This document shows positions 1 through 64,000 of a stretch of DNA of 64,000 nucleotides, piece by piece. The stretch is taken from assembly GCA_017506865.1 (NCBI GenBank), contig JAFCMP010000024.1, forward strand, positions 372,001 to 436,000, given 5' to 3'. Positions within the stretch are counted from its first letter, which is position 1, and every line of letters begins with the position of its first letter. This DNA is from Tribonema minus (taxonomy: Eukaryota > Sar > Xanthophyceae > Tribonematales > Tribonemataceae). Position numbers and translations under genes: made by a program. The notes beneath the pieces were generated by a model. The model was not told the origin of the DNA and did not search any database. It was given only the letters and a program-made list of their open reading frames with translations.

Positions 1-918
1 CGGTCCCCCAAAAACGCACGGATGGCAACCACGTATTTGCACAAAGATTGTGCCGCAACTCTACATCTCAGTGGAGCTCCTGGCGTGCATTGGTTCAGGC
101 GTCAAAACGCAGCCTTTTCAGGGTACCCTACATGCTAGTAGCCTGCTTAGTTTGCCAGCTCACAAAACATGCCATGCCTGAGGAGATTTGTGCTGCTGCA
201 AAGTGTGCCCAGGGATCATGCAAACCTGCGCATATGCGGCCACGCTCAGCAAGGCAGTGTAGACCAGCACCATCAGTGATCCATGACGTGCCACTACATG
301 CCCAAGCCTATCGTGCCCGCAGGGCCTCATACAACCTGAGGTGCGGCAGTGACATAATGTATGTCACGTATGCATAGCATTGCTTGGTGTAATGCCATGT
401 ACAAGCACATAGCAGATGCATGCACAGACATGGTAACGCTCCTTAACAACCAGCGTGTTTACCTCTCGGCAAGCACAATGGCAACCGCAATGGTGGACCT
501 TGCGTAGCGAAGAAGCAAGTTATTCTTCTGAGTATCTCATTTGATGATACAGCGAAATCAACCAGCGCTCTCGTCATCTGCCCATGAAGCATCTGAACGT
601 AACCAGGCGCATGACTGTAGGCGAGAGGGCACACGCAGCAGTGCTCTAAGCATGCATCGCTGGCTCAGACTACCACGCACACGTGCAAGCACACACACGC
701 ACACAGCATCAGCTCACTTGCTACAGGCGAGCGGGCAGCAGGCAGCAGCGCAGCAAACCAACTTGGGCACCATGAGGCGCAAGGCTCTGTGTCGTGGCGT
801 TCGCAATGCATCTACAATTCCATTTACTGGCAGTGCGCAACGACATGACAAACATGTCAGTCACGCACCATGAGGGAATGCAAAGGTCGGCAGCTCGGCG
901 CCTGGCGGCGTGCATGCA
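1..918. other. Intergenic region, no gene recognised
   Basis: I see no convincing gene. Short open frames here are of low protein quality. A short CA/CACA-rich stretch lies near 675-705. The last part (about 900-918) adjoins the 3' end of the first ankyrin gene. Confidence 0.5.
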
Positions 919-2580
919 TCAGGCGCTCCTGTGAGCGGCGCACCTGCACCCCTGCGCTGCCGCCCAGTCTACAACGGCTTTGTTCCCCTCGTTGGCTGCG
1001 GTTCGGCATATGGACTTGTCCCAATCACACCCGTTTGTGAGAGCCCACTTGATCACCTCAAACTGCCGCCACCTTGCTGCGTATTCAAGTACCTTGTATG
1101 TGTCAAAGAGGCCATGGGCCTTAAGCCACTTCAGCACGCTCAGGTGACCCCTCGACGCTGCGCTTGCGGCAGGCCCTGGGTTGTAATCTACGTATCCCCT
1201 GGGTGACACACAGGGTGATCTCGAGACAAGGTGGTGGGTCGCGAGCATCCAGGCCAACACCTCAACTCGGTTGCCTTGCCCAGCCTCGCACGCATACTGC
1301 AGCTTCTCCTTAGCAAAAATGCCGTTTGACTGAGCCCACTGCAGGAGAAAGACATGCCCCGCCTCTGCCGCCTTCATCAACAGAAAGTGGATGGTTTCAT
1401 CCTTGCGTGCATGAAGCCACTTTGCAACTGACAAATGTCCTGCCCTGCCGGCATTGAAAGCTATGAAATTAGGGTCGAGTTCAGCGCCATTGGCCGCAGC
1501 CCACTCGAGCAACTTGACATCCCCGCTGCTCGCAATTATTCTGCATGCGGCGCCGTCCCAGCAACAGCCATTCGCGATTGCCCACTGCAACGCCGCTTTG
1601 CTGCCTCCCTGCGCCGCCTGCCGCAAGTTGTCTGCTGCAGGCAACCATGGGCAGCCCTGCCCGCTGGCGTAGCGCAGCACCTCTACATGCCCGTTCCTCA
1701 ATGCTACAGAGTAAATGCTCGCATCCCAGGGGCATGCGTTGTCGCGCAGGTATTGCAATACGCAAAGGTGGCCGCCCCTAGCAGCTGCTGTGCAGATGGA
1801 CTGATCCCACTGGCAACCTGCGGAGCGCAGCCATTTGACTACTTCCAAGTGGCCTGCCTCTGCAGCTGCAGCACAGATGCTTGGCATGTAATATAATTGC
1901 GGCTGAGCGGTCATCCTTTGTAGTACCTGTAGATGACCGCCCCGCGCCGTTGCGTGTGCGCCCCGCCAGCTCACAGAACAGCCGCGTGCACGCAGCCACT
2001 GCAGTGCCTCGAGATGCCCTTGTTCCGCGGCAGCGCCAGTGTCTTCAGAGTCAAACTGAAGACCAGCCTCTGCAGCCCACTCCAGCATAGTGAGGTCTCC
2101 CCTCGTTGCTAGCTCCGTGGCCGTAGTGCTGTCCCAGGGGCAGTCATGAGCGCGAGCCCACTGCAGCATAGCGAGATCTCCCCTCCTTGCCGCCTCGGTG
2201 CACGTACGCTCGTCCCACTCGCAGCCCTGCTCGCGCAGCCACTGCAGCGAGTTCAGATCGCCTTTGCGGGCAGCCATAGCGCAGGTGGCGGCATTCATGT
2301 TGCAGCCTCCACCATCCGCTTGGACAGCCCACTGAAGCAGCGGCAGCTCGGCCACGAAGTGCTCCACTGCGGACCTCATCTTGAGTTGACCGTACAGCCA
2401 GTAGATATGCTTCCAGCGCTTGCAGCATGCTAGAGGCAGGTAGTGACCTGGGCCCACCAGCGAGAATATCTGCTGCAAGCAGGCTTCATTGAGGCTGTAT
2501 GTCGTGGCTGCTATAGAGTTGGCTGCGTTGTTATCGTGCCTCTCCTCAAGCCTGTTTCTTCGTTGAAATGCCATCGCCAT
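919..2580 (-). CDS. F-box-like/ankyrin-repeat protein, intact (ANK copy 1)
   Basis: Single-exon gene of 553 residues. Residues about 29-60 (LNEACLQQIFSLVGPGHY then CCKRW) resemble an F-box: a Leu-rich helix pair ending in a CKRW segment. The rest is about fifteen degenerate ankyrin-type repeats of 26-29 residues with the recurring pattern AAxxGHLEVLxWLRxxGCPWD, shorter than the canonical 33-residue repeat. Such F-box plus ankyrin proteins are usually thought to be substrate-recognition parts of SCF ubiquitin ligases; that role is inference. No signal peptide or membrane segment is visible. It is the only intact member of a tandem array of three close paralogues with starts about 4.25 kb apart. 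It has no introns, unlike the non-ankyrin genes in the window. The start is the first Met before the conserved N-terminus. Confidence 0.85.
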   Translation of the reverse strand: MAMAFQRRNRLEERHDNNAANSIAATTYSLNEACLQQIFSLVGPGHYLPLACCKRWKHIYWLYGQLKMRSAVEHFVAELPLLQWAVQADGGGCNMNAATCAMAARKGDLNSLQWLREQGCEWDERTCTEAARRGDLAMLQWARAHDCPWDSTTATELATRGDLTMLEWAAEAGLQFDSEDTGAAAEQGHLEALQWLRARGCSVSWRGAHATARGGHLQVLQRMTAQPQLYYMPSICAAAAEAGHLEVVKWLRSAGCQWDQSICTAAARGGHLCVLQYLRDNACPWDASIYSVALRNGHVEVLRYASGQGCPWLPAADNLRQAAQGGSKAALQWAIANGCCWDGAACRIIASSGDVKLLEWAAANGAELDPNFIAFNAGRAGHLSVAKWLHARKDETIHFLLMKAAEAGHVFLLQWAQSNGIFAKEKLQYACEAGQGNRVEVLAWMLATHHLVSRSPCVSPRGYVDYNPGPAASAASRGHLSVLKWLKAHGLFDTYKVLEYAARWRQFEVIKWALTNGCDWDKSICRTAANEGNKAVVDWAAAQGCRCAAHRSA

Positions 2581-5203
2581 CGGGCCACGCTATGCTCGTT
2601 CGTGTACTTGCTCGTGTCGTGTGCTGTAGGTGGAAGTCAAGTTTAGCACCACCCTCCACTCTCTCTGAAGCGCGCTTTCGAAGTTCAGTGTTGAAACCAC
2701 TGCGACTGCGACTGCCAGCCAGCCAGCCGATGACCGGACGACCGACAGTCGCCTGCGTGCTTATCAACTGTTACAGCCGTGTCGCAGCAGGAGGATGCCA
2801 ATACAAGAGCATCAGCCACCAGCAATCCACCGTTAAGCTGATCAGCACGGGCATTTCGACACTGCCACCTCTGGCGAATGGGACGCCAGATTCTCCCCGC
2901 AATGCGCACATCAGAATCCGCCTGGTGATGCATTGATGAACCGACAAGGCGCGCTCAGGCCGGTACAGTACATGCATCATCTCACTCCTCAACGGCAGGG
3001 CAAGCAGCTCGGCAGCGAAATTCAAGATCTTCTTTAAGGGCACGATGGCTGCCGCATCGCATGAATGGTTGTTTGTGCAGATCTGAAGCTCTAGAGGTAC
3101 ACAAGATTCACCAGAGGGAAGAGTCCCCATAGGCAGTTATACTCTGAACACATTCCCTTGCGAGTCAGCCGAGCGCAGAGTACACACTCTTCCATGCGCG
3201 TGCGTAGCCACACACTATAAAGGCAGATGTCGAGGAGGAAGCGACCACAGGAGTCTGAGATGATGCTCGCAAAATGTCGCCATGCGCCCTGGCGTACCTG
3301 TTCGTAATGGGGCGTGATGCAGCGCACGAGGCACAAGTGGTGCACGGCGAGCCTCCTGACGATGACGCGGCCGAGCAGGGGCCTAACGACTTTTACGGTG
3401 CCTATAATAAAGACAATTTCATTGCGCTTAAACGCGGGGATGGTCAGCGCGCCATTAGGCGGCAGCACAGCAGCGCCCGCACAGTCGCAGCGCTCGTTAC
3501 GTCTTCTCCATTTGAATGAGCCACGGCGCCGTGAGCGCGGTGCAGCGGTCAGTCACGTATGCATACATGTTGCCGAGATCTTGATGCGGCGCCCCCTGCT
3601 GGTGCTGCCAGTGGGCTTTTGACGCAGCCATATTCATTCACAGACCCCATTGACTGGACATGATTTTTACACAAGCCTCTGAAAACGAGTGATCAGTTAC
3701 GCTTCTATCAACTAGATCGGCACAAAAGCATGCAGCAAATGTCAAAGCCCGATGCCAACGTGGAGGCTGCACACTCCTGCTAGACGTCATACTACGCTGG
3801 CTACTCAACAGTTGCTCAAACCCACAAAAGCTTTGCTTGCAGGCCTAGGGCTTAACGTGGAATTTCAAGCAAGCTCGATTGATGCTCCATGTGAGGGATG
3901 AGCGCAATAATTTTCCTTACCCGCAGGCTGATTTACTAAATCCAAAGCGTAAGAGATTATTAGATCACGGGGAACAGTGATCATGGCAACCAAGTTGAGC
4001 ACCTCCGGCAATAATTCGTTGATGGATGCCATATGGTGCACCACCATATGCATGACAGGCGAGTGTGATGTTTGTGATGTGAACACACAGTGCACAGTGC
4101 AACAAGAGCTATGAATGCAACAAATTGCCGCAATCCCCATCGCTCAGCACCCTCAACAAGGCCTCAGTTGGTATACCATAAGCATTGCGTCAGCCAGTCT
4201 TAAGCGGCAATGTACCACATAATAGAGGTTGTTTTGACAGAATGCAGTTGATGGACGTCAACATGCTCTCCTGCGTATGCACGCAGCACTGCAATAGAAG
4301 AGGTCTTGGCAGGCATGCTTGTGGTGTTTTGGTTGGCCACAAACTTCTGCAGTAAATTCGTACATGCTGTTCGCAGGGCCGTTGTCAAGATCTACGAATC
4401 ATCACAATTTGCCATGCTTTGAAAGTGGCAAATGAAAGTTTGACACGCACATGGAAAAAAACTATGCCAACACATGGTGAAGGAACTGATTAATTGGCTG
4501 GCATCAACATCATCAATGACCAAGTCAAGACTTCTTGGCAAACTGCGAAGTGCAGGGGAGCAGCAGCATTTGTGCTGGGGACTGTAACAGTTTTGTTGGC
4601 GCAAGTGCTCGAAGGGATGGCAGGTGTGGCCCTGTGCACATGCTGTAACTACATGCCAAAGGGGCGCACTGAACATGCTGATTTGTTGAGTGATGTTGCG
4701 GTGTCTGGTCATATGCCAGTTGGCAATGTAATACAAGTCATGCCTGGCAAATTTGAGCGCGCACGGTCTTATGTCAATGCGTGAAGCATTGCTAGATTCC
4801 GCCAGAAGATCGCATGCCAGTGGCAGGGAACAGGAAACTCTGGCACATGTAAGTGGCACATACATGCAGTGGCTCACTAATGATCTGACAACTGACTCAT
4901 GGCTCCAACAGTAGAGATGGCATGTACACACAAAGGAGCAATTTTATGAAAAACAAGCAGCAGTTGGTCAAAGGGACACACTGTGCAGTGTCAGCAAGGA
5001 GCCACGAGCATGGGGGTCGGTAATGCCAGGCAGTGGCAACATCAGGTAGCCAACAGCAAAGTGCCACTGTTGCTTGTGCACAGGTGCTGGCAACCGCCCC
5101 AAGAGGCACACGGGCAAAGCGACAACTCATCAAAGCCGACCATCATACTCTGTTTGTATTCGAAGCAGCAGCTAGTAATCTTGTAAGGAGATGCTTGCAT
5201 GCA
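2581..5203. other. Spacer between tandem ankyrin units
   Basis: No gene recognised. Parts of this spacer resemble the next spacer (6880-9442): the stretch near 3250-3380 resembles 7610-7770 (shared motif around gatgatgctcgca and acgcggccgagca), and 4930-5000 resembles 9180-9250 (shared segment around ttggtcaaag and gacacactgtgcagtg). The duplicated unit is therefore larger than the coding sequence. Confidence 0.5.
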
Positions 5204-6879
5204 TCAGGCGCCGCTGTGAGCGGCACACGTGCACCCCCGTGCTGCCGCCCAGTGTACGACATCGTTGTTCCCTTTCTTTGCTGCTGAGCAACAAATGGAC
5301 TTGTCCCACTTGCACCCGTCTGAGAGTGCCCACTCGAGCACCTCCAAATGACTTCCGTCAGCTGCACTCTCAAGGACTTGCTTTTTTCTGAAGAGGCCAT
5401 GGGCCTTGAGCCACTTCAGTACGCTCATGTGACCCCTCCTAGCCGCACCTGCGGCAGGGTTGTCGTACATGCCTACATAATTATAGGGTGATGCAATTGC
5501 TGGGACGAGGTGACCGGCGGCAAGCATCCACGCCAACACCTCGACTTGATTACTTTGAGCTGCATAGTACGCGTACTGCAGCTTTTCCTTAGCAAAGATG
5601 CCGTTTAACTGAGCCCACTGCAGGAGCCCCACGTGCCCTGCTTGGGCCGCTGTTCGCAACAGGTTGTCATGATGGCACTGTTTTCGTGCAAGAAGCCACT
5701 TTGCGACCGACAACTGTCCTGCCTTGCCGGCTCTAAACGCAACACTCATGGGGAAAAAGTGCGCACCATTAGCCTCAGCCCACTCAAGCATCGCAACATC
5801 CCCCTTGCTTGCGGCTGCCTCACATATGAATCTCTCCCAGCAACAGCCATTCTCAATTGCCCACTGCAGTACCGCTAGGTTTCTGTTTCTTGCTGCCTGG
5901 TGTGGCCCAACTAATAAAGGTAGCCATGGGCAGCCCTGCTCTCTGGCATAGCGCAGCACGCGCCGCTTAACGCCGCCGAGTAAATGTCCACAGCCCAGGG
6001 GCATTCGTTCTCGTGGAGGTACTGTAGTACGTGCAGGTGGCCACCTCTAGCTGCTGCTGTGCAGATGGCCACTTCCCACTGGCAACCTGCCAAGTGCAGC
6101 CATTTGACTACTTCCAAGTGGCCTGCCTCTGCAGCTGCAGCACAGACGTCTGGCATGATCATGTGCACTCGTGAGGTGATCCACTGCAGTACCTGTAAGT
6201 GACCGCCGCGCGCCGCTGCCTCAGCGCCCTTGGATATCACAGGACAACCGCGTGCGTGCAGCCACTGCAGCGCCTCGAGATGCCCTTGTTCCGCAGCAGC
6301 AGCGCCTATCTCTTCAGAGTCTATCTGAAGACCAGCCTCTGCAGCCCACTCCAGCAGCGTGAGATCTCCCCTCCTTGCTAGCTCCGCTGCCGTGGTGCTG
6401 TCCCAGGGACAATCGTGAGCGCGAGCCCACTGCAGCATGGCGAGATCTCCCCTCCTTGCCGCCTCGCTGCACGTACGCTCGTCCCACTCGCAGCCCTGCT
6501 CGAGCAGCCATTGCAGCGAGTCCAGGTGGCCTTTGCGAGCGGCCATAGCACAAGTGGCGGCGTGCATGTTGTGACCACCGCCATCCGCTTGGACAGCCCA
6601 CTGAAGCAGCGGCAGCTCGGCCACGACGTGCTCCACTGCGGTCGTCATCTTGAGCTGACCGTACAGCCAGTAGCTACGCTGCCAGCGTTTGCAGCATGCC
6701 AGGAGCATGTAGTGGCCTGGGCCTACCAGCGAAAATATCTGCGGCAGGCAGGCTTCATTGAGGCTGTCGGTGGTGGCTGCTACGGAGCTGGCTTCATCGA
6801 GGCCTGTTGCGACAGTGGTCGTTACCGCGTTGCAATTCTCTTCCCTGACTGCTGGACAGGAGCTCAAGAGGGATGCCAT
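5204..6879 (-). pseudogene. F-box-like/ankyrin gene broken by a 10-nt deletion (ANK copy 2)
   Basis: Paralogue of ANK copies 1 and 3, with its start at the Met beginning MASLLSSC (6879). The F-box-like segment (LNEACLPQIFSLVGPGHY, CCKRW) and the first eight or so ankyrin units are open. The frame is lost near 5960 inside the unit that in the sister copies reads IYSAALSGGHIEVLRYAREQGCPW. Aligned with copy 3 (around 10215), copy 2 has 1 nt where copy 3 has 11 nt between the shared stretches gcgcagcac and cgccgcttaacgcc, a net loss of 10 nt. The remaining repeats continue in another frame to a normal C-terminus at 5204. As written it would give a truncated protein of about 320 residues. A sequencing error of 10 nt is unlikely, so this is probably a pseudogene or a truncated allele. 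Confidence 0.8.
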
Positions 6880-9442
6880 CGGTAAATACGAGAAGCTGCT
6901 TCGCTGACGCTCGTTACTGTTCTGCTGTCGTGTGTGACTGGAGTTGGTGCGCACCTCTCTGAGATCAACGGTTTGAAGTTCGCGCCTTGAAGTTTTGCTG
7001 AAAACCGCGGCGACTCCATGGCAAGGTGAACCGAACAGTACACCGACGCTTACACTTCGCCGCCTGCGGGCCGAAGGCACTCTACCATGGCCGCGGCAGG
7101 ATGAAGCCGGCACAAGGGGAAAGCAGTCAGCAAGAACCGCCCGGCCTCGCAGAAGCCAGCACGTTCAAGTTGCGCGCGAGCAACAGCATGTGCAGCATTT
7201 CGATATCAACCGACCTCTGGTATCTGTGGCACAGCATAGCGTGCGTAACGTGCATGTGGCGTCAGAAAATTCGTCAGATGACGCAGTGATGCTCGACTAG
7301 GCACATGCAGGCCAGCAAATGCATCATGTCTCAAAGGGGGGGGTCCAGCTGGACGCGAAGCTCAAGATCTTCGCGGAGGAATCGGCTGCTGCTGCATAAG
7401 CGGGCATAGTTTGTTCAGGATGACATGCGCGACCTTGGGAGAGGTACACAACCTATGGGTTCAGCCAACCGGCAGAAGTACCCACGTCAACCTGTACTGT
7501 ACCCCCTAGCAAGCCAGCCAATAGTGAACCAGAGCTGAACACAACAAGCACACACAATCTGGTTCATGCGCATGCGCAGTCGCATGTTGTTCTGGTTGGT
7601 GCTGCGGACGAAGCTGCCTCTGGAGTCCGAGATGATGCTCGCAACGTCACGACGCATCACAACAGTTCGCAGAGGCTGGTGGGCTGAGATGGACGTGATG
7701 AAGCCTAGCTATGTACCATGCACAAAGGCCGCAGCTAGCCCCCTGACAAAGACGCGGCCGAGCACTGAGCCAGTGATGTTCCCGCCGCCTACAGCACGAC
7801 AACGTTCTTGCGCCGGAGCGCGCGGGCATGGTATGACTGTGAGTGGGGCTGCTGCGCGGCAGTGCGCGTCAGGCCCGCACAGGCGCAGCCCTCGATGACG
7901 TCTTCTCCATCCGAACAAGCCGCAGCGCTGTGAGCGCGGTGCAGTGGTCCATTGCAGTATGCGCTGAATTGATGAGGTCCTGATTGGGCGCCTGCTGTGC
8001 AGTGCTGGTGGTGGGTTTGTGGCATAGCCACTGGCAATCAGTGTTTGCCTCCTTCCCAGACCCCATTGTTTGGACGTGCAACTTCCACACGGGACTGAGC
8101 TCTCCGAGCCAATGAGGTTCTCATCAATCAAATAGGCCGGGCATGCAAGGCATTGCAAGCGCTCAGTAACTGTTGAGGCAATCACTTCGACACACATACG
8201 GACGCTGCACAGCCGTTTGATGTCACCTTGCAATGGGCTCCGCTGGCTGCACGCTTTGCTCTTGCAGTCACCTTCAAAACTTTGCATGCAAGACACCTAA
8301 AATCGCAAGCCTCAGCATGAAAGCTCAGTCCAGGCTTCCCAAGATTGTATCCAAGGACAGATCATTTGATTCTGAGTTGTACAAGGAGTGGTTGGAGAGC
8401 GGGAGATCTTGGGGACACAACGCATGGTAATGCTGGCAACCTGAATAGTCAGCACCTCTGGCAACTCGGACTGGCGGAATGCATTGTTCATCGTCATCAC
8501 CATTTAGGTAGTGATTATGTTAGAGCATATGGCAGTTACATGTAGTGAGCAGCAGCTCTGTAATTGCAACAAATACGCTTTGCCAGCAACGCTTTCAGTC
8601 TGCAGAGTGTTGCCAGCAGTGTAATCGCAGCACTTCTTATTGCTCAATGCTCTGAACGAGGTCTCATCTGATGCAGCATCACCTTTAACCAATTGCACCT
8701 GACTGGACCTAGGAATTACAAGAAGTGTCAGAAGTGTGCTGGTGTTGAACAGTGATGCACTCATCTGTGTCCGTAGTACATACCTAGCATACATATTTAC
8801 ATGTGACATGCATATGCAACAGGAGCACTTGACATTGTGCTGAAAGCTGTGCTGTTGCCTTGAGAGTTCGATATCATAATGACTCGGAGGGCAGTTGAGG
8901 CCACTGCAGTACTGCATTCAATGCACGACACGTGCGCATAACATGCGCTGCTTGCAGAGTGACGCTGCATTGTCTGTCTGACCATGTGCCACTTCAGGTG
9001 TGATCATACCTGTCAAGCTAATGCACACACAAGGGTACGCCAAGGCCCAAAATCCGCATGACAACTAGTGCCACTGAGTGCGCAAGAAACATTGAGACAT
9101 GTGTTCAGCATATACATGCAGTGGCCACCCGCATACCAACAGTACGGCATCTGACAGCTCCTAGAAAGTGGAGATGCACACAAAAGCGCATACCTTGTGG
9201 GACAAGCAGCAATTGGTCAAAGCGACACACTGTGCAGTGCCAGCAAGGCGGCACCACAATGGTATACGCCAGCATGCCAGACAAACGCAATGTCATGTAG
9301 CAAGCAGCAAAAGTGAGACTGGTGCTGGCAATCGCACTGACACGCACACAGGCAGACGACAACGCATCAAAGACACACCTTCGTATTCATAAATGCGCAT
9401 TGGCAAGCAGCTGGTGATCGTGTAAGGACATGCATGTAAGCA
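6880..9442. other. Spacer between tandem ankyrin units
   Basis: No gene recognised. The stretch about 7610-7770 and the stretch about 9180-9250 echo parts of the previous spacer, supporting segmental duplication of the whole unit. A short poly-G run sits near 7337. Open frames in this stretch look random. Confidence 0.45.
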
Positions 9443-11118
9443 TCAAGCACTGCTGTGAGCGGCACATGTGCACCCCCGCGCTGCCGCCCAGTCTACAACG
9501 GAATTGTTCCCCCGCTTTGCTGCTGAGCAGCATATGGACTTGTCCCACTCGCACCCGTTCGCGAGTGCCCACTCGAGCACCTCAAGATGACTCATGCTAG
9601 CTGCACTCTCAAGTACCTGCTCATTTCTAAAGAGGCCATGGGCCTTGAGCCACTTGAGTACGCTAACGTGACCCCCCCTTGCTGCACCTGCGGCAGGGTT
9701 CATGTACATGTATACGCACTCATAGGGTGACGCGGCCGAGGATAATGCTGGGACAACGTGACCGGCGGCAAACATCCACGCCAACGTCTCGACTTGATTG
9801 CCTTCTGCGGCGCTGCACGCGCACCGCAGCTTCACTAAGTTCTCCTTGGTGAAAACGCCTTTCGACTGAGCCCACTGCAGGAGCTCGACGTGCCCGTGCT
9901 GTGCCGCAGAACTCAACACAAGGGGACTGGGGCAGTCCTTGCGTGCGATAAGCCACTCTGCAACTGACAAGTGCCCGGCGGCACCGGCATAACACGCTAC
10001 TGCTTGGGGTTGACAGTGAGCGCCATTGGCCTCAGCCCACTCCAGCATCGCGACATCGCCTTTACTTGCGGCTGATAGACATACGGAGCTATCCCAGCAG
10101 CAGCCATTCTCAATTGCCCACTGCAGTACCGCTAAGCTGCCTCCATCCGCCGCCTGCCACGAGTAGCCTGCTGCAGGCAACCATGGGCAGCCCTGCTCTC
10201 TGGCGTAGCGCAGCACCTCTATGTGCCCGCCGCTTAACGCCGCAGAGTAAATTCTCGCATCCCAGGGGCAGCCGTTCTCGCGCACGAACTGCAATACGCA
10301 AAGGTGGCCACCTCTAGCTGCTGCTGTGCAGATGGCCTCTTCCCACTGGCAACCTGCCGAGTGCAGCCATTTGACTACTTCCAAGTGGCCTGTCGCTGCA
10401 GCTGCAGCACAGATGCTTGGCATCATGATGTCAAACATTTGCATCTGCAAGCTGGTCCATTGCAGTACCTGTAGATGACCGCCCCGCGCCGCTGCCAGAG
10501 CAGCTTTCCAGCTCACAGGACAGCCGCGTGCACGTAGCCACTGCAGCGCCTCGAGATGCCCTCGTTCCGCCGCAGCAGTGCCTACTCCTTCGGAGTCCAT
10601 CTGAAGGCCAGCCTCCACGGCCCACTCCAGCATTGTGAGGTCTCCTTTCCTTGCTAGCTCCGTTGCCGTAGTGCTGTCCCAGGGGCAATCGTGAGCGCGC
10701 GCCCACTGCGATCTCCCCTCCTTGCCGCCTCGCTGCACGTACGCTCGTCCCACTCGCAGCCCTGCTCGCGCAGCCACTGCAGCGAACGCAGGTGGCCTTT
10801 GCGGGCGGCCACAGCGCAAGTCGCAGCATCCATACTATGGCCTCCACCATCCGCATGGAGAGCCCACTGCAGCAGCGGCAGCTCTGCCACGAAGTGCTCC
10901 ACTGCGGTCTGCATCTTGTACTGACCGTGTAGCCAGTAGATACGCTGCCAGCGCTTGCAGCATGCTAGTAGCATGTAATGGCCTGGGCCTACCAGCGAGA
11001 AAATCTGCTGCAAGCAGGCTTCATTGAGGCTGTCTGTGGTGGCTGCTACAAGGCTGGCTGCGTTGCTGCCGCAATTCTCTTGTCTCTCCTCAACCCTGTT
11101 TTTTTTAGAAGATGCCAT
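9443..11118 (-). pseudogene. F-box-like/ankyrin gene broken by a different 10-nt deletion (ANK copy 3)
   Basis: Close paralogue of copies 1 and 2, with its start at MASSKKNRVEER (11118). The F-box-like segment and first ankyrin units are open to about 10710, where the sister copies read EAARRGDLAMLQWARAHDCPW. Here the DNA between cccactgc and gatctcccctcc lacks 10 nt present in copy 1 (about 2158-2180). The frame changes inside the third to fourth repeat, and the rest of the protein, about 430 residues of ankyrin repeats, stays open in the other frame down to the stop at 9443. The second part is well preserved, which argues for a recent break. The predicted product from the start would be only about 155 residues with a scrambled tail. 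Reinitiation downstream is possible but unsupported. Confidence 0.8.
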
Positions 11119-11336
11119 GGGTGGCCACGCTTTGCTGGTTCGTGTACTTGCTGGTGCCGTGTGTTGTAGGGTCTGGAGACGCTCGGAGATCAACGGAAGT
11201 TAGGTGTTGAAGTTCGACAGCCAATTTTTTTTTTGAAGGATACGGGGTGTATGGCACAGCAGTGAGAAGGCCACGGCTGCACAAAAAACAACTACAACTA
11301 AGAAAAAACAGAATCTCTGCTATAGCAGACTTGGCC

Positions 11337-11435
11337 GGATGACCGATCGGACAGCAACACAAGAGAATCAGCCACCAAATCCACCGGATGACCGATCGGA
11401 CAGCAACACAAGAGAATTAGCCACCAAATTCACCA
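11337..11435. repeat. Tandem duplication, about 49-nt unit, two copies
   Basis: The stretch beginning ggatgaccgatcggacagca at 11337 recurs at 11386 with only a couple of differences (aatca/aatta, aatcc/aattc). The copies are directly adjacent. Confidence 0.85.
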
Positions 11436-12108
11436 CGCCGTTGCTGCAGGTCACGCTGATCAGCAAAGGGACATCAGGCACTGGTACTGTGTCCCTCTGC
11501 TTTGTGGTGCCCGCTTGCTGAATTTGGCTTTAAAGCCAGCAGGAGCAGGCCGACGTGAGAACACAAGTTCGACGTGAATCCGAAGGCCGAACAGAGCCCG
11601 TTGAAAGCCATCATGCTGTATGTAGCTTGACCTGGATCACCATGGGGTCGTGGTTTCAAATGCTGCGTCTCGCGTAAACGTGTTTCAACATTCGGGAGCA
11701 ACAGGCTGCGAAAGTTGATCGACTAGCTACTCCCAATTAGCTTAAGCAAGCCTCCATAGCGAGTCCGACAGCTGAATCGCGCTCAGCTTAAGATCCCTGT
11801 GAAAGACTAGGTGGCAGAACTGGGCCATCTATGCAGCATGACGGTGCAGTCCCGAAGGAGCACGCACCCCAGCATCCCGCACCTCATGGGTCACAATGCA
11901 ACCAGCGGGTGCAAAAGCAGCAAGGCCGATGCAAGTCAGACTGTGCTGCAGCCATTACGTCTGACAGCTGATTTGCAACAGTATTCAGTGTCAGCAGCAG
12001 TGTGCTCTGAAATGTGTCTTGTGCAATCCCTTGCAAATTCTCTTGCACGCCATTCAGTAGCCCTTTCCTGGTATTACTTCGTGCACCGAGAAATTCGATG
12101 TCCTGGAT

Positions 12109-12177
12109 GATCTCTGAAGCTTTTCAAACCACGTGGCTGCTGAGATCTCTGAAGCTGTTCAAACCACGTGGCTGCTG
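12109..12177. repeat. Tandem duplication, about 34-nt unit, two copies
   Basis: The stretch beginning gatctctgaagc, followed by ttcaaaccacgtggctgctga, occurs at 12109 and again at 12143 with small differences. Confidence 0.85.
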
Positions 12178-13625
12178 AGACTTAATGCTGCATGCACACC
12201 AAGAAGTGCGAGCGCTTCAGTGTGGATCAGGCCCTGCACTGGCTATTTAAAGCTGAACCTGGACTTGCGCACGTGTGTATTTAGTGTGTGTGTGTGTGCG
12301 CATGTGCAAGTGTGTGCGCGTGAACGTGTTTGTTGTACGCTGCATGCTCTTTCGCTGCCACTGGGAGTTTAGCGGCGGTGACGGGAATGGCAGCGACGCG
12401 ATAAACATCGGCACGGCGAAGCCCGGCACCAAGCGGCACGCTGGCAGCAGCGCCACGTCGCGCGCTTGCAGCAGGAGCGTGATTGGTCAAAAACTGAAAT
12501 TCCTGCACTGCTCATAGAGTGCTGGCAAGTGCACACATGCACAAGGAGGGCCTCAATGACGAATATGTGGCCGCCGAGTCACTCGGTCGAGCGCGTGAGA
12601 TCCCATTTTTTTTCCGGTGCCAGACGCGCACATCGATGCTGCAGTATCGGAAGATCACCCATGTAGGGGCCGCTGGTCTTTGTGCAAGGCATACCTACCC
12701 TGCATCATTGAGCGCTCGGCACGAGCATTCACTGATTTGCTGGCAGTGCTCCGCAATCCCCAGGGCCCTAGGCTGTGCGCCAGCATGCCGCGGCGCGCGT
12801 GTGTTCACACGGCGCGATCGATGTGATGCGCACGCTCGTTCCCGGAGTGCGGCACGCACCGCTAGCTAGCAGCTGTGGCAGGCCCTGGCAGCTGACCGTA
12901 CAGTCCTCTCAAAAATATGCTGAGCGTGATATGGTGCCACCACTGTTTGCAATGTGCTCGGCGCGCTCTGGTACAGCTGCTTGAGTATTTGCCGCTTGTG
13001 CCGTGATGATGCCATGCTCTTCTCCCCCCCCTCCCCCCCCCCCCCCCCCTCTGCGTGCAGCCGTACCTCATAACAACAAGGAGAAGCCGCAGATGAACCG
13101 TGGTGACTGCGCCGTGCACCATGATCGCAGACGTGCACCATGGTCAAGGATTAGGCTGCGTGATTATGCTTGCGCGCTTCGTATTCCCTCAGACACGAGG
13201 TTTACAAGCTTGCTCGTACCTTTTAGAACATGAAAACAAGTGTGACATTGCTCAACAAAGGAACTGGGGAGTGCACAAACGGCAGCTCGACTCACTATGT
13301 CAGAGTTTAGCCTGATCTCTGTTGTACAGACTGGCAGGCGCACGCCAATGGCTGGGTGTGACAGCATTTGTAGCTGTTGCTGGCATAAATTTGGTGCTTC
13401 CACAACTGTTCAGAAGGAAGCAGCAACTTACCAACAATGCAGACATGCTACTTGGCTCGATGCTCACAAGCCGACACAGGCATTGTTGCACGCATTGGAA
13501 GCTCAAGCAGCCATTAAGTCTGGCCGCCAAAGAGAGTAGGCCCAAAGCGGTACAAAGACACAAGAGCTCACACATGCCAGGTGCGAAAGCACCGAAGTCA
13601 TGAAGTTGACTGTCCTGAAACCTCA

Positions 13626-13647
13626 GGGCAGCAGCAGCAGCAGCAGC

Positions 13648-13697
<50 letters not shown>
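13626..13697. repeat. CAG/CTG trinucleotide tract
   Basis: Near-uninterrupted cag repeats with one cccagcagcag interruption. Open frames through it encode only poly-Ser, poly-Cys or poly-Ala runs and are not supported as genes. Confidence 0.9.
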
Positions 13698-13924
13698 TGG
13701 TGTGCGTAGGTTCAAGCATCCATTGTGAAGAAGAGAGTGGGCAAGTGGTTGCTTACGCAATATGCTTGATGTGCGAGCAGCTGTCTTTCACTTGCTGAGG
13801 CCTCACGAGCATCAGCATTCAGCAGATGCAAGCCTTAGACTGAGTTCTACGAGTAGCTGCAGTGCAACTGCGAATGGTGTGTCCAAGACTCCGAGCCTTT
13901 GACTGCACATCCTGAAAGAAGTAT

Positions 13925-15648
13925 TTACGCTGTGCAGTTCATCGTCTTGCGCGCGACCGCGCGGCTCGCCGACTCCTCCCACTCGCACCCGTTCGCGAAC
14001 GCCCAGACGAGCACGCCGCCGTGGTCGCGGTCGACCGCCTCCGCGTACACGCCCCGTGGCTCAAAGAGGCGGTGCGCCCTGAGCCACTGCAGGATGCGCG
14101 CGTGGCCGCCGCGCGCAGCGTGCGCCGAGATGGTGCAAGTTGTAGTTGAAGTTGAAGTTGAAGTTTGCAAGCCGCTGCCGCCGCAGACGCGCCCCTCCGC
14201 GCAGCAGCGCTCCGGCACGAGGCGGCCCGCGGCGCGCATCCACGCGAGGACCTCGATGTGCCCGGCGACCGCCGCCGCGCACGCGAGCGCGTGGAAGTCG
14301 TCGCTCGCGCCCGTCGCGAGGCCCCAGTCGACGACGGCGACGTGCCCGTGGGAGGCGGCGCTCAGCAGCAGCGCCGACACGTTGCGGCCGCGCGCGCGCA
14401 GCCACTTGGCCACCGCCACGTGCCCCGCCGCGCCGGCGCTCGCGGCCACCGCCGCGTAGTCGCACGGCGCGCCGTTGGCGGTGGCCCAGTCGAGCATCTC
14501 GACGTCCCCCCTGCCCGCCGCTATCTCGCACACGGTCGCGTCCCAGCCGCAGCCGTTCTCGACGGCCCACTGCAGGACGGCGAAACCGCCGCCGTCCGCT
14601 GCGCACTGCGCGACCTCCGCGCCCACCCACGGGCACCCCCGCTCCCGCGCGTAGCGCAGCACGTCTAGGTGACCCTCGACCGCCGCAAGGGCGCAGACCC
14701 GGCTGTCCCACGGGCACCCGCGCTCGTCTGCGAAGCGCAGCACGTGCAGGTGGCCGTACTCCGCGGCCATGGCGCAGGTGTCCTCGTCCCACGCGCCTGG
14801 TGCGGTGTCTACTAGCCACTCGATGACTTGCAGCTGGCCCCCTGTTGCGGCGTAGGCGCTGACATCCTCGCGATACAAGCCGCTCAGCTCCCACAGCCAC
14901 TTAAGGACCTCGAGCTGCCCGTATCTGGCGGCTTCGCACTGCTCCGGCAGGCCGCACACCCACCCGCGCAGGCGCAGAATCCTCAGCACCTCCAGGTGAC
15001 CGCCCCTAGCAGCGGTCATAGCCATTGCCACGCACGTGATCCCGACACCGGTGTTTGTCGCCCACTGCAGCATCAGGAAGTCGTCTCTCTGCAGCGCCTC
15101 ATCGACTGTGCTGCTGTCCCAAGGGCAATTGTTCGCGCGAGCCCAGAACAGCATGGCGAAGTCTCCCGCCTTCGCTGCCCCCGCGCAAGTCCGTTCGTCC
15201 ATCTCGCAGCCGTGCTCTTGCAGCCACCGCAGGGAGGCAAAGTGGCCGCTGCTAGCGGCGATGGCGCACGTGGTGGCGCTCAACTGGAGCCCCCGCCATG
15301 CTCATCGACGGCCCACTCAATTAGCGAGCGGCTGCTAGTGACGGTCTCGACTGCAGTCTCCATCTTGAGCTGGCCGTAGGACACGTAGCGATAGTGCCAC
15401 CGCTTGCAGCAGGCCAGGAGAATGTAGTGGCCCGGCCCCACGAAAGAGAAGACGTGCTCCAGACACGCATCGTCAAGATCTGCTGCGCCGGGGGGGCAGT
15501 CGGCTTCGCTGGCCACCTCCGAGACCTCCATTGCTATCGGCTCCAGCTGATCGAACGAAGAAATGGCTCCTGGATTGATCTGCAAGGAACCTAGTGCTGT
15601 GGCAAGGCATCCGATCGCCGTAGAGCTGTTGCTGAATACCGTCGTCAC
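13925..15648 (-). pseudogene. F-box-like/ankyrin gene with a 1-nt deletion in a G run (ANK copy 4)
   Basis: A second ankyrin subfamily, closest to the intact gene at 22549-24282. The start is at 15648 (MTTVFSNSSTAIG). The F-box-like part reads LDDACLEHVFSFVGPGHYILLACCKRW. Just after WAVDEHGGG the frame is lost near 15290: the intact paralogue has ggtggtctc where this copy has gggggctc, one base fewer. The following 450 residues of ankyrin repeats are open to 13925. A single base in a G run may be a real frameshift or a base-calling error, so the gene could be functional. The C-terminal half is far GC-richer than copies 1-3. Near 14143-14165 it carries a GAAGTT-type hexamer tract that encodes a Thr/Ser run inside the protein. 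Confidence 0.7.
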
Positions 15649-16538
15649 TTGTGGCGCTGCTGTAGGCGAAAGAGTTGGGAGCCTGTGTGTTTAGCAATTT
15701 CAGTTATATTGTTGAAGTTGGCAGTTGTTGTGAAGGGAGTGAAGTTTCGGCAGTTAGCTAAAGTGAAGTAGAAGTTTTGGTAACAGGCCACAAGAATCTC
15801 TCTCATGTGATGTGCAAGCATTGTCGGCATTGCATTGGTGCACCCCACTTTCCCTTGAAGCCGCCTGTGCTTTTCTACATTAGTGGCGCTGAGAAGACAG
15901 TGCTTTTATTCCAAGGAGTAGTGCATCTGTTTTTATAAATAAATGCAAGGAGAGTATAAGCCGTGCCTAAACTTTGGCTGCTCGCATCATCACGCTGGTC
16001 AGCTGATCATATCTTCACTCTTATGCGAGTGTTGCCATGTCACGTTCAACAAAAGCTCATCGAGCAGCAATCTACACGAGCTAGTAAACCGGCCATTGAG
16101 CGTCTAGTATACAGCGCAATCAAGCCATTGTTACAGTACAGGAACCGTCAAAACGCTCACTGCTTGTTGAACTGTCATCCAGCGTTGCAGCGGCCAATGC
16201 CAGTGCTCAGTGGCATAAAGCACCATACAGGAAGGCAGCAAAACGGACAGATCTCTGAAGCAGTTGGGGGCTCTGCAAACATGGATCATATTTCAAAAGT
16301 CCATTGATGAACAGAAGCTCGCGTGCTGGCGCTTGCACATGTGCAATGGCACGCGCCGGCGCCCCAAACTCTGGATTGATACAGCGGATCTAGTCTGCCC
16401 CCCCCCCTCCTCCCCCCCACCCCCCAACGACACCCCTACTGCACAGCGACGATTGCTGCCACGCCCACTGGTCCCCCTCCCCCCCCCCCCTAACAATGCG
16501 CCTACTGCAATGCGCGCACAATGCACATCGCTGGTGAG
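15649..16538. other. Intergenic region between ANK copy 4 and DUF1499 gene
   Basis: No gene recognised. AT-richer than its surroundings near 15660-15960, which would suit a promoter for ANK copy 4. Broken poly-C runs lie near 16397-16430 and 16475-16490. Confidence 0.5.
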
Positions 16539-19500
16539 CTACGTGCAGTTGGCCTGCAGGTACAGGAGCAGCGCCTTGACGCGCTTGTAGTTGACCCCCA
16601 AATCCCCCTCCCCCACCCGCAGCTCCCCCTGCGCCCAGACCTGCGTGCCGCCGCCCGGGGTCTCCTCGAACCTGATGCCGAGGTTGTCGGGGAAGCCGAA
16701 GAGGAACGACAGGGCCTGCGCGTGCACGTAACCCGGCTCGTCCCTGAAGATCTTGGTCCTGTGGAGACAGGGGGGGGCGGGGGGGGAGGAGGTGGGTGTC
16801 ATTTCCTTCACGTGTACGTTCACCTACACCACCAAAAACAGATACACCACCGTGTCAGTGGTGTCCTTTAGCAACATGAGGCGGTGACAGCGCACAGCTC
16901 AGCTCATGTTGAGGTTGGGTCCTGTTGGGCACTGACGTGGCTGTTCATGTTTTTGCCTCCCAGGTGTCCTTGATTATCACTTCCGGTAACACGTGCAACA
17001 GCCACATGTTCCATGTCTGCTTGGGTTCCTTGATTGTCCATCTCTGGCGCATTGATATGAAGGCTGAATGAGCAGACAAGGCCTCGACTGACTTTGTCCG
17101 TCAGTGCGTTGTGGCGCTGGTCTGCATGAGAGCTGATTCGCAACGCAACATAGCAGCTGCAGCAGCCTCACCACCACTGTGAGCTGCACACCGCCATAGA
17201 GCAAGGCCCATCTATAGTACTCCTTGAGCCTCAAGTTTGCCTTGAGTGTCAGCGTCCGATGATGTTTGTTCCGCCCCCGTGGGCAGTGCAACATTAAGAC
17301 TCCTGCACTGTATGTAGGCAGTGCACTTCGCATGCCCAAGTATCAACCCTTGGCGGCTCAATTCCTACATGAAACACAAACTTCAACTTCAACTATATGC
17401 ATACCTGGGCTGGAGCGCGAGCCACTCGCGCGCTACCTCCTGGCAAGATGCACGTAGATTCCGGTAGCAAGCTGGACATCCACCATCTGGGCTTTTTTGC
17501 GCCCTATGCAAGAGTCGATCAAAAGTACATGCATACCTCCAGGGGCTGAAGCGCAGCAAATTCCTGCATGAACATAAACTGCAACTTCACACTACATGCA
17601 CATGTATACATACCTGGGCTGGAGCGCGAGCCACTCGCGCGCGACCTCCTGAACCTCGGCAGGCGAGGACTTGAACTTGGGCATGCCCAGGTCCGACACG
17701 TTGGTCTTGGTCGGCGCCACGCGCGTGCAGCCGGATGGGTGCGCACTGCAGAGGCAGTGATTCAAAGCAGAAATCAGGGAGGCGCTAGCGCCATTACATG
17801 AACACAAAAAAAGTGCGCCGCACGCGCACGCGCGCGCTGCGCACCGGCAGTCACGTGCGGCGCCACTTCCGGCAGTTTAAACTCACGAGTACAAACATAC
17901 TGCGCGGGCGCGCGTACATGCTCGCCGGGAAGTGCACAAAGCGTGCGTCGGGGCGCATCGCTATGACGCGGACGTGAACATGCAAGAAGCACGCCGACGC
18001 CCGCGCACCGGCAGCCACGCGCAGCATCACTTCAACTACTTGAAGTTACAAGTACTCACTGGCGGCGGCGGCCTCTCTTCAAGTCACGAGTACTACATAC
18101 TGCGCGCGGGCGCACGCACATGCTCGCCGGGAAGTGCACGTAGCGCGCGTCGGGGCGGATCGTGACGACGCGCGCGAGCAGCATGAAAGAAGCGCACCGA
18201 CGCCTGTGCACATCACAACTTCAACTACTTGAAGTTACAAGTTCTTGCTGGCCACACTTCAATCGCAAACGCCCGCTGGCCGCCACGCGCAGCACGCACA
18301 TGCTCGCCGGGAAGTGCACGTAGCGCGCGTCGGGGCGGATCGTGACGACGCGCACGAGCAGCATGACGATGGTCAGGAAGTTGGCGGCGCCGACGGCGAC
18401 GCCGCCCGCGCCCGTGTCCACAAACTCCTTGAAGAAGAGCGACAGCGCCAGGCTCGCGGCGCCCGCGGCGACGCCCTGCAGCAGCAGCAGAGACACGGAG
18501 GACGTTTGCGTGTTCAAAAAAGAGCGTTTCCAGCTGGAGAGTCCGCTGCGCATGGGACGCGTGGAGCTATGGCTGCGTGCGAGATGTGTACTGTGCCAGT
18601 GAACGGTGACGTAAACGATTGGCAGGTATCTCTGCTGGCGGCGCCCCCGGCGGCGCTCTGCAGTGGAGGAGAAACGGAGGAGGCTCGCGCAGTCAGATGA
18701 TGAGGAGCAGTTCTCACTGCTGATATGACGTGCAGAGCTGATACTAGCGTTGCTTCGCTCACGAAGCGCACGGTGCCAGCGAACGGCGACATCAACGGTT
18801 GCAAGCACCTTGCTGGTGGCGCGCGCGGCGGCGCACTGCAGCAACGGAGACACGGAGGGGGCTCACGCGTTGAGATGAAAAGGAGCGGTTGTTGCTGGAG
18901 AGCACGCTGCGCACGGGATGTGGTGTGGAGCTATAACCCGCATTATTGCATTGCGCCGCGGTCTGAGAAGTGGGCAGTCGGGGGGCGTTTGCTGAAGCGC
19001 AGTGCACATGAGATGTGCAAGACCGCTTGTGATGAAGTTCGTTCCTGAGAACCGCTCGCAGCTTAACAAGTGTGAGGTCAGCGAAGCAGCGCAATCAGCG
19101 CAGCAGATCTGGTGCAGTAGCAGCAATGCCGCGGTGCAGTGATTTCGGTCCTGCTGTGCATATTGCTGGCATCTGCACTTGCAGAGAGAACCAAAAATCT
19201 CATGGCCTTACATCCGCGGGCACATGAGAGAGGCCATCATCAGTGCCGCCAGTGCTCAGTGCTTACTGGATGTATGTATGTATGTATAGCGCGCTTTGCA
19301 ATGATGTGACGATCGATAGTGCGCGCAGCTGCGCGCATCACAGCGCAGCTGCGAGGGTGGTTTGCTCAGGGGATGGCAGCCATCGCCTCCAGAACGTAGC
19401 TGTAAAGCGGTGAATACGCTGCCACATAGATGCAACAAATTTTAATCAGATCAGGATGTGAACGCCACTAATGTTTAGGCTGGTCAACAGAGTGGAAGGG

Positions 19501-20186
19501 TACAGGTGGCTCGGGGACTGATGAATTGCCAGTAGATGGCTCGTGTTGTGTCTGAACTCTGCCTTGAAGGACAGTGCGTACGACGAAGGATGGGACGCAT
19601 TTGTGGACTAAACACAAGCACTTGGGTAGTGTATAGGCTTTCAAGGTTAATACGGTCGCCATTTGGGATTTGCCTCAGGCTTTCAGGAACACCCAATCAA
19701 TCAGACAGCCATGCCGCATCTGAGCAGCGCCTGAAGATTCTGTCCGCGTAAACGCACAATAAATTGACTGGCAGCCATTGCTATGCAGCAGACAACGCTG
19801 GTTTTCGATGAAGTCGGCAGTGCCCGAATAATATACAGCTTTCGCATGCAACCTCTTCCGGACGCCGCTAGCCACTGCAGACATCGCGCAGACAACGCAC
19901 AGCGCCTAGCACACCAGCAGTACTCTCTTTAAAGGACATGGACTCAGCAGTCTCGCTGCTCGGCACTCACAGGGAGGTGGCCCGAGTACGCCGCGAGAAT
20001 GATCTCAGCACCAGCTGCGATCGTAATGCCTCCAAGCGGCGCCTGCAAGCCCATGTGGGGCATGCTTCCACTCCTGGTGCTGTGTCTGGGTTGCTGCCTG
20101 TGTAAGGTGGGCAGCTGGAAACCTTCGGCGTGGCGGGCGAGGAGAAGAGAGCTTAGAGCTGCAGCAACGCCAGCTTTAACGTGCAT
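16539..20186 (-). CDS. Plastid-targeted DUF1499 membrane protein (4 exons)
   Basis: Reconstructed exons on the minus strand: 20186-19971, 18475-18300, 17745-17614 and 16758-16539, phases 0, 2, 2, giving 247 residues. Every junction is GT-AG. The start MHVKAGVAAALSSLLLARHAEGFQLP looks like a signal peptide followed by an AEGF junction, the pattern of bipartite targeting to red-algal-type complex plastids. Exon 2 encodes hydrophobic, probably membrane-spanning segments (ANFLTIVMLLVRVV). Exons 3 and 4 carry the DUF1499 domain: ending FRDEPGYVHAQALSFLFGFPDN, then GELRVGEGDLGVNYKRVKALL, which matches the family hallmark of a D-GVN-KRV motif near the C-terminus. The biochemical function of DUF1499 is unknown to me; plant and algal members are often thylakoid or plastid proteins. 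Introns 1-3 contain degenerate copies of adjoining exon edges (see separate entries). Confidence 0.72.
17401..17440 (-). repeat. Copy of DUF1499 exon 3 donor edge inside intron 3
   Basis: The stretch acctgggctggagcgcgagc and the following 15 or so bases match the last bases of exon 3 plus its splice donor at 17612-17645. A TTCAAC-type run (near 17380-17395) sits directly beside the copy, on its intron side. Confidence 0.75.
17463..17520 (-). repeat. Dispersed short repeat, copy A
   Basis: Reverse-complement copy of a dispersed element also seen at 36676-36783, 50772-50915 and 53625-53690. The shared core reads gcgcgaaaaagcccagatg with variations, preceded by a ttgattctcgctcag-like edge. It lies in an intron of the DUF1499 gene. 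Confidence 0.6.
17917..18240 (-). repeat. Two copies of DUF1499 exon 2 donor edge, with palindromic spacers
   Basis: The last 60 or so bases of exon 2 (18300-18363; start catgctcgccgggaagtgca on the plus strand) recur at about 17917-17985 and, almost perfectly, at 18119-18185, each with the donor-side flank. The spacers contain aacttcaactacttgaagtt-like palindromes (near 18029-18050 and 18211-18230) whose arms AACTTCAA and TTGAAGTT could pair. Confidence 0.85.
18594..18930 (-). repeat. Two copies of DUF1499 exon 2 acceptor edge in intron 1
   Basis: Around 18630-18690 and 18808-18870 the DNA repeats the end of intron 1 and the beginning of exon 2 (minus strand: CTGCAG then GGCGTCGCCGC-like sequence, and the upstream CCTCCGTGTCTC pyrimidine tract). 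The copies extend further and resemble each other, sharing gtgccag-gaacgg-gac-t-aacg at 18594 and 18774. Both keep a CTGCAG acceptor. Confidence 0.75.
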
Positions 20187-20883
20187 CGAGTGTGTTCAGC
20201 TGGAGCCAGCGCGTTTGGTCACAGCTCTCGCGCTCTTTGAAGTTTTAGTTCAAAGGTGTGACGTTCCCCTTCCTGCCCATTTTTATTTTATTTTTGGAAT
20301 TTTTTTGAATGAAGAAAAAAAAAGCATAGAGCGCAAGAGCCTGCATTCACCCATCATGTGCTTTTTTATATGATATAAAGGGCACTGCTCAAAGGTTGTG
20401 CAGTGCGCTGCTGATGCATATGGTTGTTGTGTATGGCTAATCTGCACTATCCTTAGATCAATGCTGACGACCTATGGCGCACTGATATCGACATAATGCG
20501 TCGCTGAGATCTGATGAATGTTGCAACTTGGTTGTCAGTAACGTATGCACATAGCGCATCAGGTGTGCAGTTCCATCACACGCAGGCTGTCAAGATGAGT
20601 GCAATGCAACACAGCGGCTCTGCCCGGCAGTCCATCTTCCTTCACTGCCCCAAGCCATAATGCGACACCACATGCCTGCATGCTAAAGTGAGCTGTAGCT
20701 TGGTAGCTGCTCGCACTTGGCGAACCACCCTGCTTGTCACTGGGACGATCAGGCTGACCCTGTCGGTTCAGTGGAGCAGCGCCACCTCAAATGCGCATGT
20801 GCACCACCTGCCGCCCGCTGCTGCGCAGCTTGCCCCGTTCGCAGCCGCTAGCACCCGCCGCGAAGGCGACATCACCATCACCA
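20187..20883. other. Intergenic region between DUF1499 start and SIS gene end
   Basis: No gene recognised. AT-rich stretches near 20280-20320 and 20370 could form part of the DUF1499 promoter. Confidence 0.45.
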
Positions 20884-22444
20884 TCACTCGAGGTTCGTGT
20901 GCCGCGCCGTCGCCGCCTCAGCGCTCAGCCCCAGCGCGTCCACCAGCAGCACGCACGCGACGTCAAACCACAGCTGCAGCGCGAGCTCGAAGCTGCTGCC
21001 CATGAGCAGCGCGCTCCCCCCCTCCCCCCCCCCCCACCACCACCATGCCCCCCTCCCCCCCCGCCCGTCTCCGACGCCGGCAGGCACGTCGCCGGAACCT
21101 GCAGCACGACATCCGCAATCTCCGCCGCCGCCGCTGGGGGTTGAGATGTGATGATGAGAACGCGCGCGCCGGCGTGGCGCGCCTCGCGGCTCAGCGCCGC
21201 GACGGTGCTGAAGTAGCCCGGGCCCGCGGTCGCGATGAGGAGGTCACCGGCGCCGACGGCGCTGCACGTCATCTCGCCCACCACGGACACCTGTGCGCAT
21301 GCGGGGAGCGTCACAGTTGAGGTTTCGAGTGTGACGACGCGGGGCGGGAGGTGATGACGTTTGCTTCTCATTGCGGAACGATCGCAGGGGACGGAGCTGG
21401 CTGTGGCATTGAAGTTGGTGATGCTGAGGGGGCATATTGTCACCCACCTTGCCGGGCAGCTGCAAGGGCGTCGCCCTGTGACTGGCACACGTGTAGTGCT
21501 GTGCATCAGAATCAGAGGCCGCCAACAGTGCAGATCCCACTCATTCTCATTGCAAGGCAGCTGAAGGGGCGTCACAGTTGAAGTTCCACGCATGAGAGAG
21601 AGTCTCCAGCGCATGTCATTAAAGCATGCAACGACACGTGCACAACAACATTGAGCTCGCTCGTTCAAACAGGATGCGGTGGTTATGGCAGCGTTTAGTT
21701 CAAGATTATCTCGTATGCGCAAGCGCAGGTGGCAGGCAATCATGGGGTGGCACATAACTTTGTGCACTGCTGCTTATTGTAGGTATGTGCATCAGATCAG
21801 AAAAGCCGCTATCGATTTGCTAGGTAGCGCTGATTACGTAGAGAACTGCTGCTAGCAATATCCGAAGACATGCAGACTTATACCGAGCCTTTGTGGCCAT
21901 CAGAGCACCAGCGTCTGGTGACGCGGTTATTGCCAAGCACTGAAGCGCTATCATGCTCTCATGTCCTTTGTGCATGGTTTGCTTCAGCCATCTGCAGCCA
22001 TCAGCGCCATAGTGGCGCCCTTTTCTCCAATCATGACGGGCTGGAGCGCGGTCAGTCACTCCGGCGCCCGCTGATGAAATTCTTACGCTCAGTCTGCTGT
22101 ATCTCCAGTCTAGATGTTGTGCACCAAGGGAGGCGGTGTTCACACTTTGTACATGAAAACTCAGTACAGTGATTCTGTACAACACAAACACATGCTTGCA
22201 GACAGCTCGGGGTCACCCTCCTTGCGAATCGAGCACCGACCTGCAGACCCATATGAAACAGCCTCATGGCGAATCCCTTGATGGCAAGTCCTTCTCTGCC
22301 AACTCCGTAGACGCAGATCCGTTTGGCACCTTTCACCTCCTCGATCAACTGCACAGCCGCCCCTTGAGCAGCCGTCACATTTTCCTGCAGCTCCTTCAGC
22401 GCTTCTGCCAGCACGGAGCAGTACTTGTCTGTCTCGTCTGGCAT
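20884..22444 (-). CDS. SIS-domain sugar-phosphate isomerase, 6-phospho-3-hexuloisomerase type
   Basis: Exon 1 is 22444-22241 (68 residues; start MPDETDKYCSVLAEAL). Exon 2 starts at 21290 after a GCACAG acceptor; both are phase 0. The joined protein reads RICVYGVGREGLAIKGFAMRLFHMGLQ then VSVVGEMTCSAVGAGDLLIATAGPGYFSTVAALSREA, a clear SIS fold of the 6-phospho-3-hexuloisomerase/HxlB type: the VYG-GREG phosphate loop, the VGE-T segment, and GDLLIA-(S/A)G. The C-terminal part (SALLMGSSFELALQLWFD, stop at 20884) fits the family but lies in a different frame from exon 2. The switch falls in poly-C runs at about 21017-21062, so an indel or sequencing error in the homopolymer is the simplest explanation. 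HxlB interconverts hexulose and fructose phosphates in the ribulose monophosphate pathway; whether that is the substrate here is unknown. Confidence 0.7.
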
Positions 22445-22548
22445 GTTGGCGAGGCGATGAAAAGCACCTTCACCAACTTCTCGCAACTTCAACTGTAACC
22501 GCCGCCAACTTCTCGCCAAACTGGGGCACCAGAGCAACAGCGCAAAGC
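22445..22548. promoter_or_regulatory. Head-to-head intergenic gap, probable bidirectional promoter
   Basis: Only about 104 nt separate the start codons of the minus-strand SIS gene (22444) and the plus-strand ankyrin gene (22549). Both promoters must lie within this gap or within the transcribed leaders. I see no clear TATA box. The tract cttcaccaacttctcgcaact and a near copy gccaacttctcgcc occur inside it. Confidence 0.45.
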
Positions 22549-24282
22549 ATGATGGCATTCGGCAACAGTGCCAGTGCTATCGACAGTCTCGTCACAGCAT
22601 TCGATGCCTTGCAGATCACATCAGGGGCTATGGGTTACTCACAGCAGCAAAAGCCATTAGCAAGCGGCAGAGAACCGGCCACCGTCGCGAATCTTGACGA
22701 TTGTTGTCTGGAGCACGTCTTCTCTTTCGTGGGCCAGGGCCACTACATTTTTCTGGCCTGCTGCAAGCGGTGGCAGTACAGCTACTGGTCTCACTGTCAG
22801 TTCAAAATGGAGACTGCAGTCCAGAACGTCACCAGCAGCCGCTCGCTCATTCAGTGGGCTGTCGACGAGCACGGCGGTGGTCTCCGCATGAGCGCCAACA
22901 CGTGCGCCATCGCCGCTAGCAGTGGCCACTTTGCCTCGCTGCGCTGGCTGCGGGAGCAGGGCTGCGAGATGGACAAGCGGACGTGCGCGGGGGCACCAAA
23001 GACGGGAGACTTCGCCATGCTGTTCTGGGCTCGCGCCAACAACTGCCCTTGGGACGACAGCACGGCCTGCGAGGCGCTGCAGAGGGACGACTTCACGATG
23101 CTGGAGTGGATGACGAACGCCGGTTTCACGATAAAATGGGTGGCAGAAGCCATGACCGCGGCCCGTCGGGGGCACCTCGAGGTGCTGAGGCAGTTGCACC
23201 AGCAAGGGCACATCCCAGACTTTAATGAGCAGTGCCTAGCCGCCGAAGGAGGACACCTTGAGGTCCTGAAGTGGCTGTGGGAGCTGGGCGGCCTGTACAG
23301 CGAGGATGTCAGCACCCTCGCCGCAGCAGGGGGGCACCTGCACGTCATCGAGTGGCTAGTCGACACCATACCGGGCGCTGTGGACGAGGACACCTGCGCC
23401 ATGGCCGCGCAATTCGGCCACCTGCACGTGCTGCGGTTCGCACACGAGCGCGGGTGCCCGTGGGACAGCCGGGTCTGCCGGGTGGCAGCGCACAAAGGTC
23501 ACCTCGACGTGCTGCGCTACGCCCGTGAGCACGGCTGCCCGTGGGTGGGCGCGGAGGTCGCGCGGTGCGCAGCGGACGGCGGCGGCCTGGCCGTCCTACA
23601 GTGGGCCGTCGAGAACGGCTGCGGCTGGGACGCGACCGTGTGCGAGATAGCGGCGGGCAGGGGGGACGTCGAGATGCTCGAGTGGGCCCTCGCCAGCGGC
23701 GCGCCGTGCAGGTACGCGGCGCTCTCCTCGAGCGCCAGCGCGACGGGGCACGTGGCGGTCGCCAAGTGGCTGCGCGCACGCGGCCGGGACATCGGCGCGC
23801 TGCTGCTGAGCGCTGCGCGCAACGGGCACGTCGCCGTCGTCAACTGGGGCCTCACGGCAGGCGTTGCCGCCGGCGACGATGCCGCGCATGCGCTCGCGTG
23901 CGCCGCGGCGGAGGCGGGGCGCGTCGAGGTCCTCGCGTGGATGCACGCCGCGGGGCGCCTCGTGCGCGACGTCTGCGCGGAGCGCTGCTGCGCGGCGGCG
24001 CGCTTCCAGGCCGGCGGCGCACACACTTCAACTTCAACTTCAACTTCAACCTGCACGATCGCGTCGCGCGCCGCGCGCGGCGGCCACGTGCGCGTCCTGC
24101 GGTGGCTCCGGGCGCACGCCCTGTTTGACGCGCGCGGCGTGTACGCGGAGGCGGCGGACCGCGGGCACGCCGGCGCGCTCGCGTGGGCGCGCGCCAACGG
24201 GTGCGAGTGGGAGGAGTCCGCGACGGGCGCGGCGGCGCCCAAGAGGCGGAAGGTGTCCGAGAGTGCCTACCGCGGCGTCTAG
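22549..24282 (+). CDS. F-box-like/ankyrin-repeat protein, intact (ANK copy 5)
   Basis: Single-exon, 577 residues, opposite in strand to the other ankyrin genes. The F-box-like segment (about residues 49-80) reads LDDCCLEHVFSFVGQGHYIFLACCKRW. It is followed by about sixteen short ankyrin-type units (GHLEVLKWLWELGG, GHLHVLRFAHERGCPWDSRVC and similar) running to about residue 555, then a basic tail (KRRKVSE). It is the intact sister of the frameshifted gene at 13925-15648. Near residue 495, at 24027-24050, a TTCAAC tract encodes a Thr-Ser run inserted between two ankyrin units, in the same place as in the sister gene but with a different repeat number. A role as an SCF-type adaptor is inference from domain architecture only. 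Confidence 0.85.
   Translation: MMAFGNSASAIDSLVTAFDALQITSGAMGYSQQQKPLASGREPATVANLDDCCLEHVFSFVGQGHYIFLACCKRWQYSYWSHCQFKMETAVQNVTSSRSLIQWAVDEHGGGLRMSANTCAIAASSGHFASLRWLREQGCEMDKRTCAGAPKTGDFAMLFWARANNCPWDDSTACEALQRDDFTMLEWMTNAGFTIKWVAEAMTAARRGHLEVLRQLHQQGHIPDFNEQCLAAEGGHLEVLKWLWELGGLYSEDVSTLAAAGGHLHVIEWLVDTIPGAVDEDTCAMAAQFGHLHVLRFAHERGCPWDSRVCRVAAHKGHLDVLRYAREHGCPWVGAEVARCAADGGGLAVLQWAVENGCGWDATVCEIAAGRGDVEMLEWALASGAPCRYAALSSSASATGHVAVAKWLRARGRDIGALLLSAARNGHVAVVNWGLTAGVAAGDDAAHALACAAAEAGRVEVLAWMHAAGRLVRDVCAERCCAAARFQAGGAHTSTSTSTSTCTIASRAARGGHVRVLRWLRAHALFDARGVYAEAADRGHAGALAWARANGCEWEESATGAAAPKRRKVSESAYRGV
24027..24050 (+). repeat. TTCAAC hexamer tract inside an ankyrin coding region
   Basis: Four adjacent acttca/ttcaac units encode Thr-Ser repeats in frame. 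The equivalent place in the sister gene (about 14143-14165, minus strand) has a similar but not identical tract. The same hexamer marks the spacers of the exon-edge arrays elsewhere in the window. Confidence 0.8.
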
Positions 24283-26362
24283 TAGTTGCGGTGTGCAGGG
24301 GTGTGTCGAGGAGGAGAAGAGGGAGTGTGTACTCAAATTAAGGGTGGGGACGCTGGCATGCGGCGATGCGTGACGGTGCTTCGCGCGCTGTGTCAGAGTT
24401 TGCATCTGTTGATTCACTATACGAGCCGCAGCCTCTGCGCGTGCGTGGGACACGAAGATACTGTGCACACACGAATTCAAGTGTTCTACATACACACTAG
24501 GCTATAGGACCTTCCCACTACAGCTGCTGCTGCTGCTGCTGCTGCTGCGTCTTCCTGTTTCAAAAGCGCTGTGATGCCATGTGTGCAACTACCCTACATA
24601 GCCTAGCCCTAACCCTAGCCGCAAGCCGACAAGACGCAGGTGAGGTACTGCACACTCATGCACCCGCTTTGTCGCACCTGTCGTGTGTGCGCTGATGTTC
24701 ATCCCTTCTTCAGAGAGCAGCAGCATTTGTCTTTGTCTGTATTTATTCACTGCATCAAATACGCATGTTGATTGCGTCCAGGCGTCGTCAAACAGGTTTT
24801 TCGACTTGCGTTGCATCACACAACCCGGGGCGCACACCTGGCCTGCAATCGTTGAGCCACATGCCTGCTGTGCTCTTCAGACTGCCTCTTCAGCTCGTTC
24901 ATGATCTGCCTTGACGACATCAAACGTAGCGCACCATCAGTCCTGAATCATATTGCCCAGCGCCGCTGTCACTCTGCTCAGCAGAGTTGCGGTCAAGCTT
25001 TGGTGTATCCGTCGTTGCCACTGCAAGCAGCCGGCATTCGTTGGTGAAAGATTACAACCATTTGGCACTTCAAATTCAATGACAACAAAATTGGCAGCAT
25101 GTGCAGGACCAGGCGCCTGCTGCGCCGGCAGCACCAGCGGCAAATGAATATGCATCTCCAAACAGAGGCACGACAGCGCCGCATCCATGCTGCACGTCAA
25201 GCAGGTGTGTGAAATACATGACCCCGTCATCTCATTCAACTGTTGCTCTCGCTCATGTTAAGGTCTGACACACTGCTGTTGCGATGCGATGGACCTGCCA
25301 GCATCGCGCCGCAAGTGATCGCTGCTGACGGCCAGGCTGTGCGCCCCCACCAGTGCGCCATCGCCGGCGCAACACAACACGCAGCCGCAGAAACTGCGCT
25401 CCCATCACAACGATCATGATTGCCGTGCGGCTGCAGCGCATGCCCTAGTTGAACTTGAAGCCATGCAGCCTTGGGAACCGTGTCGACGCCGCCGCAGCTG
25501 CCTGTGCCGACTGCACGATGGCTACGCAGCAGACCGCAAGCAGGTCGTTGTGGCTGCGTAGCACACCGCATCTGCTTGCGCACAGGGCCCGACGAAGCCG
25601 TCCCTGCCCGCAGCCGCAGAAACCGCGCTCCCATTACAATGATCATGATTGCCGTGCAGCACATGCTCTAGTTGAACTTGAAGCCATGCAGCCTTGGGAA
25701 CCGTGCCGACGCCGCTGCAACTATCTGCGCTGACTGCGTTATGGTTGTGTAGCAGACTGCACCTGCTCATGCACAGGGCCCGTCAAAGTCGTCCCTGGCG
25801 CCGCAATCAGGCTGACACTGGCTCGGCAGCTTCGCGAGCGGGACCGCTGAGTCATGCTGCTTCTTCACAGCGGTGCCGTTACTTGCTGCCTGCGCCCGCC
25901 TCGCCGTATTGGCAACCCAACAGCGGTGCGATGGGGACCGCGGCACGGCAATGATCTGCTCCATGCCGTGCGCATTAGTGTGCACTGCCGCCGCAGCCTA
26001 CAGCAACAGGCTGCAGCTACCAGCTCACGACCGCCAGCAGGCGTGTTTTTGCCACGCCACCACGGCCAAGCACACACTCCGTGCTCCGATACACGTGCTG
26101 CAGCGCCACGAGAACGAATGCGGCACATACGCATCTCCCGTGCTGGTTGCAAGAATGGGTGTAGTGCACATGGCTTCCGCGATTGGGTACCATAGCCCAT
26201 GGCTCGCAGCACAGAGCACGGGCCACTGCCTCCTCCGCCGCCGCCGCTGCCGCCGCCACTACCCTCGCCGCAGTGCTACGCCGCCGCTGCAGTCGCAGTT
26301 GTCACCACCGCTAAGGCTCGGCAAGCGCCGGTGGTAGCCGAACTGTCACCTTGGCACCGGTC
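24283..26362. other. Intergenic region with a 229-nt tandem repeat
   Basis: No gene recognised. It contains a CTG tract at about 24523-24547, a short telomere-like CCCTAACCCTAG stretch near 24606, and the tandem repeat at 25381-25810. Open frames around 25850-26260 look unconvincing. Confidence 0.5.
25381..25810. repeat. Tandem repeat, period about 229 nt
   Basis: The stretch starting gcagccgcagaaactgcgct at 25381 recurs at 25610 with few changes over about 150 nt (shared ttgaacttgaagccatgcag, ccttgggaaccgtg and cgacgccgc segments). A partial third copy (cacagggcccgtcaaagtcg) follows at about 25773. No coding function is seen. Confidence 0.85.
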
Positions 26363-29067
26363 TCAGTCGGTGGCGCGCTTAATGGGGCGCCGGCCGCCGC
26401 CAACGCTGCCGACGCCGTCGCCGCGCTGCTGCGCCGCCGCGGCGACCGCGACCGTCGCCGCCGCCACGAGCGCGAGCAGCGCCAGCAGCAGGCGCGCCGC
26501 GACCTCGCGCCGCGCGCGCAGCGCGAGCGCCCAGTCGCCGCCCACAAGCAGCACGTCCGCGGCGCCGTCGTTGTCGAGGTCGCCGACGACCGGCGGCAGC
26601 GCCGGCGGCTCCGGCAGCGCCGCGCGCCCGAGCACGCGCCCCGTGCGCGCCGCGTACACCACAACCTCTGCCTCGCCCGCCACAACGATGCCAACGTCGC
26701 CGGCAGCAGCGCCGCCGCCGCCGCCGCCAATGAAGCCGCGCGCCAGCGGCAGCAGAGCCAGGTAGCCGCCCGTCCCCGGCGGCGTGGCGCTGCCGCCGTC
26801 GCCGTCGTCGCCCGCGCGCCACCGCGGCCCATTGCGCGCCTGCCAGTTCAGCCGCCCGTCCGGCGCGTAGCTGCTCACGGTGCCCTCGCTCATGGCGAAG
26901 ACGGTGTCCATGGGGGCCCGCGGCGGCGGCGCAGCATGCTTGCCGGCGGCGGCAGCGGCGGCGGCGGCGGCGGGGGCGGCGCGCGGCACGAGCAGCGGCA
27001 GCGCCGGCGCCGCCACGACGCGCTCGGCGCCGCGCGTGAAGGCGGCGGCGGCGGCGCGAGCGGACGGCACCGCCGCGGCATCTGCGCAGATGGTGCCGTT
27101 GAAGAGGGGGGTCGCGGGGGGGACGCCGCTGAGCGCGACCGCGGTGCAGCCGCGGCGCAGCGCCGCCACGTCAGACGCCAGGTTGTGCCTGCAGTGCGGC
27201 GGGGACGTCGGCGGCGGCGGCGTGAGATGTGCGGTTGCTCAGGGCAGACAGCTTCGATCGCTGTGCAGCGACCAATGTGTCAGCATGTCACGTTCTCTCG
27301 GTTCAAGCGACGCCCTCCTTCGAGCAGGTCCCGACTGAAGTCTGGTGAGCTGTCGGCACCAGAGAGGCACACTCCTGGAAGCACATTCATGTAACCCCCT
27401 GACCCTCTTACTGATGCTGCGGACACATGCCACCTCAGCGGTCCAGAGATTGGTGCACGGCTTGCAGGTAGTGCAGCTAGTTCAACAACCGCCCACATGG
27501 TCTGCCATGTCAAATGCTGTGCTCAGCGACAGCATGCACCTAGCTGCACATAATACCCGTGTAGCCACAGCGAGCCCACAATCTCGTACCTGCAGACCTC
27601 TACAACAGCCTCTACAGCCCCCTGGCGCGTCACCAAGAAACCCCCTGTTGCGCAAGCTCTAGCCCACACCTGCGGTGCCTGTGGTGGTGCGTGCTGTGCC
27701 GCGCCGCCGCCGCCGCCGCGACGCCCTCCGCGGCGCCGACCCTGTCGATGACGCCGTCGCCGTTCACGTCCGCGAACGCCGCCGCCTGGCCGCGCGGCGC
27801 CGCCAGCGGCAGCGCGCACACCGGCCGCCCCGTGTCCAGCGCTACCGCCTCCACGCCGTGCGCCGTGTGCGTGAGCACCACGTTCGGCGGCGGCTGCGCC
27901 GCCGCCGCTGCCGCCGCCGCCTTGCGCTGCCGCTGCTGCCGCTGCGACGCGCCCCCACGCGGCGCCGCCAGCTTGCTGAGGAAGGAGGCGCCCCCGGCGG
28001 CGGCGGCGGCGCCGGGCGCTGCGGCGGCGGGCGGCGCGATGCGGCGGCGCACGAGGTGCGCCGCGGCGATGCGCGTGTCGTGCGGCGCGGCCCAGCGGTG
28101 CGGCAGCGCGCGCAGCAGCAGCGACGCCTCGTACGCGCGCCAGCCGCCGAAGGCCTCGCGCTCGTCGCGGTGGAGGTCGGCGTCGCTCACCTGCGCGCGC
28201 GCACATTGGCGAGGTAGGTATGTAGGTGCTGCATGCTTGTACTGCGGTTGTGCGCAAATTCGAGGTCACGAGTGACACGCATAAAAGCGTGGCTGTGGGT
28301 GCAGTCATTCAACTTGGGGTGTACGCGAGTGACCTGGCACATGCCGAAGCTGGCGGCCGCCAACTGCATCATTCAGCTGCATCTGTCAAGCCCTAGATCA
28401 CCGGTGTGTCTGCATGATAACGACGACATACCACACACGTAAGCACGAGCAGCGAGGCGGCACGCAGCAGGGCCCTGCTGCCGCAGGACGCGGTAGGAAG
28501 ACAGTCCACCCCGCACCGCACACGATATTCACGCATTGCGCCTGATACTGTGGCATCACGTGCACGCGGCAGAGTTCATTTGCGCCAGCCCCGACTCAAG
28601 AGCCAGTGCTCTCATCATTGTAGACCAGATGCACACACCGCAGCGCAGAGGCGACGCACGCGCGCACCGACCTTGTACTGCGGGCGCAGCGCCGGCGCGC
28701 CGCCTTTCCCCGCCCCCGCCCCCTCTCCCCCCTCCCCCGATGCCCCTCCCCCCTGCCCCTCTCCCTCCGCCCTGACGCCGAGGTGCCGCCAGCGCTCCGC
28801 GCCCGTCGCGCCGTCGAACGCGTACAGCGAGAAGTGCGCCGCAGCCTCACGCGCGCGCTCCGCGGCGTCGATCGCCGCCGCGCTGCCGTCGCTGTCGGCG
28901 AAGTCCGCCTCCACAATGACACCGCCGCCGCCGCCAGCTGCCGCACGGCGCGGCCGCATCGTGCCGCCCACGACCACGAGCCCCCTGCCGCCGCCCGCCT
29001 TGGGCGATGGCGTGAGCGTCACGGCTACCTGGTCGATGACGTAGTCGGCGAGGGGGTCGCTGCCGCT

Positions 29068-29099
<32 letters not shown>

Positions 29100-29643
29100 T
29101 GACGCCGCCGTCGCCGCCACCGCCGAAGCGCGCGGCGGCGGCGGCAGCGTCCGCGTGCCGCAGCTCGCGCCGCCAGACGAGGCGCAGGTCGGACGCGTAG
29201 CACAGCACCATCCAGTCCTCGCGCACGACGACGATGTGCATGTCGGCGGCGCCGGGCGTGAGGTAGCCCGCGGCCAGGGCGACGGGGAGCTCGCCCTGCT
29301 CGCTGAGCAGGGCCTTGGGGGCGCAGTGCACCCTGCTGATGACCTCCAGAGGGGCGCCGCCTGACGGGGACCTCAGGACCTGCAGCCAGCCTGAACCGTC
29401 CACGTGGACCACCTCATTGAGGCCGTCGCCATCGACATCGGCGATGATGGGTGCCGGGGCTGCGTGGACGTGATAGTCGCCTGGCTGCTCTTGCAGGTGA
29501 TGGCGGTGGTGGACTGGGGAGTCCAAGCGCCAGATTTCAGTCAGAGTCACATCGCCGCCGCTGCGCAGGCTGGTCAGAGTAGCTCCAAAAGCTACCAGGA
29601 TGACGAGGCCGTCTCTAGTGCGCATCGTCCTGAAAGTATACAA
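26363..29643 (-). CDS. FG-GAP/beta-propeller membrane protein, plant At3g51050-like (3 exons)
   Basis: Exons 29643-28672, 28190-27670 and 27188-26363 (phases 0 and 2) join into 772 residues; Met at 29625 is the likelier start (MRTRDGLVI). The N-terminal segment (DGLVILVAFGATLTSL) is a signal anchor or signal peptide. FG-GAP-type calcium-loop motifs follow: DVDGDGLNE (near residue 70), DVNGDGVID (exon 2) and DLDNDGAAD (exon 3). A hydrophobic segment (LLLALLALVAAATVAV) near the C-terminus is a probable membrane anchor. The order of features, the RALPHRW motif and the GVEAVALDTGRPVCALPL segment match the plant FG-GAP protein At3g51050 and its algal relatives as I recall them. Long Gly/Ala runs interrupt the domains. 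Most of the protein is predicted to lie in the secretory lumen or outside the cell. The molecular role is not established to my knowledge. Confidence 0.75.
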
Positions 29644-30172
29644 AAGTACGCAGCGAAGCTATGGATTCTCAGGAGCACCGGCCATTGCACTTACAGATAC
29701 CGTGGTCAGTATATGTCGTTCGACAAGGTGAACCACCACCTGCAGCTGCCTGCTAAAGCTGCTTTGCACGTGTAATACCTTTTTTGGATCAGAATTAAAG
29801 AAACACAAGAAGTTTGCACATCAACATTGAAGTGTGACATTTGGAATACAGCCAGAAGTACGTACATGCTGTAAGAAAACTTCTTCATTTTCGTTTGCCC
29901 TTCCAGCTGGTAAGCACGAAGTGACCAGAGCTGAAACATCACAAGACACAGGGGGAGGCGCGCCTGCCATCTGTACGACAGGCATCTCTCATGCTTATTT
30001 TGCTGCAATCAAGTCAACTCGTGCAGCATACTGGTCATATGTATAGACATTTCACATCTGCAGTACGAGAACAATGCAGCAGAGCGACTACGTGAATCAG
30101 GTGCTCAGCAACCCCCAAGCGTTTTCCCGACTCCAGACACAACAGAAGAAGCATGCACCACCGCAACATGTG
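29644..30172. other. Intergenic region, FG-GAP promoter side and TGS1 3' end
   Basis: No gene recognised. It lies between the start of the FG-GAP gene and the stop of TGS1, both on the minus strand, so it holds the FG-GAP promoter and the TGS1 3' flank. It is AT-richer near 29770-29830. Confidence 0.5.
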
Positions 30173-35489
<5,317 letters not shown>

Positions 35490-35585
35490 GTCGCACACAC
35501 AGCACACACAGATGGTTCAACTCCGTGTTGAAGTTATCCGTGTTGAAGTGAAGTTGTGGTCTGAGGGGCACAAAGACGGGGAACG
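35490..35585. promoter_or_regulatory. Head-to-head gap between TGS1 and PPR-SMR, probable bidirectional promoter
   Basis: About 96 nt separate the TGS1 start (35489) from the PPR-SMR start (35586). The gap contains a GTGTTGAAGT hexamer-like repeat (35523-35553) of the same type as the intronic spacers. No clear TATA box is seen. Confidence 0.5.
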
Positions 35586-38500
35586 GTGGTGATGAGGCCG
35601 GCTGTCCGTAGGGAAGCTCGGCGCTGCCTGCGGCACTGCTCTCAGCAACCGCTGCCCAGTGATTGCATCAGCGGGAACCGTGGTCATGTACTACTGGTCA
35701 GCTCGGCTCTGCCCTCGCAAAGCACTTCTGTTGGCAGGCGTCATGCATCAAGCTGGAGCAGCATGTATGAACACTTGCAAACCATGTGGCAGGGGCCAAC
35801 GGTGCCTGACAATCATCATGCACAAGCCGGCACGCCTGAAGCCCTCCCGCCGGCCATTCGCGATCCGCCGACAACATCACTGCCAACGCGCCAGGAGCTG
35901 CAGCAGGAACGTCTGATGCACAACAGGAGGGTAGCGTCGCTGCTGATGGATGACATCCAGTTGTCGGAGCGGCAGGGTCTGCCTGTGAGCATCCAGCAGT
36001 ACACCCTCGCTGTCGTCACCCTCGTCAGAGCCCAGCAAATGGAGCTCGCGTCAGCGCAGCTGGCCAAAGCGCAAGCCATTGCCTCGGACCCATCGGTGCA
36101 GCACGATGCAGCAGCGCTGAAAGCTCTGGTGGCTGCATGCGATGCCTGCAAGGACGCGCCGGGCGCCCTGCGGTGGCTGGGGGTGATGAGGAGCCGCGGC
36201 TTCCCGCGCATGGCCTCTCTCTACGCAGGTATGTGTCATGTAAAGGCAGGGGATCCACACGGCAGCACTGTCTCGCTTCGTTTTAACGCAACCGCACAAC
36301 CCAGCATGATTCAACTGTCGTGCGTAGCGCCGGCCGCGCGTTGATCGACTAGGCAGCGCTGCTGCCACAGCATTCGCATGACACAAAGCCCAAGCATCCA
36401 TCCATCATGTACGTATGCGCGCGCCGCACTGCTTGCGCCACACTGCTTGTCACGCTCACGGGCCGTCTGGCGCGCCCTTCTCGCCGCGCACCGCAGCGAT
36501 GCACGCGTGCGCCGTGCAGTCCGGCTACTGGCGCGAGGCGCTGCGGTTGCTGGACGATCTGCGGACGCTGCGCGCATCCTACGGCGGCGACGTCTCGCAG
36601 ACGCGCGCGCTGGCGTACTGCGCGCGCGCGTGCGCGGCCTCCGGCGAGACAGCAAAGGTGTGCATGTGTACTTTCGATTACTTCTCGCTCAGGGCGCGAA
36701 AAGCCCCAGATGAGTGATAGTAAAGCTTACAGCACAGATGTACGTGTTCACGTGACGATATGAAAGTGTCTCAATGACAACCACAGTGTGTGTACTTACA
36801 TACTGAGCATCATGAAGGCAGCTTCGTCCTGCGGCACTGCCTTATTGCCTCACTATAGTGCAGGCTTATAGGATGAAATTGGTCGGGGGGGGCCACGGGC
36901 GGCGAGCGTCGCGGTCAGTCGCGCACAGGCAGCACGCTGGTGGAGCGTCGCCAGTGCTCAACATTGCTGCTTGTGAGAGCGGTCATGCTGAGATGAGAGG
37001 TTGCATAGCAGCAGTGAATACTACTCCTGAAGTGTATGATACACCAAGCCTTTAGTCATGAAAGATCAGCGCGTTCGCCGCACGGCCGGGCAGTGCTGAA
37101 ATACCCCCTAGCCCTGGCTCCCTTGCCCGATGTCGCTACATGCACCCCGCGTATTGTTACTGCGGATACCCCGCGCGTTGCCACCACAAGCACCCGCTTG
37201 TTGCGAGAGCTGCAAAGTTCTTTCCTTCACAGACTTGATGCGCAGGTGGTACTTTGGAAGAAGTATATGCTTTGAATTACATGCTTTCTAGGTCACCTAT
37301 CTGCGTCAGCTCAGCTTGTGCTTGCGACCTCGCCTCTGCATCTGTACCCTCAGGTGCTGGAGCTGCTGGAAAAAATCACGGCAGCGGCGGCGGCAGCGCA
37401 AGACGGCTCAGCTGACGCGAAGCCACCGCCGGCGACCAGGTCGACGGCAGTGTACATTGCGGTCATGATCGCCGCCAAGAACGCGCAGAAATGGGATGTG
37501 GTCCTCGGTGAGTTGACCAGGGTGTCGACTCTTATGATGGTCATAACTTCATCAGTGATGGTGACTTCTCGGAAAGCATTAAGGAATCCATAAACAAGTT
37601 TGTAGTATTGTGCGCTACCTGCGACAGGGGGGCCAGGTGTCGTACTACAACGGTGTACCTCTCAGTATGACTGTGTACTTCAAAATACATCGTTCTGCAG
37701 CGTCAAGATGTGGTTCGGACAACGCGCGCACGCGCAAAGGCGTAGATCCTGGCACCCCAACGGCTTGTGACTCGAGCAGCGTTTGCACCCCGGGCCGTGC
37801 GCTGACATCTGTCCTCAAACATCCTGTACCTACATCAGACTTGTCACAATGTAGCATGCTCAGCACTCGGAGGCTTTCCACACCGCACGTCCAGAGCCCT
37901 CTGCTCGCGCGCCCATGCGTCGCTCGTCACCGGCCGTCGCCGTGTCCCCCCCCCCCGTGACCCACGCCCCACCACGCCACCACCGGTGTGCCCCTGTGAC
38001 TCGCTACCAGTGCGCGACTGAGGTTAGGGTTAGGGTTAGCATAAGGGTTAGGGTTAAAGTTAGGGTTAGGGTCAGGGCTACCAGTGCGCGACTAAGCGCG
38101 CGCGCTCCTCCGCCCTCGCCGCTCCGCGCCGCGCAGCCGTGTGGCGCTACCTGGGGCGCAACGGGGTCGCGCCGTACAGGCTCGGCGCGCCGATTGCGCA
38201 CGAAGCGCTCGCCCACGTCGCGGCGCGCGCCGACGCCGCGGGCAGCTCTGGCGGCGCTGCCGACGCGCGCCAGCCTCCGCACGCGTCGGACGCGGCGACG
38301 GACGCGGCGGCAGCGGCGGACGCAGCGGCGGCAGCGGCGCAGCAGCAGCAGCAGCAGCGGCGGCAGGAGGAGGAGCGACCGCAGGCGGCGGCGCTGCCGC
38401 TGCCGCGGCGGCGGCGACGGCCGCAGAGCAGCGCGCGCCCGCAGCGGCACGAGCGCGCGCTGTGCGCGCTGGCCGCCGCGGGCGTCGCACGGCGCGACTG

Positions 38501-40813
38501 GGGCGCGGTCGAGGAGCTGCTGCGCATCATGCAGCGCACGCACATGGAGCCGAGCGCCAAGTTCCTGGCGGCGCTGCTGCCGCTGGCGCAGGACGACGGA
38601 GATGGCGGCGGCGGCGGCGGCGGCGGCGATGACGCTCGCACCCGCAGCGACAGCGGCGGCGCGTCTGACGGCGGCAGCGGCGGCGGCGGCGGCGGCGAGC
38701 AGGCGCTGAGTGCCGCCGACGCGGAGGCGGCGGCGCACATTGCGCGCTGGCTGCGCGCTGCGCGCGCGCCCGGCGCGACGGCGGCGGCGGCGCCCGACGC
38801 GCTGGCGGCGGCGGTGCAGCACCTGAGCAGGATGCGGCGGCCGTGCGAGGCGGAGCGGCTCGCGCGCGTGGTGTGGGCGGCGGGCGTCGCACGCACGCAC
38901 GACGCGTACGCGAACGTCCTGGAGGCGCATGTGCGCACGCGGCGCGCTGACGACGCGACGCGCTGGCTCGGCGAAATGCAGGTGCGCTCGGTCAGGGTTA
39001 TGGCTAGGATTAGGGTTAGGGTTAGGGTTAGGTTTAGGCGAAATGCAGGTGCGCTCGTGCGTACGCGATGTACGCCGCACGCTGGGCTTTCGGCTGAGTT
39101 TGCTGCGTCCTCTGCGGCGCGCTGGCTCGGCGCAATGCAGGTGCGCTCGTGTGTACGTGATGTACGCCGCACGCTGGGCGTTCGGCTCAGTATGTGTGTA
39201 CGCGCGAGAGGTCGTTGCTTGATGCAGGGTCCCGGATTGGCGGGATGTCACACCGGCGTGCGCGTTCGCTGCAGACGAAGCCGTGCGCGCTGCGCGTGAT
39301 GACCCTGCGCGCCGCGGACTCGCTGGTTGCGCGCGTGCGTGCAGCATTTACACGCGATCCGTTGCTTGCTGTAAAGCGCGTGCGCAGTGCATCGTGCCAA
39401 GTAGCTGGTTTGCTGGTTGAGAGCGGTGCATGCACATCGGGGGGCAACTGCTGGCCACGCGATGCACGGCAGTTTGGCGTGTCGAGAGTGACAGCTGTAG
39501 TTCAGACGCAGCGGTCGCGGACGCGTCAGCGCGACGCATGCGCTGCGTGCGGTACTGTCGCAGTCACAGGGCGCGCCAGCGCGCTTACGCGTGGGGAGAA
39601 CGTCAAACCTGTGAAGCGCTGGAAGTTCTGTGTCTGTGCCGCGGCTGTCAGTTCGCCGATCGAAGCACATGGCGGTACTGCAGGTGCACATGATGGGGGG
39701 CCAGCGCGTCTGCCTGTTGCCGCCGTGTGATGGACTGCTCATGCCGGAATCATCGCACGGGCGCAGCATCTTGCGCGGACAGATCATGTGTTGCAGTATA
39801 CTCCAGAGCCACGCTTGCTGTGCGCTTGCTCACTGCTGGCAGCCTTGCAGCGACAGCTGATGGGGGCAGGCACTCTCCAAATCTCAGTCAATGCCTGCGC
39901 GCACGGCGCATGCTCGAACTTCAAGAGTGCTGTCGGCGTTTGCGCTCGCGCGGCGTGTGCTGGTCGCTTGCGGCGCGGCGGTGCCCCTCTGACGCGCGCG
40001 CTACATACAACATGCAGCACATGCGAATGAGTGCATGCGTACCACACGTCAGTACAAAGCCCATCGCATCGGCGTGCCACTCGCACGCATTCGTCGTCGC
40101 GCTCGGCGGCGTGCCGATGCGTACTCCGTGGGCGCAGAGCTGAGCGGTGCGCGCATCGCCCCCTCTCGCAGGCGCACGGCTTCGACGCGGACGAGGGCGC
40201 GCTGCGGCAGCTCATCTATGTGCAGCACGTGGCAGGCGACGCGCGCGCCGCCGTCGCGACGTACCGCTACGCGGTGCGCCTCGGCTACTTCAACCACTGG
40301 AGCGTCATCAGCGCGGGCGCGATGGACCTGCACTGGTTCACCGTGCCCATGGCAATCGCGGCCGTCACCGTCGTGCTGGAGGACATGCGGCGCGCGTGGC
40401 AGAGCGGCGGCAGCGGCGGCGGCGGCAGCGGCAGCAGCAATGAGGCGCAGAGCGCAGTCAACGGCGCCGCCAGCACCGGCGGCGGCAGCAGCACCGCTGC
40501 GCAAGGCCAGGATGATGTCGCCGTTGCCTCCGGCGATGCTGCCTCTGACCCCGACAGCGGCGGCGGCGGCACGAGCGCCGCCGCGGCCGCTGAGCACTGG
40601 GTGCACGATCCGCGGCTCGAGCTGCAGATCATCACGGGGCACTGCCTCGGGCGCGGCAGCCGCAGCAGGCTGCAGCCAGCGCTCATAGAGATGCTGAACG
40701 GGCTCGGTGTGGAGGCGTTTGTGCTGGTTCGCAACCGCGGCGTGCTCGTCGTCTACCACGGCAGCCTGCTGGAGTACGCAGCCAAGGCGCCTTTGGGCGG
40801 CGACGTGGAATGA
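35586..40813 (+). CDS. Pentatricopeptide repeat protein with C-terminal Smr domain (PPR-SMR), 5 exons
   Basis: Exons 35586-36228, 36497-36657, 37354-37507, 38137-38981 and 40172-40813 (phases 1, 0, 1, 0) give 814 residues. PPR-like helical hairpins are visible: TLAVVTLVRAQQMELASAQLAKA, LVAACDACKDAPGALRWLGVMRSRGF, MHACAVQSGYWREALRLLDDL, ALAAAGVARRDWGAVEELLRIM, and YANVLEAHVRTRRADDATRWLGEM. The C-terminus holds an Smr domain: DLHWFTVPMAIAAV (the DLH motif at 653-655) and IITGHCLGRGSRSRLQPALIEML (about 754-776), split by a Gly/Ser/Ala-rich insertion of about 65 residues. PPR-SMR proteins usually act on organellar RNA or gene expression, and the Arg/Ser-rich N-terminus fits organelle import, but plastid and mitochondrion cannot be told apart. 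Exon 4 includes long Ala and Gly runs. Intron 3 and intron 4 contain telomere-like tracts. Confidence 0.82.
36676..36783 (+). repeat. Dispersed short repeat, copy B
   Basis: Lies in PPR-SMR intron 2. It matches 50772-50915 from ctcgctcagggcgcgaaaa through to gaaagtgtctcaatgacaac, with internal indels. See also 17463-17520 and 53625-53690. Confidence 0.7.
38003..38094 (+). repeat. Telomere-like tract flanked by a 17-nt direct repeat
   Basis: GGTTAGGGTTAGGGTTAGC and related units fill 38022-38076. The identical 17-mer gctaccagtgcgcgact occurs at 38003-38019 and 38078-38094, directly bracketing the tract, like a target-site duplication. It lies 43 nt before the exon 4 acceptor of the PPR-SMR gene. 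Confidence 0.9.
38971..39057 (+). repeat. Telomere-like tract flanked by a 20-nt copy of the exon 4 edge
   Basis: The 20-mer gcgaaatgcaggtgcgctcg, which spans the 3' end of exon 4 and its donor at 38971-38990, is repeated exactly at 39038-39057. Between the copies lies GATTAGGGTTAGGGTTAGGG and neighbouring units. A further degenerate copy of the exon edge (gcgctggctcggcgcaatgca) lies at about 39119-39139. Confidence 0.93.
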
Positions 40814-41244
40814 TCCGCGGTTGGCGGTGCTGTTTGTGGCAAGGGGGGGGGCATTCAATTGCACATAAGACACCAGATGCTGTTGTGTCAGGGGCTCTTC
40901 AGGCGTGCTTGTTGCTTGTTGCAGAGGTACGCTGCCATTCGCGCCCCGGGTGAACATAACAAAACGCATTTATCACATCACCAGAGTCTTTGTGTGTCTT
41001 GATGTTTGGCACTGCTCCCATGTTCACCGTTGCCACTTGCTTGTGCTCACGATACACTTTGCCGCGTATGCCGCCAGATAAGGAAGCGACGAGGCTGGCT
41101 GGGGCTGAAAAAGCAACAAAAAGATAGCGACTGGCTCGTGGGTGTGTTACCCATGGTGACGCGCCAAAGTGGAAGTTGAATTTCGATTGCATCCGAACAT
41201 AGGCGAGGAGCAGCCCTGGCGCGCCGCGGCGGCATGCGCACGAG
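40814..41244. other. Intergenic region between PPR-SMR and carrier gene
   Basis: No gene recognised. Contains a short G run near 40840 and presumably the 3' end of the PPR-SMR transcript and the promoter of the carrier gene. Confidence 0.45.
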
Positions 41245-43607
41245 TTGGCACACAGAGCGTCTATGTGGATGAGGACGCTGTCGGCGGCGGCGTCGCTGCT
41301 GCTGGTCTGCCTGTGTTGCAGCCCATGCTGCGCGCGGCCGGCAGTGCCAACCACCAGCAGTGCAAGCTCCACCCCCGGAACCGCGAAACTGAGGCTGCCT
41401 CTGCCTCTGTCTCGCATGGAGAATGCCTTGGAGGGGCTCAAGAATGGCTGCGCTAGCGGGCTGGCCTCAGGATGCGTGAAGACGCTGTTGCAGCCTTTTG
41501 ACACCATCAAAACGGTGCAGCAGTTCAGCTCCGAGAGCCTGAACTTCTTCACAGCGGGGAGGCTTCTGCTGAAGCGGAATGGCGTGGGAGCCTTGTACAG
41601 CGGGCTGGGGGTGTCGCTGGTGGGGGCAATGCCGAGCATCGGCATCTACTTTGGGATCTACCAGTACTGCAGGGGAAAACTTGATCAATCGCCGAGGCTG
41701 TCGCCATTGGGCAGCATTGCCCTCAGCGCTGGCATCGGGAACTTCGTGGCAAGGTGAGCGATTGGGGTTGGTGACAAGAGTAGCAGACGTGCAACTGCCG
41801 TGGCTGAAAGACTTGAGGGCAGTGCCTATTCACAGCTTGGCATGGAGCAGAGTCGTTTCGCATTTCTTCTGGGCCCATTCAGGCGCCACCTGGAGCCGTG
41901 TAAACTTGCTCGAAGTTTGTCGCACTTATGTCGTGCAAAAGCGGCGCAAGCAAGTTTGCTCTGTTAATATGCAGCCGCTGCAAATCAGCCGCAGTGCTTG
42001 AAAGTTGCTGCAGCAGACGGCTCACGAGCGGAGAAGCAGGTGAGACCCAAGCAAGTCACTGTTGTCAGCATCCTGCTGCTGGAGGGATGCAGTGAGGGAT
42101 GCAGTGAAGTGTTTTGACCAACTGACCAACTCAGGATCAGGATCAGGAAGCCGCATACGTCTTATCCAGCAAGTACGATGGCAAACGCAGGACTGTACTA
42201 CATGAATTTTGCAGCATCATACCAGCCTACCATGACTTCATTATGTATCTGAGTGTGTGCTCTTCCTGCGCTTGGCCATACAAGGTCTACAGTGCATGCG
42301 GTTTTCCACTGATGACATGGTCCAGTACGCAAGACTTGTCTAGATTTGATTTCAGATTCAAAGAGACCTGTTGTGCTTCATCTTGGTGTCATACATTGTT
42401 TAACCTTGCTTCATTACCCAAGTATTTCAGTTATTCTATGAATGTTTGCACAGCTTCGAGAAACGATGTACATTACATCAGCATGGAGGTTTTTTTTTCA
42501 TAATTACTTGCTGTTGGACCCTTGTGACCACCTGCTGCTGACCCTCCAATCCAGCGCTTGTATGTTGCTCATCACATTATGACAAGATCCCAGTAACGCT
42601 GCAGGCGTTTCCAATGTCAGCGTTAGTTACGAGCAGCAGGTCTCCGAAGACCGTGACAGGATCCCGGTAACGCCGCATGGCGTTTCCAGCATAGGGCGTG
42701 GGTAGTGCGCAGGCCTGCAGACATGAACAAAGTCGTAATTCATCCACATGAAAGAGAGGCTTTGTCCAGAGCCATGAGTGTGCATAGACAAACTTCGAAG
42801 TGTGACGTACGATTAACGTCCCGACTGTGTCGCTGATAGTAAGCCAAGGGCCGTTTCGAGCCGATCCGGATTGCAGGCGCATTGATCACTGATCGAATGA
42901 AAGTATGGGCACTATTGCTGGTGTCAATGGCAACAGGACGGCTGCTGCATGGAAGCCTTCGCACGCTGGCATGTACGCGGACATCATTCACAAGCGCCAG
43001 AGTCGCGAAAAAGCCACAAGTGACGCAAAGGCAAAAGCCGTAGTGCCTCAACCCCCCCCCCCCGGCTGGCCCCCTCTTACCCCCTTCCCCTCGCAGCTTC
43101 TTCCGCGTCCCCTACGAGATCGTGAAGCAGCGGCTGCAGGCGGGCGTCTACCCGGACACGGCGACAGCGCTCCGCATCATGTACGCGGACGGCGGCGTCG
43201 GCGCCTTCTTCGGGCGCGGCGGCATCGCGACGCAGCTCGCGCGCGACGTCCCATACGCCATGGTCACGCTCATGGTGTACGAGTCGCTACAGACGGCGGC
43301 GCGGCGGCGCGCGGCGGCGCGCGGCGCGGCGAAGCCCTCGCACCTTGAGACCATGCTCATCGGCGCGATCGCGGGCGGCGTCGGGACGCTCGCGACGAAC
43401 CCGATGGACGTCGTCAAGACGCGCATGATGACGGCGCCGCACCTGTACGCGTCGGCGTGGGACGCGGCGGTGGTGACGCTGCGCGCGGACGGCGCGCGCG
43501 CGTTCGCGCGCGGCGCGACGCCGCGCCTCCTCCACAAGGTCCCCGCCAACGGCCTCTTCTTCGCCGCGTACGAGCTCTTCCGCACGCTGCTCGGCGTGCG
43601 GCGGTAG
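41245..43607 (+). CDS. Mitochondrial carrier family protein, S-adenosylmethionine-carrier-like (2 exons)
   Basis: Exons 41245-41753 and 43097-43607 (phase 2, AG|C) give up to 339 residues; Met at 41263 or 41269 may be the true start. Three carrier repeats are visible: GLASGCVKTLLQPFDTIKTVQQF, FFRVPYEIVKQRLQAG, and AGGVGTLATNPMDVVKTRMM, each with the P-x-(D/E) signature of the family. The motif spacing and the VPYEIVKQR segment resemble SAM carriers, which exchange S-adenosylmethionine for S-adenosylhomocysteine across organelle membranes. Unusually, the N-terminus (LSAAASLLLVCLCCSPCCARP) looks like an ER signal peptide, which in a complex-plastid alga could mean plastid-envelope routing; the usual Phe junction is absent, so this is uncertain. 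Exon 2 is much GC-richer than exon 1. No exon-edge copies are seen in its intron. Confidence 0.8.
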
Positions 43608-43785
43608 CGCGCCGCGGCAGCGCGCGGCGGCGGCGGCGGCAGCGCGTGGCGGCGGCAGCGGCGGCGGCGATGGCGGCGGCGGCGGCGGCGGCAGCGCGTG
43701 GCGGCAGCAGCGGCGGCGGCGCTGGTGGCGGCAGCAGCGGCGGCAGCGCGTGGCGACGGCGACGGCAGCGGCGGCGCTTGGCGTG
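43608..43785. repeat. GC-rich minisatellite
   Basis: Irregular repeats of gcggcggcggcggcagcgcgtggcggcggcag-type units, with GCGTGGC recurring at about 43643, 43697 and 43748. It lies directly downstream of the carrier gene stop. Confidence 0.8.
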
Positions 43786-45673
43786 TCTTGACAGCCATCG
43801 TCTGCCACACGACGCAGTCTGCAAGCGGCAGCCGGCGATGAGGTCCAGGCTGCGCAAAGGCGGCAGCTGCAGCAGCGCTCGGCGGCACATGGAGCGCCGC
43901 TGCTGCCGCCAGCCCTAGCGCGGTTGCGTCACCGCACTGGACTGTCGTCTCACCGGCGCACCGGCTCGAGATCGCTGCGGGGCGCTGCTGCTTTGACCCC
44001 ACGCGGCATTTGCCAGCGGCGCCGGCCGCAGCGCTCGTTGGCGCGTCGTGCGAGCGACTGCGCTGGGTGACTCAGCAGCAGCACTCAGCAGCGGTGCTCA
44101 GCAGCAGGGGGGCTGCTACCGTGAACGCGGTACCCGAGCCGCCTGCCACGGCACTGTTCGCTGCCGCGGACGGCGAACTGTGCGCCGCGCATTCGCACGC
44201 GCGAAGCGCAGGGGCTTTGGGCCAAGTGTCAGGAGGGTGCGCGCGGCAGTGCACAGGAACGTTTCTGCGCGGTTCCTTGGAACGCGCAGGGCGCCGCGCT
44301 GCGCAGCGGCGCCGCCTGCGCGGTTTGTCAAACGTGCGTGGTCGGTGGGGTGGTGTGCCGAGCATCTCACAGCATTGAGAATATACATCACATGTTGAGG
44401 ACCGACAGCCGCATGCGTGATGTGATGACTGTACCTGCTTGCTGCTTTTGGAGCGTGTTTCCGTGTGCCTGCGAATGTTGGCATCTGCGTGAGTGGTATG
44501 CACGCTGCAGAGTGCGAACAAAACGGCATCACGGCAGTGCGCAGCCTGACTTACTTCAAGGATATCAGTGCAACTGGTGACCCACCACTGCGCAGCAACC
44601 CAGCCAGTCTCAGCACTCTGTGCCATGTTTTGCAGGCAGTGCGGGCACAGGTGGTGTGAATGCAGCATTGCTCCGGTGCCAGCACCCAGCACGTCACATT
44701 GGCAGGAGCTGAAACTCATTTCTGGCCTGCCTGCTTCAGGGAGTACTCAAGCCCTGTGCATGATACAGCTCCCACAAGATAAAGTTTGCTCACACAGGCT
44801 GGACCCTTGCAGGAAAAGCCACTTTCTGAGTTCTCATTCGAGATACCCTGATGGACCCTTCCGCCCATATTACTGCTCCATAGATCATACGTTTGCCACA
44901 CCATACAGATGACTTGAGGTACACGCATGCGATTACAACGCTTTGAGGGAAAGATGGCCATTAGGCGAAGTGTGTCGACATGGTGATGCAGGTCGGGTCA
45001 AGTGAGCTCATTAGCGCGCCCTTTCTGTTCACATAACAAGCATCATTCAAACTAAGTTTGCATCTGCAAGCGAATACAAAACAACGACAGGCAGCAACAG
45101 GGCACACGAGCAGCCAATGCCAGTATTCATGTCGGAAGTGGCAGCATCGTGTGCTGCATGTTGTCTCATTACAACGGCTAGGGGGGGTGTCAAAACATGC
45201 ATTTCAAAACCTGGCAGCCCAGAAAACATAAACCCCCTGCTTCAGGGGGCGGTACCCCCTACAAAACTGAGCTGCAACATGTAGGCAGTCGTGCAACACC
45301 CAGCGGCGGGCGCAGTCGTGCTGCAACTAGCGGGTCGACTACTAGAGTGGGAACGCTTCGAGTAGCGTATGCACAAGTTACTGATGCACAGCGCGCAAAA
45401 AACTGCGGGCGGCCACGCGGCGGTGGCGCGCCTGCACATGTGAGACCATCCTCCCAAGGCCGACAGGGCTCTTGTGAGAGGGAATGATGAGCGATGGCGA
45501 TGCGCGTAAACTCTCTGATTGGGGGCCGCCGCCGCCGCCGCCCTGAGCGGAAGCAGCGCAGCACCGCCGTTGTGATAGGCAGGTGAGCGAATGCGCGTGT
45601 TCACGACGTACTTGCCTCTCCGGCGCGCTCACGGGGACGCGCTAGGCAGCGGCGGCGACCCAGCGCCTGCGCC
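43608..45673. other. Intergenic region with a GC-rich minisatellite
   Basis: No gene recognised. Just after the carrier stop, 43608-43785 is a GGC/CAG-rich minisatellite. The remainder holds only weak open frames. Confidence 0.5.
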
Positions 45674-46501
45674 CTAGCAGAGCAGCGGCGGGCGCGGCGG
45701 CGGCACCAGCAGCGGCGGCAGGCAGCGCGGCGCGCGCACAACCGCAGCTGCGGCGGGCGGCGCAGCCGGCTGCATTGCCACCACATTGAGCGTGCGCCGG
45801 TGGCCCGGGGACACGAACAGCGCATCCCGCACGGGCGTGCGCTCCGCGCACTCGGTGACAGCGCCGCTGCTGCCGCCGCCGCCGCCGCCGCCCGCGGCGG
45901 CACGCGCCGCCGCCGCCGCCTCGATTTCCAGGAGCACCTGGTAGGTGCTGACGCCACGGGCGCGGGCGACCTCGTCCAGTTGCGTGAACCGCCGCTCCAG
46001 GGTCTTCAGTGCGACTCTCGTCGTGGCCAGATCGTCCCCCTTGAGGGCCCTGGGGCTGAGCACGTCCTGCAGAGTGGTGGCGCCGGAGACGAGGTACTGG
46101 TACTCCCGTGGGGAGCGGCGGCGCAGCGCTGCGATGCGCGCCTCGCTGCCGCCTATGCTGCTACTGCTGCTGCTGCTGGTCGTGGCCCGGTCGCGCCTCA
46201 GCTTCCGCCTCGCGTGGCGGAGCAAGCCTCGGTGCTTCATCTCCTCGAGCCAGATCAGCCCTGCCGCTACGGCTCCTTCGACGTATAGCACGTCCTCCTG
46301 CGATTGGGGCTGCGCCGAGACACGCAGCAAAGACTGCAGCTCACGTATGCTGTCCTCCGCAAAGTCGAGGCCTTGCGGGAGATCAGGGAAGAACGCCAGG
46401 CCCAAGGAAGCGGGGCTCGACCGAGGCCGCAATAACGAGCTGCACTCGCCGAGCTGACTAAGACTCGGCAGCAGCGGGGCAGGGCGACGCCTTGTGCCCA
46501 T
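45674..46501 (-). CDS. Hypothetical protein, helical, unknown function
   Basis: A 275-residue open frame on the minus strand that I do not recognise. Residues about 35-190 look protein-like: amphipathic helices such as LDFAEDSIRELQSLLRV, VAAGLIWLEEMKHRGLLRHARRKLRRD and VALKTLERRFTQLDEVARARGVSTYQVLLEIEAAA. A Ser run (about 110-118) and a Gly run (about 207-215) interrupt it, and the last 50 residues are Pro/Ala-rich. The overlapping plus-strand frames are Arg/Ser/Leu-rich and look like shadows. An upstream frame (46869-46513, HEIDDLLFARKQVAQALLYTRRN) might belong to the same gene through an intron, but I cannot place a junction. No signal peptide is evident. Confidence 0.5.
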   Translation of the reverse strand: MGTRRRPAPLLPSLSQLGECSSLLRPRSSPASLGLAFFPDLPQGLDFAEDSIRELQSLLRVSAQPQSQEDVLYVEGAVAAGLIWLEEMKHRGLLRHARRKLRRDRATTSSSSSSSIGGSEARIAALRRRSPREYQYLVSGATTLQDVLSPRALKGDDLATTRVALKTLERRFTQLDEVARARGVSTYQVLLEIEAAAAARAAAGGGGGGGSSGAVTECAERTPVRDALFVSPGHRRTLNVVAMQPAAPPAAAAVVRAPRCLPPLLVPPPRPPLLC

Positions 46502-47322
46502 AAACCCTTCTGCTAGGTGACGTCCTCTGTGCTGATTGCGCTTGCTAGTGGCCGCCTTGTCCTGCTCGCGGTCGCCGGTGTTTTTGTTGGTGTCGTGCGT
46601 TTTTGTGCTGATGTAAGAAGGCCTCTCAGCGGTAGAGAATCGTCTTCAGGCATTACACAGCCCGTTTGGGCGGCGTGGTGCTGCTCACGTGGCCCCGCCA
46701 CCTGCTGAATGTTCCTTCTAGTATAAAGTAAAGCCTGGGCAACCTGTTTTCTTGCGAAGAGCAGATCGTCAATCTCATGTTGAACCTGGTGACACAACGG
46801 TTGAAGCCAGCCCTGCAAGTTGCCTCTTTGGAGCAGCGCTTGAGGGCAGTGAGACGCGCTGGCTCTCAATTTCGGCGAGCGCGCACGCCTTCACCGTGAT
46901 GGGATACAGATCTTTCTATGATTGGGGTCGGTGCCACTAATGGGGTCACTACCGTCGTCTGCTATACACCTTGCCGCCCCCACCCCCCGCCCGAGTTGAC
47001 GGCGGCGGTTTCGCGGCTCCGCCGCTCGCACGTCTGGCAGCTACGAGTAAATCAGGCATTGTGTTACATACTCAAACTTTGCACGCAGGTCCAGCCAAGT
47101 AACACCACGTCACCAGCTGGTGACATGGCCAGCGCCGAAATGACGAAAAAACCAGATTATTACCTACTTTAAGTCGAGCTTGCCACAGTACATGTGTTGT
47201 GGAGATTGCAAGTGTCTTAACGCGCAGTGACGATTAACTTTAGACGCTATCGCCAAATGGCATCTCTCCGCCCTCTTGAGTCCTCGTCCATCTGTTCCCC
47301 TCTGGTCTGCGCCATGTGCATC
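46502..47322. other. Intergenic region
   Basis: No confident gene. The minus-strand open frame at 46513-46869 has a plausible helical segment but no recognised family. Confidence 0.4.
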
Positions 47323-48307
47323 TTAACGCAAAGAGTACGCCATGTGGAGCGCTGCCGACAGAGCTGAGCATATGCGCGCTAGTGCTAGGACTTTTGAGGC
47401 TAGACGACTGGCTGCTCCGGACACCGACATCCTGATTGCACACTCCGTAGCGACAGCCTCCAGCAGCTTCCGCGGCGAGTCCCGTTCCTGCGCTCCAATG
47501 CTGCCAAATGACCCAATTGCCAAAGAAGTGGCAGGTTGTCAGCAATTCTGAACAAGGTGAACGGAACAGCGGGTTTGTTTGGCGGCCTCTTGGTTGCAAC
47601 AGCACCGCCCGGGATCTGGTGCAGTCTTCACCGCCCGCGACTGCGCCTGTGCCTCGAAGCAGGTGACGTCCACTATGATCGGCAGTTGACGCGTCTCATC
47701 ATCGAAGCCGACGCCTGGAAAGATGTCGTCGGGCAACACAATGTCCATCCTGCGATCCATTTGAGAATGAATGCAATGGCGTGTAGTCCTCGTTGACGAG
47801 CCCTGTCTTGACATGCTGCCGCAGGATGCGCTGCATGGCCCGCTTTACACTGTTGTGCACGATGGTGTCTTGTGCCTTGACGCGTGGTGCCTGACAGATG
47901 CGTGCATGCAAGCTGCCGCCTAGAGACTTCCTGCACAGCCTGCAGTGCGCCGTCTGCTGCTCCACTCTGATGGAGCACTTTAAGGCCAGCTGCCAGGGCA
48001 TTCCGTCAGCTGCGGCCGTTGAGGAGTACATAGCCTCGATGAGGAGTGCCGTGCAGATGGCGTGCATGTGGCGCCGCGACCGGAACCGGGTAAGTTCACA
48101 AGTGCGCTGCGTGCCTTGCGGCAGCTTTTGCAGCTCCGCTTCCACCTTATCCGCAAGCACGGTGGCAACGGCGTCCGCATGCGCACTCTGGGTCAGGCGC
48201 TTCTGGCTGCATTGCAACTGCAGAGCAATGACATCAAGTACACCGTTATGTGCAGCGTCTGCAGCTGCAGTCCCCCAACCTGCTTGCTGCTGCTGCACCG
48301 GCGGCAA
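47323..48307 (-). mobile_element. Decayed C-terminal fragment of a non-LTR (LINE-type) retrotransposon
   Basis: Three consecutive minus-strand frames together resemble the segment that follows reverse transcriptase in many LINE polyproteins. These are: CRLCRKSLGGSLHARICQAP and IVHNSVKRAMQRIL (48307-47699), a variant of the Cys/His segment and RHN-V motif; RMDIVLPDD then PIIVDVTCF (47814-47539), the R-DIV and DVTV motifs; and SFGSIGAQERDSPRKLL (47523-47323), the terminal motif. Frameshifts separate them, near 47770 and near 47530. No reverse transcriptase core, 5' end, poly-A tail or target duplication is visible. It is presumably a dead 3' fragment. Confidence 0.55.
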
Positions 48308-49694
48308 AGCTGGCGCCGGTGCCTCCGGTTTTGTACTTTTAAAAGGCTAGCTCACAACGATGCAGCTCGTCCGACTTATGTACGAGTTTGCGTTCATCGT
48401 CGCAGGCCAGCATGTACCATTTGCTGTCTGCTTGAGGATGACTTGCAGATGGAATTCAGTTTTTAAAAGCAACAATACAGAATTGTTTGCGAGTACTGGC
48501 TATAGCAGCGGCGCTGATGGCTTTGATCCACCTCTGCAATTACTTCACCAAGGCAGTTGTGATTGACAGAAGACCCGAATGCTGACCACCAAAGCTATGA
48601 TACGCGACGTCATCTAGGATGCAACAGTGTTGGTGGCGCTTTGCGTTCTCCACGCCGCACGAGAAAACTGTGGAGAACTGAGAAACACAGTTGAAGTTGA
48701 AATACTTTTTATTCCCAATTGGATCCACAAATTAATTCTCACAGACACAGAGACGGGTTACAAAAGCCACTGAGCCTCAGTGAGTCTGGTGTGGCTCGCG
48801 GGCAAAGCAGCAGCAGCAGGGTGTGATCGGTATTCACGTTCGGGAGCGTGGAGGTGCCAACGAGCCAGAGGCCTCTGTGCACGCGCAGTGTCACAGGACA
48901 GTGCTCGCAGCAGCAACACAGCTCGTGTGCTGCAGACGTCGTCGCAGGTGCGAAGTGGCATCGCATCATTACTTTTCGTCAACATCATCAACAGCAAAAG
49001 TCATAGCGCAGATGCAGCATGGTCACTTCACTTGAGTCAACGCAGTTCCACCTGCCATGGACACAGTCCAACCTGCACAGCACAGACGGGCAACTTCGCC
49101 AGCAGATGTAAATTTCGTTTCGAAGCAGCATCGGCGATCAGCAGCATCCGCAGCGTGGCAACACCTTTGAGCTTAGAATTGGCTTTGCTTGAGCAATTCA
49201 GGGCAGCTGTTTCCGCCCAATGAGTCCAAGTTCAGCAAGCCCCCCCAATCAACGCCCTGCAGAAGGTCTTCGAAACGCTTTGAAAAAGGGGGTACTCCAA
49301 ACTCTATCTCTTCACCCACTTCCCGTCCAGGGAACCAATGCAGGGAAAGCCCCTTATTTCCGGCCATGTTTACGTTGTTGCATGGCAACGGCATGCAATA
49401 CAGGTTTGGTTGTCGATCATCGCGTTACGACGGCTCTGAATCGCTTTCTTTGAGTTGTAGTGAATGCCGGTATGGTACTTAGTTGGCGTTCCAGAAGCCA
49501 CTCATGTGTGATTGTGAGCGCATGAGAAATATCAAGAACCCCGGGGACCTGGTTTCGATCATGCGCTCTTATGTGCTGGCCATGCTCCTCAAACCAGGCG
49601 CTTTTCTCATGGCGCTGACTGGTAACAATTCATTGTGGCCTGGTTTAGTTGTATTCTCACGTTCAGCATGTATCCCTGCTTGCCTTCGACAGCT
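48308..49694. other. Intergenic region
   Basis: No gene recognised. Upstream continuation of the retroelement may lie in 48308-48500 but shows no motif. Confidence 0.4.
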
Positions 49695-50030
49695 ATGGCG
49701 CTCAGCCAGAAGGGCAACTTCTCCTACCTCCGAGACGACGTGAACTTTGTTGTCATCGACGGCAGCCTCACCGCACGCATAGAGCGCATCCACGACGACG
49801 TGGCGCGCCTGTTCATTATTGGCACGAACAACGTGCAAGTCCCCGTGCCCCCGCATATTCAGCTTGTCGACGAGACTGGTGCGCAGATTGCCCCCTTCAT
49901 GGACAACTTCCTCATCACCTGGATTGGAAGCTACGCGCTGACTGTCAATGGTCAGATTTTCCTGAAGCTCGGCAACCAGAGGCAGCAGTTGTTGTCTGCG
50001 CCGGACCACGCACCGAGTGGGACTGTGTGA
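49695..50030 (+). CDS. Small hypothetical protein
   Basis: A 111-residue frame starting at MALSQKGNFSYLRDD. It has balanced composition with alternating hydrophobic residues (VNFVVIDGSLTARIERIHDDVARLFIIGTNNVQVPV, ITWIGSYALTVNGQIFLKLG), which suggests a compact beta-rich fold. I recognise no family. The upstream 20 codons to 49635 (MAWFSCILTFSMYPCL) are also open and hydrophobic, so a longer start with a signal-like segment is possible. No intron is needed. It is convincing mainly because such composition is rare among the chance frames of this window. Confidence 0.45.
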   Translation: MALSQKGNFSYLRDDVNFVVIDGSLTARIERIHDDVARLFIIGTNNVQVPVPPHIQLVDETGAQIAPFMDNFLITWIGSYALTVNGQIFLKLGNQRQQLLSAPDHAPSGTV

Positions 50031-51093
50031 CGTTTTATGGCAAATGTGCGGATTTGTGATAAGCTGAAAAGCAGCATTCGTCAGCGCTCTCGCTGCGGTG
50101 AGGGGGGGGGGGGGGGTGGTTTGAAGGATTCTGGGCCTTCATAAGCATGTGTGCCTACGAATAACAAGCTGTAGTGTCGCCATCCGCTAAGGGATAGGGT
50201 ACTTAGGGTTACCTAACCTGACCCTAACCCTAATCCTGACCTAGTGAATGCATGAACATCTGTGTCAACCTGACTCATACTGGGTCTTGTTTTGCTTGCT
50301 GTATTGCGCTGTTCTGGTGCATCTCAACGCTGTGTGCTGCGATCGTTCTCACCTTGTCGTAGAACATGGAGGTTTGTGTGCAACTTGAAGAAAGCGCGTC
50401 TCACACAGATGTGAGTGTTGCTGAGAAGAAGGAAAAAAGTGCATAAAGATTTTCAGGCTGAATACTAAATAGCAAAGGCAGGAGCCACAACATGACAACA
50501 AGTAAATGAAAACGGTGATGTTCCAGCAAATTCAGAGCAATGGTGGATCTAACAACACTGCGTGTGGCTAGCGGCCTACAAATCCGGCTTCATGCAATCG
50601 TATGGGGGGATCATACGTACGTGCTGGCAACAATCACTGACTTTGGCATTCCTCAGAGGCCATGATTGTCCAGCCGTGACTAGTGGCAGGTGCACTGCAT
50701 GGCTGCTGCACAGCAGCGCTAGCTAGCCTCTCATGGACTGCTGCTCAGGGCATACTATGTACACTTTATTAATTCTCGCTCAGGGCGCGAAAAATCCCAA
50801 GATGAATGGCATCTAACTTGAGGGCGCGAAAGATCCCAATGAATCTAATTTGAAGCTTGCTGTACGGAATCTTACAGGTCGTGTGACAGTCTGAAAGTAT
50901 CTCAACGACAACCCATGTACCATGTAGGCAGCTCCAACTATGCACGGGCTCATGCACAGCAGCCAGCGCTCGCTAAGTGAATCACAAAAGCGCAAAAGCA
51001 CACATGGAGCGTTCCCGGACGTTCAGACAGTTCCTTTCGTGACAACTTGAAGTAACGAGGTAGTAAAGTAGTGCTGGCCGAGCTTACCTGACC
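50031..51093. other. Intergenic region with poly-G, telomere-like tract and dispersed repeat
   Basis: No gene recognised. It contains a poly-G run at about 50102-50117, telomere-like units at 50194-50245 (TTAGGGTTACC, then CCTGACCCTAACCCTAATCC), and the dispersed repeat at 50772-50915. The last part, before 51094, should carry the histone deacetylase promoter. Confidence 0.5.
50772..50915 (+). repeat. Dispersed short repeat, copy C
   Basis: Begins ttctcgctcagggcgcgaaa and ends near gaaagtatctcaacgacaac. The first 35 nt are partly repeated inside the copy (agggcgcgaaagatcccaat at about 50820). Related copies lie at 36676-36783, 53625-53690 and 17463-17520. Confidence 0.75.
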
Positions 51094-53176
51094 ATGGCTG
51101 CGTTCGGGGACGCTGATATGCCGCTTGTACCGAAAAGGGCCACGGCTTACGTCTGGGAAGAGCGATACATGTGGCACAATCCTGGCGTGGCTCTGCCAGA
51201 CAGGTGCGATGCGGTCCGTGTTGCAGTTGTGTGACAGCCTGCTATGTGGTGCTGAGAACGCGCAGTCATAATCTTGTTTCTCTTTCTGGACGAAGCGAAC
51301 TGCCGCCAATCAAGTACATTTGCCGCACTTGATCAGCTCACAAAGATTTATGCTTGTAAAGAGGACGATCGGCCTTTCGGTGCAGACCCGTGCCGCTCCA
51401 GCTTCTTCTGCTGAAGCATTTTTTTGTCAAAGGCAACGTCGCACCCATGCCGTCTCCTTCTGTCCTTGTCACTCGAACTTGCACTGTGCTTTCAAAGCGC
51501 GGCAGCCTCGCACCACTTGCAGACTTGCACCAAGCCTCAGTAGCCTTTTAAGACTGACGCTGTAGGAGCCCCCCCATCCATGCCAACACTCATTCACTTC
51601 ACGTGTCCTGGTTGACCTGCGCGTACAGACATTTGTGGGCTCTCATTGCCCTCAAACCGCCATGCGTCGCATACTTGCATGCCCCCGCCGCCGCCGCCGC
51701 CGCAGCTTCACGCAGCCGGCGCGGCACTGGGAGCACGCGGAGACGAAGCGGCGCCTGCACAACCTGCTGGAGGTCAGCGGCATGCTGACAGCGCTGAAGA
51801 GGGTGCGGGCGCGCGCGGCGACGGACGCGGAGCTGGCGTACGTACATACCCCGGAGTATATCGCCAGAGTGAAGGTGCGTCGGCTGAGAGTCCATGCTAC
51901 TTCAACTTGAACATACGGGTGAGGGCGTGCGCGGCGATGGACGCGGACCTGGCGTACGTACATGCCCCGGAGTACATCGCCAGAGTGAAGGTGCGTCAGC
52001 TGAGAGTCCATGCTACTTCAACTTGAACATGCTGACGGCGCTGAGGATGGTGAGGGCGCGCGCGGCGACGGATGCGGAGCTTGCGTACGTACATACCCCG
52101 GAGTCCGCCAGAGTGAACGTGCGTCAACTGAGAGTCCATGCTACGTGAAGTTCAACTTGAAGAGCATGCGGGTGAGGACGTGCGCAGCGACAGACGCGGA
52201 GCTGGCGTACGTACATACCCCAGAGTTCATCGCCAGAGTGAAGGTGCATCAACTGAGAGTCCATGCTACTTCAACTTGAACAAGTTGGCAGTGCTCGGAG
52301 AGTGTGGGCGCGCGCGCGGCGACGGATGCGGAGCTGGCGTGCGCACAAAATGGAGGACTAAACATTGCCAGAGTGAAAGCGTGCATCGGCTGAGTCGCAG
52401 TATGGGGGTGGTGCGCATTGCAGTTCAGCGTGAAGTTTTCGATTCGAGTACGTGGCGTGCGACGCGCCCCTGATCCGTACTGCCGGCGTGCAGCGCAGTC
52501 TGCCACGGTGCACGCAAAGCCAAGAACGTTCATTCAAGTACATGAGGTAGATACTTCGATGTGCTGCGTGCGTGAGGCCTGTAACCACGCGGCGCGCCCC
52601 CTGCAGCAGCGCTCCCCTTGTAGCAACGCTCACCCCGATTGTGCGCTCAACAAGGCACACAACTCGCAAGCGCTGCCATGCACCGTCTTGCAAACCATAA
52701 AGTTGATGGTTAGATTGTTCGTGACAGCATATATGGCCGCGCCGACGGCGGCACCACCTGGCTACCTGCCATCATGTTGTGGACAATCACGCGCAGCGTG
52801 CAGCAGCTCGGTGGGTCCTTGCCGTCCGTGTCTCGCAGTGAAGCTTTGAGATTCACCCGCGTCACGGCGGCACGCTGAGAGTCAACTCATTGAGACGCTA
52901 AGCTGATGGCTCAATGAAGGCAAGCGGGCTCTCTCACGGCGCGCGACTTGATCGCTGCTGCTTCGGGCGCCGAGCGCTGCCAGCGGCGGCGACACCCGTG
53001 TGCTCTCGCACAGTCACTCGCAGCGCAGCGTGCGCGCAGAATGCCAGAAGCCCCCCCCCCCCCCTCCCCTTCTCGGCCACTCCTCCTCTCCATCACTACA
53101 GTAGCGAGCGAGCGAGCGGAACACGCATCACAATGCCCGAACTCGCTCCTCTTTTCTTACACATGACACCGCCTTA

Positions 53177-53211
<35 letters not shown>

Positions 53212-56200
53212 ACTGCTAGGCGCTGAGCGCCGGCGGCGGCGGCGACATCGGCGAGGAGACCCACATCGACAGGGGCGGCTTCGACATTGTGGCGCTCGCG
53301 GCGGGCGGCGCGCTCGCCGCTGTCGACGCCGTCCTCTCCGGGGCAACGCTCAACGCGTACGCGCTGCTGCGGCCGCCGGGGCACCACGCCGTCGCCGACA
53401 ACGCCATGGGCTTCTGCGTGTTCAACAACGTGGCGGTGGGGGCGCACCACGCGCTGCGCGGCGGGGGCGGCGGCGGCGGCGGCGGTGCTGCCGTGCGGCG
53501 CGTCGCGATCGTGGACTTCGACGTGCACCACGGCAATGGGACGCAGGTGCGCGCGCGCGGGGTCTTACGGTATAGAGCACTGTCATCTGGTGTATGATTT
53601 CCATGTATGTGCATGTTCTGTTGATTGATTCTCGTTGAGTGCGTGAAAAAGCCCAGATGGTTGATGTCTAGCTTGCTGCGAGAGTTCACATGTATCTTCA
53701 AATGTACCTCTCAGAACTCAAAAGTTTTTCAATGCGCATTTGACGATCGTTTCTACTTCTATGTGTTTCCATCGGTGTGGTACTAGACTACGCATGTAAA
53801 TCTCTGTGCATTCTCTGACGTATGTACACCCAGAGGACGCGGCGATGGCAGGGAGCGTCACCTGAGCGCTGCGCAGCACTTCAACGCCGCGCGCACGCGC
53901 CACCGGCGCCGCTGCATGCTAATGAACCCGCCGCATGCGTCGCGAATGCTCTCGAGCGTGTCTCGATTCAATGACATCAGTGCTCAGCAGGGCGCTGCTG
54001 CCCAGCAGCGCTTGGCGCACGTGCGGCCGCGCACCGGCGGCCGGGCTCGCTGCCGCGCACCTTTGCTTAGCGCTGCTGAGCTGCGCTGCTGCTGCTGCGG
54101 CCAACCTGGTTGCCACTCGCGACCTCAACGCGGCGACATGTCTCTGTGTTATTCGCATGCCTGATTCATTTGCAGTTCGTATGTTCATGATTGCTGTAGA
54201 CGCTGCGGAGTCCGCCGTCGCCGCGCGGACGGCGCCTGAGCAGTGCAACTCATGTTTGCACGCGTCCTTCACACGCGGTACCGTCACTTGATAGATGGGG
54301 GGCGTAGGTTGACGTGTTGTCCGCGAGCCGCGCAGCGCCATTAGGGTTGGGGCTCAACCTGAGGCCAGGGCAGCTGAAGGCAGACGTGCGCAGCAGGGGT
54401 CCGCAACAGCACCGCGCCTGCATGCGTACTGCGCCTCCCAACTTCAACTGTCACAAATGGCGATTTTCAACATAAGAAAAATCTTGTTCCACGAGCACTG
54501 ACGTCAGCTGCTGCCGTGCGGAGTTCAGGACTTGCGCCACTGCGTCCGTGCCCCCGCGCCGCGCAGGCAGCGTTCGAAGCCGACCCGCGCGTGCTCTTCG
54601 TGTCCCTCCACCAAGACGGCAACTACCCCAAGACGACGGGGAAAGTGGGCGAGGTGGGGGTGGGGGACGGCAGGGGGACGACGCTCAACGTCCCCCTCCC
54701 CCCCGGCAGCGGCGAGGGGGCGTACGCCGCAGCGTTCGAGCGTGTCGTGGTGCCAGCGGTTGACGCCTTCGAGCCCGATCTGTTACTGGTGTCCGCTGGT
54801 GAGGACGTCGGGCCAAAACTTCATCTTTTGAGTTGAACTTTGCAGTAGAAGAACAGCTGTTTCCTGATGCTCGCTGGTGAGGACGTGAGGTCGGGCCGAG
54901 TCATGAACTTAAACTTTGCAGTTGAACTTTGCAGTTTGAAGAACAATCGCCGGCCGTCGATGCCATCGAGCCCATTGCTGGTGCCCGCTGGTGAGGACTT
55001 GAGGTCGGGCCTGCCACTGTTAAAACATTTCAGTTAAATTTGCAGTTTTAAGAGCAATCGACGGCCGTCGATGCCTTCGAGCCCGACCTGTTGCTGCTAG
55101 CGCACATGAGCAGCGCGCCCTTCCGTGCCGTGGCCTTCTGAGACATACAGCACCCGTTGACAGTGTTTGCTGCAGCGAGTATTGATTCTCACCCCCCCTC
55201 CCCTTCCCCCTTCTTCCACTTCCCCCCCTTCCCCCTTTCCCCCCTTCCCTCGTCCCCCTTGCCCCCTCCACCGCAGGCTACGACGCGTCGTTCATGGACC
55301 CCCTGGCGCACATGATGCTGAGCAGCGAGGCGTTCCGCGCGATGGCGGCGCGCCTCGTGGCGCTCGCGGAGCGTCACTGCGGCGGCCGCGCCGTCTTCCT
55401 GCACGAGGGCGGCTACAGCGACGTGTACGTGCCGTTCTGCGGGCTCGCGGTCGTCGAGGAGCTCGCTGGGTGCCGCACGCAGGTGAGTGAGTCATCGAGT
55501 AAATGAGTCGCAAGCTGAGCCGTGGCGCTTGCGGAGCGTCGCTGCGGCAGCCGCTCCGTCTTCCTGCACAAGGACGGCTACAGCTCCGTGTACGTGCCGT
55601 TCTGCAGACTCGCGGTCGTCGAGGAGCTCGCTGGGTGTCGCACGCAGGTGAGTGAGATCATTGAGTCAGTGAGTGAGTGAGTGAGTCACAAGCTGAGCCG
55701 TGGTGCTTGCGGACCGTTGCTGAGGCGGCCGCGCCGTCGTCCTGCACGAGGGCGGCTACAGCGACGTCTACGGGCCATTTTGTGGGCTCGCGGTCGTCGA
55801 GGAGCTCGCTGGTGCCGCAGTCAGGTGAGTGAGTGAGCAAGTAAGTAAGTAACTGAGTGGGTCAAAAGCTGAGCCGTGCTGGTCGGCGATCTTGCATTTG
55901 TGTGTGCGAGTCGGGCGCCACGCTCAGGTAGGAAAGAAAGTTAGAGTGAGCCATTGGCTGAATCTTTGAGTCATTGACAAGTGACTGAGTCAGCGAGTGA
56001 GTCATCGGCTGAGCTGTTGTGCATTCTGGAGCCGACCGCGTGCCACGCACTCAGGTGAGTAAGTGGGTGAGTGAGTCACTGGCTGCGCCGTGCAGCGCCG
56101 TGCGCGCGGCCAGCTAGGACGACAATTGCGCGAATCTCCCCTGTATCTGTTGCGAGAGGGGGGCGGGCGAGAGACGTGCCGCGGCGCTGTTGTGGCACAA

Positions 56201-57036
56201 GGGCAGCCGCAGCGACGCGCGCGTGCGCCGTGCGTCACTGGCGTAAGGCGCAGAGCTTGTGACGAGGAGTGGACACTGCAGACCATTGACAGAGTGCTGC
56301 CGTCGCCTGAGGCGCTCGTGCCCCCGACGCTACGTGCGTCCGCCGCTATCACGGCCGTGCTGGAAGACGCGCAGTAGAAATGCTGCAGTAGTATTGCATA
56401 GTGATTATTCTCACAATACTATACTGTGGCGATGAACATGTGGCGCGCTCGCCTGTAGTGCATAGTGATTATTCTCACAATATGATATTGTGACGATGAA
56501 CATAGGGCGCGCTCGCCTGCTTGCGCAGCAGGAGGGCCCGCAGACCGCTGAAAGCAGTCATGATGTGCCAAAGGCGCTCGTGCAGCCGACGCCATGTATC
56601 TGCGCAGCTGCGCCAGCCAGCGCACACGCATCATGTTTGCCTTGTGCCACAGCCCTCGTGGCACTGTTTGAAGAGCGCATCATTCAAGCAGCATCTATGC
56701 GAGCGATTTGCAGCGCGCGTAGAGAGAGTGACGGAGCCCCCTGATGGTGTCTGCACGCACGGCAGGTACGACATCCCCTACTGGAGAAGGCACAGGCATG
56801 GTATGCAACAGCGCCGCTGCGCATGGTATGGTATGGCATGGTGTGCGCAACAGCGCCGCTGCGCCAGCCCGTGCTCACGCAGCATCTGCCGTCTGTACGC
56901 GCGACAGGTGCGCGACCCCCTGCTGGCGGAGGCGCAGGCGTTTGCGCAGCAGGCCCTGCAGCCGCACCAGGACGCCGCCATCGCGGCCGCGGAGGCCAAC
57001 CTGACGCTGCTGCGCGAGGCCATCGCGCGGCGGTGA
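51094..57036 (+). CDS. Histone deacetylase, class II/acetylpolyamine-amidohydrolase type (6 exons)
   Basis: Exons 51094-51203, 51706-51874, 53220-53546, 54567-54798, 55277-55482 and 56908-57036 (phases 2, 0, 0, 1, 0) join into 390 residues. The start lies in accATGG. The zinc hydrolase removes acetyl groups from lysine side chains. Motifs in order: AYVWEERYMWHNPG (19-32), QPARHWEHAETKRRLHNLLEVSG, AYVHTPEYIARVKALSAGGGGDIGEE, RPPGHHAVADNAMGFCVFNN (active-site His 148 and 149), AIVDFDVHHGNGTQ (zinc ligands Asp194 and His196), VSLHQDGNYP, VSAGYDASFMDPLA (zinc ligand Asp282), LHEGGYS (Tyr326), and the tail RDPLLAEAQAFAQQALQPHQ typical of this class. All catalytic residues are present. A Gly run interrupts exon 3. 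Introns 2, 4 and 5 hold arrays of exon-edge copies; intron 2 ends in a CTG tract serving as pyrimidine tract. Confidence 0.92.
51907..52350 (+). repeat. Array of four copies of deacetylase exon 2 donor edge in intron 2
   Basis: The exon 2 end and donor at about 51803-51905 recur at about 51915-52020, 52045-52135, 52165-52270 and, more degenerately, 52295-52385. Each includes a gcggcgac-gacgcggagctggcgtacgt-like core (AATDAELAYVHTPE in exon frame), a gccagagtgaa(g/c) followed by GT, and a ctgagagtccatgctacttc tail ending in ttcaacttgaac. The first two and the fourth copy keep the exon's GT at the same place. Confidence 0.92.
53179..53214 (+). repeat. CTG tract forming the pyrimidine-side of an acceptor
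   Basis: Twelve or so CTG units run up to tactgctag, the reconstructed acceptor of deacetylase exon 3 (53219/53220). Confidence 0.85.
53625..53690 (+). repeat. Dispersed short repeat, copy D
   Basis: Lies in deacetylase intron 3: ttgattctcgttgagtgcgtgaaaaagcccagatggttgatg and following agcttgctg match copies A and C. Confidence 0.65.
54870..55110 (+). repeat. Copies of deacetylase exon 4 donor edge in intron 4
   Basis: The exon 4 end (ttcgagcccgatctgttact, then gtgtccgctggtgaggacgt) recurs partly at about 54868-54900, 54955-55010 and 55066-55105. Two of the copies keep gctggtgaggac, the donor. Spacers contain repeated ttgaactttgcagtt-like sequence. Confidence 0.85.
55520..56065 (+). repeat. 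Array of copies of deacetylase exon 5 in intron 5
   Basis: About 130 nt of exon 5 plus the donor (55356-55495) recur at 55523-55655 and 55700-55830. The copies keep the tcgcggtcgtcgaggagctc and gctgggtg-cgca-caggtgag segments. Shorter degenerate copies end in ctcaggtaggaa (55925) and ctcaggtgagtaa (56061). gtgagtgagtgag-type spacers have expanded between them. Confidence 0.9.
56758..56805 (+). repeat. Copy of deacetylase exon 6 acceptor edge
   Basis: cacggcaggtacgacatccc and the following ctactggagaaggcacaggca parallel the real exon 6 start at 56901-56940 (gcgacaggtgcgcgaccccc then tgctggcggaggcgcaggcg). Here an acceptor-side edge is copied upstream of the exon. Confidence 0.7.
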
Positions 57037-59054
57037 GGCAGGCATCGGGGGGCGATGCATGAAGGATCACGAGGCCAGGCGCGCCTGGAGTTACATACTT
57101 CAAGTGCGGGAGTTGGCTGTCTCAACGGAAACGGACGCGGTCGCGTGGCGGCGGGTGACGCTCGCATGTGCAAGTACCACACGCTGCGCTCTGTTTGTTG
57201 CCAAATTCAAGTTGAAGTGACCAGTGGCGCGGCGGCGGCGGCGTGGTCGCGACGACACTGCTACATGTCAGGCGATTGCGGTACGCGTAAGTTGCACCCA
57301 CACCTTCACGTGCCATGTCATTTCCGGCGGCACTTGGCGCGGTTGCTTGCGCATGCAAAAAGCGGCCACCACTTTGCTGCTGCATAAGAGCACGGCCGCA
57401 GCATTTGCAGAGGCATAGCGTGCATAATCTGCCACCGCATTGTTGCCCCCTTACTTGCTGCGGCACACATTCGTCAACAGGCTTGCATGTGCTAGTTGTC
57501 ATCTGTTCATGGTGATGGAGCTGTGTATTTAATGAAGGCGTGTACACCACTTCAACCCATTGGCACATGTGTCCCGCACCTCTGTCTGAATTCAACTTTC
57601 AAGGTTGTGTCCGCGCTTGCCGGCTTGATGGTGCAGTGCGTTCTATGCAAATGCGGATGGGGGGGGCGGGGGGGGGGGGGGGGGGTCCTAAAGGCAAATG
57701 TAGTGGGTGACATGGCGCGCAATAAGAACACTCTCGTGCGGTCACAGTGCGAGCAATGTTGCACCGCAGCGGCATGCTGCACGAATCAGACACAGAGCAG
57801 GAACGCACAGCCATACAGATTGCGCAAGGTACCAATAAACCACCAGATTGTGATGCCAATCTGACGTCTAATTCATGATACAGACACAGCACCAGGCACA
57901 TAAACCTGCCCAAACTGTGGCCTGCAGCGAACAGGGCAAGTAATGCGCCGGTGCCACGGGCGCTGCCGCCCCCCAAAGTCTACTCGAAGTACATAAAACA
58001 GGAACGTCACCGGCGCACCGCGCGGCGCGGCGGCGCGCATGCAGCCAAGGCAGCACGCAGCGCCCGCCGCGCGCGTCAGAGCAGCGTGCCACACGTAAAG
58101 CGCCGCGGCTGAGGATCGACCCACCACATGAGGATCAGCACTGGCAATCTGTGACGCTGGCTTCGGCAGTCCACCTGTGGATTCGTTGCGCCGGATGAAC
58201 TGTGATCCCCTCCCGATACGGGGGGGCAGTCCACAGATGGATGAACTGTGAGCCCCCTCGATGCGGGGGGCCGGGGGACGAAAGTCACTGCTCTTTCACA
58301 TCTGCCGGCACATGTCGTTGCCGCCGCTGGCCCTGCCCTGGCTCTTGGCGCCGCCATTGGGCGCCACCTGGTCGCCCTGAGAGTGTCTGCGATGTCAAGC
58401 GCACAACGTCATGCAACGACGTGAGAATCATGTATCATGTATGCCCAGCAGCATGTGATCACAACCGATGGCCCACTGCTTGTAGCATGTCTCTGGTGCA
58501 TTTGCAAGTAGCGTAGCCTCGATGGTTCCGTGGGCAGCTGAGCAGCGTTGCAGTGAGTGATGTCACGCCCCTGCTGCCATCGGGTCTGCAATTGTTTGCA
58601 ATGGCATCGCAGCGCTCCAACGCATACGCAATCACCACGCCAGAACGTTGCCAGCGGAAGTTCAACTGCAAGTTCAACAGCCACACAGTTCATGTTCATC
58701 ACCAGACATCCGTCATCAGTTCTGTAATCCGCTCAGATGTGGACAGCTGATGCATGCCCTGCAGCAGTCACCGTACAGGCGCTCGACGTTGCATTCCGGT
58801 ACCCAGAGGCAGCACACGGAGCCGCGACGCGAACATGTTCCGCTGCACCTGACGACCCATGAATATCAAGTCTCGTATAATCCCCCAGAGTCTGCGCAGG
58901 CGCGCGTCGAGGTACAGTTACACGCACCATTCTGGTATCTGTACGACACTCATGCCTGCAAACTGCGTCGACACAAAGCCTGGGTGCACGCGAGCACTGG
59001 CGCGGCCCGCTCTGACCGACAAGCACAAATAATCATCACCATCAACCTCAAGTC
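57037..59054. other. Intergenic region between convergent genes
   Basis: No gene recognised. It lies between the convergent 3' ends of the deacetylase and the coiled-coil gene. It has a long G run at about 57660-57687 and a short imperfect direct repeat near 58190-58275 (gatgaactgtgagccccctc, gatgcggggg and a similar upstream copy). Confidence 0.45.
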
Positions 59055-62000
59055 TCACCGCCGCTGACGCTCCGCGCCGCGCCCCCGCCCCCTTGCCCCC
59101 TCCCCCCCCCGATTGTGCTCCGACCTCCGCGCCGAGGCGTCGAGCACTGCCTCATCCTCATCGGCAGCGGCGGCGGCGGCAGCAGCAGCAGCAGCAGCGC
59201 CGCGCAGCTGCAGCGGCTGCAGCAGGACGGCGGGCGGCGAGCCCGCGGACTGCCGCAGCCGCGCCGCCTCCAGCGCCGCCCTCGCCTGGAGAGTCAGAGT
59301 CGAAGTCAGAGTCAGGGGGTGTGAGGTGCGTCACAGGAGTGTGTGTGGGAGGGGGGGGGCTGTGTGGTCATTGCTGAGGGCAGCAGCTGCACAACTGTAG
59401 CTTGTTGAGAGGTGCATCACAGGTGTATCGGGGGTGGGGGGGGGCGGGGGGCATGGACTGGCGCAGCCGCACCGCCTCCAGCGCCGCCCTCGCCTGTAGA
59501 GTCGGAGTCCGGGTCAGGGTGTGTGAGGTGCGTCACAGGTGAGTTGGGTGGGGGGGGGTGGGGGGGGCGAGCGCTGCTGTGTGGTCATTGCTGGGGGGCA
59601 GCAGCCGCACAGCTGTAGCTTGTTGAGTGACGTAGCAGCCATCACCCTCAGCAATGCGAGCCAGGCAGAGCGACCACGTTTTGCACTGCTGCCTGGTGTA
59701 CATGAGCTACGTGGCACGGTACCACAGTACTCCCCCGCCTTAGCAGACCCCGCATCGTTCAGCTTTGGCGGCCCCCGCAAGTACTGCACTGCAGACACTC
59801 TCAGCCACGGGCATTTCTGCCCACGTCACAAACTTGCCACTGCGCACAGCACGACCAGCATCGCTGCTTGTCCCTTCAAAGTACATACGGCATTGTCGCC
59901 GCCACGTCACAAAGCTGCCACCGCAGACAGCACGACCAGAACCGCTGCTTCCCCCTTCTAAGTATATACGGCATCATCGTCGCCGCCGCGGCGCGCGCAC
60001 CTTCGGCAGCCCCGGCGAGTGCGACCCTGCGGGATCGGTCGTGGCGCTGCTCGCCGGCGATGAGCGCCCGCTGTGGCTCCGCAGCGACGCCGCATCCACG
60101 TCCCCCTCCCCCTGCCTCTCGTCTTCCGACTCCCCCCCGCCCGCGCCCCCCGCCGCGCCCCCGCCGCCGTTCTGCCTGCCCCGCGCGCCGCCGCGCGGCG
60201 GCGACCGCGGTGACGCGAGCGACGGCGGGTAGGCAGGTATGTGCGGGTGCGGCCGCTGCGCGCCGCTGCCGCTGCCGCCGCCATCTGGGGGGTCAGGGGG
60301 CTCGCGGCGGCGGCGCGTCGCGTCCGCCGCCGCCGCCGCCTGCTGCGAGCACTGGCGCAGCAGCTCCAGCATGCGCTGCTCGAGCACGCCGTGCGACTGC
60401 TTGAGGGCGTCGTAGCGCGCCGCCGCCGCCGCTGCTGCCGCCGCCGCCGCCGCCTGCATGCGCGAGCGCGGCCGCGGTGCGAAGATGGGTTACGCACTGT
60501 ACACGGAGGAGGTCAGCGCCTGTAGGCGCGCCTGTAACGTATGCTTGCAGTGACAACAATAGTAACGGACATGGGCGATGGTGTGGTGCATTGTGGTGCT
60601 ACTCCCGTCGGCGTTGCTGCCGCCGCCGCTTCGGCCACGCCTGCGCTTACTGGTGTACAGCAGCGGCGCAACGACACCGCATGAGGCGGCACGCGTGTGC
60701 GTGAGGCACACTAGGGTGACCCTAACCTTAAACCATGTACTTGAAGTATGAGTAGTTCAAGTGCAGCACACCGCTCCCCTACCTGTCCCCGCTCGAGCGC
60801 GGCCTGCAAGCCCCGCACCGCAGCAGCGCTCTCCGCCAGCTGCGCCTCCATCTCCCCCGCACGCGCCTCGGCGCACGCCGCACGCTCCGCCGCCCCTGCA
60901 TCGCCATTGCGCACAGCAGGCGCCGCGTTCGCACCAGCCCTTAGCTCTTCTCTGGTAGCGGCCGGCACCGCCGCTGCCTCCGCTGCTGCCGCGCCTTCCG
61001 CTGCAGCTGCTGCTGCGCCCTCCGCCGCCGCTGCCGCCGCGCTCCGCTGCTGCTGCTGCTGCTGCTGAGCACTGTAGACGCGGTGCAGCAGCGCGCTGCC
61101 GCCTTCGTCCGCGGGCGCCGCCGCGGCATCGAGCGCGCCGAGGCCTGCTGCTGCGGCGGCCACGGCAGCGGGCAGCGCGGCGCGGCACGCGTGCAGCTCG
61201 CTGGTGAGCGTCCAGCAGCGCGCTTCCGCTGCCGCCGTGCGCTCCTCCAGGGCCTCCACCTGCTCCTCTCGCGCTCTGCATGGGCGCATGTATGTATGTA
61301 TGGGGGGCAGGCGCATGCATGAGAAGCGCTTCGTACCTACACTTTCTAAGAGGTCGATGAGGACAGCAAGCAGGGCCTCCACCTGCTCCTCGCGCGCTCT
61401 GCGTGGGTGTATGTATGTATGGGCAGGCGTATGCATGAGAAGTGCTTCAGGCCTACATTTTCTGCATGTAAGGTCAGCGAGGACAGCTGACAGCGTTGCT
61501 TGGCACAATTGCCGCCGGCGCACTGGTTCCAGCGGGCAGGGCCTCCACCTGCTCTTCGCGCGCTCTGCGTGGGTATGTATGTATGGGCAGCCGCAGGCAT
61601 GAGAAGCCATTCATATGTGCACGCGCTGTGGGGAGAATGAGGCCAATGGGCGGCGCGGCGTTGTCTGGCACGCATGTAGGTCGTGCAGCCGTGCCTATGT
61701 AGTTACTGCCTCAGCCGTCGCAGTGCGCACGTTCACAGCCCGGAGTGCTCTTTCCGGTGCTCCACAGCCCATGCAATGCACGTCATGCTCTTTCTGGCAT
61801 ACGCAGAAAGGAGATGCGACAGTAAAACTGTGTGATGCAACGGTCAGAGCGGAATGCTGAGCCCACCAGTGGACGTTTAGTAAACATAACAATCATACCG
61901 CATGTACCTAGGATTGGCAGAAGTGTACTTGGGTAGCTCGTGCATAAATGGGCTTACGCACTTTGACGTATTTGAATACATTTTCCGCAAATGCCTCATC

Positions 62001-63545
62001 GTCCTCTCGGCAAGCGTCGTACCTGTGCATCACGGCTGCTGCGCAAGGGCGGCAGCGAGAAGGCGCTGCCACTGCATGGCGAAGCACGGCGTTGGCGCAC
62101 GCAAGCTGCAACGGTCGCAGCGACATGCGCGCTGCATTGAGAGCAGGGTTACCGCTAGGGTGGAGTGCCCGGCCGCGCGCCTGTGCACCATGGCGGCGGC
62201 GGCGGCGAGGGGCACGAGTGGGTGTCTAGAAAGCATGACAATCACATGTACCTACAATTGGCAGAAGTGTACTTGGGTAATTCGTGCATAAATGGGTTTA
62301 CGCAGTTTGACGTTTCGATACATTTGACGCAAGTGCCTCATGGTCCGCGCGGCAAAAGTCTTACCTGTGGACCATGGCGGCGGCGGCGAGGGGGGCGAGC
62401 TGCCGCGTGAGCTCCACGACGCGGCCCTCCAGTCGCTGAACGGTGTCCCTGCGACGCCAGGCAGCGCCGAGCACGCGATGCCGAAGAAAGGGAAGAGGTT
62501 AGAAACTTGTACAGCTTGCCATGGCCGGTTACAGCAGTGCTCTCTGCCACAACGTGGCCTCAGTTGAGAAGGTGACGGTATGCGCGCGGCAGTGCGCACA
62601 CGCTTCAAGTGTGCAATCAGAAGCTCGGCAGTGCTGTCGTGGAACTGCGGCGGTCCTTTGCCCATGAGGGAGGTGGTGGTTTGCGAGCGCCCGAGGCCTT
62701 GCGCTGTAGCCAGGCTGCCTTCATGCACAGCGAGCAGCTGTGCGCTGTGGCGGGGGAGGAGCGTCAGCTGTTGAGCGCTGTGGTGTGCACTTCAACTTCA
62801 ACGTGCGCCGAGAGTTGAGCACGGCAGAGCAGCGCGTTGGAGCGCTTGACAGCAGCCTGTGTCCATCTGAGCTCTCAATTACTCACAAGGAACTAAGTAC
62901 CAGTGGCTCAATTGCCAATATCACCGACCCCATTGCATTGAAGTTTAAACTCCAATCTCTTGCACTGAGCGTCAACTTGCATATAATAATGGATGCCAGC
63001 TTCCAGGATCATTAACACTCACAGCATGACACCAAATATTTCAACAAATCATTCACCACTACCACAACCTCAACAACTTATAAGACCCGCCAGAACCGCT
63101 GCCAACAGCCCAATGAGAGGACAGATGATCGGCGGTGGAGAACGGGCGAATCTGCGCTCCAGCAGTAACACGTGCTCCCTTACACACAGTAGTGGTATTG
63201 ACACGTCTAGTGGCTCGGACCTGCAATCTGCCAAATAGCTACAGGTGAGCATTGGTGTCAGCGGCTTGAAACTTTGAAACTCCGTCAGACTTAAAAAGTA
63301 TTTTACACGGACCGCATCACCCAAGCCCCAAACCAGCCTCATGCAACCACCGCATAGTGCACAAAAATGCAACGGCCATACGAGCAAGCATCAGAGTTGT
63401 GGACCACTGACTTGAGCTCCTCATTGTCCTCGCGCAGCGCATCGTTGAGCAGCATGGCCTTGGCGAGCCGGCGCTGCATGCCGCGCCCCCAGCGCTGCCG
63501 CTCCGCCTCCTTCTCCGCCGACTGCCGCCGGTGACGCTCCGTCAG
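59055..63545 (-). CDS. Coiled-coil protein, 5' end outside the window (5 exons seen)
   Basis: Exons 63545-63412, 62448-62365, 61275-60783, 60453-60001 and 59285-59055 join into 464 residues with consistent phases (2, 2, 0, 0). The protein is mostly heptad-like helix: LTERHRRQSAEKEAERQRW, LNDALREDNEELKDTVQRLEGRVVELTRQLAPLAAAAMVHRAREEQVEALEERTAAAEARCWTLTSELHACRAAL, and ARYDALKQSHGVLEQRMLELLRQCSQQ. These are interrupted by Ala, Gln and Gly runs and by a Ser/Arg/Pro-rich stretch. I do not recognise a family; a structural or cytoskeletal role is only a guess. The first exon given has a phase-0 acceptor, so further exons lie upstream, at or beyond 64000. The stop at 59055 overlaps a possible donor (CGGTGAGA), so the 3' end may also extend further. 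Its introns hold exon-edge copies. Confidence 0.65.
59460..59530 (-). repeat. Copy of coiled-coil gene last-exon acceptor edge
   Basis: cgcctccagcgccgccctcg followed by cctgtagagtcggagtc matches the start of the last exon and its acceptor at 59268-59300. The copy keeps a usable CTACAG acceptor and the ARAALEA reading frame, so it could be an alternative exon start. The adjacent ggtgtgtgaggtgcgtcaca also recurs (59318 and 59518). Confidence 0.8.
61375..61600 (-). repeat. Two copies of coiled-coil exon 3 acceptor edge
   Basis: ggcctccacctgctcctc-cgcgctctgc followed by tgtatgtatg recurs at about 61375-61420 and 61540-61585, matching the real exon start and its acceptor at 61252-61300. Each copy keeps a GCAG acceptor followed by AREEQVEAL in the same frame. 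Confidence 0.88.
61965..62225 (-). repeat. Copies of coiled-coil exon 2 donor edge
   Basis: The exon 2 end and donor with about 100 nt of flank (62280-62395) recur at about 61960-62060: a tttgacgta-tt-gaatacatttt-cgcaaatgcctcatcgtcc flank and gtacctgtgcatcacggc in place of ttacctgtggaccatggc. A shorter copy sits at 62184-62212 (ctgtgcaccatggcggcggc). The intervening atgtacctaggattggcaga and atgtacctacaattggcaga segments (61900 and 62248) also correspond. Confidence 0.8.
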
Positions 63546-63649
63546 CTGCGCAGCGCTCAAACAGAACTTCAATTAAGTGATCGTGCGGTAAGAAGGCTTG
63601 CATTGAATACCAGGGGGGGTGCCACATGCGCAAGTCTCGCTGCTGCAAA

Positions 63650-63835
63650 AGAGCCTTCTGCTGCTCTGCCTCCTTCTCCGCCGACTGCCGCCGGTGACGC
63701 TCCGTCAGCTGCGCAGCGCTCAGCACGGCGCAAGTTCCGCCAAGCGAATGCGTGTGACGTAGGGCTGCATGGCATACAGGGGAGCCTGCCACATGCGCGA
63801 GCCTCGCTGCCGCAGCAGACCCTTGTGCGCCTGAG
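63650..63835 (-). repeat. Copies of coiled-coil exon 1 acceptor edge
   Basis: ctccttctccgccgactgcc, gccggtgacgctccgtcagc and tgcgcagcgctca at about 63670-63722 repeat 63505-63560, the acceptor and start of the first exon listed. The segment near 63610-63650 (ccacatgcgcaagtctcgct, gctgcaaaagagcctt) has a further copy at 63789-63825. The 63670-63722 copy preserves a GCGCAG acceptor and the LTERHRRQSAEKEAE frame. Confidence 0.88.
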
Positions 63836-64000
63836 CTGCGGTCGTCCGGTCAGTCGTGTGGCGTAACAAAGGCGAGCCGGGGCAAGCGCCACATGAAGTG
63901 GCGCTGCCTGGACAGCGGTGGAACTAGACGCCACATGCTGCAGCTCCGCCGCTGCATCAGCTTCATCGTGCTGACACGCGCGTCGCCGAGGCTGACACAC

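Follow-up and report, generated by a model that had tools for sequence, protein, structure and literature searches.

The DNA analysed is a 64,000-nt window of a contig of the yellow-green alga Tribonema minus, together with further loci of the same genome. Five unrelated genes of the window (DUF1499, TGS1-type, PPR, histone deacetylase or HDAC, and coiled-coil) carry, at 11 of their exon borders, copies of the border's own edge in the adjoining intron. Similar edge copies were found at other places of the genome, in genes for HDAC, carrier and ABC proteins. The original prediction of at least ten introns in five genes, tied to no single gene family, is thereby borne out. Its gene names stand in part: Pfam supports those of HDAC, the TGS1-type methyltransferase (PF09445) and DUF1499 (PF07386), while no Pfam support was obtained for the two PPR-gene exons and the one coiled-coil exon searched. 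The features, in window coordinates, are as follows.

11326..11438, no strand: 49-bp tandem duplication outside modelled genes
17387..17656, minus: DUF1499 (PF07386) donor edge at 17613, copied once in the intron
17837..18372, minus: DUF1499 donor edge at 18299, copied twice in the intron
18450..18923, minus: DUF1499 acceptor edge at 18475, with copies upstream of it
25372..25802, no strand: duplication outside modelled genes, no exon known there
32309..32972, minus: TGS1-type donor edge 32881/32882 and five intronic copies (PF09445 in the exon)
33027..33304, minus: TGS1-type exon starting near 33086, its first part (33027-33085) copied upstream in the gene (33246-33304)
33782..34385, minus: TGS1-type donor edge 34329/34330 with copies in the intron, of which two were counted across the site
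38950..39197, plus: PPR-gene donor edge at 38981, with its copies
51779..52351, plus: donor edge of HDAC exon 2 (51706-51874) and four intronic copies, a nested array with periods 116 and 253
54752..55102, plus: HDAC donor edge at 54798 and two intronic copies, both with GT
55351..55851, plus: HDAC donor edge at 55482 and two intronic copies, both with GT
56385..56523, no strand: 64-bp tandem duplication without exon sequence, within the last HDAC intron
59249..59637, minus: coiled-coil acceptor edge at 59285, with a copy upstream that keeps AG
61242..61616, minus: coiled-coil acceptor edge near 61273, with copies upstream of it

The splice site of HDAC exon 2 is fixed by the public protein P0001. 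In the TGS1-type array at 32309..32972, which has periods of 111 and 209, two versions of the unit alternate. A telomere-like stretch of the TTAGGG type (38990-39038) separates the PPR-gene donor edge from its first copy.

Duplications at exon borders and away from them

Duplicate pairs were defined as local direct pairs with at least 30 matches in windows of 40 bases. They were collected with an offset scan, written after a blastn self-comparison had proved blind to periods below about 60 bases, its output lacking two short tandem arrays that were detected otherwise. The scan returned 91 local direct pairs and one inverted pair in the window, against no direct pair in either of two Markov shuffles of it. 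Across 53 sequences totalling 271 kb, at periods of at most 900, 471 direct pairs were counted against 3 inverted ones, and direct, adjacent products lacking inverted forms are what the filling-in of breaks followed by end-joining is expected to leave. The tandem arrays are nested and have a median period of 108 bp. No partner more than 1.2 kb away was found in the loci L040-L042.

Seven genic spans of the window hold 16 duplication clusters, of which 11 contain a splice border (three in DUF1499, two in TGS1, one in PPR, three in HDAC and two in the coiled-coil gene); two further genes have no such cluster. Other clusters of the window lie off any known border (11326-11438, 12104-12187, 25372-25802, 56385-56523 and 59820-59986), as do all eight clusters of loci L065 and L066. 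These duplications are products of the same process as those at borders.

Borders are nevertheless over-represented. Visibility as the sole cause of this excess was considered, but the flank tiles hold unrecognised neighbouring exons, and tests that shift the clusters were therefore used instead. With the seven spans, 30 curated splice borders and 2000 shifts, the 11 of 16 clusters containing a border compare with a mean of 5.5, a count of 11 being reached in none of the shifts; counted by borders, 11/30 were covered against 6.8 (77/2000 shifts). In this first test only the two copy-bearing borders of the coiled-coil gene had been entered. A stricter rerun, dropping that span and adding two more borders, gave 9/12 clusters against 4.9 (8/2000) and 9/30 covered borders against 6.2, the latter not significant (243/2000). 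In L040-L042, 10/18 clusters contained a border against 5.5 (12/2000), and 9/18 against 3.6 (1/2000) when only exactly placed borders were counted. Over 52 loci, 18 of 99 domain-hit edges were covered against 9.2 by shift (3/1000), and duplications covered 10.7% of non-core bases against 3.9% of the interiors of conserved exon cores. The border excess is about 6 (interval 1.7-16) among the youngest pairs, of at least 88% identity.

Borders thus carry a roughly twofold excess of duplications, and copies are indeed commoner there than elsewhere. The shift tests and the off-border clusters of L065 and L066 contradict the idea that nearly all clusters sit on borders. What had been described as a genome-wide process acting on exon borders does recur genome-wide, with its twofold excess, but the coverage of non-core bases shows that it is not confined to borders.

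The copies and their decay

Copies of donor edges hold both sides of the border, with an identity of 0.887 on the exon side and 0.853 on the intron side; in copies of acceptor edges the intron-side identity is 0.72-0.82. Similarity ending sharply at the splice site was seen in few pairs, the intron parts generally aligning too. Among 52 exon-copy pairs, mismatches by codon position amount to 101/982, 86/985 and 143/990. No coding constraint on the copies appeared in this test, and the near-even spread indicates that they decay as non-coding DNA and not as spare exons. At 16 near-tandem junctions, the aligned length minus the period ranges from -11 to +8.

The gaps between copies had been thought hexamer-like or telomere-like. 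Such motifs are present, yet the excess is weak: a short TTCAA-type motif occurs in 12/50 gaps against 7.5 expected and its 8-nt form in 5/50, where 1.1 are expected; a telomere-like motif is found in 3/50 against 1.4. This is too little to build on as a signature of the process. Classic AGGT intron gain was also set aside, since the mapped copies, as we read them, sit near the edge that was copied rather than at the intron's other end.

How the introns may lengthen

The explanation that we prefer, and hold to be probable, is frequent short local tandem duplication, probably originating in the repair of breaks and acting as an intron-lengthening ratchet. T. minus would have a high rate of short tandem duplication, with a typical period of about 70-150 bp, the duplications probably being made by fill-in of staggered breaks or paired nicks and subsequent end-joining. 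Those falling inside exons would be purged. Those crossing a border would be tolerated, since they leave the entire exon, along with the first donor (or last acceptor), undamaged, and the spare copy would have to fall in the intron. Duplicated stretches, when duplicated again, would give nested arrays, and the copies would decay as non-coding sequence, so that introns would lengthen while exon-edge fossils, with their old splice sites, remain. The copies that we observe span the border, are local, direct only and nested, decay in a near-neutral manner and are scarce in exon cores, with the twofold excess at borders. The pattern does lengthen introns, as had been proposed. That copying always runs into the intron had been taken as a property of the process; it is the geometry of tandem duplication, the spare copy lying on the intron side because a duplication crossing the border leaves an intact exon on the other side.

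Part of the border excess probably reflects visibility: pairs involving a conserved exon copy would diverge more slowly and stay recognisable. At donors, however, the ratio of intron to exon divergence, as obtained from the identities, is only about 1.3 (it is larger at acceptors), which suggests that the excess goes beyond what the donor-side difference in visibility alone would produce. A border preference beyond visibility is therefore possible, if unproven. That borders in T. minus are true hot spots, where duplication linked to splicing or transcription stamps the edge and its splice site into the intron, strikes us as rather unlikely. Under this hypothetical mechanism, transcription, nucleosome phasing, R-loops linked to splicing, or the GC step at exon edges would make borders break and duplicate more readily than other sites, in addition to any background. 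The excess in the shift tests argues for such hot spots (11/16 and 10/18 clusters, each against 5.5), as do the stricter counts (9/12 and 9/18), the 18/99 edges against 9.2 and the fact that the excess is strongest where pairs are at least 88% identical. Visibility, by contrast, favours borders in any case, the eight clusters of L065 and L066 are all off known borders, and the per-border excess in the window is not significant without the coiled-coil span (243/2000). Were borders nonetheless hot spots, a ratchet specific to each gene would enlarge the introns, and no transposons would be involved.

It is very improbable that selection maintains the copies as functional splice sites, alternative or decoy. 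Of 69 copies, 61 retain the splice dinucleotide (AG in 10/10), in line with the statement that GT or AG is usually kept, and rough arithmetic puts the expectation under drift slightly lower, at about 50-54. But eight of the 69 have lost it, codon positions decay almost neutrally, and one public model of the T. minus HDAC protein leaves out the copies, using the outer exon edges only. Use of the copies as alternative exons is thus not upheld, and use as decoys is supported at most weakly. An origin from introner elements or from some other mobile family dispersed in the genome has still less to recommend it and is hardly likely. In introns, GTTGAA-type hexamers near donors and TTCAAC-type hexamers near acceptors, with a strand bias, vaguely resemble inverted ends; the copies, however, are gene-specific and adjoin their own edge. 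When the HDAC array, the one array searched, was compared with 158 Mb by a tool that skips simple repeats, matches were reported at its own locus only. The dispersal expected of introners, named earlier as the nearest comparison, was thus not found for this array.

Relation to known systems

Lengthening of introns without transposons is rarely visible. Here a single genome holds many duplication fossils of differing age, anchored to conserved exon edges, so that the rate of duplication, the type of junction and the preference for borders become measurable, and the copies reveal the fate of duplicated donors and acceptors. Local tandem duplication may be how introns of T. minus grow. Tandem duplication across borders is already known; lengthening of existing introns by nested copies is different. 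In duplicated alternative exons, too, exon sequence is duplicated beside the exon, but in T. minus the copy comprises the edge alone and shows no coding constraint as it decays. Tandem genomic duplication is a described route of intron gain (PMC4974935; PMC3443670); in the potato RdRp gene the duplicated DNA spans an intron-exon boundary, and a new intron was the outcome. The T. minus duplications likewise cross the boundary, and direct tandem duplication of exon-containing DNA, by which intron gain of this kind is recognised, is present. Yet no new intron between copies was seen (the public HDAC protein using outer exon edges only): existing introns lengthen, by repeated and nested copies, in many genes. 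In human and mouse cells, break ends filled in by CST-Pol alpha primase and then end-joined give small tandem duplications (PMC8355091). Those of T. minus are similarly short, direct and adjacent, but their median period exceeds the units described there, mostly below 100 bp. Introners, in the account of them in PMC9860276, are families copied between genes that add sequence to introns; T. minus shares with them the addition of sequence to introns of many genes, and differs in that its copies are local and gene-specific.

Duplicated exon edges in the window and across the genome

In the xanthophyte Tribonema minus, copying of exon edges is real: it is a mutational habit of the whole genome, by which introns grow longer and fossils of exon edges stay behind. 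Compared with itself by blastn, the window yields 37 direct pairs at most 4 kb apart and no inverted pair, some ankyrin-repeat or simple-repeat pairs being included. An ungapped offset scan (30 or more matches per 40-base window) finds 91 direct pairs and one inverted, and none in two Markov shuffles. In seven genic spans with curated borders, a splice border lies inside 11 of 16 duplication clusters, and duplications cover 11 of the 30 borders, spread over five genes, in keeping with the edge copies first noticed in at least ten introns of five genes. The donor edge of histone deacetylase (HDAC) exon 2 has four copies, that of the TGS1-type gene five. A telomere-like stretch precedes the first copy of the PPR-gene edge.

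Introns of the PPR gene hold telomere-like TTAGGG-type stretches at 38022-38077 and 38990-39038, the second at a duplication junction; TTAGGG repeated perfectly twice or more occurs 18 times in 317 kb, a total that counts overlapping loci. Several long open frames related to one another, which we read as ankyrin-like, stand in the first third of the window, and no edge copies were seen at their ends:
919-2589, ankyrin-like open frame
5204-7164, ankyrin-like open frame
9443-11199, ankyrin-like open frame
13925-15690, ankyrin-like open frame
22282-24282, ankyrin-like open frame

The spliced HDAC query matches "putative histone deacetylase, partial [Tribonema minus]" (358 aa) with 100% identity across 94% of the query. 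The exon joins of this public protein agree with our exon model except at the start, where its first exon is 51169-51203, and no edge copy figures in it. Among the names originally given to the genes, TGS1-type and DUF1499 are backed by Pfam, but the exons submitted for PPR-SMR and coiled-coil had no supporting match.

From the genome assembly (158 Mb, 554 contigs), loci were drawn via Pfam matches to the HDAC, mitochondrial carrier and ABC families, with six longer stretches around such matches; they were thus picked by exon matches, irrespective of duplications. Over 53 stretches (200.8 kb), blastn gave 230 direct pairs and no inverted one, 11 overlapping loci having been dropped, one with inverted matches in a simple-repeat stretch, and a few overlaps remaining. 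The offset scan gave 471 direct versus 3 inverted pairs in 53 sequences (271 kb, window included, 14 overlapping loci left out). Exon-edge copies occur in genes of the HDAC, carrier and ABC families outside the window, which bears out the proposal of a genome-wide pattern beyond one gene family; 17 of 49 short loci have no duplication at all. Locus L039 (C532:243500-253499) carries two similar carrier genes about 5 kb apart, a larger tandem duplication that could allow dating of shared edge copies. At 1931-2337 of another locus, L040, the 3' end (stop-codon side) of an apparent terminal exon is copied downstream, hinting that coding edges devoid of a splice site are copied too.

Over-representation of splice borders

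Borders are over-represented roughly twofold among duplications, as cluster-shift, edge and tile tests indicate. In loci L040-L042, a border lies in 10 of 18 clusters versus 5.5 by shift (12/2000), and 11 of 27 borders, nine of them placed only roughly, are covered versus 6.4 (58/2000); with the 18 exactly placed borders alone, the count is 9 of 18 clusters versus 3.6 (1/2000). Since these exact borders were curated with copies in view, the unbiased figure is that for edges of domain matches: 18 of 99 covered (donor 12/56, acceptor 6/43) versus 9.2 expected from circular shifts, of which 3 in 1000 reach 18 (106 clusters, 52 loci). In the coiled-coil gene only copy-bearing borders had been curated, so that it was omitted from a stricter window count, which gives a border in 9 of 12 clusters versus 4.9 (8/2000) and, counted by border, 9 of 30 covered versus 6.2, not significant (243/2000). 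Border tiles are duplicated in 16 of 53 cases versus 119 of 893 flank tiles, a ratio of 2.3 (1.4-3.8) that becomes 6 (1.7-16) when only pairs with 88% identity or more are counted.

A process specific to exon borders, as first proposed, is not supported. Duplications also take up 10.7% of non-core bases versus 3.9% of the interiors of cores (conserved exon parts) in the 52 loci, and no known border falls in any of the eight clusters that L065 and L066 contain, the exons known there leaving out a 4.5-kb gap of L065; exon edges not yet recognised dilute the border count. Donor copies have an identity of 0.887 on the exon side versus 0.853 on the intron side (by our arithmetic the intron side diverges about 1.3 times as much), acceptor copies 0.86-0.89 versus 0.72-0.82. 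Judging from sequence, exon-copy pairs remain detectable for longer, which favours borders; a preference of the duplication process itself for borders is possible but unproven.

Hexamers of the introns are strand-biased. Within 250 nt after donors, GTTGAA-type motifs number 75 versus 26 of TTCAAC type (34 donor sides, genome loci), and the last 50 nt ahead of acceptors hold 0 versus 11 (24 acceptor sides), so that reverse-complementary motifs stand at opposite intron ends, where they perhaps pair in RNA.

Origin and decay of the copies

The arrays are nested, with periods of 116 and 253 in HDAC exon 2 and of 111 and 209 in TGS1, where two versions of the copy alternate. The copies of HDAC exon 2 show 77-90% likeness to one another and 83-92% to the exon; the first of them, three in number, are 87-90% alike and so exceed the likeness expected from independent copying off the exon. 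The shortest period per cluster has a median of 108 bp (quartiles 71 and 150; 133 clusters). No duplicate partner lies more than 1.2 kb away in L040-L042, L039 with its two similar genes being the exception, and a genome-wide search reported a match of the HDAC array at its own locus only. Successive local tandem duplication fits nested periods, array likeness, short range and the single locus of the HDAC array alike; reverse-transcribed or transposed copies do not. When a tandem duplication spans a donor, the exon stays attached to the first copy, and when it spans an acceptor, to the last, so that every spare copy lands in the intron. The claim that copying always goes into the intron is thus right as to direction, but geometry rather than directed copying explains it. 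Break fill-in with end-joining is, we infer, the most likely chemistry (compare PMC8355091); duplication junctions here are few and worn.

Unique placement was possible for 40 of the 44 curated splice sites, and five of those 40 have no copy across the site. GT or AG is kept in 61 of 69 site-spanning copies (donor 51/59, acceptor 10/10), against some 50-54 expected, by our arithmetic, if sites drift like their surroundings. As alignments required to span the site are biased towards retention, selection to keep copied splice sites is at most weak. Mismatches between exon and copy by codon position are 101/982, 86/985 and 143/990 (52 pairs, HDAC exons 2 and 4 and TGS1 left out), a count that includes a pair at L020, probably a protein-domain repeat, and non-independent pairs of the same array. 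This near-even spread with a third-position surplus fits a copy that decays neutrally and an exon that undergoes ordinary synonymous changes.

Relation to known systems

Among open-licence PMC papers, we found no report of the edge-copy pattern in Tribonema, though one may exist elsewhere. Potato RdRp is a recorded case of tandem duplication that crosses an intron-exon boundary (PMC4974935), tandem genomic duplication is a recognised route of intron gain (PMC3443670), and intron gain in Drosophila has been linked to break repair (PMC3296678). Introners (PMC9860276) form dispersed families, whereas the HDAC array of T. minus is matched at its own locus only.
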